Notes under the pieces: generated by a model
Seen by the model: only the letters and a program-made list of their open reading frames with translations
What the model was told of the DNA's origin: nothing
Databases searched by the model: none
Origin: Clavelina lepadiformis
Lineage: Eukaryota > Chordata > Ascidiacea > Aplousobranchia > Clavelinidae
Length of the DNA stretch: 64,000 nucleotides
Assembly: GCF_947623445.1 (NCBI RefSeq)
Contig: NC_135244.1
Location: 19,406,860 to 19,470,859, forward strand
Direction: 5' to 3'
Part shown: positions 1 to 64,000 of the stretch, piece by piece
Position numbering within the stretch: position 1 is the stretch's first letter
How the letters are laid out: each line of letters starts with the position of its first letter
Translations under genes and position numbers: made by a program

Positions 1-243
1 TGATATGTCGTATATTTGGTATCGTGATATCACGAACAGCGCATCACCCTATCCTGTAAATTAATTCTCGGTGATACCGTTGTTGATAAAACCTGCATAT
101 TGTTCTTACTGTGCTACTTTTACGTTTAGCATGCTTGGCTCTTAACGCACAGGGTATGTATAGTTGATGGTCATCGTTTTTATCAACGTTGTGTGCTTTA
201 TGTTGCTTGGCCATTTGTTCTATTTGTTATTGTAAATTCACAG

Positions 244-2884
244 GACTTCGTTAATGAACGACTATCAGCTATCCCAGCAGATGCTTGCAGCGTACGCGAT
301 GTCACTGTAAATGGCCGTGGCCGTAAAGGATTTTTACGTTTTTAAATTGTAAACTCACCTGGTACAATAATCATTTACAGGGAGAAAATTTTCATTTGAA
401 TGTCAAGTTGCCTCTTTATTTGGGGGGAGTCCCGCAGTACAACAAAATGCTGCGTTCCTATGGAATCAGGAATGGATTGGATGGTGCTTTGCAGAAGGTG
501 CAGTGATTGATAACGGTTAAATTTTAATCGTTGCAGAAGCCAATAAGCCTACATATACACAACCGTTACATAACACGTTCCACTGTTATGATTGGAATTA
601 TATTATTGTTTTTTAACTATGCGTTTTTTACGTGTCCAGTTTACAGTCAACGGTATGAATATCCCACTCTTCGTCGATAATCTCACCAACACTTCGTATA
701 ACGTGCAACCGTTCAACGGACACGCGTGCTACCACAACCCGTGTTTGAATGGTGGAGCATGCTTGCCAAACAGGGCCGAATACTCGTGCGCATGCGCCCC
801 GGGCCATGTGGGAGAAAGTTGCGAAGAAGGTTCGGAACTTATTTGTGTCGAGGCACTGCTTTGTTTGAACGTAGCCTGTCGTTTTATACCATTTTTGTCA
901 GGTTTTGACCGAGAACTGATGTAATAATTTAATGAATAATATACTATAGGCAAACACACTGTGCGCGTCACCTACTTTATTTACCAAAGTAGATCGTAGT
1001 ATTTTTTTTATTACCGTATGTTTTAATGGTATTCTGTTTTTTCTGGCAGAATCAATCGATCTTCTGTCTGATCAAGTCTTACGAGACCAATCGGAATCCG
1101 GCGTCTATTTTGACGGCAAAGCCAAGGCCATGTACAACAACTACGTCAAGTCTATGTAAGTCGCTTGAAACTAGCTCTAATGTCGTCGCTAAATTATTAA
1201 TAATTTTTTACTGCTTGAGTGATGTTTGTGTTTGTTTAAATAAGTCTCTTTTGTCGCATTTCTTTGGACAGTCAGGAGAACGAAATACCCGAGTGAGTAC
1301 ACATGTGGACATTTTTTCATTTCCAACGCGACTGTTTTAATATGATTAGATTTGATAGAATAACATTTCTTCTTGTGAGGCGTCGTCTTTAAGTTTCACC
1401 AAAAGCGTTTCCTCTGTGATAGTATTCTCTTTATTCGTCTTTTCAGCTTCTTTGCTTCAAAGTAAGTATGGAAACGTTTTGTTTAGTTGGTAAAGCGGTA
1501 AATTTGTATGATGTCATTTGTCCAGCCCCTCTCATGTCATTTCAACCTTTCATCATTAATTTAAATCGTGTCATGCGTGGTCATAAGCAGCTCACTTCAT
1601 TGCATGAATTCATCGCGTCCGTCTGAAACTTTTTCTACTGGAAGTGTTTCATTTTATCGGCTCATACCCCCCAATGTAATCCTGGCCGTAATATCTTGAT
1701 TTAGCAAAATACGATGTTGTTATTTCCCAACATCACAGCGTTAACTCATAAGCTTTGGCAAACAGTTTCTTGAACACATTGTACTATTTATTTGTAACAT
1801 CTCTTTCGTCTGTTATCGAAAACAGTTTTTCACTTTCATCATTCCTTAAACCATCCGTAACCCTTGCGTTGTTGAATTACGTATGGTGTGCCAAATTGTT
1901 TCAATGAGCAAAATGAAAGCAGATTTGTATATTCAGAGACTGATCATTTAGTTTGAGTTGTGCTGTAATATCAATCGATGCTTAATTCTGCAAATATATC
2001 ATGAAAATGACGTCAAAATCCCCATATTTATTTTTCGTGTCTATTTTATCTGCAGCTCGCGTTCATTACGCCACAATGCGTATCAGATCCGCATAAGGAC
2101 CAAGCGGCCTCATGGTTTGCTGTTGATGGCGGGGAAGGCAAGAAGAACTGACAGAATGTCAGGAGATTACCTGGCACTGGCCGTCACCGACGGAAAAGTC
2201 CATTTGCGCTATGACCTGGGCTCCGGTCCTGCCCACGTGATTTCAGACGATAGAATAGATAACGGAGAGTGGACTACCATTAATGTAGAGAGGTAATTGC
2301 AGGCGTATTTGTTTAGCTTCAGTGTCAACCGGCGTAATTGGTGCTGGTGATTTTAATTGTAACGTAACCACTCTACTTATTTATGTCGTGTTTGGAAGTC
2401 ATTAAAACGACACTACTTAATCATTTCAGTCGAAGTTATTTTGTTGCCTTTTAGCGATAAACACAAAAAATGTCATACTTTTACAGGATTGACAAAGAAG
2501 CCACTCTTCAAGTAAACAACGGTCTCGTCCAACACGTGACCTCGCCAGGTAAAACAAGAAAATTAAACACAGACGGCTTTCTCTGGCTTGGTGAGTTTTA
2601 TCGTGCTTTACCTCTTTACATTAACTAGTTTTTGAATTAATTAGGCCCAAGTAAAACTGGACTATTTTTTGTAGCTTTTGTTTTTAATCTCGGATGACAA
2701 ATTGTTCAACTTTTATCTTTCTATGTCATCAGGAGGAATCGATTATCAGCCGCGGGGAATTGGGTTGTACAAATCCTTCTTCAACTCGTTTGTGGGATGC
2801 GTTTCTCGCTTCATGATCCACGAGGAAGAAATCCTGCTGCCAGAGGATGCGCTCAACTCCCCAGATCTTCCATCTTGCTCATGA
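244..2884 (+). CDS. AGRN: Agrin, C-terminal part (end of LG2, EGF, LG3); 5' end outside window
   Basis: Agrin is a secreted basement-membrane proteoglycan; its C-terminal laminin-G domains bind dystroglycan, and LG3 binds LRP4 at the nerve-muscle synapse. Exons by splice site and phase: 244-about 337 (donor uncertain), 381-497, 640-829, 1050-1155, microexons 1272-1292 and 1447-1461, 2056-2292, 2487-2590, 2733-2884 (stop). The exon at 381 has the LG strand ending PLYLGG. Exon 640-829 holds a six-cysteine EGF repeat (CYHNPCLNGGAC..CAC..C). LG3 has DYLALAVTDGKVHLRYDLGSG, then DGFLWLGG, and ends EDALNSPDLPSC, close to the end of vertebrate agrin. The EGF-LG3 order and the ending separate it from neurexin, perlecan and pikachurin. 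The 5' part lies before base 1. AATAAA at 4071 and 4376 are possible poly(A) signals. Confidence is high for family, lower for the first exon. Confidence 0.88.
1272..1292 (+). other. AGRN: Agrin z-site microexon A (21 nt, QENEIP core)
   Basis: A 21-nt exon between acceptor TTTGGACAG and donor GTGAGT. The upstream exon (ending 1155) leaves two bases and this exon also ends two bases into a codon, so inclusion or skipping keeps frame. It encodes roughly I-QENEIP-D. The NEIP core equals the core of the vertebrate 8-residue z insert, whose Asn-Glu-Ile contacts LRP4. It lies between the strand VYFDGKAKAMYNNYVKS and SRSLRHNAYQIRIR, the place of the vertebrate z site. Alternative use is inferred, not observed. 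Confidence 0.75.
1447..1461 (+). other. AGRN: Agrin z-site microexon B (15 nt, DFFAS)
   Basis: A 15-nt exon between a TTTTCAG acceptor and a GTAAGT donor, with the same phase at both ends, encoding about DFFAS. It follows microexon A as vertebrate exon 33 follows exon 32, but its residues do not resemble the vertebrate 11-residue insert. A dense YCAY cluster begins about 50 nt downstream. Its reality as an exon rests on strong splice sites and phase. Confidence 0.6.
1514..1665 (+). promoter_or_regulatory. Intronic YCAY cluster downstream of agrin microexons (candidate NOVA site)
   Basis: Twelve YCAY tetramers (mostly TCAT) begin at 1514, 1532, 1537, 1550, 1553, 1571, 1581, 1592, 1597, 1610, 1649 and 1662. 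About two to three would be expected by chance in 152 nt. YCAY clusters are the binding signature of NOVA/PS splicing factors, and clusters downstream of an exon favour inclusion in mammals. Function here is inferred. Confidence 0.5.
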
Positions 2885-5290
2885 TGCCAATAAGAAAATC
2901 AAAAATCAAATCTTCTTCAGTCGAATCTGGCCGAGGACTCAAGACACCAGTTAATTCCTCGCGCACTTGGGATCAATTGAACCTTTAGTTGCAGGAATGT
3001 TCTTTGGAGCGACCCTATGTTGTGTCCACATTTCAATTTGAACTTGTGTTTTCTCTTTTTTGTGTGGGAGTAAATCGTTTTCAGTGAATCAGAAATGAGC
3101 AAACTTAGCATCAAGGAAAATTTTCAATTTGTAATTACTGTGCTGATGCTGTCTTCTGCTTTATCGTTCCTTTTCGTGTTCGGTATTTCCTGCTTTGATC
3201 GCTTCTACCGAATAGGTTGATGAAATGACCAAAGATTCCTTTTCACTTTTGAGTCAGGTCGCGTTAAATTAAACCCGGTTTCGTCGAATTGGAAATACTA
3301 AATTTCCTTGTAGAGACTGACGTCACAGTTAGAGCAAGGTTCTTTTTCTTAACGACCCTTCCTGTTTGATTGACGTTACATACTAGACATCAAAATTCCG
3401 ACTAGTTTTCTGTTATTTGATTGTTTTGCGCTTCATGCACTGTTTTCACCTGTAGAAAAGCGTCTACAAACATGATTGCAATTTCAGTTATTTTTCAATC
3501 AAAGACCATAAGTGCTTAAGCGGGCTAACATTGGATTTTACTTTTATACAACTTCACTTGGAAAGCAGATACAGTAACGTCGTGTTTTACATGTCTTTTA
3601 ACCACTGTTTTCGTTGCATGGGATTTCTTGTTGTTTGAATGAGGCATTAACGTTTAGTTTTAAAGTAGACAGTTTTGATCTTTCAGGGTGAAGTATACAT
3701 ACATACTGGCGCTTAACCCATTCATAATTGAAGTTTAATTGTTTTCTAATTATTGTACTATTTATTGTGTTGTATTTTCAACTATCACGCGACGTTGTGC
3801 CACAGCAATGTTGGCCTAATTTATTCTCCCCACACTGTACACATGCTGTTGCATGTTTTGTAGTCGTTTCTTTTTTCTCTCTCCGCGCATGCTTTTTTCT
3901 TTTTTTCTCTCACACGTTTGATACCAAAAACGAATTTTTCTTTGCTTGATTTTCCGTTGTTATCCCAATCAATTTCACAAACTTTTGTAACCATATTTTG
4001 TATGCACACATATTACGTTATGTCGCTCGTTATTGTTTATTACTTTTCGTTCAGCATATTGTTTTATGAGAATAAATTTCAGATTATCGTTTTGGGACTA
4101 CATTTCTCCTGCTAGATTCACACTGTACGAAAGTTTTTCATACCTAGACATTGCTCAAGGGTCAAGTTAAGGCCATGGTGTTGGTGAATGGACCGGGCGA
4201 AATACGATCGTCGACTCCACCCGTATCGTATAGTCCGTTTTAGAAACATTGCAGCACCGCCAAGTAACCAGTTGTTATTTTGTTTAATAAGATTTGTTGA
4301 ACTTATAAATCCACCACGGTGATAGCATGGATGATTTACGATTTAGTATTTACAATACCGTTTCTTGGTAAATGAAATAAAAACCGATGGTGGGAAGTGT
4401 GAAGAAATTTTGCGACCCAAGTAAAGTGTTTGCTTTACCTGTCGGCACCAAGGCATTGGGAACGATTTACCACAATCACAATTTATCTCTTTCTAATTTC
4501 CTTATAGGCCTACATTACACTTTTGAAAGCAAAAGTTTAAATCAAGTTCAATTTTTATTTAGAAAAATTAGGATTTCGTCTGGTATTGTGAATAAAATGC
4601 AATGCTTAATTTTCAAAGAAATTCTTTGATTGATCGAGTAAACTTAACAATGATTTATTGACTGGGAGAATATTTGCGAACTCCCTTTGCTATTTCAAAT
4701 CTTAATCAATTTATTACCAATTTGTATTTTTAATTATCTTTGTACTGTTGCATTTCGCTTGCATAAACCGTTTTAATTTAGAAATATTGGTTTATTGACA
4801 ATATTTAATTTTTCGAAATCTGTGCAAAACTGTAGCCTGTACCAGTTCCGCGATCCCTAACGAAACGCATAAAAAAGCAAAAGTACATCAATATCGATGA
4901 AAAAGAGCGTTAGAAGAATGAAACATCTCTTGAGTCAAATTAATACAACAATAGTAATAATACAACAATAGTAAATTAAATACAACAATAGTAATAGTAT
5001 ATAAGTTATACAACACAATGAAATATTTTACACAGAATTTTGTGCATGCCCCGTGCTTGAAACAATGCGTTTCTTCAGTGCACAAACCTTTAGCCAAATT
5101 CCTTTGAGCAAGGCGGTCGTTTCTAGACGAATTTTTCTGTAAGAACAGGAGTGTTCAAAACTTTTGTTTTCCTTTATGACGCGACGGTTATCATTATGAC
5201 AATATTGTTCTGTACAGGCATTCTCAGCTTGACCTTGTAGTTTACATCTGAATGTTTATCAGGTCTTTTATACGAGCAATTGAAAACAAT
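2885..5290. other. Agrin 3' UTR and intergenic DNA, no gene seen
   Basis: AT-rich sequence after the agrin stop with AATAAA hexamers near 4071 and 4376. ORFs here are short and lack recognisable motifs. A low-complexity stretch at 4937-5000 repeats the unit TACAACAATAGTAA about three times. Confidence 0.6.
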
Positions 5291-5306
5291 CTGCTAGTTA
5301 CACCTA

Positions 5307-5857
5307 CAGGCATAGGTGGGCTGTACCGCGGTACTACAGTACCGAATTACTGTACCGCGGTACTATAGTACCGAATTACTGTACCGCGGTACTTTTTCAG
5401 TACCGATACCAGTACCGTCAGTACTTTTGAAAAAAAATACCGAATCTCTGTACCGAATTACTTTTTTCAAGAAATTTCAGTCGGTCCCTGTACTTGGTAC
5501 TTTTCACGTGATAATTTCAAAATTTTGACAAGTATGTTTTCAAAAATATATGTTAATTAATCCTTAATATTAATTTTAGCTTATGCTGATCTTTTTTAAT
5601 CTAGAAATGTCAAGTAAAATTGCAAGCGATTAATGTTACGTATGTTTTAACCTGGAGTAACCTTTACCGGGAGCATAATAGCGGAAAACATTGCATTTGC
5701 AGCAGCATCTTTTACACAAAAAGTACCGGTATCGACAAAGTACTGAACTCCTTTTTTAAAATAGTACCGAATATCGGAATCGTCAGTACATTTTTTGCCA
5801 AGTACCGGTACCGTCACCGACGGTACTTTCAAAGTACCAACTGCCCACGTCTGCCTA
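5307..5857. mobile_element. MITE-like repeat with palindromic GTACCGCGGTAC units
   Basis: The ends match as imperfect inverted repeats (CAGGCATAGGTGGGC at 5307-5321; complement of GCCCACGTCTGCCTA at 5843-5857; 12 of 15 match). Next to the left end a roughly 29-bp unit containing the palindrome GTACCGCGGTAC is repeated about 2.5 times (5320-5400), and related GTACCGGTAC motifs recur near the right end. There is no coding capacity. No target duplication could be identified, so the exact ends are uncertain; CAG-like ends suggest a hAT derivative. Confidence 0.6.
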
Positions 5858-5888
5858 TAAGCAACTTCATTTCGCTTATATGCATGTG

Positions 5889-6235
5889 CAGCGTGGTCCA
5901 ACTGCAAGCCCGCGGGCCAAAGTTGGCCCGCGAGCACCGATTTTTTGGCCCGCGAACTGATAGTCAGCTTTGATAGTCGCTATTGTCGAGGAAGAACCTG
6001 GACCGCAGATGTCACATTGATCAGCATTTAATAGCTAAATTTTGAACTATTCTAATTTCAGCTTTAATAAAAAATGAAAACTTTTTTCAGTTCTAATTTC
6101 AGTTCTAATATCAATGTCACATTGTTTTTCAGTTCTAATTTCACATTTCTTCAGTTCTAATTTAAAAACATTGGCCCGCAAGAGAAAAAAATTTTCTGAT
6201 TTTGGCCCGCGATGAAAAGAAGTTGGACCACGCTG
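5889..6235. mobile_element. Non-autonomous hAT element with 8-bp TSD TGCATGTG
   Basis: 347 bp bounded by perfect 15-bp inverted repeats CAGCGTGGTCCAACT / AGTTGGACCACGCTG. TGCATGTG flanks it on both sides (5881-5888 and 6236-6243), the 8-bp duplication expected of hAT transposition. Inside are repeated TTGGCCCGCG motifs at both ends and tandem TTTCAGTTCTAAT units in the middle. No ORF. Confidence 0.92.
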
Positions 6236-6708
6236 TGCATGTGGATAGATTTAGTATTACAACTGTCGCTTGCCGGTTAGCACAGAAACACTTAATTTTG
6301 TCGTGATATAGGCCTACAACCCGAACTTCTTGTGTTGTATAGCTTGCACTCTGATTTAGTGAGTTAATTCTCGTTGTGATTGATTTGGAGACTATTAGTT
6401 ATGTGCGCACTATATGTAATACATCAACATCATAGGAGCAGTTTCTCATATTCTCATGTATTTTTTCCAATAGAAATAGGAGTTATGTTTATGTGGTTAA
6501 CCATAAAGTGGGAAGAACAAACTTGCCTTGAATTCTATCTGTCGGTAACAGATGAGTCAGGGAAAAAAGTCAGAGTATATTTGCTACTTGTTAAACCTTA
6601 CTTGGGCACATTCTTGTTGAACTACATATAACCTACTTTTATTGCACATAACCTATGTATACAGTAGCCTACTGTAGCTCCTTATATAGCAAAGTAATAC
6701 CCTTAGAC

Positions 6709-7031
6709 CAGGGGCGGGCAACATACGGCCCGCGACGGGATTTTGAGTGGCCCGCAGACAGTTTCCGGTCTTACATGATAATGTGACCTGCGGCCACATT
6801 CTGCCGCAATCCCTGTATTGCGTCACTGAATAAGTCCAAGTTTGCCAACCTGAGAAAGATGGCCATGAATCTACTTGTTCTATTCGGGTCTAGATACATT
6901 TGTGAGCAAACATTTTCGACCATGAACATTAATAAGACAAAGCTGCGTTCCAATCTATTCAGGAATCCGGCCCGCCAAGAACTTCATTTTCTCATATCAG
7001 GCCCGCCGACTGAAGAAGTTGCCCGCCCCTG
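6709..7031 (+). mobile_element. Deleted hAT element with transposase C-terminal fragment; TSD CCTTAGAC
   Basis: 323 bp with perfect 14-bp ends CAGGGGCGGGCAAC / GTTGCCCGCCCCTG and a perfect 8-bp duplication CCTTAGAC (6701-6708, 7032-7039). The + strand at 6859-7000 encodes LVLFGSRYICEQTFSTMNINKTKLRSNL-like residues (read as two shorter blocks: FGSRYICEQTFSTM, NINKTKLRSN), the hAT C-terminal dimerisation motif of the ZBED5/EPM2AIP1/SCAND3-like group. The rest of the transposase is gone, so this is an internal-deletion derivative. Confidence 0.92.
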
Positions 7032-7146
7032 CCTTAGACTCTTATCGTAGCCTATTTTAGTATCTTTAGTGCTATAAAATTGGGTTGTCGATTACAACCG
7101 TGGTTTATAATTTATCGTTTGATATTGTTATACTGGGAAAAGAAAA

Positions 7147-10100
7147 TTACCTGGATCCGAGATTGTAGAAAATGGGGTCAAGACATTCGCTGATTCTCAA
7201 AAGCAAATACGTAACGAATTCAAACCACCAGTTGCCATAAATATCTGGTCCTGGCGGAATGCTTGTGTTGTGGAAAACTGCACACATAAAAAGATTTGAA
7301 TGGCAAGTAAGTTAGAAAAAAATTTACCTAAGAGCGGACAACAGCTACAATTAAAATATGTAGCTATGAGCAAAATTAAAAAAATTACTGGGTGCTGGTG
7401 TACACGAAAAAAATGAAAATCTAGAAAGCTCTGTACTGTGACTATATTCTTACTTCCTCTAGGGATGTAACCGAGCAGAAAAGAGCTGACTATCAAGCTC
7501 AACTGAAGGATTATTTTCTTTTCTCTCCGCGCATTATTCCTGTCGTTTTCGTTGCCCCGTTCTAAAGTATAAAGCAAAACGTTAAAATGCTTCAATGAAT
7601 ATCTATTTGACAAAAAAGACAACGCATTGTTCAACACAAAATAGTGATAGTCAGTAAATAGTAACAGCAGCAACAGTAACAATAATAATAATAACAATAA
7701 TAATAGCAATAGTAACAAGTAGCAAGTGATTTTATGGATGAATCACTTGAACAGCAAATAAGTAACTGTAGGGAACCAATACAACTACAGTAACTTTGCG
7801 CTGGCCTTAAGTAATCATTTAACAACATGTACTTTGATTAACTAAGTAATGACATTCAAACAGACTACTTTTGAATTGTTGCTGTCAAAACAGTCAAGCA
7901 TGACGGCTCGTATGTAGCCTGTAGGGCCTACAGGCTACTGGCTATGCCCTAGGCCTATAGTATAGGCAGTTACATCGTATAGGCGTAATAACTGTTACGT
8001 TAAAGCCACTCTTAAATATAATATGAACAATGAACATCACCTAGGGCAATATGCTATAAGTATCCATTTAGACTATACTCACGTCTTATTTCTTTCGTAG
8101 CCTTTCCACTCAGTTTGACTTTGACGATTGTCATAATTGACAAGACAATAATCAAAATCATTGCCAGGTAAAAGAAAATGCTGTACACCACCCACGTATA
8201 TATGTTGAATTCGTCTTTCCTGCAAATTACATCAAACAGTATACCAACTGCGTTCTTATAATTTAGGCCTAATTCAAAGTATAAGAATATATTCCAGATG
8301 CTTATGTTAAGAACACTTGCTTGCACTCTGTTTGATTCAACATACTTTTATTTGTAATTACTTATAAAGTAAAAACAATGAAAATATCAAAATGACTAGC
8401 TGGGCATTTGATCAGTAGACAGCCGACAGTTATAGCTTCAGAAAGCATTGTTCCTAACGAGGAAAAAACCAAAAAGTAACACGAGTAAAAACGAAAAGGT
8501 GACAATTGAAAATATAGAAATATACCATTTAGTATTCAAGTGACAGGAAGGACCTTTTTCCAGAGGCAAAGGAGGTCTCGGCCTTGCTTTGAACCAAATG
8601 CAGGATGGTATGAAACCAGCAACAAAGCTCACCGCCCACATGACGCTTATGTAGATCTGAATGTAAGTTAATGATGGATAAAGTGTAGAAACAACTTAAT
8701 CTTAAGTTTTAGGCTTACCCTTAGTTTTCAACATTTATTAAATTTCCTGCAGACAAGTTGTATCGGACAAAGTATATAGAAGGGCAGTACCTACTGTAAC
8801 CATTCTAATTGAATATGTCTGGGTTTTTTATCACATAAAAACAGTTTGCGCTACCATTGAGAATGTTTTCAGAGTAAAACAATATGTCTGCTGCTTGTAT
8901 ATGCAAATGGATTGGTTGTTTCTTTCCCCTTCATTTCTTTCGCAATTTAATATATCGAAACTTCTGAATTTATGTCATGCAAACATTTTTCTCAATCCGA
9001 GATTGAATTCATATTGATGCCGTACCATTGCCCACCACGCAATCACATTAACAGCAAAGAACAATTGCATGATTTTTCAATCGTGAGATTGCTATTTTTG
9101 ACCCGAAAGGCTTTGAAATAGGCTTACATTCCGTCCAGTTATAGGGCCCTTGGAATCCATATGGCGCTTTTGAGTAAGGTAAACAATTTTTTGCCACAAC
9201 AAAAGGTCTTGAAAAGAAGGTGATGACGTTTCTGCCCCATTTAGTATTTACGGTAGTCAAAGCTCTATTTACTATAGTTGTTACTGTACAATTTTGGGGA
9301 AATTTTCTTTCCTAATCTTCCTTATCCGCATCCAATATATTCTCTTTTGTGCCGTCATTCTTTTCTTTCTATTTTTGGTCGTATCTTTTCGGTATTATGC
9401 AATACGCGGTGATCAGTCATTTTAATGCGCCTTTAACTTTCGGTATGTCTCGGTTTGCTCAGAATTTAAGTTATCATTTAATTAACAGTGTCTTAAAAAT
9501 AATTTACAAAAAACAAAAACTATAAAAATGACATCACATAAATACAGTAAATAAAACCCACATCGTATAAGTACACGTTGGATAATCACCATTGGAAATA
9601 AACTTGCCAGTAACACTTTATAAGCTAAAATTACAGTTATTTTACCCGAGTGAAAAATTGTAGTAGCATAAATCTCAAGGAAGAAAAACTTACACAAGCG
9701 CGGGAGTATTTGTTCCGTCTATAGATAATAGGCCACTGTACGGAGATAAAACGAAGAGCGGCGAAGCAGAAGATGTGAACGGACGTGGCGTAAGAAGTCC
9801 AAGTGTCGATTGACCAGAACATCTGAAAAACGACGATTTACCAAAATTCAAAAGCCAAGGATTTTTCTTTTAACTTTTACTCTACGAAAAATTTTAGTTG
9901 CTATTTTGTTTACCTTGCACAAAAAATCTGACCATTCCCAATTATAGTAGCCCCAGGTTCGTCGGTAAATATTCAAAGGGCTGATGATTGCTGATATCAA
10001 ATCAGAAACACACAAGCTGGCTATCAGGCAGTTGAAAGTCGACCTGCACATCAAAAAAGCTTTCTTTTATATTCCTTGAGTTTATAAATAGGCTCGAGAT

Positions 10101-10322
10101 ATGAAAACCATACGACTCTATACTCTCCAAAAAGATGACGTATTTTCCGGTAATAATTTGTTAGTGACGTTCAAGTGACGACACCAAAACAATTACCTGA
10201 GTTTGGATGATCTAATCACTACGAACGTGGTAATGGCGTTGGCGAAAAACCCGAAAAGTGCCAGTGGAATCAATGTGCTACAGGTGAGAAAAAGGCCAGC
10301 TTCCATTGGGAGCGAAAAGTTG
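7147..10322 (-). CDS. Rhodopsin-class (class A) G-protein-coupled receptor, orphan
   Basis: Seven-helix plasma-membrane receptor from seven phase-compatible exons: 10322-10197 (TM1, FFANAITTFVVIR), 10043-9914 (TM2, SLCVSDLISA with the conserved Asp; then FLCK cysteine), 9822-9694 (TM3), 8656-8526 (TM4 and ECL2 SCHLNT), 8219-8083 (TM5), 7561-7454 (TM6, FLLGYIP), 7277 to stop 7147 (TM7, ISECLDPIFYN). From Met at 10306 the model is 291 codons, but an acceptor at 10322 suggests an upstream exon. TM3 ends LRFISVQWP where D/ERY is usual, and TM6 has Tyr in place of the toggle Trp. The stop follows TM7 directly; GTAATT there could instead be a donor to an unseen C-tail exon. Ligand unknown. Confidence 0.78.
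7650..7715. repeat. Trinucleotide simple repeat (AAC/AAT type)
   Basis: An AACAGCAGCAAC..AATAATAATAACAATAATAAT tract inside a GPCR intron. It creates a spurious poly-leucine ORF on the minus strand. Confidence 0.85.
7914..7938. repeat. Perfect 11-bp hairpin
   Basis: GTAGCCTGTAG, GGC loop, CTACAGGCTAC. It lies in the GPCR intron between TM5 and TM6. No function is assigned. Confidence 0.7.
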
Positions 10323-10517
10323 CTGAAAAAAAGCATTATTTTTCGTCGTAAAATTTCATTGCTAACAATTTATAACCACTTTATGATAACTCGCTTGTCT
10401 GTAACAAAATTGCTAAAAAGTGGCAAGTGACTGGGTTCACTATATAGTCACCAATGAACACAAGTACAACCTAATCAAGTGTCGCTTATACTTTGCGCAA
10501 GGGTAGCACCAACAAGG

Positions 10518-10583
10518 TAGCACAAGTGGGAATCGAACCCTGGTCGCATTTTTACAAATCTCTAACCGCTGCGCCACGGAGCC
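10518..10583 (-). repeat. tRNA-derived SINE head or tRNA pseudogene
   Basis: On the minus strand a near-tRNA sequence begins GGCTCCGTGGCGCAGCGG. It has a good A box (TGGCGCAGCGG, 10576-10566) and a perfect B box (GGTTCGATTCC, 10539-10529) at normal spacing. The T stem has mismatches, so it is not a sound tRNA. A tRNA-unrelated tail may run on to about 10420, which would make it a SINE. Confidence 0.65.
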
Positions 10584-10599
10584 AAAAAAGACCTATAGT

Positions 10600-13500
10600 A
10601 GTGTAGCCCAAAGATATTTGTATATGAGCTGCATTACCGAAATATTAATTACATAATCATGGGTGGTTCATCTTATGCAATTGTACGGTAATTCAACGTA
10701 TTTACCTGTGTGCATCGTAAGTCATCGCCTTCGTTTCAAATTAGCTCGCAAGACTTAATTTCCTAGGTATATTAAAACGTTTAGGTGTAAGTTAAACGAT
10801 TAAAATTTAGGCCTACAAACAAACAAAAAATGATATAGAGACTCAAATTAATAAGTCGACATCCAGTTGCTTCGTCTGTTTTTTTCTAAACACCTGATAC
10901 TGTCATTATCTGTAGTCTATCGCCAGTTTGACGGTCCAGTTTTTTCCTCGTAAAATATTAACTATAAAGTAGCCTATAGTTGTAAACCTCTAATCGTTCA
11001 ATACAATACCCTAATCGTTGTATATCGAAATAAATGTCTTTGCTTGTCTCTGGCTCTTGTATAATTGTTCTACGTATGAGTAGTAATTCCCAACAATTAA
11101 TAACTCTCACTTTACTAGACACCGACCTTACATTGAACAACACCAACAATCAGTGCCCGAGAAGAAAACCCTCAAATAACACCAAATCTTCAGCTCGTAA
11201 TATAAAGAGTACTGAAATCAGATTTGTAAGGGCATGCGACCTGTACCCACAGTAAAAAATTCGGAACTCTTTCCAATGATAGACACCAAGCAATTTAGGT
11301 AAATATTTTCAAACTAAACACACCCGGGTGTCTACACGCCGTAAAGGGAAATCTCTTCGGCAGATTCCCAAAATATAAGAAATCAAATATTTGCTCCGAT
11401 TCGAAATCCCATTTTTTACTTCAAAGGCTTTTCCCTGGTATCGGTTGTTTCGATTCATTGTTTTAAATAAAAAGACGCACTTATATGCGTGACTATTCTA
11501 AATTGTTTTAAACAACACAACAATTTTTTTTGCCAGTACGCCGTGTTTATCTCGAGCCGATAGTAATGGTTGTATTTTTAATGGTATTATACATACTGTA
11601 GTTGTTTTGAACTTTCATAGAATACCGAGTTTACATCGAAAAGAGAAAGCAATGATAAAATAAAAAATAATATAAAATATAAATATAGAATATAAAATAT
11701 TTACAGTTAATATGAAATACTTACTTGATATAATATAATGATATAATACTTAATAAAAAATATTCACAGTTGAAGTAAAATGTGGGTCAGAAAATCTTGA
11801 TACATAAAAATGTTCATGAATGTGAAAGCTGTAATCTACTCGGGCAAGGTATAGTCAGAATCAGTTTCACATTTACAAGGTCAAATGTTATATAATGTAA
11901 ATATATACAATATAGTATATATATAAATGTTAATATAGTACCCGTGCGTACTATATTTGCCTTGTGTGTTAATATTTAAACCACAGTATTTTTGGAAGAA
12001 TCGGTAAGCCTCAAGATAAGAATTTAATACATATTAGATTGTAAACGATTTAAAACATGGCAGAACAAACGCTTAGAATTTTTACCTAATCAGAAAATCA
12101 GTAATGGGTTTTCGATGACGCACAAAGATATGCAAATGTAAACAGAGCGATAGATCAAGAAAATTTTTATCTTATCCAAAATTCGTACCGTACAGTTTGG
12201 ACAAATCAGATAAACCAACCATTCACTGCGACTAAAACCCACTACAACGCTTTTACCGATATGCTTTGGATCATTGACCTTCTTGTGAACCGAGTAGAGC
12301 ATCCTTATTGCTAGGTTTTACAGAAGTTTTGTTCTGTAACTGTTTCGTTTTTAAATAGCGTTTTGTCTTTTAATGTTTCGTCCTTGGACTTTTTGGCTTC
12401 GCCTCTGACAGCTATTAAACTTGATTACGATGACGTCAGAATTTACAGTCATTGTTAGTTACACAAAAATTAAGTTTTATCAGTTTTTGAAAATACGTAC
12501 ACAAACTAGTGTATGTTATTTACAGTACTGTATATGCAAAACTACAAACGACAAGGCACGAAAGGTTTTGGGGTCGAAAGTCGAAACGTTGGCATCCATC
12601 TCGCTCCGTATAGCTTCTAGTTTTTGGAAGCCGAATATTAATAACAAACAATTATACAGTGTCATACGAAATCGGATGTTTACTAAATTTTTATGATGTT
12701 ATGTTGAAATGATTCTACACCGTATGTTTGGTCAATGACAATGATGGGCTCAATGTTATGGCATTAAGCAAAATTGCAATGGTCAGACAAATAGATTGAG
12801 AAAGATTTGTTCCAGATGACTTTGTAGAAGCGCAGCTATGTAAGTTACCTTTATATCTTAAATTCATTGTTCAATGTTCATTAACCTTTATTGCTAGGTT
12901 CTGTTGACACTTATTTAATATATAGGGTCAGGTATCAAAACTGGAGAGTTTGTTTTCCCCATCCATTGCAAGAAGTTCTAGGCTCAATAAAACATATCGG
13001 TTTGACCTCTAAAATATGACATGTAGGGTTAATTTATACGATTTCAAATTTAGTTATTAAGCTACGAGTTCTTACGGAATCAGATTTATTCTGAATAACA
13101 GTACAGTAGAATTTAATGACGTACGCAAGAGTATGACGTTTATGAGTATGTACCGAGCAGTTAACAGATTGTGTCACCTCACAAGATCCGCTCCGTAAAA
13201 AGCTTCAGTGTGTATGATTGTACACTAATGGTAGAGTTATTATGTGCAGTTTTCCCACAAAACCCGGTCTGTGTGCGAACTTGTTTGAAATGTGAACTTA
13301 GCGTTAACTAAAAAGTTTTCCCGCATTCAACAGCTGAACAACAACGCATGCGCAAAGAGTCTGCTTTAGATCTTAATATAGCAGTTAAAGGTATTACAAT
13401 GGTCCACTATACATGTCAAAACAGCTCATAACAGCATTTTAATCCAATAACTGCTAAGTCTATACTGTCATTGATATAGAGTGATTCATGCTATAAAGAA

Positions 13501-13950
13501 GTTTGCTATATAGGTGTAAAGAAACGCAAACATCTTTTAACGATCTTCTCGTTAAATAATAGGAATCGGCAAAAGCGTGAAGGCTTGTAACTTCAAGCTG
13601 CACAGCAGGAAGGAAAATGTTGAACAAACGCCTGTGCACTGCGTTCAGTTGAACCCGCGTAGTTTTAAAAAAAATGTGCTCAACAAACAAGCCAAATTAG
13701 GCGTCGAAAGTGTGTAGTATTGCATCATGTGTGTTTCGGTAGCATACCAACAAGATTGATAGACTTTGTTCGTGGGAACCCTATCTACACTATGTGTGGA
13801 CGACCCTGCAGACAGTCACAGCTAAACGTGGCGTACAGTTGCACTGTTTGCTGTAGAAACTTGAAATTTGGTGACTTTTCCTAAACAATGTTCAGCTATC
13901 TGTCCATGTTTGTTTTATAAAGTTTGATTTTGTTATTTTTGAGATATTGT
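10600..13950. other. Intergenic region, AT-rich, no gene seen
   Basis: No exon series or recognisable protein motif on either strand. A simple TATAATATAAA-like low-complexity block lies at about 11650-11950. Confidence 0.6.
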
Positions 13951-13959
13951 TATATTTTC

Positions 13960-14225
13960 ATCATTTTGCTCTCTGTTGCCACCATGAGCGCATTGAAGCG
14001 TATCGTTTTCGTTTACTCATTCACGGACCACTAACTCGACTAATTATTCTCTTGTTTTCTCTTCTCGCGGTCAACTGGTTTTCCAGCAAATTAAGCACAG
14101 CGGGAGCGCGGCGTAACAAAGAAGAACTTCTAGAATTGTATCACTTGTAGAAATATTTAATTTTACACTTTTTTATTTTTAAAATTATATTGTATAAAGG
14201 AAGCCAGATGTTTTTGCTACTAACC
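13960..14225 (+). repeat. Left arm of a 260-bp diverged inverted repeat
   Basis: Roughly 80% identical by eye to the reverse complement of 15690-15945. Shared blocks include CGTATCGTTTTCGTTTACTC, ACTAACTCGACTAA, TCTTCTCGCGGTCA, TGTATCACTTGTAGAAATA and GGAAGCCAGATGTTTTTGCT. This arm lies outside the hAT element at 14456-16164, while the other arm lies inside it. Family not recognised. Confidence 0.7.
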
Positions 14226-14712
14226 TGTAAAAATCCGATCAGTTTACGACGTATAATTTTCGAGTAATTAACGATTGAATGTTTGTTTGGAGTGTCGGGC
14301 CACACATAGTTAAAATAGTAATGTCGCTCACCCGGTTTAGATAGGGTTAAGCCAGGAGCCAGAATTCTATCTAACACTTCTATGTAAGAGAAAGCAAAAA
14401 AAAACACAAAAACTGTTCCTATGTCTAGACTCTAGAGTCTGGACATACTCTAGACCAGGGGTGTTCAAATGATTTCTGCCATGATCCACCACAACCAAAC
14501 CTGACAACATGATGATCCACTGAATATGAATAGTAAATATATTGGACATGCTTTAATTTTTATGGTGCTTTATTCATGAAAATGTACCCTACAACATATT
14601 AATAACTTTGTAATAGTCAAAAGTGAAGTGTGCTACAGCTGCAAGATTGTTTCAGTGAGAAAAATGATGAGTTGGTTTAGATCTCACAATAGCGTCGAAT
14701 TGAGGCTTTCTG

Positions 14713-15459
14713 TCACTTACTGATAATAAGCTCATGAAGATGAGCATTTGTGAGTCTCGTTCTATGCTTGTTTTTTACAAAATTCATTGATGAAAACAAC
14801 GACTCACAAAGGTACGTAGAAGCGAAGCAAGTAAGGATCCTTCTAGCCAGCCTGGTTATAACTGGGTACCTTTCCAAGGTTACAAGTGATAACCAAAACA
14901 CATTTGGATCTGCGATACAAATCTCATCTCCTTTAAGATTACAAAGTTCTACCTGCATTTTAGACACCAGCAATGCATATTCAGTGGAAAGTTGTGTTTT
15001 CCAAGTGCCATCAACATCAGCAGACAGTGGATGTGAAATTAGCTCTATAACTGAACTGATTTCATAAAATTCCTTGAACTTGTTACAGAACTCAGTGTCC
15101 AAATTTTCCAGAAATTCGACAAAGCATGACCAATCATTATCACAGCTAACTTCTTGTAGAGTCACTTTCAAGCATGGAAAGTGGAGCATGTCTTTGGTGA
15201 TATCTGAAACGAATAGCAACAGCTGTTGCTTGAAAGATTTCACTGCTGACCACAGCTGAATGATAGTGTGCCCCTTGCCCTGGAGCTTCAAGTTCAGAGT
15301 ATTTAGATGGGTAAAACAGTCAGCAAGAAAAGCCAAGTTACATAGATTGGTACCTTCAAGCAGAGTACTAGTTTGACCCCTTTCATTCAAAAACATGACC
15401 AACTCTTTACGAAGGTCCCACAGCCGTCTTTCGTCACACACACCATTCACATTGCACAC
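14713..15459 (-). pseudogene. hAT transposase C-terminal half (ZBED5/EPM2AIP1-like)
   Basis: A 248-codon open frame matching the back half of vertebrate-type hAT transposases: LWDLRKELVMFLNERG, LAFLADCFTHLNTLNLKLQG, and the C-terminal dimerisation motif STYLCESLFSSMNFVKNKHR, ending HLHELIISK. The N-terminal BED finger and first catalytic Asp region are absent, so it cannot be a whole transposase. It lies inside the 1.7-kb element. Confidence 0.85.
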
Positions 15460-15689
15460 ATAATAGTTTCGTCACAGACACCATTAAGTTCGCACACCAG
15501 CATCGTATTAATAACAATGACAGCAGGGAGCAAGATCGACAAAAGTAGCTTTCTGAGTGCAAAGAAATTAGTACGGAAAGAAATAAAAGTGTTGTTCGCA
15601 TATTTTAGCAACTCAAAATTAAATTCTTATACTACTATATATCGCATGCAACGGAGAGCTGCTCGCGTACCACATGAAAAGCCCCAGCT

Positions 15690-15945
15690 TAGTAGCAAAA
15701 ACATCTGGCTTCCTGTATATATCATAATTGTAAAACTAAAGAAAGTACATGTAGTGTAAATTAAGTATTTCTACAAGTGATACATTTCTAGAAGTTTTTT
15801 GTTTCGCCGCGGCCCCCCGCTGTGCAGAAAACCAGCTGACCGCGAGAAGAGAAGACAAGAGAATAGTTAGTCGAGTTAGTGGTGTGTAAATGAGTAAACG
15901 AAAACGATACGCTGCAATGCTGAGTGGGAGCAAAATTATGCTATT
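15690..15945 (-). repeat. Right arm of the 260-bp inverted repeat
   Basis: Reverse complement of the copy at 13960-14225, diverged. The inner edge of both arms is GTAGCAAAAACATCTGGCTTCCT and the outer edge is near GAGCAAAAT. It sits inside the hAT element. Confidence 0.7.
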
Positions 15946-16172
15946 ATAAATTCAAAAAATTAATTTCAACCCTGGCAATTAGTATCCACATGAAAAGTGA
16001 AAGTTTTTTTGGAAAAAAAAAGTTTCTCTTGAAAAAAAAAACTTTTTTTTTTGAAAAAAAAAGGAAGTTTCAAAAGTTTTTTTTTCAAGGCTACATTTGA
16101 AGATCCATATAAAAAGTTGAAAAGATCCGGATCCGGATCGCGATCCGCCATTTGAACAATCCTGCTCTAGAC

Positions 16173-18508
16173 ATACAGCTTATCACCAACCATTTTATTG
16201 AGTTCTTGCTGTTGCACCCAGTCTTTACCACTCTGTTAAGCCTGTAAACACCTAAGTACAGTGCGTAGGCTATTACACAAAGTCTATTTCTATAGAGTAG
16301 GATACGTTTATATGCTCCTAATCAACGATCGTTCGAACCTGTATTTTAGAGACGCATTAAAGGGCAATCTGCGAAATAATTCTTTTGTCGCTCTTCGCTA
16401 AGCAAGTGGACTTTTTGCTGGCAGCTGGCGCTATTATCTAAATTAGTTTATATGTTGATGTATATAGCTTAACAACTTTTCATCCAACCTGACTATACAA
16501 GATTATGTTCTATCTGAGAAAAGGTGTCAGTTTCGCATATAAAAGAGAATTCCCGCTTTATAATCATGCACTCGTGTAGAGTCTAAAAAACATAAATTAT
16601 TGTCGAAATACTTTCCACAGCCTATAAATCGTTCCACGTCATGAATATTCTGTCGAACTGCATCTTAATACAGTATATGTATGAATAAAAAATTCATCTC
16701 GATTTTAACAATTTGAATTTATGTTAGCATAAATCTTAAATAAAAGCTTGTTTCCGTTTACGAATTCCAGACACTGTAATAAAAACAAAACAGACATATC
16801 GTAAATTTACTGTAATGTCCGGTTCCAATTATCGTGTGACAAGACATGATCCCATTACTTAGCAGATTGCAGATCACCATTAGCTTAAAAATTTTTTAAA
16901 TATGAAAGTCTGGTATTTGTTTATATGATTCAAACGAATTCATTAAAGCATGATTTTCAATCAAAGCAAATCTAGTACTAATCTGTAAAAGTTCAATCAA
17001 AAAAAATCTACTCACTTCTATACCCTAAGAAATGAGCAATTGAACAACAAACTTTAACAATCCGTTGCCGTTCAGTTTATTTCAAAAAGCCACCGCGTCT
17101 CAAAAGCAGGCATGATGTGTTTTTTTTTAAGTAAAATAAACAAATATACGACCACAAGCACAAATTGAGTAGTCTATTATATCAAAACGTAAATAGTCAT
17201 AACAGGTGATATATGCAGCGCTTGAGAAAATTGCGCCATTTATCGATCATAGGAGGGACAAAAATACTGACGCTTGGTGGCAATGATTGCACTCAAAGAG
17301 CAACAAGTTTTACTTGATGCCCGCAATTTAAAAAAAAAGATAAAGACCCCAACGAGAACAAGGAAACCTGCATTTGCATTGTGCTGGGATGACAGAGTAG
17401 GACAAAAGCGCGGGCAACATTCCATCGTCACAAACGGCCGAAGTATCGCGACTTGCGAAGCTGATGACAATGAAATGCTAGTGCATTAGGTAGAAATAGC
17501 GAGCGATCAAAATTAGTGTTGATTAAAAATCAAACCAGGACCAAATGCACAATGCAGCATATTAAATAGGGCGCACGAAGCATGCTCATACAAGACTACG
17601 TGCGCAAAAGCTGTGTGGATTGCAATGGGGGGTATGAAAATAAACACCAAGAAGTAAAGTGTAGCAACCTGCCTAAAAGAAAATAGCTACACAGAATAAG
17701 AGCTATACCCTAAGCATATGCTGTTAAATTGCAACGAGATGTTGCGCGGATGCGATGCCATGAGAGCTTGATAAGCAGATTTCCAACCTTTCTTGTTGCT
17801 TCTTGAAAAGATTTGGAATTACGAGTTTCAGATGTACACTGTAAAAATTCCTATTTACCAGAGACGGTGTAAATAAAATGACCCAAAGCTCAAAAATCAA
17901 CTGTCAATCACTGAAACGTGATAAACAATGTGTCAGGATGGCCAACAATAATGAAGTGATGTCGTGATTTATAAAAAATGTGTGTTATGACGTTGTCCCA
18001 GGACATGGATAGGTAAGAAAAGATGATGGAAAGTTTTCACTACACTCCGTCCTGCTGCTGAGGAGCTCTCTGACGATCCGCTGATGCATGAGACGCGGAC
18101 CTCACTGATCGAGCGGACACAACTGGTCGATCCACGGAAAGCATCATATCACCTGTGTAGAAAGGTATCACGATATGATTTAATGTGAACTGCGGCCAAC
18201 GCTAATCTGCGGGAAAGCGAGCAAGTACCAACAACACTAATCTGTGAAAGTGGGGAAGTTTTGGGGTAATTTAGTTATGAAAAACGATTGTTGGGTGAGT
18301 AGGGATTAGTTTTAGGTTGATTTAGTATTGTGACTTTCACATTTCTGTAGATTAGTGCTGGCCTGTATAGTACCTATACACTAGCCCAGATGGCAGAAAC
18401 AAGTTTTGTCTCATACTGTAGCTCTTACTAGAATCATATGAAATTAATTTTTTTCCATACTCATCTTTCCAACATCGCCCTTTATGTCTAATCAAGGACT
18501 TTGGAGCT
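16173..18508. other. Intergenic / KLHL 3' flank, no gene seen
   Basis: AT-rich, with no exon-like series. Two overlapping ORFs on opposite strands near 17240-17489 lack any family signature. The 3' UTR of the minus-strand Kelch gene should enter this region from the right. Confidence 0.55.
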
Positions 18509-21500
18509 TTAAATAGGGAAAGTTCTCATGCATAGACTTTTATCAATAATCAAGCATAATACAAAGACTGCCTGGAATAGTGCACCTGGTGCATCTGGTT
18601 CATTTCCTGAGGAGTTTCCACTTCCGTTTCCTGGACCGCTGGAGGAGCTGTTTCCTCTTAAATTGGCAAAGTTAGGCAGAACGGTGAGTGTACATGCTCT
18701 TATTCCACCGAGAGCAGCGGGAAGATTAAAGGTTTTCGTCCATTTATCCTTTTTAGGGTCGTAGCACTGAACGATGTCGACCATGCATCGGTTATTCCAA
18801 GAGTAGCCCCCTGATACAGTGAAAATACAACTGTTAGGTTAGGTGCTGAGGTTTGGGTCCATTTAAAGATTGCAGTGGGAAATAAATAAGGGGGTAAACC
18901 TGTCACAAAAATTTTCTCCTGGAAAACAGCCACGCCAACGTCACTTTGTCCGGTCAGCATCGGGCAAACAGATGTCCACTGGTCAGTTGCCGTGGTGTAG
19001 TACTCGCACTCAAGAACGTCATCGTAATCTGTCGTGCCTGTTACCCAAGTAATGAGAGCAACACATTTTATCAACAGTTCCACGAATTATATTAAACTGC
19101 ACTATAAATTATTTGCAATAAACAATTACCAATCATACACCCAACATAATATCAGAGACATGATGGTGTAAGCCACAGGATTTAGTTTGAGGTTAGTTGT
19201 GTAAAAATGTAAACACAGTAAAGGATAGTCTTATCAGCAGCAACATACCTTTGAAGTGGTTTCCACCAATGACATAGAGTCGATCTCCAACGGTCGTCAT
19301 ACAGTGAAGACCACGCACAGTTGACATGGAACTCCTGAACACAAATATTGTGAACATCAGGTCCCCATCATATTAATAATTCCTAGTTTATATCTAGCGC
19401 AGGGATTCTTAATATTTTCATCCTATTTACCCCCACCAGCAACCCCTAGGGTAACAGCAAATTCAGCAGTAACCCCTAGGGGTAAATTTACGCCATGTTA
19501 AGAGCTACTGCTAACAAGTGAGAAAACAGTAATGCGCGAGTTGAATCAAAAGGTTCTGACTGGTGAATATACGAGTACAAGTCAAAACTCTTCCACACAT
19601 TGCTGTAGACCGCAATCTTGCTTTTCTTTTTGGCGCAATGCTTTTTGTGTGTGCCGACTGCTGTGTCATGTGATCATGATCAGCTGATCTACTTGTTCGA
19701 TCGATCTTTATAGCTGTTGGTTTCAGTTAACAAAAATGGCCGCTCCACCAGCAAAGAACAGTGTGCAGTGATCCGATTTTTATGGTCAGAAGGCACATCA
19801 GGGGCTGAAATTCAAATGAGGCTTTTAGCACAATAAGGAAACAGTGCGCTACCGAAAAGAACTGTGCATGTGTGGATTGAGAAATTTAGAAGAGGCCGAA
19901 CGAGCGTGAAAGAGCAGGACGTCCATCAACCTCTACCACTGACGAGAAGACTGAGCAAGCTCAAGAAATGATACTGGCGGACCGGCACATTGCTATTGAT
20001 GAGATAGCACACTCTTTGCAAGTTAGTCATGGCTCTGTCCATCAAATAATTCATGAAAACCGTAAAGTGTCTACGAGGTGGGTGCCAAGACAGCTTACAG
20101 TAGAGCACAAGTGTAGACGTCCGGAGATCGGCCGACAACGTGCGCCCACATACGGCGGAAAATTTTTGACTTGTCCTTGCATTATACGTGTATCTAGCAT
20201 GTTAATGCTTTCAGCACTAACGCAGCAGTTAACGTGACTGGTTAAAAACTTTGCAGCTTCATACATACTTTTGCTCCCATTTATCTGTTGAGGGACTGTA
20301 GCAGAGCAGTTTCTTTTGAAATGAATCGTGCGTGATTCCTCCGGATATATACATCTGACCATTGTAGACAGTTCCTAATCAACATATTGTCCATTATCAT
20401 GGTGCTGAAATCACTTTCACTTATGATGTTATGTGTAATTGCACAGTTAGTAAAAAAAGCCGGTATACAAGTTTGTTTGCTTTATAAATAAGATGATATA
20501 TGACCAAGTATCAAGTTCAATGACAACCCATAAAAAACCGATGTAGATCTAAGAAAATATAATGCAAAAAGCTTCCAGGTTAGCAAGTCAGACAAATTTT
20601 CTTGAGTATTTAGCAGATATAATTTGAGGCAAATACAGGTAGCAAGTCAGAACAGAAAGGGAAGTTTTATTATACCTGCATGGCCATAATGGGGTTCTTG
20701 CATTTTCTCAACGAAATTCCACTCGTTGAATTGGGGATTGTAACATTCAACGGTCGACAATTCGCCAGCCGCGTTTCTCCCCCCAACTGCATAAAGTTTT
20801 CCATCGATTGCGCTGTTTAAACAAAAATAGATTCAAGTTCAAAACAGGCTGCATTGGCATTTACCTTTTATGGGCATAAGCTGTTGTTGTGTCGGCCCAA
20901 ACTATTAACAAACATTTACACAAGTGTGCCTTGACGTTCGATGATCCTATTTCAAGGAAAAAGGATCCTCACCTTAAATGGAAAAATGTTCTCTTTTCAT
21001 TCAGAGGACGGACGCGAATCCAATTGTTGTATCTTGGGTCATATCGAAAGACAGTATCAACTGCTGTTTTTCCTTTTGTGTCGTAGTTGCTCTGACCACC
21101 AACAACAAACAAGAAATTGCCAATTACAGCGATTCCGTGTTGATACCTACGTGAATGAAAATATGCCCATTACCAATGTATAATAGTGAGGAGAAAGTGT
21201 TTAATGAAGTCACGTTTATGATGAGTCAGCAGTGTCGTTAACGTTTTGTTCGTTGCTCTTCAATATCCCAATTTAATAGTCAACTGTCAACTATTATGTC
21301 ACAATTAAACTTTGTTTCCTTTAGTGTTTTTAGAACTACAGTATATAATCTTAAGTTAGTACACTCAAATACACCACAAAATGAAGAAGATGACATCAAC
21401 AAATAAAAAAGAAAGTATGAAGGTGTAAACTGGGGTTTTAAACCGTACAATAATACCAAGAGGTACAATAAGCGGGTATACAACGTTTGAAAATCGTTTG

Positions 21501-24500
21501 AAAATCGATTGTTGCATTTCAAGATTGTGCATCATGAATAAGCTAGTTTTTGTATAAATGTGAGATTTACACGATCTGATCAATATGTTTGACAGTATCC
21601 AAAATTTGAAACTTGCTGAGAAACAAGTTTTTCTATAAAGACCAGCCACATAGGTACCTGGAATTTTCCATTGACGCCAGGTTGATCCAACGCTTGGATT
21701 TTTCATCATAAACGCGTAAATCTTTTGAAACATCTAACTGATGCCTCAGCACGCCACCTATCATGTAAACACAAGTATTTGTTTGTAAATTAACCAAGAC
21801 AAAACTTCACCACACTAATACAACAAAGGCAAGCTGCTTTATTACCACAAATATTGTCTACTATGACATCGTTTACACTTGCTGTCAAACGGATAACGAT
21901 AAAGCAAAAACCTAACAAGTGGGTTATACCTACAAAACTACAACATCAAGTAGTAACTAATAGGTTTGTACCTAATGTAACAAGACGGCTAGCATCACTT
22001 CTTATTTGTGTACGTGGTGTTTGAAGAACAGGTTGCATGTAAGGGACCATTTGATAATTTGATGCTTCGAGCAGAAGAGTCATGCATGCATTGTCATTTC
22101 TCATGAAGTCAACCGTCTAAAAGTGAGTCACGAAACCTTGTTTTACTGGCAGACTTAATGGCAAAAGTTTGGTTCATGAAATTAAACCACAAGGCAAATA
22201 AGACCACTTCCTATGCATGCATTGAACAACTGGAACTCTAACTGTTATGTTATGGTACCCAACCTGAACATGGGTGATAAGGTCTGTTGGATTGACCAGT
22301 GGGAACCTGATATTCTCCATGAGAGCTGACGCATACTGCATGCGATTGCTGAGGTCACTTTCAAGCCATCGCTTTGCAGCATTAAACAGCTGAAGCTCGC
22401 TACAACCCTAAAATTATCAAAATAGTGTAACTAGTCTTATTGTCAATCTCTGACCACTTGTATTGAATAGACAGTGAAACTTAAAGAAAAAGCACATTTT
22501 TACATGTGAACATTTTACACAAAAGATGATTGTTTTCTCAACAAAGCACAATCTCTTCTGAAAACTTTCCGATACAATACTCTAATAAAATCGAATTCAA
22601 AGCGTTCTTCATACAATGAAAATTGTCATATTCAATTCAGACCGATTGTTGTAGTCAATAGTGCAACATGACTGCAGTTGCTCATTTCGTTAAGCCAAGC
22701 TGACAACCACAAAGAATTGAGGCGTAATTTCTATTATGAGCACACTGCAGGCGAAGTGTGACTCACACTTACAACAATAAGCATGCAAATATTCCTACTT
22801 ACGATAAGCTACTGCCCACAAACTTATGTCTAGTGAATGGTAATCATTACCAGATGGTTTGGGGAAATATAGAAAATAGTTATTAAGCCTATTTAGTGAA
22901 GCTCATTTAACAACGTTTGACTCAAATTGATCATGGCAAAGTTCATGTAAACAAACAGTGTCATTAGCTAGCTGTTCTTTGCTGAAATGTGAAGTGGTAC
23001 TACACTCTGTGAAAACATGATACGTACTTCAAAACCTGGTGTCATAATCATGTGATATTGTATGATTATGAGTATGTATTTGATTACAATAAATCTTACT
23101 AATATTTTAAAAACACTGAAATATGCACCATCATTTCACCTACTTTCAAAGTGTTGCTGGAGAGAAGAAACACAAGGCGCTCAAACGGGACTTTGTTGAA
23201 ATCATTAACAAGATTGAAATTTTGCAACATGTAAACATTGACAAAGTGGTCAACTGATGAGAGGTTGTATGCATTGGCTATATGACCAATGTCAACACAG
23301 TTTTCTAATGTCACTTCTGATATCAAAAACTCCTGTAAAAACACGAAGTATGTAAGACTCAAGTTAAAACTGTTGCTCACCTGCATAAAAGCCTAAATAG
23401 GAAAAGGTTTTGTTGCAGTATTACCACAATACTTGACCTAATAATGTGGGTGTAAATTTATATACTTGACTACAAGTTTACATAACACTACGTAACAAAA
23501 TTTAAAAAAAGTTTGTTTGGCTACATTTTTAAGTGTGTCTGTATGATTTTCAAGCGCTTATTCCAAAAATGCTATCAGTTTTTTTTCTATCATCGATCGT
23601 AATCAAGATACAATAAATTTGTTTTTTTTTTTGTGATTTTTAGTTAGACTGTAGGTTTTTTATGTGGTTATGATTGCTATGATCTGTGTCTATCAGCATT
23701 ATCATGTTGTAAAAGTTTTCTGTCTACTTTGATGTTATTGAATAGATGATGATCCTACTCAGTGGCGGCATTTCATTGAAAGTTCTACCAAAAGTCTTAA
23801 AGCAGTATTACTTCACAATGGCAACATATATCCATCAATTCCACTTGCTTATTCCTTACAGATGAATGAAGAATATAAAAACGTCAAGCAACTGCTCATT
23901 AAAATCAGTTTCGCTCAGTGTAAGTGGTATGTTGGTGGTGACTTAAAAACTTTAAAGTGCTGGGATTTTTGCTTGGTCCGCAGGGTGGTTACACAAAATA
24001 CTCTTGCTTTTTGTGCTTGTGGAATAGTAGAGCTGATTGTGAGCACCATGAGAAAGTTCACTGGCCGACAAGGGAAAAACTAACCCCAGGAATGTACAAC
24101 GTTATCAGGGAGCCTTCTGTAAGCTGCAAAAAAGTTTTACTGCCACCACTTTATATCGAATTAGGTCTGGTAAAACAGTTTGTCAAAGCTTTGCATTTTC
24201 AAGGACAAGTTTTTCAAGAAATCCGTTCAATGTTTCCCAGACTATCAGTAACCAAAATAAAAGGAGGAATATTAGTTGGTCCTCAGATAAACACAATGTT
24301 AAAGTGTAAAAGCTTGGAAGAAAAAATGAATGAAACAGAAAAAGAAGCGTGGCAAGCATTTCGAGGTGTGGTTGATGGATTTTTGGGAAATAAAAGGGAC
24401 TGAAATTACAAAGAGTTGGTGGAAAAACTTGTCAAAAGTTAACAAAACATGGGTTGTTGCATGTCTGTCAAACTTCCTTTTTTATGTTTCCATCTGGATT

Positions 24501-26116
24501 TTTTTCAAGAAAATCTTGGTGACTTCAGTGAGGAGCATGGTGAGAGATTTCACCAGGATTTTGAGCCAATGGAAAAACTATATAAAGGCTGCTGGGACAG
24601 TGCAATGATGGAAGACTACATTTGGTCTTTGGTAATGGAAGACTGGAGTGGTCATAAAAGAAAGGCTCACTCAAAAGTACATTTTTAAATGACTCTTTCT
24701 GTTTGAAAAAAACATTGTTACATTTATCTTCAAGCCTTCCTTAGTAAAGTTTTTAAACTGGCTTTTTCGTTTAATAAACTGAACAGAACCTTGATGTGGA
24801 GTTAAAATCTACTGCAAGAGTAGAACACAATTACTACTACACCTACATCAGATGAAACAAAAAGCTTGAATATCTCAAAAAGTAACAACAGTATGGAAAA
24901 ACTAACTGGATTTTTGAGCTCAGCATTCAAAAAAACATAAAGGGGCATTAAAAAAAGTAGCCAAACAAAAATTGTGTTACATAGTGTAATTAATGATTTT
25001 TCTACAAAATTCCTACATTTTCTTTGCAGTAGATAGTCTGTGTAATATGCACTGATAACGCTTAACCTTTTTAATTATTTTCAATTGCTAATTGTACACA
25101 AGGTAGTATATATGTTGTTGGCAAGGTGTAGCTATGATAGAATGAAGTAATATTTCTATTAAACTATATCAATCACAAAAAAAGCTTAAATTTGTTAGTG
25201 AATTATAAAGTAAAAATACAAATAGCTAGTTGTTAGTTTTAATTAGCTAATTTTCATTTTCCAGTGGAGTTATTTATTGACATTTCTGTTTAAAGTGGGT
25301 CAAACACAAATCCGATTTATTGATTGCATTGATTACACTGACCTTGCAGAAGTCCATTATGGCAGTTACTTGCAGATGTGAAGTAGCAGCCAAAATGTCA
25401 TGTATATTCTCTAATGACAGGACTATTTCACCAGAATAAATAAAATCCAACACCTTTTCAAGTCCTGTAGCAGACACGCCATGAAGTTCAATTTTTTGAG
25501 CGAAAGTTTCCCTCATTTCCGAAGTGAACATTGCTAAGAAAAAAAAATAAACAAAAGTAAAGTCGGAATCAACTAAAACTTGTGTTTATGTCACTTCAGA
25601 ACGTGAACAAAAATCCAATATTCCTTGCACGTAAGGAATTTTAAAACGGTATTTTAAAGTTAATGTTGCAAGCTAAGTACAGTTGTCAATTCGAAGCGGA
25701 TAAGACCTATTAAGTTACCTGGAATTAGCATTATTGACAATATACATTACTATAGGCCTTTTAGTGAAACCAGCTTAGCTTAATTTTGAGCTAGTTTAGT
25801 AAGTTACAAGCTCCCAATGTATATGTATACATACTGAATATGACATTTAAACTACATACAATAAACTGTGGCTGGTAATATTTTGCTAGCAACAAAGTTA
25901 CACAGCATACATTGAAACGCACCATAAAAACGTGTGTATTATGTTACCTCTAAAATAGTCCGAAGAAGAAGCAAGTAGTCCTTTGTGAGCATCAAATGGC
26001 CGACCTTCAGCACACAGAGACACATCACAAAGAGCTCCGTGGGCTCTAAGTTGATCGAAACCGAGCAAAACGGATGCACTGTATGTCTGTGATGCATAAA
26101 GCTTTCCATTTGACAT
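18509..26116 (-). CDS. KLHL9: KLHL9/KLHL13-type BTB-BACK-Kelch protein (CUL3 adaptor)
   Basis: Substrate adaptor for CUL3 ubiquitin ligase; vertebrate KLHL9/13 act on Aurora B in mitosis. Twelve coding exons agree in phase: 26116-25948, 25533-25343 (BTB), 23332-23144, 22407-22264, 22116-21972 (BACK), 21757-21658, 21146-20973, 20812-20676, 20374-20269, 19334-19249, 19037-18900, 18810-18509 (Kelch blades and tail). Total 1881 nt, 626 aa, against about 617 in human KLHL9. Diagnostic blocks include [54 protein letters not shown] and [11 protein letters not shown]. The C-terminal tail is rich in Gly/Ser/Asn and differs from vertebrates. The symbol stands for the single invertebrate ancestor of KLHL9 and KLHL13. 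Introns hold a mariner fragment and another TE remnant. Confidence 0.92.
19735..20125 (+). pseudogene. Mariner-type transposase N-terminal fragment
   Basis: Inside the KLHL intron between exons 9 and 10, antisense to the host gene. Frameshifted remnants include RFGRGRTSV/GRPST-like residues and a clear paired HTH block, [20 protein letters not shown] then [11 protein letters not shown], then [13 protein letters not shown]. It stops before the DDD/E catalytic domain. Confidence 0.75.
23730..24688 (+). pseudogene. Frameshifted TE-associated ORF of a widespread invertebrate family
   Basis: In the KLHL intron between exons 2 and 3, antisense. Successive frames read [104 protein letters not shown] recall similar proteins repeated across cnidarian, arthropod and tunicate genomes, usually unnamed and thought to be transposon-encoded. 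Frame changes near 23950 and 24400 show decay. Catalytic class not recognised. Confidence 0.6.
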
Positions 26117-27108
26117 GATTATTGCATTGACATGGAGTTAGTCCACGAGAACACACCACTGAAGAGGGAAATCTTGACCAATTCTTTTCTCTTGATAAAA
26201 CTCTTAATCGTGGGTAATTCTACATCTTTGAAAACAGTTTCTTTATAAAAGTATTTAAAAGTAGAATTTGGCTATTCACTTGTATGTTTGTTGATACCTA
26301 AAATTAAAATACAAACATTATAGCTGAATGAGTTAGAATCAACGTAACGGAATACATAAAATGTTACAAATTTAGAAGCTAGATATTTGCCAAATAAAAT
26401 GCTGGTTTATTAGTACTTGGCCTGTTCATCGTAAACCAAATCAATGTTTTCTGATGACAATTACACATACAAAGAAACCATGAGCTGACCTACCATGTGA
26501 TTTCAACTTTTTGCACTCTAACAAGTCATTAAACTGAGGCAAAATTTTGCCAAGTGCTTACATCTTTGCTTTCTATTTAAATTAATCATAAAATATAAAA
26601 AATCTTTTTATAGATCCAGCATCCACTAAAAATAAAGCACTATGTTTAAAACAAACATGGCTGATACACTAAACAAACAATGGAGAATTTTACATCAAAT
26701 TTGCGTAAGGTCTAAAAAACCCTTGTGAAAGTAACTTTTTTCTTTCTCTTTCTATTCTAATGAGATGTGTACTTTGTGCAACTCTCAGTATATGTACTGT
26801 ATACTGATTTTCATTGAGAACAATGTTTATATGAACTTGTTCAATGGGCCTATGGCATTGCAAGCAGCATTTCCATTTCATGTAAAAATTGCATCAATTA
26901 ACCATTTAAAATACTGTAACAAGCGGTCCATTCAATTTCACAATAGCAATTTAACTGAGCAAAGCTTCAACAGCAGTGTTAAGCAACATAACTCACAAAC
27001 AAGTCACATTTTAAGTAAAAACTTCAAAGTTATTGTAACCAAAGCGATCTCCAATATGTACAAAACAACACGAAGATAATGAAATATTTGGTAACAATAC
27101 AATGGTAA
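26117..27108. other. Gap between KLHL start and CIR1 stop
   Basis: Holds the presumed KLHL promoter and 5' UTR and the CIR1 3' UTR. No other gene is seen. Confidence 0.55.
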
Positions 27109-28167
27109 CTAATGTCTCGATCGTGATGTTCCATTGTGATAATGATGTCTTTCTCTGTCTCCATTATAACGAGATCTGTGGTCATCATATCTTGACGACT
27201 TGGAAGGTCGGTGATCAAGCCGCTCATCAAATTTTTTATTTCTATGCCTCTTGTCCGTTTGTTTGTCATTGTATCTTCCATGCTCATCATGACGTCGTTT
27301 TTTACTATGGATTTTTTCCTTTTCATCTGAGTCGGAACTTTCAGTAGCAGATGAACTTCTCTTCTTTGACTTCTTTATTGTCTTCTGCTTTTTTCTGCGC
27401 CTTTCCTGTTCATCTTCTGAACTTTCAGAGTCGGATGAACTTTCAGAAGAGCTTTCCTTCTTTTTCTTCCTTGACTTGGACTTCTTCTTCTTCTCACTTC
27501 CATCTTCAAGGCGATTCAATCTTCTCAGAAGTTTCTTTTTCTGCTTTTTCGTGAGGTTTTTCAAAAATGAAACTTCAGGTTCATCTTCCTCTTCTTTAAG
27601 AATCTTCTGATTATCGCGCTTCTCATCCACAACAGCTTTCAAAATATGAGGCTTAAGGGTCAAGGAAGCTGAGGATTCACCATTATCAGACATTTTGTTT
27701 GTCTTCACATTAGCACAGGGATCAAACGATGATGTTTTATTGAAGAGAGGACATTCTCTGTCCGTGTTAATGTGCCCCCACTGGTGACACTTAATGCATC
27801 TCACGTTTCGTACACAAACTCCGAAAGGCTGATCTTGCAGAGTGCTTGTGTCACCTTTCATCCAGGACTCACGAGGAGCATTGCGTTGCCATTCAAACTT
27901 ATAATCCTGTTCTCCTTCCTCCTTCTTCTTCTGCAAACCAGGAGGTGCATCGTACATGAAGCTCAAGCCAACTTTAGCCTTGCTATCTCCCATTAAAACT
28001 CGGGTTTCATGCATGTCCTGCTCCTTGCGATATTGGTCCATCATTTCCTCTTGCTGTTTCTGCTCATGCTCAAGCTTCTGCTGCCGCATCCAAACTCGCT
28101 TTATATTATCGCGAGATGAAGGATGGAAGTCCTTCTTGCACATGTAATTGTTGTATGATTTACCCAT
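27109..28167 (-). CDS. CIR1: CIR1-type corepressor (RBPJ-interacting, RS-rich)
   Basis: Nuclear protein; vertebrate CIR1 links RBPJ to histone deacetylase and associates with splicing factors. The start chosen is [16 protein letters not shown] at 28167, matching the conserved CIR1 N terminus, not an upstream in-frame Met. Residues about 45-75 hold [25 protein letters not shown] zinc knuckle [16 protein letters not shown] lies near residue 125. Acidic [18 protein letters not shown] follows, then a Lys/Arg/Ser-rich tail with runs of Ser and RSRH at the end. Length 352 aa against about 450 in human. The coding region is one uninterrupted exon, unlike the multi-exon vertebrate gene. Confidence 0.92.
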
Positions 28168-28659
28168 GGTTGTTCCGATTAGTTGGCTGGTTTTTAAAAT
28201 CCTACTTAAAGTTATCACAACTCACAAATTTAACCAACTTCTAAAACGCTGATGTACATAACATAATTAATCAACTGATAAAACTAGTTTCGACTTATGA
28301 ACATCAGTTTATAGGTATATCATACGTAATATAAGGAATTTTTTGGCAGCACTGCATGCCAAAATTTTGGGCTAAGCATGGACAAGTTCTCCTTAAAAAT
28401 TGCAATACCTCTAAAGACATGATTGAACCTAGCACACATAAGTTTTCACAACCAATTACAGAAAAACTGCTGGGACAACCAAGTTTCACACAATTTTCTT
28501 CTAAAACAAAAAATGATTAATATACATCTTTATTTTTATGATATTAAAAATTATAAAATTTTGCACCGCGCAAGTAAAGGAAGCATTTATGAACCTAGCA
28601 AGAGTATTAACCAACAGGTGATAAAGATATATATATATCCTTTGATATAAAGAGGAAAG

Positions 28660-28990
28660 TGTTAGACTGTTACATAACACCCAGTCTGACTTATGGAAAT
28701 GAGGCATTGACTATTAACCACACCGCAGCAAACACCGTCAATGCTTTCGAACTGTGGTTTTTGAGTGGAATGTTGAAAATACATACACAGAAATGCAAAT
28801 TAATGAAGAAATTTTGAGAAGGGTAGGGTCAACTAGGGTACTCTATTGTGATATTAGCAGAAGAGAGACAAGGTTCTTTGGGAATGTGATGCAAAGTGAA
28901 GGATTGGGACATTTAGTAATCACTGAAAACATCAGTGGAAGAGAAACACTGCGGTTGTCACTAGGCACATTAACAACAAAAACAACCACT
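28660..28990 (+). pseudogene. LINE reverse-transcriptase C-terminal remnant
   Basis: Frameshifted residues SLTYGNEALTI, NTVNAFELWFLSGMLKI, NEEILRRVGSTRVL, RRETRFFGNVMQSEGLGHLV. This is the familiar C-terminal stretch (LTYGSE..NAFEMW..RRMLKI..FFGHVMR) of non-LTR retrotransposon polyproteins. Only the 3' end remains. Confidence 0.75.
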
Positions 28991-28994
28991 CTAT

Positions 28995-29350
28995 AGTTGC
29001 AATACATAAATTTATTTCTGCCAACATTTCATTAATCTAATTGAGTTAGCTTCATCAGGGTCTCAGATGAAAGGGATAAAACAGAGAATATGTGAAAGAA
29101 AAGTATCTTTTTTACCATCAATAACATTATTGCATTTGTTGATGTGAAAAGATTCAACGAATTTATATTAACAATAATATATTTTAAAATAGAAAGTATG
29201 TGCGCCACTTTACTTAATGGTGAGCTCATGTTCCAGGGTGTGTCTACTCAATGTTATTTCTGGTCAAAAATTATTGATAGGCCACTTTATGTTCTTTCGT
29301 CCAAGTCAAAAGTGAGCTTTTAGTTACTCCAATGTAGATAAAACTGCAAC
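28995..29350 (-). pseudogene. Penelope-like element GIY-YIG remnant
   Basis: The minus strand at about 29350-29265 reads SCSFIYIGVTKSSLLTWTKE then HKVAYQ, the GIY-YIG nuclease motif of Penelope-like retroelements. Further down, near 29070-29000, it reads SSETLMKLTQLD and NVGRNKFMYC, a common PLE 3' sequence. The intervening part is decayed. Confidence 0.6.
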
Positions 29351-29974
29351 TTGGACTAGGATTTCATAAATCACCCCATTCCTTTTATTAATTCGTAGCC
29401 ATTCTTTCGAAGAAGGAAGTATGTTACGTATTTTAAATTACTGTAACGGTATTAACACTAAATCTTGGTAACAATCGGTATATAAGCTCGATATTTGCTT
29501 GGATGATAATCAATTAATAAGCACAAATATATGCATTTAGGTGATTTTTATATGCAATTAATCAAAGGTGGGCACAGTTTTTATGCATTTTTACATTACT
29601 TATTGCAGTTTTTTTAGGCATAACAGAGCCTTCTGGAAAGTTTGTATGATCTGCTGGAGAAATCCAGCGCAGAAAGTTAGCTATAGCGCCAATTTTCTGG
29701 GGCGGAGGTGTAACCAAAAAAGCGGGTGCTGCAGCCTGCCATTGCTTGCTGTTCACTGATCAATAAGCTGCTGGCTTTGATGTCATGAATACCAGCTTAG
29801 TTTTTGAACAAAATGAGCGGTTGATGAACATTTTTTGGATCTCACTAAAAGCCTGAAATGAAGAGAATAGGTCAGGTTGGGAATCAATGTTTTCAATTTC
29901 AGCCTTTTTTAAGCTTTTAGTGCGTCCTGATTTTTTTCTAAGAAAAGTGTGCCTAAATCGTTTTTGGAAAATAA

Positions 29975-30084
29975 GGGTCTAGTACAGAAGTGCACAACCG
30001 TGTGATGTACTTGTAGGCCTATTATATAGACTTCTGCTACCAAAATCGTGACGTCATTTGGTTGTGCACTTCTGCACTAGACCC
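29975..30084. mobile_element. 110-bp MITE with 24-bp inverted repeats
   Basis: GGGTCTAGTACAGAAGTGCACAAC at the left end and its complement at the right differ at one position. No ORF and no clear target duplication, so the superfamily is not assigned. Confidence 0.75.
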
Positions 30085-31758
30085 GAAAAAAATACATATA
30101 AAGATTGGTTATGTGGGTGAGGATAGCGTAATTTATGTTCACGTAGAGTCGTAGAACTTGAATACCGGTACCTTTCATACAGCTTAGCCAAAACAAAAAA
30201 GAAAGCTGTCTAGTCGGCCAGTTTTCAGCAGTAACCAAGATGGTAGTGTTCTACTCAGGAAATCACTGTCTGCTGTTCATCACTTCATGTAGGCCTACAG
30301 CGGTCTAGCGTTACACATCACCAACAGCAGCATGTCAACTACTCCGCGGTAAAGAATAACTTTCTTTGCTATACAGCAGCACTGTACAATCTGACAATGT
30401 TCCGTCCAAATTCTGAAAATAAGTTTTTCAGCATAGCCTACAGTAAACATACAGTTGATACAGACAATAGGAAAACTTCCCGTTAATCCCGTACCGATTC
30501 ACCAATTTTTTTAGATGAAAATTTTGCAAAATCAATAAAATGATTGATAGCCTAGCCTATAAGCTGTTGAGCTGAACAAGCTATATCAATAGAGCCGTTT
30601 ATTCATACACATTAACTAACCCTAACCTTCACGCACAACCTCACGGAACAACTTCCATCCCTTCCTTCAGGTTCTGAGAGTGAGAGGTTGAAAACCTTCC
30701 TTGCCTGTCGAATGATTTATAATTATACAAACCGAACCATGACGTCAAAATGACGTACTAAATGTTTCTCAACTATTTCCTGAATGTGTCAAGCGCCACA
30801 GTTTCTAGCGCCATGTGTTTATCTGTGAATGGGTTATGGTTATAAGTTAATATAGATTTCTAATAACTTATTTTTTATTCAAACTTATTGATTTAAATTT
30901 CTACGCCACTTTATCAGTATCAAATTTTGAAATCGGCAATAACGGCGTTTTAGCTAAAAGCGGAACGAAAAGACGTATTGCAAAGCTGCTCCTGGTCCAC
31001 AACTGAAATTAACATCAATTTATTTTGTTAGCAGAAACAAATGTCAAAGCGCAGGTATATGTTGATGTGTGAAATCGTCTCGACAGAGCATCTGTGTGTC
31101 TAAAAGACGACCGATAAAAAGTTACAAACAGTGAAAAACGAAAAGCACAACGACTTTTTTCGGCTACTGAACGTCGTGTCCTGCCGCTGCCCACCGATCA
31201 GGATGGTGAGCGCTACCAGCTGATTAAACACTTCTAACTGTCTTCGACCAGGGTACAACGACGTTAATTGTCCGCAAATTACAACATCTGTAGCTTCTCA
31301 AGATATGACCTAAAGCTAGCAAAAAAAATGGAAGTGTAACGGTGAGCTATGTTGGACATCAGGCTGAACTATAACAATTAAACTGACTTCAAACAAGATT
31401 AACTGCTGTGTATTGTTATGAACGAAACATTTTACAAAGCGACACAACTGCTATTTTTTGGAAGTCTGCAATGGCACGATACGTTTGTGTTTTCTTTTCC
31501 TATTTTCGCACAACAACCCAATTTTTTGGGATATTTTGTGTTTGTAATAAGTCCAGTGACTTCCTTTGCTGAGATTCTACTCCTATACTCTTCAGATACG
31601 TTTCTAAGTTCAAAATTGTAAACAGTTGTGATTATATAATTTCTTACAAAATAAACAATTTTGGCCGAAAAAATTAACAAGAACTGGTACAAAAATAATA
31701 ATCAATTGATATTAACAAGATCTTTCAAATAGCAAAAAAAGACAACGTTGGAAAATTG
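30085..31758. other. Intergenic region before CFAP58 3' end
   Basis: No exon-like series or motif seen. It should contain the CFAP58 3' UTR. Confidence 0.5.
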
Positions 31759-34700
31759 TTAAGCGGTTGCCTTCTGCGGCGACTTCAGGCTGAAGCCTCC
31801 ACCGGTAAAACGGGGTCCGTCTGTGCGCTGAGGCTGTATTGTGGGTGCACCGACTTGTGCCATAGCTCGCTCTCTCTCCCTTTAAAAAGATTGGATGTTG
31901 TCCCATGAACCGAATAGTAAAAGAGTTTTAGGTTTCAACACGCAAATAACAAACTGGTGGATGTTATCTTCATTAATTTTACTGGATTAAACTCCAGTCG
32001 GTTAAAATGTTAATACTGTAATCGTTAATAAAATGATGTGTTTTTATTTTGATAAGCAGGGGTCTTACTGATGGAATTTACGGAGAAAATGTTTCAATAA
32101 AAAAGAAATACTTTATCTGCTGCTCTTTCTTTCTATGAAGAAAATATTTTTTCTTGACATCTTGCAGCTCCCTGGCAAGTCTCTCAATCTCGTATTTATA
32201 CTCCGACGATTGAGACTCATACATGTTCAATTCCGATGCCAGCCTCTGCAAAAAAACTCGTTTTCATAACTGTCATCATCTACAACTGCAAAGTGTTTAT
32301 TTCAGTTTATAAAATTATACTATTTTTTTGCATTGATCCTTTACAACGATATGGTATCCAGATTCATACAGATACTTACAACATGAAAATTTCACTTGCT
32401 AACCAGCGCAATAAATTGATAAAATGATCAAACTACCTTCGATGACAAGCATTAATTTGACAACGAAAATATTCACTTACTACTTAACCTACTTGCAATT
32501 CTATTTCTAATAATTTCATTATCTCTGATTATCTCAAGCACATCAGTTAAAAATTGCGGGTTAACCTTCATCTGTTTCGTTTTTCCTCGCAATGTCTCCT
32601 GATATATTCTCAATTGTTCGGCAACTTCAGGACCGGGCTGACGCGCCAGAATGTGCTTGAGTTCGATGTAAAGTTTCTCTTTCTCCTGAATCAGAAGTTC
32701 TTTCTCCACAACTTCCTCCGTCTTCTGTATTAGGCGTTTCTGAAGAGCCTGTCATGATAAGATAAAACGGAATTAAGTCCATTGTTCAGTTTTCTTTTGA
32801 CTTTAATACGATGGCGGTTAATCACCGATCACACCAACCACAGTGCAGGGATAAAACGATCATCACATCCTCTAAAATAAATACTTTTTAGTTAAACTCC
32901 GGGGAAAACATGATTTTGAACTCGCACAGAACATATAGACAGAGACAAAAATTCTACCTGGACTTTCTGGATCATCTCATAAGCACTGGGATCCGATCCT
33001 TCCAACTTCCTCCATCTGTGTATGTTCATTGGATTTTCCAATTCTTCTTCGAGGGCTTTGCATCGAGTCCTTTCCCGAAGAAGATCACGCTGAGTGTGAT
33101 AAACCTCTCGTCTGAAGCAAAAAATATCATGAATAATGCGGTAATGTTTGTTAAGTGGTTAGTTAACAATGACAAGAAATAGAAATGAAGCAAAGTGACT
33201 GTAGCGTTGTAAAAACTACAGTAGCCACCACACTTACATGGTGAAAAATAGCAAATACAACGTGCTACAACCTGAGGTCTTCAACGCTCGCAACGCTCTT
33301 CGTCAGGGTCGTTTTCTCTCTCCTCAGCTTCCTGATCTCCAGTTTCAGGATTCGGATGTCTTCCAATCTCTGCCTGTATTGTATCTCTCCCTTGTTTAAA
33401 GTCGACTGCTGTATTTTAATCTTCTCATAGAGCAGAGCTAGCTCATCATTTCTGCGCACAAGCTGTGTGCCCAAGATGTCCCGTTCACTGACAACCTACA
33501 GTAAACAATGTTACTTTAGTCCTTTTCTCAAAAGTAAAGTTTTGTACCTCAACAAAATAGATGGAGGTTGAAAATATGCACGTTCAACCTAATTGGAGCC
33601 ACTAGCTAAAATGGCCATGTACTGATACCATCATGTTTTTGATTTTTTGTTATACTAAATAATATTTTAAAGAAGTTGCCAAAATCCTGTACCAACGTTT
33701 GAATACGCAAAAACCAATGCTGTCCTTTGTACCTGATCAAGTTCCTTCATTTGTCGTTTCCTCTCAGCATCAGACTCCCGGATGACTTGCTGGAGTTTGG
33801 CCACCTCCTTTTCCATCTGCTCAAGCTGAGTCTTGCTCTCGGCAGCCTGTTGCTTCATTCTTTGCAGTTCAGCCTGTAACGTGGACGAACATCGTAGGAC
33901 AAGGTCAATTAAAAGATGACATTAAGAAGCGCGAGCTGCTCATGCAAAGTGCACAGGCCAAACTGTTTAAGATACTTCCTATCCATCACACTGTAAGGAA
34001 GAAGCACCTTTAATGCTTCTTTTTCCTTTTCAACTCTAGTATGATCGAGATTGACTTTGACAAGAGCCGCTTCTTTGGTTGTAATTTCCTCCTTAAGTTG
34101 ATCGATTTGATGATTCATTATCTTCAACTTTCTCTTCATCTCAGTAATCTCATCCTGAAAGATTATATAGACTATAGGGCAATGATGTAAAACAGTGTTT
34201 TTCAGCCATAGGTCGCCTGAACATTTTTTGCTTATAAACAGCCATTGAGCTATTGAGCTATTTCAGTATCCAAGTGTACGATAGTTACTACTTTTAAGTC
34301 GCTGGCATTGCGTAATTAACGACTTATAGTTGCAAAAAATTTCGGTTGAAAAACGCTGGTGTGACATGTATCTGTCAGGGCACGTTCCCACATTAAATTG
34401 ATAATCACTTGGGCAACAGTAGGAGGTAAGTAACAGCAATTTAATGAAAAACCCTTTACACTACTATTTAACTGATAAAGGTTTGAGAAAGCTAAATGCG
34501 TCACCTGGGCTTCAATCAAGTTCTTGCTGTACAAGTTACGATCCGACCTTACAGCTTCGTAAAGATTTTGTTGCTGTTTCAGTTTCGTTTCGGCTTCAGC
34601 AATCTTCTTTTTAAAATCAAAGATTTGCATCTCACGAACCTTCACATCCTCCATGTGCTGTAAAACCTGATAAAAACAACAAGCCTGGTTACGCCAAACT

Positions 34701-37700
34701 CACTTGCAAAAATATCTCGGCGCTATCTCACAGCTTGAACTCGCCTTCTGTGTCAAGTCTGACGCTTCATTAATGTAACGATCTCGTTCCTTCTCCAGCT
34801 GATAAATGATCTTACGTTGCTTCTGGGCTTCATCTTTGTAGTTCTGGATCTCCTGTTCAAGATTCTTCTTGCTCTGCTCATGAAGTCTCACCAGGTTAAG
34901 CTGCTTCTGGGTCGCATTGGCGGCCTAAAATAAAACAGCAAACACGGTTAAGGTGATGATACCAAGTATTTAACAAATACAAAATGGATGAGTAGCATCA
35001 AACAAAACTGAACTCTTTTCAATTTATAAAACTCTCTTGAGTCAAACAATTTTCTATCATAGATGAACAATTTACAGCAAAAGCAGGCTTTGAAGTACAA
35101 AATTTACTTATGGCATATACCTTGAGGCAATTTTTATTTAAAATATCCCTCTCTCTGACCAGTTCATCCATAGTTTTTTTGTCAATCTCAGCTTGTTTCT
35201 TCATAGCATCAACCTCTGCAAGAAAAAAGAAAATTTCTCAAACAAAATAAGAATTCATAGAATTAACCCGGATCATGACTTCTGATCACCACCATAAAAA
35301 ACAGCATGCTAAATGTGTCAAATTTAAAGAGATAAACTCTATTCTCTTTTACAAGACAACCTCTCTCCAAGCCACTGATTTGTCCTCTAAGTGTTTCCTT
35401 CTGTCCTTCCACATCTGCTTTGCTCTCCTCCACCATTTGCAACTTCCTCTGGATCGCTTCCCTCATCTTGGTGAGTCTTGACGTGTCCTGCTTCATCTGG
35501 TTGATCTCATCTTCTCTAGCCTGACCAACAGAACATATTTGAGGAAGTTAAAAAGTATAATTCTATCCAAGATTGATACGGCAGACTATTCAGAGTACAG
35601 GTTTTAGCTTTATAATCTTCATGCAACAAAACAACCCAAAATTGGGTTACTTGTAGAGGTTTTTTGTGAAATGTTAAAACGTCACATTTAATATCCATCA
35701 AAAAAAAGGATATGCAGATATCCAGGTTCCTTGCCACGAAAAAGCTTTGGGGTCTGACAGGTAAATATATGTCAATATGATAATAATTAAAAGTCGGCAA
35801 ACCTTTAATTCAGCTGCTTTGTTTTGATTATCATTGGCTAATGCATCAGCGGCATCGATTTGATTCTGATAATCTTGTTGAAGCTTGGTAAGTCGTGCAT
35901 TTAAGAGATCCATATCACGTACAGCTTTCTCATGGAGAATCTACCCGTAATACAAAGTATCAAATATGAAAATGAAGATAGCCTTGGTTTGAGAAATATT
36001 GCAGACCTTTTATGAAAACAACACATTAAACAACCAAAAATAAATATCTTGTAGATATTAGCAACAAGTAACCTATCAAAATTTTATTTATTTACCCTTT
36101 GTTCTTTTAGCTGTTGCTCCAGTCTGACGTTGTCATCTTTACTTCTTTGAAGTTGTCCGTGAAGTGCTTTGATCTCTCCTTGTCTATTCTCAAGTTCCTT
36201 TTTATCATTGATGAGCTCTCTCTCAATTTTTTCCTTCTTTCTTGTTTCCCGTTGGATCTCATTTTGTTTCATTTGAATGTCTTGTTGCAACTAAACAAGT
36301 CAAGTAATGATGTTAAAAAGCTCGATTTAGAATTTTAAGGATTCTTAGTTTTGAGTGATGACACCTCGTTAAGTACAAGGCAGTGAAAACAATTAACAAA
36401 AAGATACCACCAGCGATCACAAATAGCTACCAGTACTGTTATTGTTATTTTTATGTTATAAAATGCTAAAACACAAGTACCTCGGATATTTTCATGTCTG
36501 CTTGTTCACGATCTGTCGCTGCTTTCTGCTGAGAGCCAGTGGCTGATTCCAATTTATCTCTCATGGCCACAACATCTGTGAGCAGATCATCTCTTTCACG
36601 GGTCAACTCTTCTTTTGCTTTTAGAAGCTCATTTACGCTAAATGCAAGTGCCGTGTCAAAAGAAAGTTGATATTAACACTGTTAGTTTATGGATAACATG
36701 ACAGGCAAGGTTTCTTTTCAAAATTTAACATTTCAGGCTTGTAAATGATGAAAATGATTTTCTGTATACATGTGTCTGATTGTCGTAACTACGAAAGCCA
36801 AGGTCAATTGTCAGTTCTGAAATCTGATTTTCATTGATGTTGAAGTTTTTAATTTCAATAATTGTATTTACATACAACTCAGTCTAAACTTAGTTTTACA
36901 GATAAAGATGGTACTGCTCATGAACAACAATATTATGTGAAGTAAAAATACTATAACCAGAATTTATAATTGTAGAATATTTTAGCAGGTTAAACCAGAA
37001 ACGTTGCTGTACCTGTGTTCTTGTCCCATTGACAAACCAGCACCTTGTTCAACAAGCCGAGTTAGGTTTGAGATTTCAAGTTTCAGGGTTTGTATTGCCT
37101 CTCTGGCTCGTGTTTCTCGTTCAGTCGCTGCGTCCACCATCTTCCATGCTTTCTCCAGTTCTTGTTTAAGCTGCTGGATAGTTGCCTGAAACGTGATCAA
37201 AAATAAAGTTAAAAACCCAAGTCTTTGTCAAAAATACGACCCTATTGTTTAACTATGACAATAAATTATTGCTACAACTACTAGTTACAATATTAGAAAT
37301 TAATTATAATTACTATCTCTAACTTTTATTAACTAATAAGTTAATTATACAAATCATTATTATTCTGATATGAAAATCTGTCAATCTGTTTAAATACTGT
37401 GTCTCAGAAAGGAATCAAGTATCATGTACAAGTAAACTACGTACAACATAACAGTAAACTACCTGATCGTCTTGAGAAAGTTTTAGTGCCTGTGCAACCT
37501 TTGAAGAGTTTGTTACAATCTCGGCATTCAGGTCACGACATTTACCCATGAGACGTCTCTCACTTTCATGTGATTTCTTCAGTGCTTTGTGAAGCTTTTC
37601 ATATTCAATTCGAAACCTAGACAAAAATAGTTTTAAGTAAATTAGCTTGTGACAACAAAAATAAAATCGGATAAGATTTTACCACATTGTCATAGTTTAA

Positions 37701-38107
37701 CTTGTTATAAATGAGGTCGACTTAGTGTATCTATTGTGAATACAAAAGGAGTTTCATGTATAGCAATAAACTTTGCAAAAACAATACAATAAACAATAGA
37801 AAAAACTGACTATTTTACTTCCAATAAATCATGCAGTCCATTAGCAAAAATTACAAACAAATAGGTGTAATTATTAACCATTTAGGGTTCAATTGGAGTT
37901 AAAGATCAATTAAAAGATATATTTAGGTTTAAGTTATTATTACAAATTCTGATTTAAAACAAGAAAGTACCAAAAGAAAACATGACAAGTTTATTCATAA
38001 CTTCACCTTTCTAATGCTTTATCACCCATCAACTCGCTGATAACTTCTTGAAAATCTTTCTCCAGAGCTTTAAAAGCATCTTCCTCAAATGCTGGTTTTT
38101 CAGACAT
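31759..38107 (-). CDS. CFAP58: CFAP58 (CCDC147), cilia- and flagella-associated coiled-coil protein
   Basis: Structural coiled-coil protein of motile cilia and sperm flagella. Seventeen phase-consistent coding exons: 38107-38007, 37616-37463, 37185-37013, 36637-36481, 36290-36096, 35940-35803, 35520-35361, 35215-35121, 34924-34745, 34666-34505, 34154-34008, 33873-33733, 33495-33272, 33111-32958, 32748-32566, 32245-32112, 31879-31759. Total 2619 nt, 872 aa, the length of human CFAP58. Diagnostic blocks are FRIEYEKLHKALKKS, LVEQGAGLSMGQEH, EIQNYKDEAQKQRKII, YEAVRSDRNLYSKNLIEAQ, LVRRNDELALLYEKIKIQQS, NIHRWRKLEGSDPSAYE, LARQPGPEVAEQL and the C-terminal RFTGGGFSLKS. Heptad-rich almost throughout. 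The intron after exon 9 appears to use a GC donor. Confidence 0.95.
34193..34358. mobile_element. Possible hAT MITE in CFAP58 intron
   Basis: Ends CAGTGTTTTTCAGCC and GGTTGAAAAACGCTG are 13/15 complementary and of hAT type. No 8-bp duplication was found. Confidence 0.4.
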
Positions 38108-39517
38108 TTTTTAGTTTATGACCTAAGCTAGCTCTTTTTAAATAATATCTGTGTCCTTTATAAAGTTTTTAGTTAAAATCTTAAAGCTGCCGATAGTTCA
38201 AATAATTAACATTACCATACTTTTGTGAAGTTTATGCCACCATTTTTGGAAAGGAAAGAATTTCAAAATCAATAATTATATTCAATTTTTGAATGCTCTA
38301 TCTCCAGTTTTGTTAGAAAATTTTTTATAATCTTTACACCAGTCAAATGTTACTACCATCTGCTTTCTACTTTATATAAAACTAATGGAAAAACTTAATG
38401 ACTTAGTGGTCTGTTTTTGCTTTAAAAACAACTAATATCAGTGATTTTTTATTTCTTGTCCTATAAACATAATTACAATGTAACGACTTAAAAAAGTTCT
38501 ACAGTTCATTGAAAAGTGTGTATCTAAAACTAAGTTAATGAATATCATGAGACTTCAATTATGTTAGAATTATGCTACGATTTTTTTTAGTTTTTTAAAT
38601 GGCGAAATAAACTCTCTCTCTTATTCATAACAGATAAACAAAACTAAACGCTTTTCAAAAAAATTGATTTTTAGTTAGGCTATATGTTTCATTACAAATA
38701 ATAATGTCAATACCGACAATTCAGCTATAAAACTAACCCACCACAAACTATTTTTTGAAATAATCCTCTTTCAGTGAAATAAGACCAATACTCTGTATTT
38801 TTCACAAAATTATTTACATTTTGTTACACCCTTGTGCCGTTGTGAGTGCGTTTGACATTTTGCCCTCAAAAAATTTACAATTTAAATTTTTAAACAAAAA
38901 ACATGTGACAAGAAACATCCAAAGCTCATAAAAAGCAATATTGAGTGAACTTATAGCAAACTCTACAGTTTGGACAACTGGTAATCCATTAATTCTCTAA
39001 ATTGTACTTTAGGTCAGCCTATTTACCTTAAAAGTGTACGGTAGGTGGTTGCCTAGCCTATACAGCCCATCGCTGTATCAAGGGACAACGTTGGTATTTT
39101 ATTTAACCATGATAAACAGCTATCATTGCACCGGATATATTATTCAACCATTAATCCAATTCTTCACGAAAAACCTTTTAACCTTCTACATAACCTACCT
39201 AACATACATTCAACAAACCAACGATTCTTCTTACGCCCAACGTCCGGGAAATAAAAATTCTCAAAGGCGGCGGAAACGAATTTACTTTGCAGTTACTATA
39301 ACAACATCATGGCCTATTAGTGGCGATTTTTATAAGACTTTTTCGAAAACGTTTTGACTCCGTTCTCAGTTCTTATGATTTGAAATTGGATAGAATCTTA
39401 CATATTATTGACACAAAATGTTCCGGCATGAAATTATGAAATAGAAAAACACTTTGTAAATAATAATTTTTATGCATTATTATGCTTGTAAAACTATCTG
39501 CATTTTCAGCAACCGCC
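38108..39517. other. CFAP58 upstream region, no other gene seen
   Basis: Very AT-rich. It should contain the CFAP58 promoter. No other coding signal. Confidence 0.5.
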
Positions 39518-41062
39518 CACGTTAGCAGTGCAGGATTAAGGTGGATGCTATTGATGCTGCAGCATTAGGCCCAGACGAAAACAGACGTGAATTTTCCGGA
39601 CGTTGAACAGTTTTCCTTTGCTTAATTAACCCACAAATAATTCTTATTATGAAATTTGTAGTCCGACTTTCGCACGCCTAAGCACAGTGTTACGCCTAGG
39701 CACGTAAGATAAAGCAAGATTTGGGCATAGACTACTTATTTAAGATGAAAAATTATAACACTTTTCGAGCTGTTTCAGGGCCCTTCATTACTTCAGCCGC
39801 AGATAAGATGCACGGCTTTATTAACTCTTCCCCAATCGTGTATGCTTTTTTTGGTTTTAACTATTCGTAGAGAAACTAGATAGGATTCATGAAGAAAGGA
39901 TTTTTCGGTAGTCGTCATCTTTTCAATTGCTTTTTTTAATCGTTCATATCAGAGAATATTCGTCCAAAATATTCAAGTGGCTTGCCTTCAAGATTGTTGT
40001 GCTTTGAATGAAAGTGACGAACAACTTTAGAAGGTTTCATAACGTCATTTGGCAGAATTTGGGAGCACACCAAACATTAGGGCCGTGACGATTGTTCACT
40101 ACCCGGAACTATTGTAAAACCAAGCTCCAAGTATTTTTATTGTATTGCCTGACAAATTCCCCTTTTCGTTTCTTACTTCCCTCTGTGACACTCAACTTAT
40201 CTGCATATGCCCTTTTCGTAGTTTACATTTGCACCTACTGATACTTGGTTCATTTCCATTTTGAGAATTATTTGTTTCAGAAGTCTTAGTTTTTTCCTTC
40301 TTGTTAAAATACACTTGTTGGTTCGTTGATTCTATATTAATCCTTCTGTAGTTTAACAGGACAAGCTATTGCAACATCTGAAAAGTGAAGAATGACCTTG
40401 TATTACAAAACTTTTTGAAAGCTAGACGCAGTTTATGACGAAACAATCATAAACGGCACAAAATCTAGGTCATCGGAAGGTTAACCTTTATTATTAAACA
40501 GTTCTGCTGTATCAACGAAGGAGAGATAGGCTATGCCAGTTTTAGCCTGCTGCTGTGAATCGGCCAAGCGTAAAATGAGTTTTACAGGAAGTATCAACTT
40601 TGCAATGCTTATGATTCCAGATTAAAATTAGCTTGGCAGAAAGTAAGATACGGTACTTCGCGGACCGGCGGTTGAGAACCACTGAGTTAGGCTAAGCCTT
40701 AGGAATAGATTAGGTTAAGGCAGTAAGATTAGTACTCATTATGGTTGGGAAAAGAGTTAGCAATCATTATTGTTGAGTTCAATGTTGTTTCATTGCCGAT
40801 TCACAAGCTAACACCGTGCAAACAACTGCCGGTTCACAACAAAAAATGATGGAAACCAGTGTCAGTTTATAACAAAAAATGATGGAAAGCATTGGGGTTC
40901 ACTTGGACGCTAGCGACTGCCTTAATTCTAAGACAATTGCTAATGTTTTTTTTTTGCAGTGTGACGTAGGCTAAATATACGGCGTTGTGTTTATTGTAAC
41001 GGAAGATTTCAAGTTAATGCGATAAATTTTACGGTTCCACAATTTACAAATTTAGCTGCGTT

Positions 41063-43169
41063 TTGTGCACGCTTGCTATGGCGTCTCAACTCAGTGGATG
41101 GGATAAAGCGAAAAAGAAAAGGAAAGAAGCAGCAGAACAAGAAAAGCTTCTGGCGAAAATTCCAAAACTGAGTTCATACTTTGGAATGCGAGCAGCTTCG
41201 TCTCAATTGCCTGCGTCGGATGCGATTGCGAATTCGAGCGCTCCTGAAGACCAGGCCAAGCAAGATGAACCTGATGAGGAAAGAGAGGATAAAGAGCGGG
41301 AAAGTTCAGCGGAGAGAGCAGAGGTGAAAGGAGACGCTATCACTGGCGAAGCACTGGCGCAAACGCTGGAGGATATCACCAACGGTTTCGACAATTGGAG
41401 GACAGGCGAATCCAGAATAAAAATGCATGAAAGCAGCGATGGTCATCGCAAGGCTATGTTGTCTTTTGCGAGCCGACAGAGGGAGGCCGGTCGTGTTGAC
41501 TACCTAGCCGCTAAACAGGTCGAGGAAGAGCGGTGTTACTGGCGCCAGATTGTAAAGCGGCTCATCGACGTTCTGATATTCCTAGCTAAGCGTGGCCTTG
41601 CTATAAGGGGCGCGGATGAGATCATAGGTTCCCCTCATAATGGTAACTACCTTGGCATCATTGAGTTGTTGGCGGAGTACGATACTCTGCTGGCTAGCCA
41701 TATTAGAAAATATGCGAACTGCGGGAAAGGTCACATTTCTTATTTGTCATCCACAATTTGCGAGGAGCTGGTGCAGCTCATGGGACAAAAGGTGCAGGAC
41801 ACCATCCTGAAAGAAGCCAAGAAGGCGAAGTATTTCTCTGTCTCGATTGACTCTACACCTGACGTATCACACCTCGACCAGCTAACGATTGTTATTCGAT
41901 ATGTTCTGCCGTTGGGTCCAGTTGAACGGTTCCTGACATTCTTGCCTATGATGAGACACACCGCTACGCACATGGCTAGCATACTTCTGAACTTTCTGAA
42001 GGAAAATGGCTTGGATGTTACTAACTGCAGAGGCCAGTCGTATGACAATGCGTCAAACATGTCAGGACGGTACAACGGTATCCAGGCAATTGTGAAGCGA
42101 GAATGTAAATATGCTGCTTTTATTCCATGCTGCAACCACAGTTTAAACCTGGTAGGAGACCAGGCTGTTAATAGCTGCGCTGGCTGTACCAGGTTTTTTC
42201 ATTTTGTCAATGGACTATACGTTTTCCTGTCTGAATCGACATATCGCTGGCAGAAACTGAAGAATCGCTGCACATTAACGCTCAAAGGTTTGTCTGGAAC
42301 CCGATGGTGTGAACGTGCAGATGCTGTCAAAGCGCTAGTAGAAGGGTGGAAGAGCATTCAAGAAGTCCTGGATGAGCTTGCGGCAGATAAGGAGCAGAAG
42401 GCCGATACGAGAAACCAGGCCGACGGATTTTCGCGCAGGATGGACGAACTTGAGACAGCAGTTATGGCGACTGCCTGGAACGATATCCTATGCCGTCTCA
42501 ACAGTACGAGCATTAGCCTCCAAGACCCTACAGTCAGTCTGAATACGGCAACTAGTTTATTGGCATCACTGGTCGACACGATTCAATTTGCACGGGACAG
42601 ATTTGACGTGTATGAGCAGATGGCGATCGAAAAGGTTCCTCACGGCGAATACAAGGCTGAAGAACGTCGAGGCCGTAAGCGAAAGCGAATGCCTGATGAA
42701 GGAGCTGCAAACGAAGAAAACCTCACCCCTAGGGAAACATTCAAAACCCATATATATCTGGTCATGATCGACAGACTGTTAGCTGAACTGGAAAAGCGAA
42801 TGAAGGCGTATGAGGATATATCTACAACATTCGGATTTCTTTCGGAGCTAACGTCATTGAGCATAAAGCAGATCGAGAATAAAGCTCAAAATCTCGTTTC
42901 CTCGTATCCAGATGACTTGGAAGACACGCTGGTGGCTGAGCTCATACAGTTTGCTGCATTTATGCGCACCCAGAAATCGGTGAGTGTGAACGAGTCAGCA
43001 GAACTTACCATGTACAAGCTTTTGTCGTCGTTGAACCTTTCTCAAACATTTCCAAACGTCGAGATTGCTTTGCGCATCTATCTGTGCTTGATGGTGTCTA
43101 ATGCCTCCGGCGAGCGGAGCTTCTCAAAACTGGGAATAGTCAAAGGAGAGCTGCGGTCCTCGATGAGAG
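41063..43169 (+). pseudogene. hAT transposase (ZMYM1/DUF4371-like), 5' part; interrupted by insertion
   Basis: 702 codons before the insertion point. Motifs: WRTG..H..SDGHRKAML (C-terminal half of a TTF-type finger), KYFSVSIDSTPDVSHLDQL (first Asp), RGQSYDNASNMSGRYNG (second Asp), CCNHSLNLVGD, LSGTRWCERADA, and the dimerisation block LCLMVSNASGERSFSKLG. The inner element enters after a codon in ELRSSMR. The true ending is at 63324-63442; together they make a frame of 742 codons. The cysteine half of the TTF finger is not seen. Start MASQLSGWDK at 41078 is also possible. Confidence 0.9.
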
Positions 43170-43292
43170 CACCCCATTCGTCAAGGATTAGCCCATAGGA
43201 AAGGGAAAAAAGATTGCATGGATTACCCATTCGTATGGGCTAAAAAGAATATTTCCATCTCTTAAAATAATTGTTGTAAGGCTAATCGTGTT
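43170..43292 (+). repeat. Left terminal inverted repeat of the KDZ element
   Basis: 123 bp matching 63194-63316 in reverse complement, about 97% by eye. It holds GGATTAGCCC and GGATTACCCATTCGTATGGG; a further inverted copy of the motif lies just inside at 43291-43307. Confidence 0.93.
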
Positions 43293-45732
43293 CGAATGAG
43301 GTAATCCATTTGGGCACGTCACATTGCTGGTAGCTGTGTAGAAAACAGACAGCATACGTGAATTTACAGTGACTTCATTGCATCTACAGTGTAATAAATA
43401 GTGTCATCCCGCATATAAGCTAGGTTGCTTGGCCTACATAGACCTAAAACAATTGGCGGTAGTTGAAATACAGGACCCTGTATTGGCCTATAGCCTACAT
43501 AATGTCCTTTGTAATGAAATGACTTATGCCTACAGATTATATAGGTATATAGTCTAGGCCTATAGTACAGGCTACCAGTATTCCAGTACTGCACCGACAC
43601 ACTAAAATGTTTGCAAGAAGGCCTATATGCCCTATAACTAACTTTGAAACACACTTCAGTAGAATATTAAATATTGCATCTATCATGATGATTGTCAGCT
43701 AGTAGTGGTAAGCATCCCGGACTGCTGAGTAATTGAGTTTGGAGCTTTTTTCCCCATCATTAAGTATGAACATTCACCGAAAGCTGCCAAGCCCAATATG
43801 CGACATTAACGTTTATGAAAAACAATATTGGGTGCTTCCTTGCCTAACTTTGCAATTTGGGTGACATCTATCTCACCGACTGCCAGTTATACCCATTGTG
43901 GAATGCGTGGCAACTACACAATCAAGGTTTTTAAAGACTATGCTTGCTGCACCCGAATATTTCACATGTAGACACTACCTCTTGCAAACACAGGCCACAG
44001 TTTCTAGATTTTGCCAACCAAATTGCAAAGTGTACCCCACCCCACCCCTACTCATCCTCCACCTAGTCATTCTAGTTTCAGCCATCTTGCACTTCTAAGA
44101 TCTCGTTGAAAGGTGCAATGATTTCAGTGTGGTCAGATTCTAAATTCAGAAAAAAACTACAACTGTACATGCCTAGTCGGTTACAGCTTACGCTATTTGT
44201 ATTTTGCTAGTCTACTTGGGTCTTGAAATAGACACTTATTTCACTAGGTGCCAGTAGCCGAAGTAAGAAAATACAAATATGAAAAATGGCAGTTTGGCTA
44301 GTCTGTCACGTGGAAGGTTTGCTTCTCAGTATTTACGGTTCACAGTTGGGTAGTTGTGAATATAACATTGATTGCATGCATTGTAATTTTTCAACTTAAC
44401 GGTTACAGCGTTAGACAGAATAATCAACTTTTTCGTTACAGAATCACAACCTTTATCTTTGCGCAGCGTGACTAGAGTTTAGTAACTGAACTTGTTTTTG
44501 TCTAAGTTTCAACTTTTTTATTTGAATTTTTTATATTGTATTTCTCGAATTTGAAACTGTATAGTGAATTTGAAATAGCTAACTACGAGCGGTAGCAAGC
44601 TGAGCCAGGTGCTTTAACTGCTACATCTTTGAGCTGGCATTTTGTGCAGGAGCTAATTTATAAGTACTAACTGTTTGAAAATCAAGGTCTTCCACACATC
44701 ACACAGACTTTTGTTACCGGCACAGGATTTCAAGGGCTAGATTAAACATCATGGTTCAGCAGGTTGAGCTCCTGTGAGTCTTGCATAGTTCATTCTCCAG
44801 GCCCTGTGTACCCAATTGTAATGAAATGAACCTTGTAAATATTTGCTGGTTACCGTAGTAGAAAGTGTGGTGTAAGACTTAACTTACCTTAAATTGCTTA
44901 AATTTAATTTAAAATGTTAGAATTCCATGTTACTTACTTCATAAGCAGATAGAATTTTACTCAATTTTTACTATATATTGTTGGTCTACATGAGCAGATC
45001 TTAACCAATGGGCTATTACTAACCTATGCAATCCTTTTATGAACAAAAATTATTTGCACGAAAACGTTTTCTTGTTTATGAGTATATATTGTAGGCTACT
45101 GCCACTGGCTAAACAGACCCAAATAGATGTGGATGACTCACATCTCACTGATTAGAACTTTCAAGTATTAAATATATTGCTGAGATATGTATACCTTGTG
45201 TTTGTGGCATATATCATATCAAATTGTCTGGGCAAGCAAGTCGCTGCAATGGTATGCAGGTATCATAAACAATAGACTACACTATGGTATGTACCTCCAT
45301 GTTAATGCCTTGTTTATTCGTATCACCGGTAAGTTTGGTAATTTATACATACAGTACTTGAAAAACTCGCTAATATAGTTACATTAAATAATAATTATAA
45401 TCTGCAACACTGTATTGTAAATTATGAATCATGACATAGGATCATAATTTTTTCTTAACTGAGACAGCTATTGAGACCAGGTATTCTCAACTTTTGTGCA
45501 ATCATATGCAGTATATTTTATATATACATTTGAATGTATTCTTTTTAGCTTTATTTTCAGATATAGGCTTCCCAGCTGATTTAAATTACACTACAAAATC
45601 TAACTGAGTTAGTAGTGATCTAACTTTGAAATGAATATTGCACACTCTTACATAACCCCTCCCTCTTTGTAGGATTGAATTTATTGTTGTAATTGTTAGA
45701 CAAAAATATCTATAGCACAAGAATTTGCCTGT
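43293..45732. other. Interior of KDZ element, left side, no gene seen
   Basis: No recognisable exon or protein motif. Presumably contains the transposase promoter. Confidence 0.55.
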
Positions 45733-48700
45733 ATGTTTACTGCAAATGGAAACTTGACCTACGTGTCAAGAAATGGGAAAAATAAAAGGAGTAAGTACAT
45801 TTACTATATTTTACTATGTTTTTTACGTTTTTTATCTAACGTCTGTTTAAATGGGATAGCTAATAAGATAGTAATTAGTTTCTTTTCATACCAATTTCAA
45901 GCGTTAATACCAAGAATTTGTTAATCTAAATCAGGGTAGTCCTGTTATTTTTTCTACATGGGGCAGCAATAATAGTGGTTAGAGTAATCAATATATTGAT
46001 ATATCTTTTCCATTGCATAGGGAATTACAAAAGCTAAGTTTCGATATTGGGTAAAAGAACCCAAAAAAAGAAAACGACCCGTTTACCTCTTTGGCAAAAC
46101 ATTTGGTCCAGCGTTGAAACCCAATGCAAACAGTCACATAGTTACAAGAGGTTCTGTGGAAGGTGATCTAACTGCTACAAATCCTGAAATACCAAGCACT
46201 AGTAATGTTAACAGTTCTTGTGGAGGTGAATGAAAGAAATAATATAAGGAGATTTACAATATATTTCACATTTTTATGCTACATTTTTTCTGAAAATAAT
46301 CACTTAACAGTCATATTGAATACTGCATTTTAATTTTCATGTTATCACAGAGTTGGAAGAAAATTTAAATTACAAAATCAGAAGAGAGAAGCTGTCTTCA
46401 GATTGGCGATTAGTTGAAGAAAAGTTGTTTAAGTTGTCCATAACCCTCTATTCTCCTGAGCGACGTACTTGCTGTGTATGCTTTGAAGAAGTTGCCAACA
46501 TAATTCGTTGTGGAGATTGTGGGCCAAATGTATATTACTGTCGTCAGTGCTGGGATAACTGTCATTCTTTTGTTTGGTATCATTTGCCAGACATATGGAT
46601 GGTAATTAATAATTATATACAAATATCTTTATTTTTGTAAAGGTTATTCACAAAAAGACCACTCATTTATCTGGATATAAAAGGCCATTAATGTTTGTAA
46701 ACATTTTAGTGCTGTAGGCAGTCTTAAGAAATGTTTATTAATTTGTCTGTTGATAATCAACAATAATTATTTCAAATGTATATATATAATAAGTTAAATA
46801 CATTCGTCTACATAAAATAATTTATCATACCTTTAATTAATTACCACAAGAAAAAGTTGTCACTGGCAGAATATTAGAGGAAAAGAAACAGTAGCTTACA
46901 TTTCTTTAAACTGGTCTAGACAACAATGTCATAGTTGCTTTTTGTGCAGTAGAATGTAAAAACTGTTTGGGTTAATACTGTAAACCAAGTATCTTTGCAA
47001 TTATTCCTACATTTTTACCGGAATGTATCGAATAATGTTGAACTTAGATCTCTGTTTACAATATTGTTAAAAACATTTTCACAGCTGAGAAATGCAAAAT
47101 GTGTCAAAAATGTATCTGAAGTATAAAAAGTAAAAGACAATACTGGTGCCATATGTATGACACATTTTATTTCATGGCCTTCAAAAGATTCCCCTCCAAC
47201 ACATTTTTCAAAGCCCTTCCATTATACCACTACTACTTACTAATAAAACTTTTTTAAATGCTCAAACATCTCCAGGTCTCTGCCAAATCAGTAATAGCAA
47301 GACTGGCAGCTGGAGAATGATGTTTGTGCTTGTTCTTTTTTTAGCTGTAAGTTGTTTCAAATCGCTCAATGTCATCAATTATATCAATGATAGGCAGTTA
47401 TTCAGACAAATCTGGAACAAAAAATTCTGTGCAACAAAGTGAAGCATCCAGGCATGATGAAATTATAGAATTAAAGTGGTGAAGGAGATTTTAAGTTAAG
47501 CATATATTTAGGGAAAACGTTTTGCAGTTCTTCGTTAAAGTTTAGCTGCTTCTGCTCACAATGTATCACAGAAGACAGTTGGAGTAAGATAAGGTTGTAA
47601 ATGATTGCTTTTTGAGACAGCCTAAATATTTCAGTGTAGAAGCCATGTTACACGAAATCAAAAAAATGTGTTGTTGTGGTATTTGACCACATAGGAAAAC
47701 AAAATTAAGCGGTAAGCTTCTACCCATGTTAAAATCGTTGATTAAAACAGACTTAGTTTTTTTACAGAACTATTCCTGTATTTCTCGTGTATGTACCAAT
47801 ATCACTTAGTTAAAATATCCAAACATGCTCTTGCAATTTTAGTCAACATATTACTTGTAACACATTGTTAATGGTATTATTTACACTTTACAGGGTAACA
47901 TGTTTTGCAAAATGGTCACTCCGATACGACTTTTGAAGAGATTTGATGGTCATGAATGTCAGTCAAGTTACACTCGACACATTACAGTGGTTGATTACAA
48001 AGGTATAATTTTTTTTATTCCTTTGCATTTATTATAAATCATCTCTGCCATTCTTTCATCCATTGTTTTCTTGTTCATTGGCAAAGTTTGCATTTTAGGT
48101 TTTGAAAATGTGGTTTCTGTACAATTTTGCTATTGTGAGAGTGAGCCTGAAACTCTGTTAAGATTAAATCTGTGGACCTGTTCGCCCAAAAAGCCTAAAC
48201 TAGCAGTATCCATTGACCTATTGGAATACTTTCGAGCCTTGTGTCTCGAAAAACATCTTTCCACTGAAGGATTTTGCCATGCTCTTGAAAATAGATTTTT
48301 GCGAGTACCTGGATATACAGCAGGGGTTAGCACTTTTTAGTGTTTTGTATTTCTAAGAAAATCCGAAACAACCTGTGGATGTTTCTTGTTTTTTTTGTTT
48401 TAGGTAAAGTCTTTGTCAAGAGTTTTGCTACAAGAAGTGGTTGAGGCATATAGACACCATGTCTATAAGCTGCAACATCTGCATGGTTTGGTCTCTTCTG
48501 ATGATATAGATACGGGTACCCTGTGTCCAGCATGTGAAGGGGTAAAGCTAAGAAGTGTGATTGAAAGTTCCCAGGCCTCTGTGATCGAGTGTAAATGCTT
48601 GGCTTTAACTGCGTTTTGTTGGTAGAATCCTGAAGGTATGCGGACATATTGCTTAGATGCAAATTTTGGTTTGGTGAGAAGAATTTTGTCCGGGAGTAGA

Positions 48701-51700
48701 AGCTGTGATCCTCACCACAAACAATCTTTTTTTTTAAACCAAAACGAAGTCGACAGCTTTGTAGACACCTATGATGAAAACAAATATGGCTCGGCTGTAA
48801 GTTATTTCTTAACAGTATGTACCAAAATGCATTAAAAATATTAAATCAAGTACATAACTTCAACAATTGATTTCCAATCATATTGTTATGGTCCTATTAT
48901 ACATTTCAAGGAATTTCATGCATATTTATAAGAATAAATGCTGCATACTTATGCATTAATTAGAATCATTATTTTTAGTCCAAAAATTGCAATGACTTTC
49001 AAGCAGGCAACATCATTAGATCGAAATCTAAAAGCAGTAAACTGGCTATCAAAGGTGTATTTGGTGTTTGTTGTAAACATGAGTTTCCGACAATGTTTTT
49101 TGACTTAAAACATGGTGAAAGGTAAAGTGTACATTCTTGCTTTAGTTGTTTTGTGGAAGGTGTATTACTACGGTATATATGTAGAATTTGTGTATTAGTA
49201 TTTGTAAACAATGTTTTTAAAACTGATTCTGTTGCAGGCTAGCATATGCAGTTTTAGCTATTGAAAAACTTCTGTAAAGAAACGAAAATAAAATAAGAGT
49301 TTTCTATGACATAGCTTGCAAACTGAAAGTTCATCTTCAGGTATACCTTTAAGAATTTACACATGATATTGTGTTAGTATGGCAACATTGATATACGTTT
49401 AAATTATAGGTATACAACCCATTTTTCGAAACATATTTTATTTGTAAGCAATCTACTCCTGGGTCATTGATTGCATGTCATTAGTGTTCTTAATGTTAGT
49501 GCATACTGCAGACGATGCTGTATGTGCAAGTTAGTTAATCATTTTTGCTTACATAAAATACTGCATTTATGTTTAAATAATAATTAAGATTTTGTGATTT
49601 TCTTTCTGGATTCCAATATGATTTCATTATTTAGGTCCGAAAAAACTTTGCAATTCTTAATAAAATAACATTTGCAGTACCTGTTTTTCATTCATATGGC
49701 CATATTTTCTCTTGTCAGGTAAACATGATATTTTATACCTATATATTGTACAACTGTTAGGTCAAAGTCTTTTAGTTTTATTACACTGAGCACAAGAAAT
49801 TCACCGAAAATATTAAGGTCTAATTTTGAAAAACTTGTTGTCTGTATGACAAAATCTTTATATAATGATGTATTCAAGTGTAATGAGATAATTATCTCTC
49901 AGTTTTTTTGTTCTGTTTAAAATTTAGAAACAATTCAACCCAAGGTTCCTGGACGGGTTTGGACTTACGGATGGTGAAACTGTGGAGCGATTATGGGCAT
50001 ACCTTCGTGGATTTAACAAAATCTCAAAAGAGATGAAACCGGAACATCGTACTGATTTGCTTACCGATGGCTTGATTCTTTATGGGCGCAAGATCAAAAA
50101 AAAATTGGGTAAGCCTTGTTTGTGATTTGGTCCAGATTGACTTAAGATATCTTCACGCAATTAAGTAAACTTGCATGATTTAGGTTTTCTTTTTCTTCAG
50201 CTTTCAAACATGCACTAAATAACTAAAATAAATATGACAAGCTTTAAGCTCTGTTTCAAAGGTTATGCATTGATGAACAAGCTGAAGAGAGCTAGCTGCA
50301 AAATGGAATTGGCCAAGAGTGAATTAGAAGCTATGGCAGCTTCTTACCCTGGTGGTATGTATGATTATGTGTCTTTGTATATTTGTATTTGTATCATCTA
50401 TTTGAATTATTATATTCCATGTTATTTATTTTCAGAAATGAGAGTATAACATTATACAATAAACCTTACAGGAACATTAACACAACATCAATTAAAAGCA
50501 ATAGCTCTGCAACCAGAGCCGTATTCTTCTGCAGAAATGGCATCTTTTTCTTGGGTAGAAGAATACTCACTTAAACTTCAAGAATACTACTGGTTGAAGT
50601 GAGTTGACTAAATGTTTTCTGAATGATACATTTTTCAATACAATTTTGTGGTGTATAAAATTCATGCTAGTTACTGTTTGTGGGTTGTATTGCAAAAGTG
50701 AAAATTGCGAAACTGTTGAACATACAAATTTAAGTACTGAATCCTTTAGGAATAGAATTTTGTATAATTGTATAGGAAACTATATAATTTTGTTAATTTG
50801 TAGAGAAGAAGTTGAAGATTTGACCAAGGAAATAACGTCTGAAATACTTTCTGGAAAAGTTGACCAAATTGCTAAGTAAGCTGAAGGACATATCAATGTT
50901 AAATTGAGTTACTACAATAATTCCCCAGACATAAACGAATATTGTTACTTCCCACTGCTGCAACATCAGAAACCATTAGAAAAGCTTATAAAACAGTAAC
51001 AACAGTGTATCCACCAAATTTACTGTGATAAAGTTAAAACCCACACAATGATGGTGAAAATGCAGTATATGGGAGTTCAATTGCCAAGAGTATTGTTTGC
51101 CAGGACATGATATATGCTTTCTTCATCGATGTATTGCATGTTCTTCTATTTTACATATTGTATGCGTTGTTTTGTAGACTTGACAGTCATCTTTCCAAAG
51201 TTGAAGTAGAAAACGGTATATTGATTCGTTGGGATGTAAAAGATGATATGATGCTTAAATATTTGTCAAGTGCTGTGAAGAAAAAAAGAGCAGAAATTTT
51301 GGAGAACATTTATAAATTAAATATCGAAAGAAAATTTTTATCTACTTTGATTCAAAAATACCCAGGTAATTTGTGCATGCACTATGCATGGGGTTACATT
51401 ATCGATAAAGCTACTGTTCTGTTATTTTCAAGTTTGTACATGATGATTTTTCAGCTGGTCAAACAATTGTTCAACGACTAGTGCGAAGCATCAGGAAGGT
51501 TAACAACAACATTCGTCATCAGATTACTATGTATAATAAATACCAGAATGTTCCACAAAATGAAATGAAAAGCATAACTTTTGAAATGGTTGTCGGGTCT
51601 GGGCCAGTTAAAAACGTACCTGGTTTTATTGAAAAAAAAATCAAGGAACAACATTGCATTCGGGAAAGGTGCAAAGAAGAAATGTGTCATTTAAAAGAAG

Positions 51701-52038
51701 ATATGACAAGTGTGATGAACTTCTATCAAAAGCAAATAAACATAGTGTCTAATCTTGTAGAAGGCTGTGAGGTTGTGGAACCATATGTGGTTACCCATCA
51801 GTTGCAAGCAGAGATCGAACTTCTTTCTTTTATAAATGACATTAAGGGCACAGTACCTTTTCAAGCAAATACACCTCTGCTCAATGAGAAGCTAGGCACT
51901 TCCGATATGGCAAAATTGGACCCAATGGAGAAAGAAGATGATGAAAGTGAATCACCAATAAATTTATCTGAGCTTCAACACATTTTAACTGAATTTGGCT
52001 CGGAAAGCGAAGGTTCAGATAACGAAGATGAAGCTTAA
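45733..52038 (+). pseudogene. KDZ-class transposase, about 16 exons, one in-frame stop
   Basis: DNA transposase with a cysteine cluster followed by an RNase-H-like core. Phase-consistent exons: 45733-45790 and 46034-46225 (tentative), 46351-46601, 47894-48002, 48099-48325, 48404-48541, 48626-48796, 48979-49121, 49238-49340, 49635-49718, 49928-50108, 50262-50354, 50472-50598, 50804-50875, 51178-51365, 51455-52038; 907 codons. Motifs: CCVCFEEVANIIRCGDCGPN with YYCRQCW (zinc cluster), LLRLNLWTCSPKKPKLAVSI, CPACEG, YCLDANFGLV (Asp), GVFGVCCKHEFP, FYDIACKLKVHL (Asp), AVPVFHSYGH, GFGLTDGETVERLWAYLRGF (Glu), and an acidic C terminus. TAA at 49275-49277 interrupts the exon just before FYDIACKL, so it is either disabled or a sequence error. 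Confidence 0.88.
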
Positions 52039-52039
52039 A

Positions 52040-55000
52040 CTAATTAGTTTTAACCCGTGTCCTTGAGTCAGTTATGCCACAAAATTACGTTTAACTGCAT
52101 TTGTTTCCATTTTTTTGTACGCATTTCAGTTATTAAACGTTCATTACATATATACTTGCCATATGTTTGTTTTGCCTCAGAAACGTTTCCTAGGCAGTAG
52201 GCAGTCTATCAAATATTTCGCCTTTAATTGTCGGAAAGGAAGAGTACGATGATTGCAAAAAGGAGCAATGCACGTCGACCTAAAACGTGGAAAGACCTTG
52301 ACCCTTTGTGCTATAACGGTGAAAGGTTAACGACGGCTACCCAACACACCATGCGTTTCACGGTGATACTGTACCAAATAAGATTTTAGGAAACTTACAG
52401 AACGTGCTCGTTGTTGATAGGCACATGGACGGTTAAAATAGAACTCGGTTATAAGAAACAGCATTTTAGGGATTAAGACCCCGCTTCTGTTGCCAGAACA
52501 CATCAAACCCTCAGAGTTCAAGCATTCTCCAATTTCGATGAAACTGTCCAGTAAATAAGCATGCAAAATTTAGTACACTCTGTATTTTGTCACTCTTTCG
52601 CTGTAAGCTTACTTGTTTAACTTTCAATTATAAACGTGCGTGGGATCAACAAACTTCTTATTAGTTTATACTTTTGCTGGCCAAAGCAAAAATGTTACCG
52701 GTATAACTTTTTTTAATTAGATACAGGCTAAGGCTTATAATAATTGGCGTTGGTTTCTTTAATGAAAGAAAAATGCACAATTTTTCTTAAAACAGTCCGC
52801 ACAAAAAATGAATTTTTTTTTAAATTGTTGCGATTAACCATGCCTAATTTGTTTATTCAATATTTCAATGCTGTTTTATTCTCTTAGAGCTACAATCATG
52901 GAAAATTTTCATTTCCGTGTCAAAATCTTCACCTAGTAAATAACAAAAAAAGTAGTATTTGTCGTCGTGTGATCCAGTTGTTATTCAGCCCATCAAGCTG
53001 AGTGGAAAAGAGTGAAAGCACAGGAGGTTGGATGCCGGCAACTTGCTGACCGCAAGGAAGAGAAGGTTTTTCAATGATATGGCACCCAGACATCCAGTAC
53101 GTTAAACATCGTAGTATGCAAAATACCGTTTATGACAATGTGTACTTGGTGGTTGTGTGATGCGACACCAGACACAAGTGCAGTAAGCTACTCAGCGATG
53201 GAGTAAAGTAAAACCATCGCTTTTTTACGGAGAGTAGCAGCCTAGTGCCCGAGCAAAAGGTATCATTTGTCTTTCCAAAGCGATCCGGGATATTCGTTTC
53301 TTGCGTAGTGACTCAAGTTGTCGACAAAACGTGAGCCAACTGTTCGAGTTCGACAAAACGTGAGCGAACTATTATTCCGACTTATTTGGGGACTGGACAG
53401 AAGAGCGCGTAGATGTTTAAGAAGGAGTGCCATCGATCCTTGTGGGATCCCGTCTTTAAGGCGTCATAGCTTGTTTCGCTTATTGTGACCTGGGGTGAAG
53501 ATACTTCTCCGTTTGTAAACTAGCTCCATGGTTATACGGATTATGTACCTGTTTTGTCTGGGAGTAGACGCAGCGGCTTGCAGGCAAAGCTTCGGTGCCA
53601 TACTGTATCATAGGCAGCTGTAAGTTTATGAAGTACAGCACCAGCCTTTTTGTTAATCCCGAAGCTTTTCGCGATGTTCTGGATCATAAGGGTGACCTGG
53701 AATTCAGCCAGGGGAGAAGTTGTCGATTATGGGTTCGACGCAGGGGTAGACCAAGCGTTTGCGGACTTTCAAGAGGACACACAAAAGAGACAGGGGCAAC
53801 AACTCTTCGGGCCCTAAATCACGATGATAAAAGCTCTTGAAATTTTGTGACCCAGAACCTTGCTTGGCTTTGTTTGATGGAGCACAGCAGCGAAGTCATT
53901 TGGAGAGAAATGGCCAGAGATGTTTTCGCCATCAGGGGTTTCTAACCTCTAAAGGTCAGACACTTCTTTTCCAACAAGTTTGGTCCCTCTTTTCGTGTAT
54001 TCCGCATTCAGTCAGTTGCGTGGCGAATGTGTTGGATGAGAAAAAGCGCGGGCGTATTGAGTAAGCTGACCGGCCAGCGAAATTGTTCAAGACACTGTGA
54101 GCAGTATTGATAGTATTGAGCTTATAGGTCTGTCCACAGCGCTAGCTTCTTGGGATTGGGTCTCTGCAAGACCGAAGGGGCTGCTTTACTAGAAGCGGTA
54201 TCTACAGCGTCAAGAGAAAAGAACGGTGGTAAAGGACGTGACGTGGTGTGTCACTAAGTTTTAAAGTTATAATTGCTGAAGCGATGCAATAAATAATAAC
54301 AGTAGGTTGTAAGTCTTGCCAAGGTTTCTCTTTTGATATTTTATTAAAATACAGATTTAATAAAAAAAAACTAACCATTTGAGAAAATTTTCTTTTCGTT
54401 AAACTTATTCATAATTTTAATAGTTGGCAAAACCGGCAAAAAGATCTAAAAATGCGTTTTATTGATCTTGTTTTACCATGTGAACCCGAAAGAGGATCAA
54501 AATGTCATACAACAAAAGGGTTATAGGCTACTTTTATAAACGCATGTTGAGTGTTAATACGCATTTCAAATTCCGACATGATATTGTTGGAGATATTTAT
54601 GACAAACTTGAATTTTATAGCCTTGCAGCGATTGAGCTCGCCTACCTCTTCAATAATATCATATCATACGACAGAAGAGATTATTACGATGAAATGTGTT
54701 CGACCCACACGTCAATAAGAGATAAGAGCTTTCAACTTATCTTGCATAGAATTTTCATTGTTAGGTTGCGTCCTTTTTAAAGTGGTTAATTTAACCTTCC
54801 TAAAAAGGTGTGAGTAACATTTTGAAGTTAACATCACGATCTTCTGTTTTTAATGTGGCCACATCAAAATTAGCATGCGATCAACTTATCAAAGAAACCT
54901 CTTATCATGTTACGTCCATTTGTATTCGTCACGTCATTGACTTTTAACGTAATCGCAAGTGTGACTCGTTTAGGCTACATATCAAAGTTTTGCACATATT

Positions 55001-55570
55001 GCAACTACTTTTTAGTGAAAGTGTCACGAAAAGTGATATTGAACCCCCATATTACTATGAAATTTTGTTAAATTAAGTTAAACGTTAATGTTAAATTAAG
55101 CCTTAATAGAAAATCAATGTACCAAAATACAGCAGTGAGTCATTATCACTAAAAATGCTTTGATTCAGCACAGTATATTTTCCGAAAGCGCAGTCAAAAA
55201 GTGAAAAGCAAAATTACGAAAATATTGAAGACGGTGAAATAAGTAAAAAAACAACAAACAATTTTAACGAATGTTAACTTTATACAATGACGAAAATGCG
55301 GACATAAATAAAGGATGAGGTGCTAAAATGGAATGAATGATCGCAGCTTACGTTAATAATAAAAGACTATAAAAGAGGCACACTACAAATCTAACTGTAC
55401 AAATAAGGAAAATTAGCGAAAAGTAACTATCCGCTCACCAATACGTGTGTGATATAATTATATACTGTACAGTATATTAGCACAATAGGTTGGTCAGAAG
55501 AAATCATTGCACCGTTGTACGGCAATGTAAAAATAACAAACATTACCAAAACGAAACTGGCAAATGATGT
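52040..55570. other. KDZ interior between the two genes
   Basis: 52950-54250 is visibly richer in G+C than its surroundings but has only broken short frames. An AT-rich segment around 54360-54780 holds a 92-codon ORF. No family is recognised in either. Confidence 0.45.
54502..54780 (+). CDS. Unrecognised 92-codon ORF inside the KDZ element
   Basis: MSYNKRVIGYFYKRMLSVNT.. to ..RIFIVRLRPF, TAA. Aromatic- and charge-rich composition, and AT-rich codons. No motif, no visible splice partner. It may be chance; nothing supports a function. Confidence 0.15.
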   Translation: MSYNKRVIGYFYKRMLSVNTHFKFRHDIVGDIYDKLEFYSLAAIELAYLFNNIISYDRRDYYDEMCSTHTSIRDKSFQLILHRIFIVRLRPF

Positions 55571-55573
55571 ACT

Positions 55574-55862
55574 GTATTTTACGGACCATAAGGCGCACCG
55601 GGCTATAAGGCGCATTGTCAATAAATTGCTTTGATTAGTTTTTTGTTCATACATAAGGCGTATCGGACTATAAGGGCATATGGCTATAAGGCACATGTGT
55701 TACCGTATAAAGCTCATTAAAATACGTTGTGAGCATGCGCATACGCATTATGATCCATACATTAGGCGCACCGGCTTATAAGGCGCACCGGCTTATAAGG
55801 CGCACGATCAATCTATGAGGAGAAAAAAGGATTTAAAGTGCGCCTTATGGTCCGTAAAATAC
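55574..55862. mobile_element. Palindromic MITE, GTATTTTACGGACCATAAGG ends
   Basis: 289 bp with perfect 25-bp inverted repeats beginning GTATTTTACGGACCATAAGG. The interior repeats CTATAAGGCGCAC / CTTATAAGGCGCACCGG several times. It lies just beyond the last exon found for the minus-strand cargo gene. This ATAAGGCGCAC family is widespread in animals as I recall; superfamily not assigned. Confidence 0.8.
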
Positions 55863-56116
55863 GGGAATTTTTACTCGTTATACATATAACACTGAATCAC
55901 GAACAAATTACCAATCTACTGTTCTATGTGTTGGTTCAGCAAAGTGCAAATGTTCCTCATTTTCACATTCTTCCGTTGTCACCAAAAGAACTAAATTGTT
56001 TTCTGCCAGCTCCAAATTACTATAAAGAGCAACAAGTATAACAGAAAGCGCACAGCGTAAAATTTGCAATGTAATCCTTTTATGCATGCAAAGATTACAG
56101 AAATCCCATCACTTAC

Positions 56117-58907
56117 CCCCTTTTCATAATTATAATATTTTCTTGCTCATCTATAATTTTCTGGCAATCGACTGGACCATAACTGCCGGGATTTCGAAAG
56201 GGGATTCCACAAGGCATTCCAGTGATGCTGAACTCGTTAATTTTAGCATACGGCATACGTCCATTGGATTTGTGCATTGTCTCACCTGTGAAGCACCAGA
56301 GCAAAGATACCAAGGCATGCACAAACACAACTTAATATAATTAAGATGAAACAATTAGCATCAATTCTATTGTATTACATTCTATTGCTTGGAAAAATAC
56401 GCAACACTAATAATAAAATTTTTTATTTCACACCGTTAGGCTAAAGAAAGACAATTTGTTGGCATAAAAAGACTTACAATATTTCTTATTAAAAATTTTT
56501 CGAACTTTCATTTGCAATTCGGTGTTTTTTTGTCTTGAAGTACTGCAAGCTGTATACAAATATATAGCATACGTTACTTCTAATGAAAATTTTTTCATAC
56601 TTTATGATTAACATGATTCATGATGACACTAATATCATTCAGGTTCATATGCAAAAAAAATCTTCAATGAATTAAAGTTAAAAAATAAGTGCTATAAAAG
56701 TTCCTTTTAATATATGCTTGCAGTAAATGTAACTGTAGTTAATCATGTTCTTGCAAATGTTTAGAAATATCACAGTAAATTACATAAAATTACCTTTTCC
56801 GCAATGTAATATCTCAATAAAGCCACTTTGAACACTTGGCTCCAAGAAATATGGCCTTACATCTCTGCTTCCAAATGCATTGAATGTATCGTTAACAAAT
56901 GCCATTCCACCAACGGCCACACCAATTTCCTCAAGTTCACCACACTAAAACAGGAACAAGTTACCTTTGTTTCGTGTACAGCACGGTTACACCATAGTAT
57001 AATATGAACAGCAACATACAGCTTGAATTATTCGAGCAATGGCATTTTGTCTAAGTTTTTTTTTTCATATTTCCATCCATTTCATTTGGTGGCATGGAAC
57101 TTTCAGAATTGAAGGTCTTTGCTTTCTCTTTCCAAACTTGTTTTGTTTGCTTCAAAAGTTCTCTCCACCTGCTACCCCAGAGTTTGAAATCTTGAAAAAC
57201 AGCAATTAAAAATTAGTACAGAACATTTGAAAGCTTTATAAAAAAATGAACATAAATTGAAAGTAAGAAACACTGAAAACAGGCAAGACCTTACTTCATG
57301 CAAAACACTTTGATAACTTGTCTAAACTAGTACTTTCATTGTTCAACTGTTAACATAGTGAAACCTTCATTTATGTAAATTTTGAAGTTGAGTAGAAGCT
57401 TACACCTCTTAAGATTTAACAGCGTCAATCAATGTTAACATCTTCGATATCTAAGGCTTTCTAATAACCAACATAACAGAAAACACATTTTTGGAAATTC
57501 ATTACACACGTATCATGTGAGGTCACAAATAGCATGCACTTCAAGTCATGCATCATTCATTATGTATCATGCTCTTCACTAATCGAACTAACACTGTGAC
57601 ACAAGTTTCACAATCAAACCGAAAAAAAAAAAATTACGACATGCAAATTTAGTAACGAACACAGTAAGCATGAAATCAATGAATGCAATTTATCGGGTGA
57701 AAAACAATGAAAATTATTTTCAGTGAGAACTACATTTGTGCATTTAACGACATAATGCTAATGACTCAATGAAGCAAGCGATCAATTAAGCAAACCAGCC
57801 AGAATATCAGACCTTGTACATATCTTAAATGAAACACATGTGATGCTGTCTAGAAGCTTCTCCCTTGAAAATTTGGGAAGAAATCATGCAACTGTATTAA
57901 AAATACCAATATTCTGTTTCTTAATGGAAGAACAAAATAGATTGTAGCCTGTGAATCTTCGTTTTCGAAAAGGTTTAACTTTTTGAACCCTTGGCCTTAT
58001 CGATGCATTGTAATTGTAAATCCAGCGCTAAAACACAGCAGTTGGCAAAACGCTAGTAAACAAGCGTCAAAAGTATTTAGTAGTGGCAGTTTAACATACC
58101 ATCATACAAGAGATCTGAGAAAGGGACAAACTTTAATCATTTTGTAAGATCATGCAATAAACATGCAATAACTACTTTAAGTTGGAGAGTTGTCCCGGAC
58201 AAGGAACGGAGCTTTTTGTCAGCCAACAAGATTATTTTGGCGAAGACAACTGTTGCAATCTTTGAACTTAAAGTACGTAATGGCATCTTTCAACCAGAGT
58301 TCTATCATAATAGCCTACTTCAAGCGGAAATTACAGCATAGAGTTACAGTAATGAACTGTAACTTGTTTGTAAAGCAGGGAGTGCAGTTCTACAGCTTGC
58401 GGTAATACTGAAAGAGCTGATAACTACAGCAAGTATGAATTATGGCAAATAAAACTTTAATCTACGATGAATCACCTTGATTTGGTTTTTACTTAAACCA
58501 GTATTAATGGTTGCTTCATTGAGGTGCTCTGACTTTGCAGTTCTCATACCTTTTGTTTCCCACAAAGATATAAGCATATCCCGTTGGCTTTGTGAAATGT
58601 CCTTACTGAACAATGCAAATCAAATTATTAATAAGTGAGACACAAAAATATTTTTTTTTAAATTGAAAATACAGGTTGTCTGTATCTACACGAAATATCT
58701 TACGTCCATCTGGACGGCAATTTAGAATAGCGTTTTATTAACACTTTTAGTGACTTGTATGCAAATAAACAGAGTGACATGAAAAAAATGCCATACTAAC
58801 AATTACTTATTTATGACCAAAGATCGAATTAAATATACAACAGATATATACATATAAGTTAGCTATTATACATGAAGAACTAACCGAGATCTTCTAGTGC
58901 TTGCCAT
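56117..58907 (-). CDS. KDZ cargo gene: HTH, HMG-box-like segment and unrecognised C-terminal domain (3' end unresolved)
   Basis: Exons: 58907-58885 (ATG, MASTRRS), 58605-58476 (helix-turn-helix, QRDMLISLWETKG and TGLSKNQIK, resembling a homeodomain-like fold), 57989 or 57995-57907 (KRRFTGYNLFCSSIKKQ), 57190-57020 (DFKLWGSRWRELLKQTKQVW then KEKA, completing an HMG-box pattern), 56944-56794 (CGELEEIGVAVGGMAFVNDT..), 56285-56117 (NEFSITGMPCGIPFRNPGSY then G). The link between exons 2 and 3 is out of phase, so a small exon is probably missing; 58114-58100 is a candidate but does not fix it. A run of ten T at 57056-57065 shifts the frame, where nine would keep it open. The C-terminal exon after 56117 was not found. 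Probably a DNA-binding accessory factor of the element; inferred. Confidence 0.55.
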
Positions 58908-58909
58908 GT

Positions 58910-61900
58910 TACTCAGAAAAGAGCAAATAGTACGACAAAATTTTAACAATTTTACAAAAATTAAAACATGCAATAAACTAAACTGTTTGGATAAAAATTA
59001 GTTTTGTAAGAAGTAATCACCACTCAATATGAATTAAGAATAGAACATACACACATAAAGATAGTCATCCTAATAAATAATATAACTTAGGGCACATGTT
59101 GCAATAAAAGCAAACGCTCAACACTAAAGTCTTACAGATGTCAAAAATTTACTGTGCACAGATATGATTTTCTTGGTGCTTGGTAATCAACAGTAAGCGC
59201 CATATTTCAACTGCAACTCCTTTTCAAATCATAAAGGCTTCAAAGATTATCAAGAAGTTTGGCCAACCCTTTTATGTATATGGTACACGTAAGTCTTTTC
59301 CTACAGCACTATAGTATTACAATATCACAATGTTCTTTAGGCTAATAGCTTATATGCACATACTTTGATGTGAATTAAACACTTAATCTGTGAGGTCATT
59401 GTCTGTCTCAGCAAAACCAAGTTATGGGCATTGATGCTATAAAAATGTAAAAATATAAGCGATAGTAGCTGTGACATGAAATGACAAATGTTCCAAATCA
59501 ATATACTTGATATTTGTTTGTAATAAGCGATTGTTTTTCGGAGTAAATAGCCATTTATCTGCACAACTTCTTTGACCAGATTTTTGTTTAAATAGGCCAT
59601 TCTTGAATGCAGTTGAGAATAAATTGCCAACATTACTGTTCAAAGTGGATGGCTTTTAAGAGGTGGCAAGTTGTTTACAAGCACTTGTTGTTTACAAGCA
59701 CTTTTAAGAGGATGTTTTAACTAAAATCCATTATATCATATATATTGTAGTAACCGGTGCCCTTCAAAAACTTTGCTAATCGTAACTTTCTTAATTGAAA
59801 TGTTTGGTCTGAAAAGCATACAAAGTAGGTGGCTTCAGGAAGAAATTGAGTTTTATTTTGAAAACGTTACACCAAAATGAAGTGCTGTTTTCAATCCTCG
59901 CAGAAAAGCAATCGTTTAGACAACAACAACCTTTTATTTGTCGTAATTTTGATGGCAGCCACTTGAGATGGTTGCTTTCGCATGGACTAAGATTCAAATC
60001 AAGAGCACTAGAGCCAAAGTACACATTTCAGTAATAACTCTAAACATTCTCTTGGAAAGGTAGAACAAATCTTACTGACACTTTTTAGTCGGAGGTAGTG
60101 GTATATTTTGAAATAATTTGAAGAATATGTAAAACAGATAATAAAAAAGTCAAGACAGGCTTCAGAATTTCATGGTCCCAAACTAGGGTAAAGTTGGTAC
60201 AACAACAACAAAGGTCAGTAAAGGGGTACACATGAAAAAACGTTTCCAAATTAAACAACTTCATGCATTATGTATTTACTTCCAAGTGAAGTTTCTCCCA
60301 AAATAGCCAAGTTTCAGTCATTCACAATGTGCATCAAACAGAAGATTTCAGCTGGCAAACAATGTTTGGTGGTGGATAATGTTGCATTCCAAACAAATTA
60401 AAAAATTTAAATAGTTTTAATTTAAGAATTTAAAATACGAAATCAAATCAAAATATTCTACTGTTGACAATAATTATTACCATCAAAAAAACTCTGCATA
60501 ATCTAACAAAACCTTCTTTTGTCTTAAGTTAAAAAGCAATGAAGCACATTCAAAAGTAATCAATTTCGCTAAGCGCAGCATCTTACATCGATCAGCAGAA
60601 AAATTCTCGGACAGCAGTTTTTGCCACAGCGTGTGCTCTGACTTACTCTGACTGCTGGTTGGTCACTATGTTTTGTTGTCTCAATTTAAATTATTTTCTC
60701 CTAATCTCACTTGATGCCACTACTAACAGCATGATCTGCATATCAACAAGCACTTCCCAAATGTCTGCGTTGATGCCTGTCCTTTTTGGGTACGTTTGAA
60801 AACATCCCTGATGTGTAGTGCGGTACGAACTACACAGTATCGCTTAGTGGCTTGTTTACCATAGAAGGTCTTGAAGTATATCAGCATTCTTGCTGTGACT
60901 CACATGACTGAGTAAGCGCAAACAATGTCAACAGAGCAAGTTATGTATGCTGAGCGAGTCCCCGGCAGATATGGACCTTGCCTCATGACACATGACTGTG
61001 ATAATGACAGCATCTTTGCCAATAGACTAATTGTTCTTAATGAATCGAGATAAATAATTATTATTAATTACCCATCACAGTTGAGCCAAGTGGTGAGTGA
61101 ACTTAAATAACGACCCACCAAGAGATCGGGTACTCGGCCAAAAATTGGGAAACAGTGAGCTGACCCTTGGCCAATGCATATATCCAAAATTGGAGAATAA
61201 AGCTACCAATGAGTGTTAGCATCCATTTACCCTAACACCAAGGTAGCAAAATGTGAGCTTAAAGCTAACATCAACAGCTCACCTTGTGACACCTTGCAGA
61301 AAATTTAAATCTTTGGTCAAAAAATGACTAATGGGCATTGGGCACCAAATCTACACTGTTATAGTAAACAGCGTCCTGTGACTGGATGTAGACCTATAAG
61401 ACCCCACAGCATGACAATTTTTCTGTTTTTGTGAGCATTGAACCTGCTGGGCTTCAGTGCGATAGAGTCACTCCTTACCTTGCACATTATGAAACGGAGC
61501 CACTCTGATTGCTCCTCCCGAAACTATTTGCCTCAGCAAAAAAGCAAGCCGGATAAATAAAATCAAGATACCCATTGCTCACTGGCTCTACACTGCTAAG
61601 GATGGTGTGGGGGACTTAATTGCCTGCTATCTGGAGATGGTTGTTTCTGCTCAACCCTGTAAAAATAGGGAATGGCAAACATTGTAACTTGTGAACGTAG
61701 CACAAAGAAGATTGCAAAATAAAGATTACAACATATCCAGCTATTGTATCCCCACGTTCCCCATGGAATACATAGTCATCAATTTTTGGATGGCAGCATT
61801 ACCCAGTTGTTACTTGACTCAAGCTCAAACATCTAGTTTGTGTTGCCAAATAACATCTTGCTCAGAGGAAGCAGGCTGATGGTAAAACAGGGATATTTTT

Positions 61901-63190
61901 ACACAAGACATTTATTTTCTAGAGGCCGTTTATTATCATTTTTAATTTGTAATAATCTGCAAACTCATGAATGCATATAATCGACAAATAGCACTCTTTG
62001 AGAACGATTGAAACCTTCGTTTGTTGAAAGTCAAGACAAATTAAATGATTGCCTTTTGCTTATGATCTGCATATCAGATGGATTTCCTTTTTGGAATACT
62101 ACAACGTTAAGTTGCTCATTCACTCCACTCAGGATTTCGAAGTTCTCTGACAATCACACAAGATCACTGTACTCTGCAAGCTCGTTATGTAAGAAAGCAG
62201 CAATGTTGAGTAGTAGCCAGCTTTGTAGCCGAATGGTTAGAGCTGGCAATTAGGCAGTGTTCACTATCCAGTAGCACTACCATTGTTATGCCCTTGGGGT
62301 ATTACCAATGCTTGCTTCAGTTCAGTGCTTCTGATAAACATACCTAAATTCAAGCAATAAAAAACATATGTGTATCATTCCAAACTTGCTTGAGAGCTAG
62401 CCAGATAAGTGGGGCTGGAGCAATTAAAGATTACCACAAAGGTTAATGGAAGCGAACTAAAATGACATATGAAGTTATACTTCTATCCTAGCCGCCAAAT
62501 AAAGAAAATCATGTTGATTGCTGTGAAACGCTTTGACCTTATGCCACAGCAGTGGTATGCCACGTGTATATAATTGATGCAATCAGACCAGCTTGAAGGC
62601 AAAACTATTTCAACCTGATGCTGAATAAAAGCACCATGCAATTACCACAATTCAATTTAATACATTGCATGAGCACTGCAAACCCGAAAAAGTGACTTTT
62701 GGCTACTAGAGTACCGGTCTATCGTTGGCTGGATTGCCAGTTCAAACACCATTGTGCATTGCACTGTGCAACAATTAAGCAGTCTTTAGAACTTGCTTGG
62801 ATTCTACATTCAGTAAGTAAGCATGCAGCTATTCCAGTGCCTAGAAGCCCGAGGTAGATAACCTATATCTTGTCTACGAAACAGGACCAATTAAGCAGCG
62901 TTAATGCCAGACACACCAAACGCATGAAAGAACTGAAATCGAAAACTAGGCTATTTTGTTCATTTCAGCCTTTTCAGATTTTTAGTAAGATCCGTTTATA
63001 ATTTGTGCAAGGCATTCCAACGTGCATCAATCACTATACAAACCTTATCCATACATACCGGTATAGATCTCAGTAGTCTTCAACAGTAGCCTAACAGTAG
63101 CCTAAGCCATCCAATCGTACCGTACGATGACCAGCCACAGCAGTTCGACTGGATTACTTATTCGACCTATCGCTCGGTTGGATTACTCAT
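58910..63190. other. KDZ interior, right side, no gene seen
   Basis: About 4.3 kb with no exon series. A short direct repeat TTGTTTACAAGCACTT (twice, 59670-59705) and a possible SINE head at 62218 are the only structure noticed. It presumably contains the cargo-gene promoter near 58910. Confidence 0.5.
62218..62275 (+). repeat. Possible tRNA-derived SINE head
   Basis: TAGCCGAATGG resembles an A box and GTTCACTATCC, about 30 bases on, a B box with a one-base insertion. Weak; no poly-A tail or duplication was identified. Confidence 0.35.
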
Positions 63191-63193
63191 ACC

Positions 63194-63316
63194 AACACGA
63201 TTAGCCTTCCAACAATTATTTTAAGAGATGGAAATATTCTTTTTAGCCCATACGAATGGGTAATCCGTGCAATCTTTTTTCCCTTTCCTATGGGCTAATC
63301 CTTGACGAAGCGGGTG
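63194..63316 (-). repeat. Right terminal inverted repeat of the KDZ element
   Basis: Mirror of the left repeat. Just inside it two more motif copies, GGATTACTCAT (63180) and GGATTACTTATTCG (63151), extend the subterminal array. Confidence 0.93.
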
Positions 63317-63323
63317 ATGAGAG

Positions 63324-63442
63324 AGGAAAGGCTAAACATGCTGGCGCTTATGAGCATTGAACATGAGGTGCTGAGCAGCCTTGACTGCACTGACATGATC
63401 GAAGATTTCGCGCTTGCTAAGGCTCGAAAAACAGTAGTATAA
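63324..63442 (+). pseudogene. hAT transposase, 3' part (after the inserted element)
   Basis: Continues the frame broken at 43169: RLNMLALMSIEHEVLSSLDC then a final DFALAKARKTVV and TAA. This is the normal end of the hAT dimerisation domain. There are no stops or shifts in it. Confidence 0.88.
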
Positions 63443-63786
63443 GTAAGCAGCACTAGCGCAGCATTGACAATATGCCAACGTTAAGTTGATCTGGATTAGC
63501 CTTTTCTTCATTAACTCCGCTTTTCAGGCAATATTGGTATTGAATTGTGTTGGTGTTACATAGCCTGATGTTACTCTCGAGTTTTTACGATAACACGTCG
63601 TTATTATTGTTCATGTTCATTAAAATTTGGCTGACTGCGTCGAAAGCAATAAAGGCTCTTTGGTCGGTCTGATTACGCGTGTACGGTGGAGTCAGAGTGT
63701 CGAATGCATATGTACCAATGCCTAGAAAAAATAGGCCTGTTTTTGCGTTGCAGCATCAGGCCCAGTTTCGTCTTAATCCGGCCCTG
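63443..63786 (+). other. hAT 3' UTR and right end
   Basis: Non-coding tail of the outer hAT between the transposase stop and the terminal repeat, containing GGGCC-type subterminal sequence that mirrors 39570-39580. Confidence 0.6.
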
Positions 63787-63794
63787 CACGTTAG

Positions 63795-64000
63795 GATGCT
63801 AGATCAAGATGTAATGAAATGGTGATTTATCGTTCCTTAACCTGTTAGGACGACCACTTCAATTACAATGTTTGTCTGTTGAATTGTAGTCCTCGAATAT
63901 AAATGAGTCTCAGGTCGTTGTTTCGCTTCTCTTAATCTTAGAATCAATTGTACGCCTCGACAACTGTATAATCTGATTATATTTGAAGCTTCTTTGAACG
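63795..64000. other. Flank right of the nested transposons
   Basis: Nothing recognised in the last 200 bases. It joins directly to sequence left of 39518 in the pre-insertion genome. Confidence 0.5.

Follow-up and report, generated by a model that had tools for sequence, protein, structure and literature searches.

A KDZ element with two convergent genes nested in a hAT transposon of the ascidian Clavelina lepadiformis

A KDZ element inside a hAT transposon

The window, the whole stretch of 64,000 nucleotides that was analysed, comes from the genome of the ascidian Clavelina lepadiformis and holds a hAT transposon of about 4.1 kb (39526-63786), which is split by a KDZ element of 20,147 bp at 43170-63316 (Table 1). 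The outer gene matched the hAT families PF14291 (E 1.4e-16) and PF05699 (E 1.7e-5), the latter being the dimerisation domain (24.9 bits, above the cut-off of 21.4), which together with the 8-bp duplication CACGTTAG places the outer element in the hAT superfamily. Its termini, CAGTGCAGGATTAAG and CAGGGCCGGATTAAG, match at 13 of 15 positions, and all 24 matches to the right end, window counted, reach 63786 or run at most 5 bp beyond it. The hAT duplication and ends given in an earlier sequence-only reading stand. Four sister hAT copies (L079-L082) are continuous across the KDZ insertion point and represent the empty site; in L082, 6 bp are inserted about 30 bp upstream of that point. Removing one 7-mer and rejoining the two parts gives a transposase frame of 736 open codons, counted from the ATG at position 41078. 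The earlier reading was right that the frame is open on both sides and rejoins; its figure of 742 codons was not reproduced, a difference without consequence. The ends, the duplications and the four empty-site sisters confirm its central claim, that a 20.1-kb KDZ element lies within the transposase gene of a 4.1-kb hAT element. No Rfam family was found in 39000-64000 and no tRNA gene in the window.

Four inverted pairs were detected in 39000-64000, of which the longest (43170-43300 / 63186-63316, 131 nt, 95% complementary) marks the KDZ ends, with 4 mismatched positions between the arms over the first 123 nt; the remaining three have arms of only 25-33 nt. Elsewhere in the genome, near-identical copies are present on several chromosomes. 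Pairing of left and right ends yielded 16 copies on 8 contigs, with arms 19.9-21.3 kb apart; all have both arms in common, and two unrelated insertions supplying the two arms, or ends that differ between copies, are therefore rejected. Among these 16 copies, for which both flanks were read, 15 carry their own duplication, perfect over 7 bp in 14 and matching at 6/7 positions in one (C6:17732938), and one (C8:7635779) has none (2/7 matching). An 8-bp match was seen in none of the 16, and only 3 of the 15 duplication-bearing copies have, before their 7-mer, the G that completes the 8-mer of the sequence-only reading. Since the other copies settle the length, the range of 7-8 bp proposed earlier is narrowed to 7 bp. 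The pairing used 23 of 42 left-end and 25 of 52 right-end entries and left 7 left and 9 right ends unpaired. Five of the seven unpaired left ends (C6:6655428, C4:17611609, C3:25306984, C2:23719095 and C1:10577211) have a partner among the right-end matches and stand outside the count of 16. All copy numbers are lower bounds, because 40 of 145 candidates were scored in the first copy search, 40 of 143 for the left ends and 40 of 133 for the right ends. The window differs from copy L071 (C4:15224842) at 3 positions in 9,759 bp, and 7 copies of the 19.9-kb group, located on seven contigs, do not differ by a single letter over their left 2,100 bp. One further full copy outside the count of 16 has right-type ends on both sides, C4:1778191 and C4:1800736, which face outward 22.5 kb apart and share the 7-bp flank match TCGAAAA (by eye).

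Table 1 Features of the nested elements in the window
Feature	Position	Strand	Basis
hAT target duplication CACGTTAG, 8 bp	left 39518-39525, right 63787-63794	.	read at both flanks
hAT element, left part (interrupted)	39526-43169	+	sequence read, sister-copy comparison
hAT transposase frame, first part, resumes at 63324	41078-43169	+	open frame; DUF4371, Dimer_Tnp_hAT
KDZ target duplication ATGAGAG, 7 bp	left 43163-43169, right 63317-63323	.	flanks read, other copies
KDZ element, 20,147 bp	43170-63316	+	inverted repeats, copies elsewhere in genome, 7-bp duplications
KDZ left terminal inverted repeat, 123 bp (CACCCC...)	43170-43292	+	repeat search, letter-by-letter comparison
Left-end TAATCC (GGATTA) motifs, 3 sites	43185-43307	.	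motif count
Gene 1, KDZ transposase, 16 exons, 906 codons	45733-52038	+	GT-AG model; PF18758, PF18803, PF18802; NCBI protein P0007
Gene 1 exons 1-8	45733-45790, 46034-46225, 46351-46601, 47894-48002, 48099-48325, 48404-48541, 48626-48796, 48979-49121	+	GT-AG model
Gene 1 exons 9-16	49238-49340, 49635-49718, 49928-50108, 50262-50354, 50472-50598, 50804-50875, 51178-51365, 51455-52038	+	GT-AG model
Gene 1 premature stop TAA, codon 443	49275-49277	+	copy comparison, gene model
Gene 2, homeodomain-like / weakly HMG-like / terminal GTF2I (TFII-I-type) repeat	55908-58907	-	gene model; parts of exons in Clavelina proteins P0001-P0004 (by eye)
Gene 2 exons	58885-58907, 58476-58605, 57907-58027, 57020-57190, 56794-56944, 56117-56285, 55908-56019	-	gene model
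Gene 2 exon with window frameshift	57020-57190	-	run of A one base longer in window than in copy L070
Gene 2 optional 72-nt exon, gives GTF2I repeat start	56478-56549	-	in P0003, P0004; absent from P0001, P0002; bounds by eye
Right-end TAATCC motifs, 4 sites	63151-63301	.	motif count
KDZ right terminal inverted repeat, 123 bp (...GGGTG)	63194-63316	-	repeat search, letter-by-letter comparison
hAT element, right part	63324-63786	+	sister-copy comparison, right-end matches
hAT transposase frame, last part incl. stop	63324-63442	+	rejoined frame

Two convergent genes within the KDZ element

The KDZ element carries two convergent multi-exon genes, gene 1 on the plus strand and gene 2 on the minus strand. 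The sequence-only reading had described a transposase-bearing mobile unit with complete ends, which holds as far as the ends are concerned; it overlooked gene 2, and both genes are broken here. Spliced gene 1 matched the KDZ domain PF18758 at E 2.7e-45 (155.2 bits, cut-off 26.6), and a CxC cysteine cluster precedes the catalytic domain (CxC2, PF18803, 46.2 bits against 27; CxC1, PF18802, 37.5 bits against 26.9). The domain above its cut-off, the CxC cluster, the terminal inverted repeats and the target duplication place the element in the KDZ superfamily. The NCBI protein P0007 aligned with gene 1 gap-free over its 740 aa (98.9%). Sixty-four homologues were obtained at E <=0.001 among 3,693 candidates, the closest outside Clavelina being from Ciona intestinalis (57%). 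In a tree of 28 of the 64 homologues and the window, in which the entries are without subgroup labels and the fungal branches are long, the proteins of Clavelina and Ciona group together in a single clade (100/100). The TAG at 48623-48625 was rejected as a stop, as it sits in an 84-nt GT-AG intron, which is consistent with a copy of a second Clavelina family (family 2, below) and with the Ciona protein.

Gene 2 products appear in public records as uncharacterized Clavelina proteins, and all proteins found in two homologue searches (4/4 and 6/6) were from Clavelina. The GTF2I repeat (PF02946) is a DNA-binding repeat familiar chiefly from vertebrate TFII-I transcription factors; in the gene 2 products an intron falls after its first conserved stretch. 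It scored 37.3 bits in the public protein P0003, above the cut-off of 27, and lay below it in the family-1 form that lacks the optional exon (23.6), in P0001 (24.2) and in P0005, a family-2 protein (12.8). Compared with solved TFII-I/GTF2IRD1 repeats, P0003 reached a best E of 2.8e-6 and a profile of the two families 3.9e-8. P0005 matched the homeodomain PF00046 at E 2.7e-4 (21.1 bits, just below the cut-off of 22.9), and all 11 PDB matches up to E 10 were homeodomains (best E 0.0098); the family-1 protein gave no Pfam homeodomain match up to E 1. We call gene 2 homeodomain-like only, because the Pfam cut-off was not reached. The HMG box PF00505 scored 12.0 and 9.1 bits in the gene 2 proteins, under its cut-off of 25.4, and AlphaFold2 run on two alignments gave no confident structure (mean pLDDT 34.8 and 39.5).

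Of the 11 TAATCC sites of the element, seven fall within the outer 200 bp at one or other end; simulation gave a mean of 0.37, and none of 5,000 simulations reached this count. The motif was selected after looking, and 2 of the 7 end sites are terminal-repeat mirror copies of 2 others. This clustering suggests that one or both element proteins may bind the TAATCC-rich ends.

A second family and the movement of the element

The same convergent gene pair is present in a second, diverged KDZ family of the same genome. GTF2I matches above the Pfam cut-off were obtained at 5 loci, all of family 2; family-1 copies are absent from these matches because their repeat is split over exons. At four of the five loci a KDZ match lies 5.2-5.7 kb away in convergent orientation, and the fifth, C6:5723881, was without one in the KDZ search. 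In the family-2 copy on C2, the transposase aligned with family 1 in 11 pieces (28-71% identical) and gene 2 in five pieces (E <=0.007, 26-54% identical) on the expected strand; a sixth gene 2 piece (E 0.30, other strand) was set aside. Over aligned codons, the transposases of the two families share about 50% identity. Differences at the three codon positions are.42/.28/.59 in gene 1 (725 codons) and.47/.39/.66 in gene 2 (215 codons), figures biased towards constraint, since a protein alignment was used to choose the codons. No inverted ends were seen in the 14.5 kb of family 2 that were read. As the pair recurs in a diverged family, gene 2 has probably long belonged to the transposon rather than being chance cargo.

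The likely history is that one copy of a recently mobile hAT element was hit by a two-gene KDZ DNA transposon that was itself recently mobile. The KDZ transposase would cut at the CACCC/GGGTG ends and, by analogy with the cut-and-paste of known DDE transposases, would paste with a 7-bp stagger. The window copy, whose own transposase frame is interrupted by a stop after the first and before the second catalytic region, would have been moved in trans by the transposase of other copies. With less certainty, the gene 2 protein may serve as an accessory DNA-binding protein that targets its own promoter or the TAATCC-rich ends.

It is possible, though rather unlikely, that gene 2 is instead a passenger, a host gene of TFII-I/homeodomain type captured by a tunicate KDZ ancestor, without a role in transposition and kept only by short-term selection or drift. 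Host-type genes are already known in KDZ elements, namely TET/JBP in fungi according to the available part of PMC12730594. In addition, 15 of the 22 codons of gene 1 that changed between the window and copy L069 alter a residue or a stop, which indicates little constraint among recent copies. A pure passenger should nevertheless have decayed, whereas the convergent pair has been kept in two families with transposases as diverged as these.

That the element is an ordinary Kyakuja, or Zisupton, we regard as unlikely. It has the KDZ domain, and it shares 7-bp duplications and 5'-CA..TG-3' termini, along with an added gene, with the two TET+ Kyakuja families of Laccaria. In the accessible text of PMC12730594, however, these families are reported without terminal inverted repeats and their added gene is a TET/JBP dioxygenase, whereas the Clavelina element has 123-bp repeats and a homeodomain/TFII-I-type gene, a type that did not appear in the portions of the literature consulted. 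The same text gives 8-bp duplications for Zisupton and a Dileera family, a length found in 0/16 copies here.

As to the movement of the KDZ element, the window copy is disabled by the stop in gene 1 and the frameshift in gene 2. In L069/L070 gene 2 is open and gene 1 has a different early stop; among the copies with whole gene sequence, namely the window, L069/L070 (both genes) and L071 (gene 1), none was shown to be wholly intact. A 61-mer spanning the gene 1 stop of the window is exact in 6 copies; in 5 of these the 7-bp duplication differs from copy to copy. As five insertions share the stop, such copies were probably mobilised in trans; gene conversion between copies could also have spread it. 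It is improbable that the codon-443 stop is harmless and trans-action unneeded, the window insertion and its relatives having spread by a working truncated or alternatively spliced transposase: the public protein model P0008 does skip the region around codon 443, but its splicing deletes FYDIAC, which we take to be the second catalytic region and which is retained in family 2 and Ciona. Hardly credible is a gene 2 that is an unrelated host gene or pseudogene under the element, or an element that is a chimera of two neighbouring insertions, since, for all that the gene 2 products are publicly uncharacterized, the gene sits between terminal repeats that match and duplications of 7 bp, a different contig has the same stretch in copy L070 (97.6% over 9,139 aligned positions) and the convergent arrangement recurs at 4/5 family-2 loci.

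Comparison with known KDZ and TFII-I systems

Although KDZ elements as such are known, our literature searches turned up no description of one carrying this second gene. No paper was found with both GTF2I and KDZ, and none of the titles and abstract beginnings among the best matches listed for TFII-I origin, transposons and tunicates, covering 20 of 38,376, 15 of 86 and 10 of 538 papers, made the link. Neither did the best 10 of 384 literature matches, from a search with most subscription journals outside it, include a KDZ or Zisupton element with a homeodomain or HMG box. With exact ends, empty sites and 15 insertions that fix the duplication length, these full-length near-identical animal KDZ copies allow an assay to be built. 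Zisupton is about 11 kb long and has a single coding gene. A 2025 paper (PMC12730594) calls Zisupton the sole KDZ group, out of three, that is well characterised as a transposon bearing terminal inverted repeats and duplications; this element of fishes is likewise an animal KDZ with both features, with 8 bp against 7 bp in Clavelina. Cryptococcus KDZ1-KDZ3 share the KDZ domain, the CxC zinc cluster, terminal inverted repeats (139-241 bp) and short target duplications, and differ in their length of ~9.2-11 kb and in target duplications that measure 8 bp in KDZ1 and 4-8 bp in KDZ2 and KDZ3, as given in the accessible text of PMC12810828, from the 20-kb Clavelina element with its 7 bp and second gene.

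As a partner protein for KDZ elements, the gene 2 product would parallel the TET/JBP genes of fungal KDZ elements. A TFII-I-type repeat inside a mobile element also makes the origin of the domain testable; the available part of one survey lists one such repeat among six tunicates, in C. robusta, and zero in lancelet (PMC8122590, Table 1). As a long shot, tunicate KDZ elements may be two-protein transposons in which a self-encoded homeodomain/TFII-I-repeat protein binds TAATCC arrays in the ends and cooperates with the transposase, and the I-repeats of these elements may share a mobile ancestor with those of vertebrate TFII-I (GTF2I, GTF2IRD1). A vertebrate transcription-factor family would then descend from transposon accessory genes, or transposons would have captured it before vertebrates diversified. 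The TFII-I family (GTF2I, GTF2IRD1, GTF2IRD2) has the same GTF2I repeat, its solved I-repeats being matched to E 3.9e-8. Mammalian GTF2IRD2 is also linked to a transposon, in its case through a fused Charlie8-like hAT transposase, as described in the available part of PMC10641963, whereas in Clavelina a single repeat stands in a separate gene, behind a homeodomain-like part and beside a KDZ transposase.

Nested insertions and their copies

The window lies in a 209-Mb assembly (C5:19406860-19470859, with C1 to C8 denoting contigs). Public records of near-identical relatives of the element's proteins carry the name Clavelina lepadiformis, whose published genome is given as 210.1 Mb and 9 chromosomes (PMC10884593). 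The outer hAT transposon measures 4,107 bp once the KDZ insertion is subtracted. Its transposase frame is open as far as the insertion point, and rejoining the flanks minus one 7-mer gave 736 open codons with a stop at 63440-63442. When the hAT 3' part was used as a DNA query, 24 matches were obtained: the window, 22 others and one partial match. The 22 cover 768 of the 770 query bases at 99-100% identity, indicating that the hAT is itself a recent element; the last two query bases were unmatched in all 23 non-window matches. Four sister copies (L079-L082) were read and run unbroken through the insertion point, with ATGAGGG instead of ATGAGAG. The simplest account is that the A was already present in the window copy when the KDZ element inserted and was then copied into the duplication.

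Features of the window and of the nested elements
Feature	Position	Strand	Remarks
Outer hAT transposon	39526-63786		flanked by 8-bp duplication CACGTTAG
Inner KDZ element	43170-63316		begins CACCC, ends GGGTG
Gene 2	58907-55908	-	7-exon model plus optional 72-nt exon
Short frame inside KDZ element	53541-53726	-	by eye, resembles a LINE reverse-transcriptase remnant
Inverted repeat	55574-55862		25 bp, perfect, around 17-bp tandem units; probably small nested element
Another hAT transposase piece	14713-15471	-	Dimer_Tnp_hAT, E 3.3e-9
Probable host gene	27112-28221	-	Cir_N domain (CBF1-interacting corepressor), E 1.1e-12

The 123-bp terminal repeats of the KDZ element differ between arms at 4 positions, and genome searches with these ends found, among the matches listed, paired ends 19.9-21.3 kb apart on many contigs. 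In 16 copies with both flanks read, the 7-bp duplication was perfect in 14, matched at 6/7 positions in one and was missing from one (C8:7635779). The element probably moves by cut-and-paste: the duplications are observed, and a DDE-type KDZ transposase would act at the 123-bp ends, making cuts staggered by 7 bp. The copies form groups: the window and C4:15224842 show 3 differences in 9,759 bp, and the left 2,100 bp are identical in seven copies of a 19.9-kb group, including C8:7635779. One 19.9-kb copy was read in two parts, which align with the window at 98.7% identity across 9,135 positions (L069) and 97.6% across 9,139 (L070). Between these parts, directly following gene 1, the transposase gene, the sequence of this copy is unrelated to that of the window for about 0.9-1.0 kb (52303-53208 in the window), which we regard as a swap or replacement inside the element.

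Other arrangements of the ends were also seen. A 22.5-kb copy at C4:1778191-1800736 has two right-type ends and, by eye, a matching 7-bp flank, TCGAAAA; two inverted ends lie about 500 bp apart at C6:16854461-16854961, possibly a short non-autonomous derivative. Behind four right ends (C8:13939652, C8:13642181, C3:173914 and C1:28125075) the interior is diverged, with 70-81% identity to parts of window 52310-53200, and these probably represent a further subfamily.

The transposase gene and its internal stop

Gene 1 was modelled as 16 exons with GT-AG introns, comprising 906 codons and a stop, and its product contains PF18758 (KDZ) and CxC clusters. The stretches LDANFGLVRR, FYDIACK and DGETVERLW, which we take to hold the KDZ catalytic triad, are kept with small changes in Ciona and in family 2, a diverged KDZ family of the same genome. 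In the window, codon 443 of gene 1 is a stop, which falls after the first of these presumed stretches and before the second. Across eight copies checked, it is present in the window, L071, L083, L084 and L085 and absent from L086, L087 and L069, the last having no stop there but one at codon 23. An exact 61-mer including the stop occurs in 6 genome copies, 5 of which have their own distinct 7-bp duplications. The sixth, C1:12402063, has the same left flank as C1:12430478 and appears to have arisen when the locus was duplicated. The left ends of these two are 28.4 kb apart, through local duplication or an assembly fault, and no right end for C1:12402063 was found among the right-end matches listed.

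The stop is common to independent insertions, so most of these probably transposed only once it existed, using transposase from elsewhere; such dead-transposase copies would have been mobilised in trans. Alternatively, gene conversion between copies could have spread the stop. A public transposase protein (P0007) is open across the codon-443 region, so at least one copy encodes at least a 740-aa form.

A second gene shared by two families

Gene 2, convergent to gene 1, has an open frame in L070; in the window one additional A shifts the frame. Four Clavelina proteins contain differing combinations of parts of its exons. Its C-terminal part is a GTF2I repeat (37.3 bits in P0003, against a cut-off of 27), with GTF2IRD1 as best solved-structure match (E 2.8e-6); forms without the optional exon score 23.6 and 24.2 bits, under the cut-off. 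The N-terminal part is homeodomain-like by sequence comparison. P0005, the family-2 protein, matches PF00046 at E 2.7e-4, slightly under the curated cut-off. Its PDB matches up to E 10 number 11, every one a homeodomain, and Bicoid is the best of them (E 0.0098). A two-family profile found Engrailed-2 at E 0.39, and the family-1 protein on its own matched no Pfam homeodomain at E 1 or below. Between the two parts lies a weak HMG-like stretch. Another Clavelina protein, P0006, joins the homeodomain-like part of family 2 to a DUF7041 domain, possibly through exon capture or misprediction.

Searching the genome with PF02946 yielded 5 GTF2I matches above the cut-off, every one belonging to family 2 (L072-L076). 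Among 31 PF18758 matches, convergently oriented KDZ domains accompany 4 of the GTF2I matches at a distance of 5.2-5.7 kb. At the remaining one, C6:5723881, no KDZ partner occurs among the 31, though a stretch resembling transposase exon 2 (by eye) lies nearby on the same strand. In the C2 copy, where both family-2 genes were read, aligned codons are about 50% (transposase) and 37% (gene 2) identical to family 1; over their full length, the gene-2 proteins of the two families share 34% identity. In a transposase tree of 29 sequences (28 of 64 homologues plus the window), a single clade (100/100) unites both families with Ciona, and the two families group together (95/91). The path between the families is 1.41, versus 1.69 to Ciona. 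Because the same pair occurs in two families nearly as far apart as from Ciona, the convergent gene pair is probably old.

GGATTA/TAATCC has 11 sites in the KDZ element, 7 of them within the terminal 2 x 200 bp, against a density of 0.20 per kb in the interior. For this motif, picked after looking, the simulated mean was 0.37 per 400 bp, and 0 of 5,000 simulations reached 7. Site number is the same in 6 other left and 6 other right ends examined. Across the 64-kb window, a longer form, TGGATTACYYATTCG (up to 2 mismatches), has 4 occurrences, each of them at a KDZ end, versus 0.49 expected. Bicoid-type homeodomains recognise TAATCC, and gene 2 has a homeodomain-like part; the two facts suggest the hypothesis that the element's own gene-2 protein would bind its TAATCC-bearing ends. 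Against this, the family-1 protein lacks, by eye, the lysine at the position specific to Bicoid, and these ends may instead be bound by the transposase.

Comparison with known KDZ elements

Nested transposons as such are ordinary. What is useful here is an animal KDZ unit that is defined to the base and present in many copies, and the surprising part is a second gene with a TFII-I-type repeat, retained in two diverged families. No paper turned up in a literature search that required GTF2I together with KDZ. Table 1 of PMC8122590 counts one GTF2I repeat in C. robusta, none in lancelet or in five other tunicates, and 15 in human. Fungal KDZ1-3, for which transposition was observed, are described in PMC12810828 as about 9.2-11 kb long, with TIRs of 139-241 bp and duplications of 8 bp or 4-8 bp. 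PMC12730594 describes two Kyakuja families of Laccaria that make duplications of 7 bp, end in CA..TG, lack TIRs and carry a TET/JBP gene; in Zisupton and one Dileera family the duplications are 8 bp long. The Clavelina element shares the 7-bp duplication with the Laccaria Kyakuja families but differs in having TIRs, and differs from Zisupton and the Dileera family in duplication length; it does not match any of the three groups completely and is classed simply as a KDZ element.
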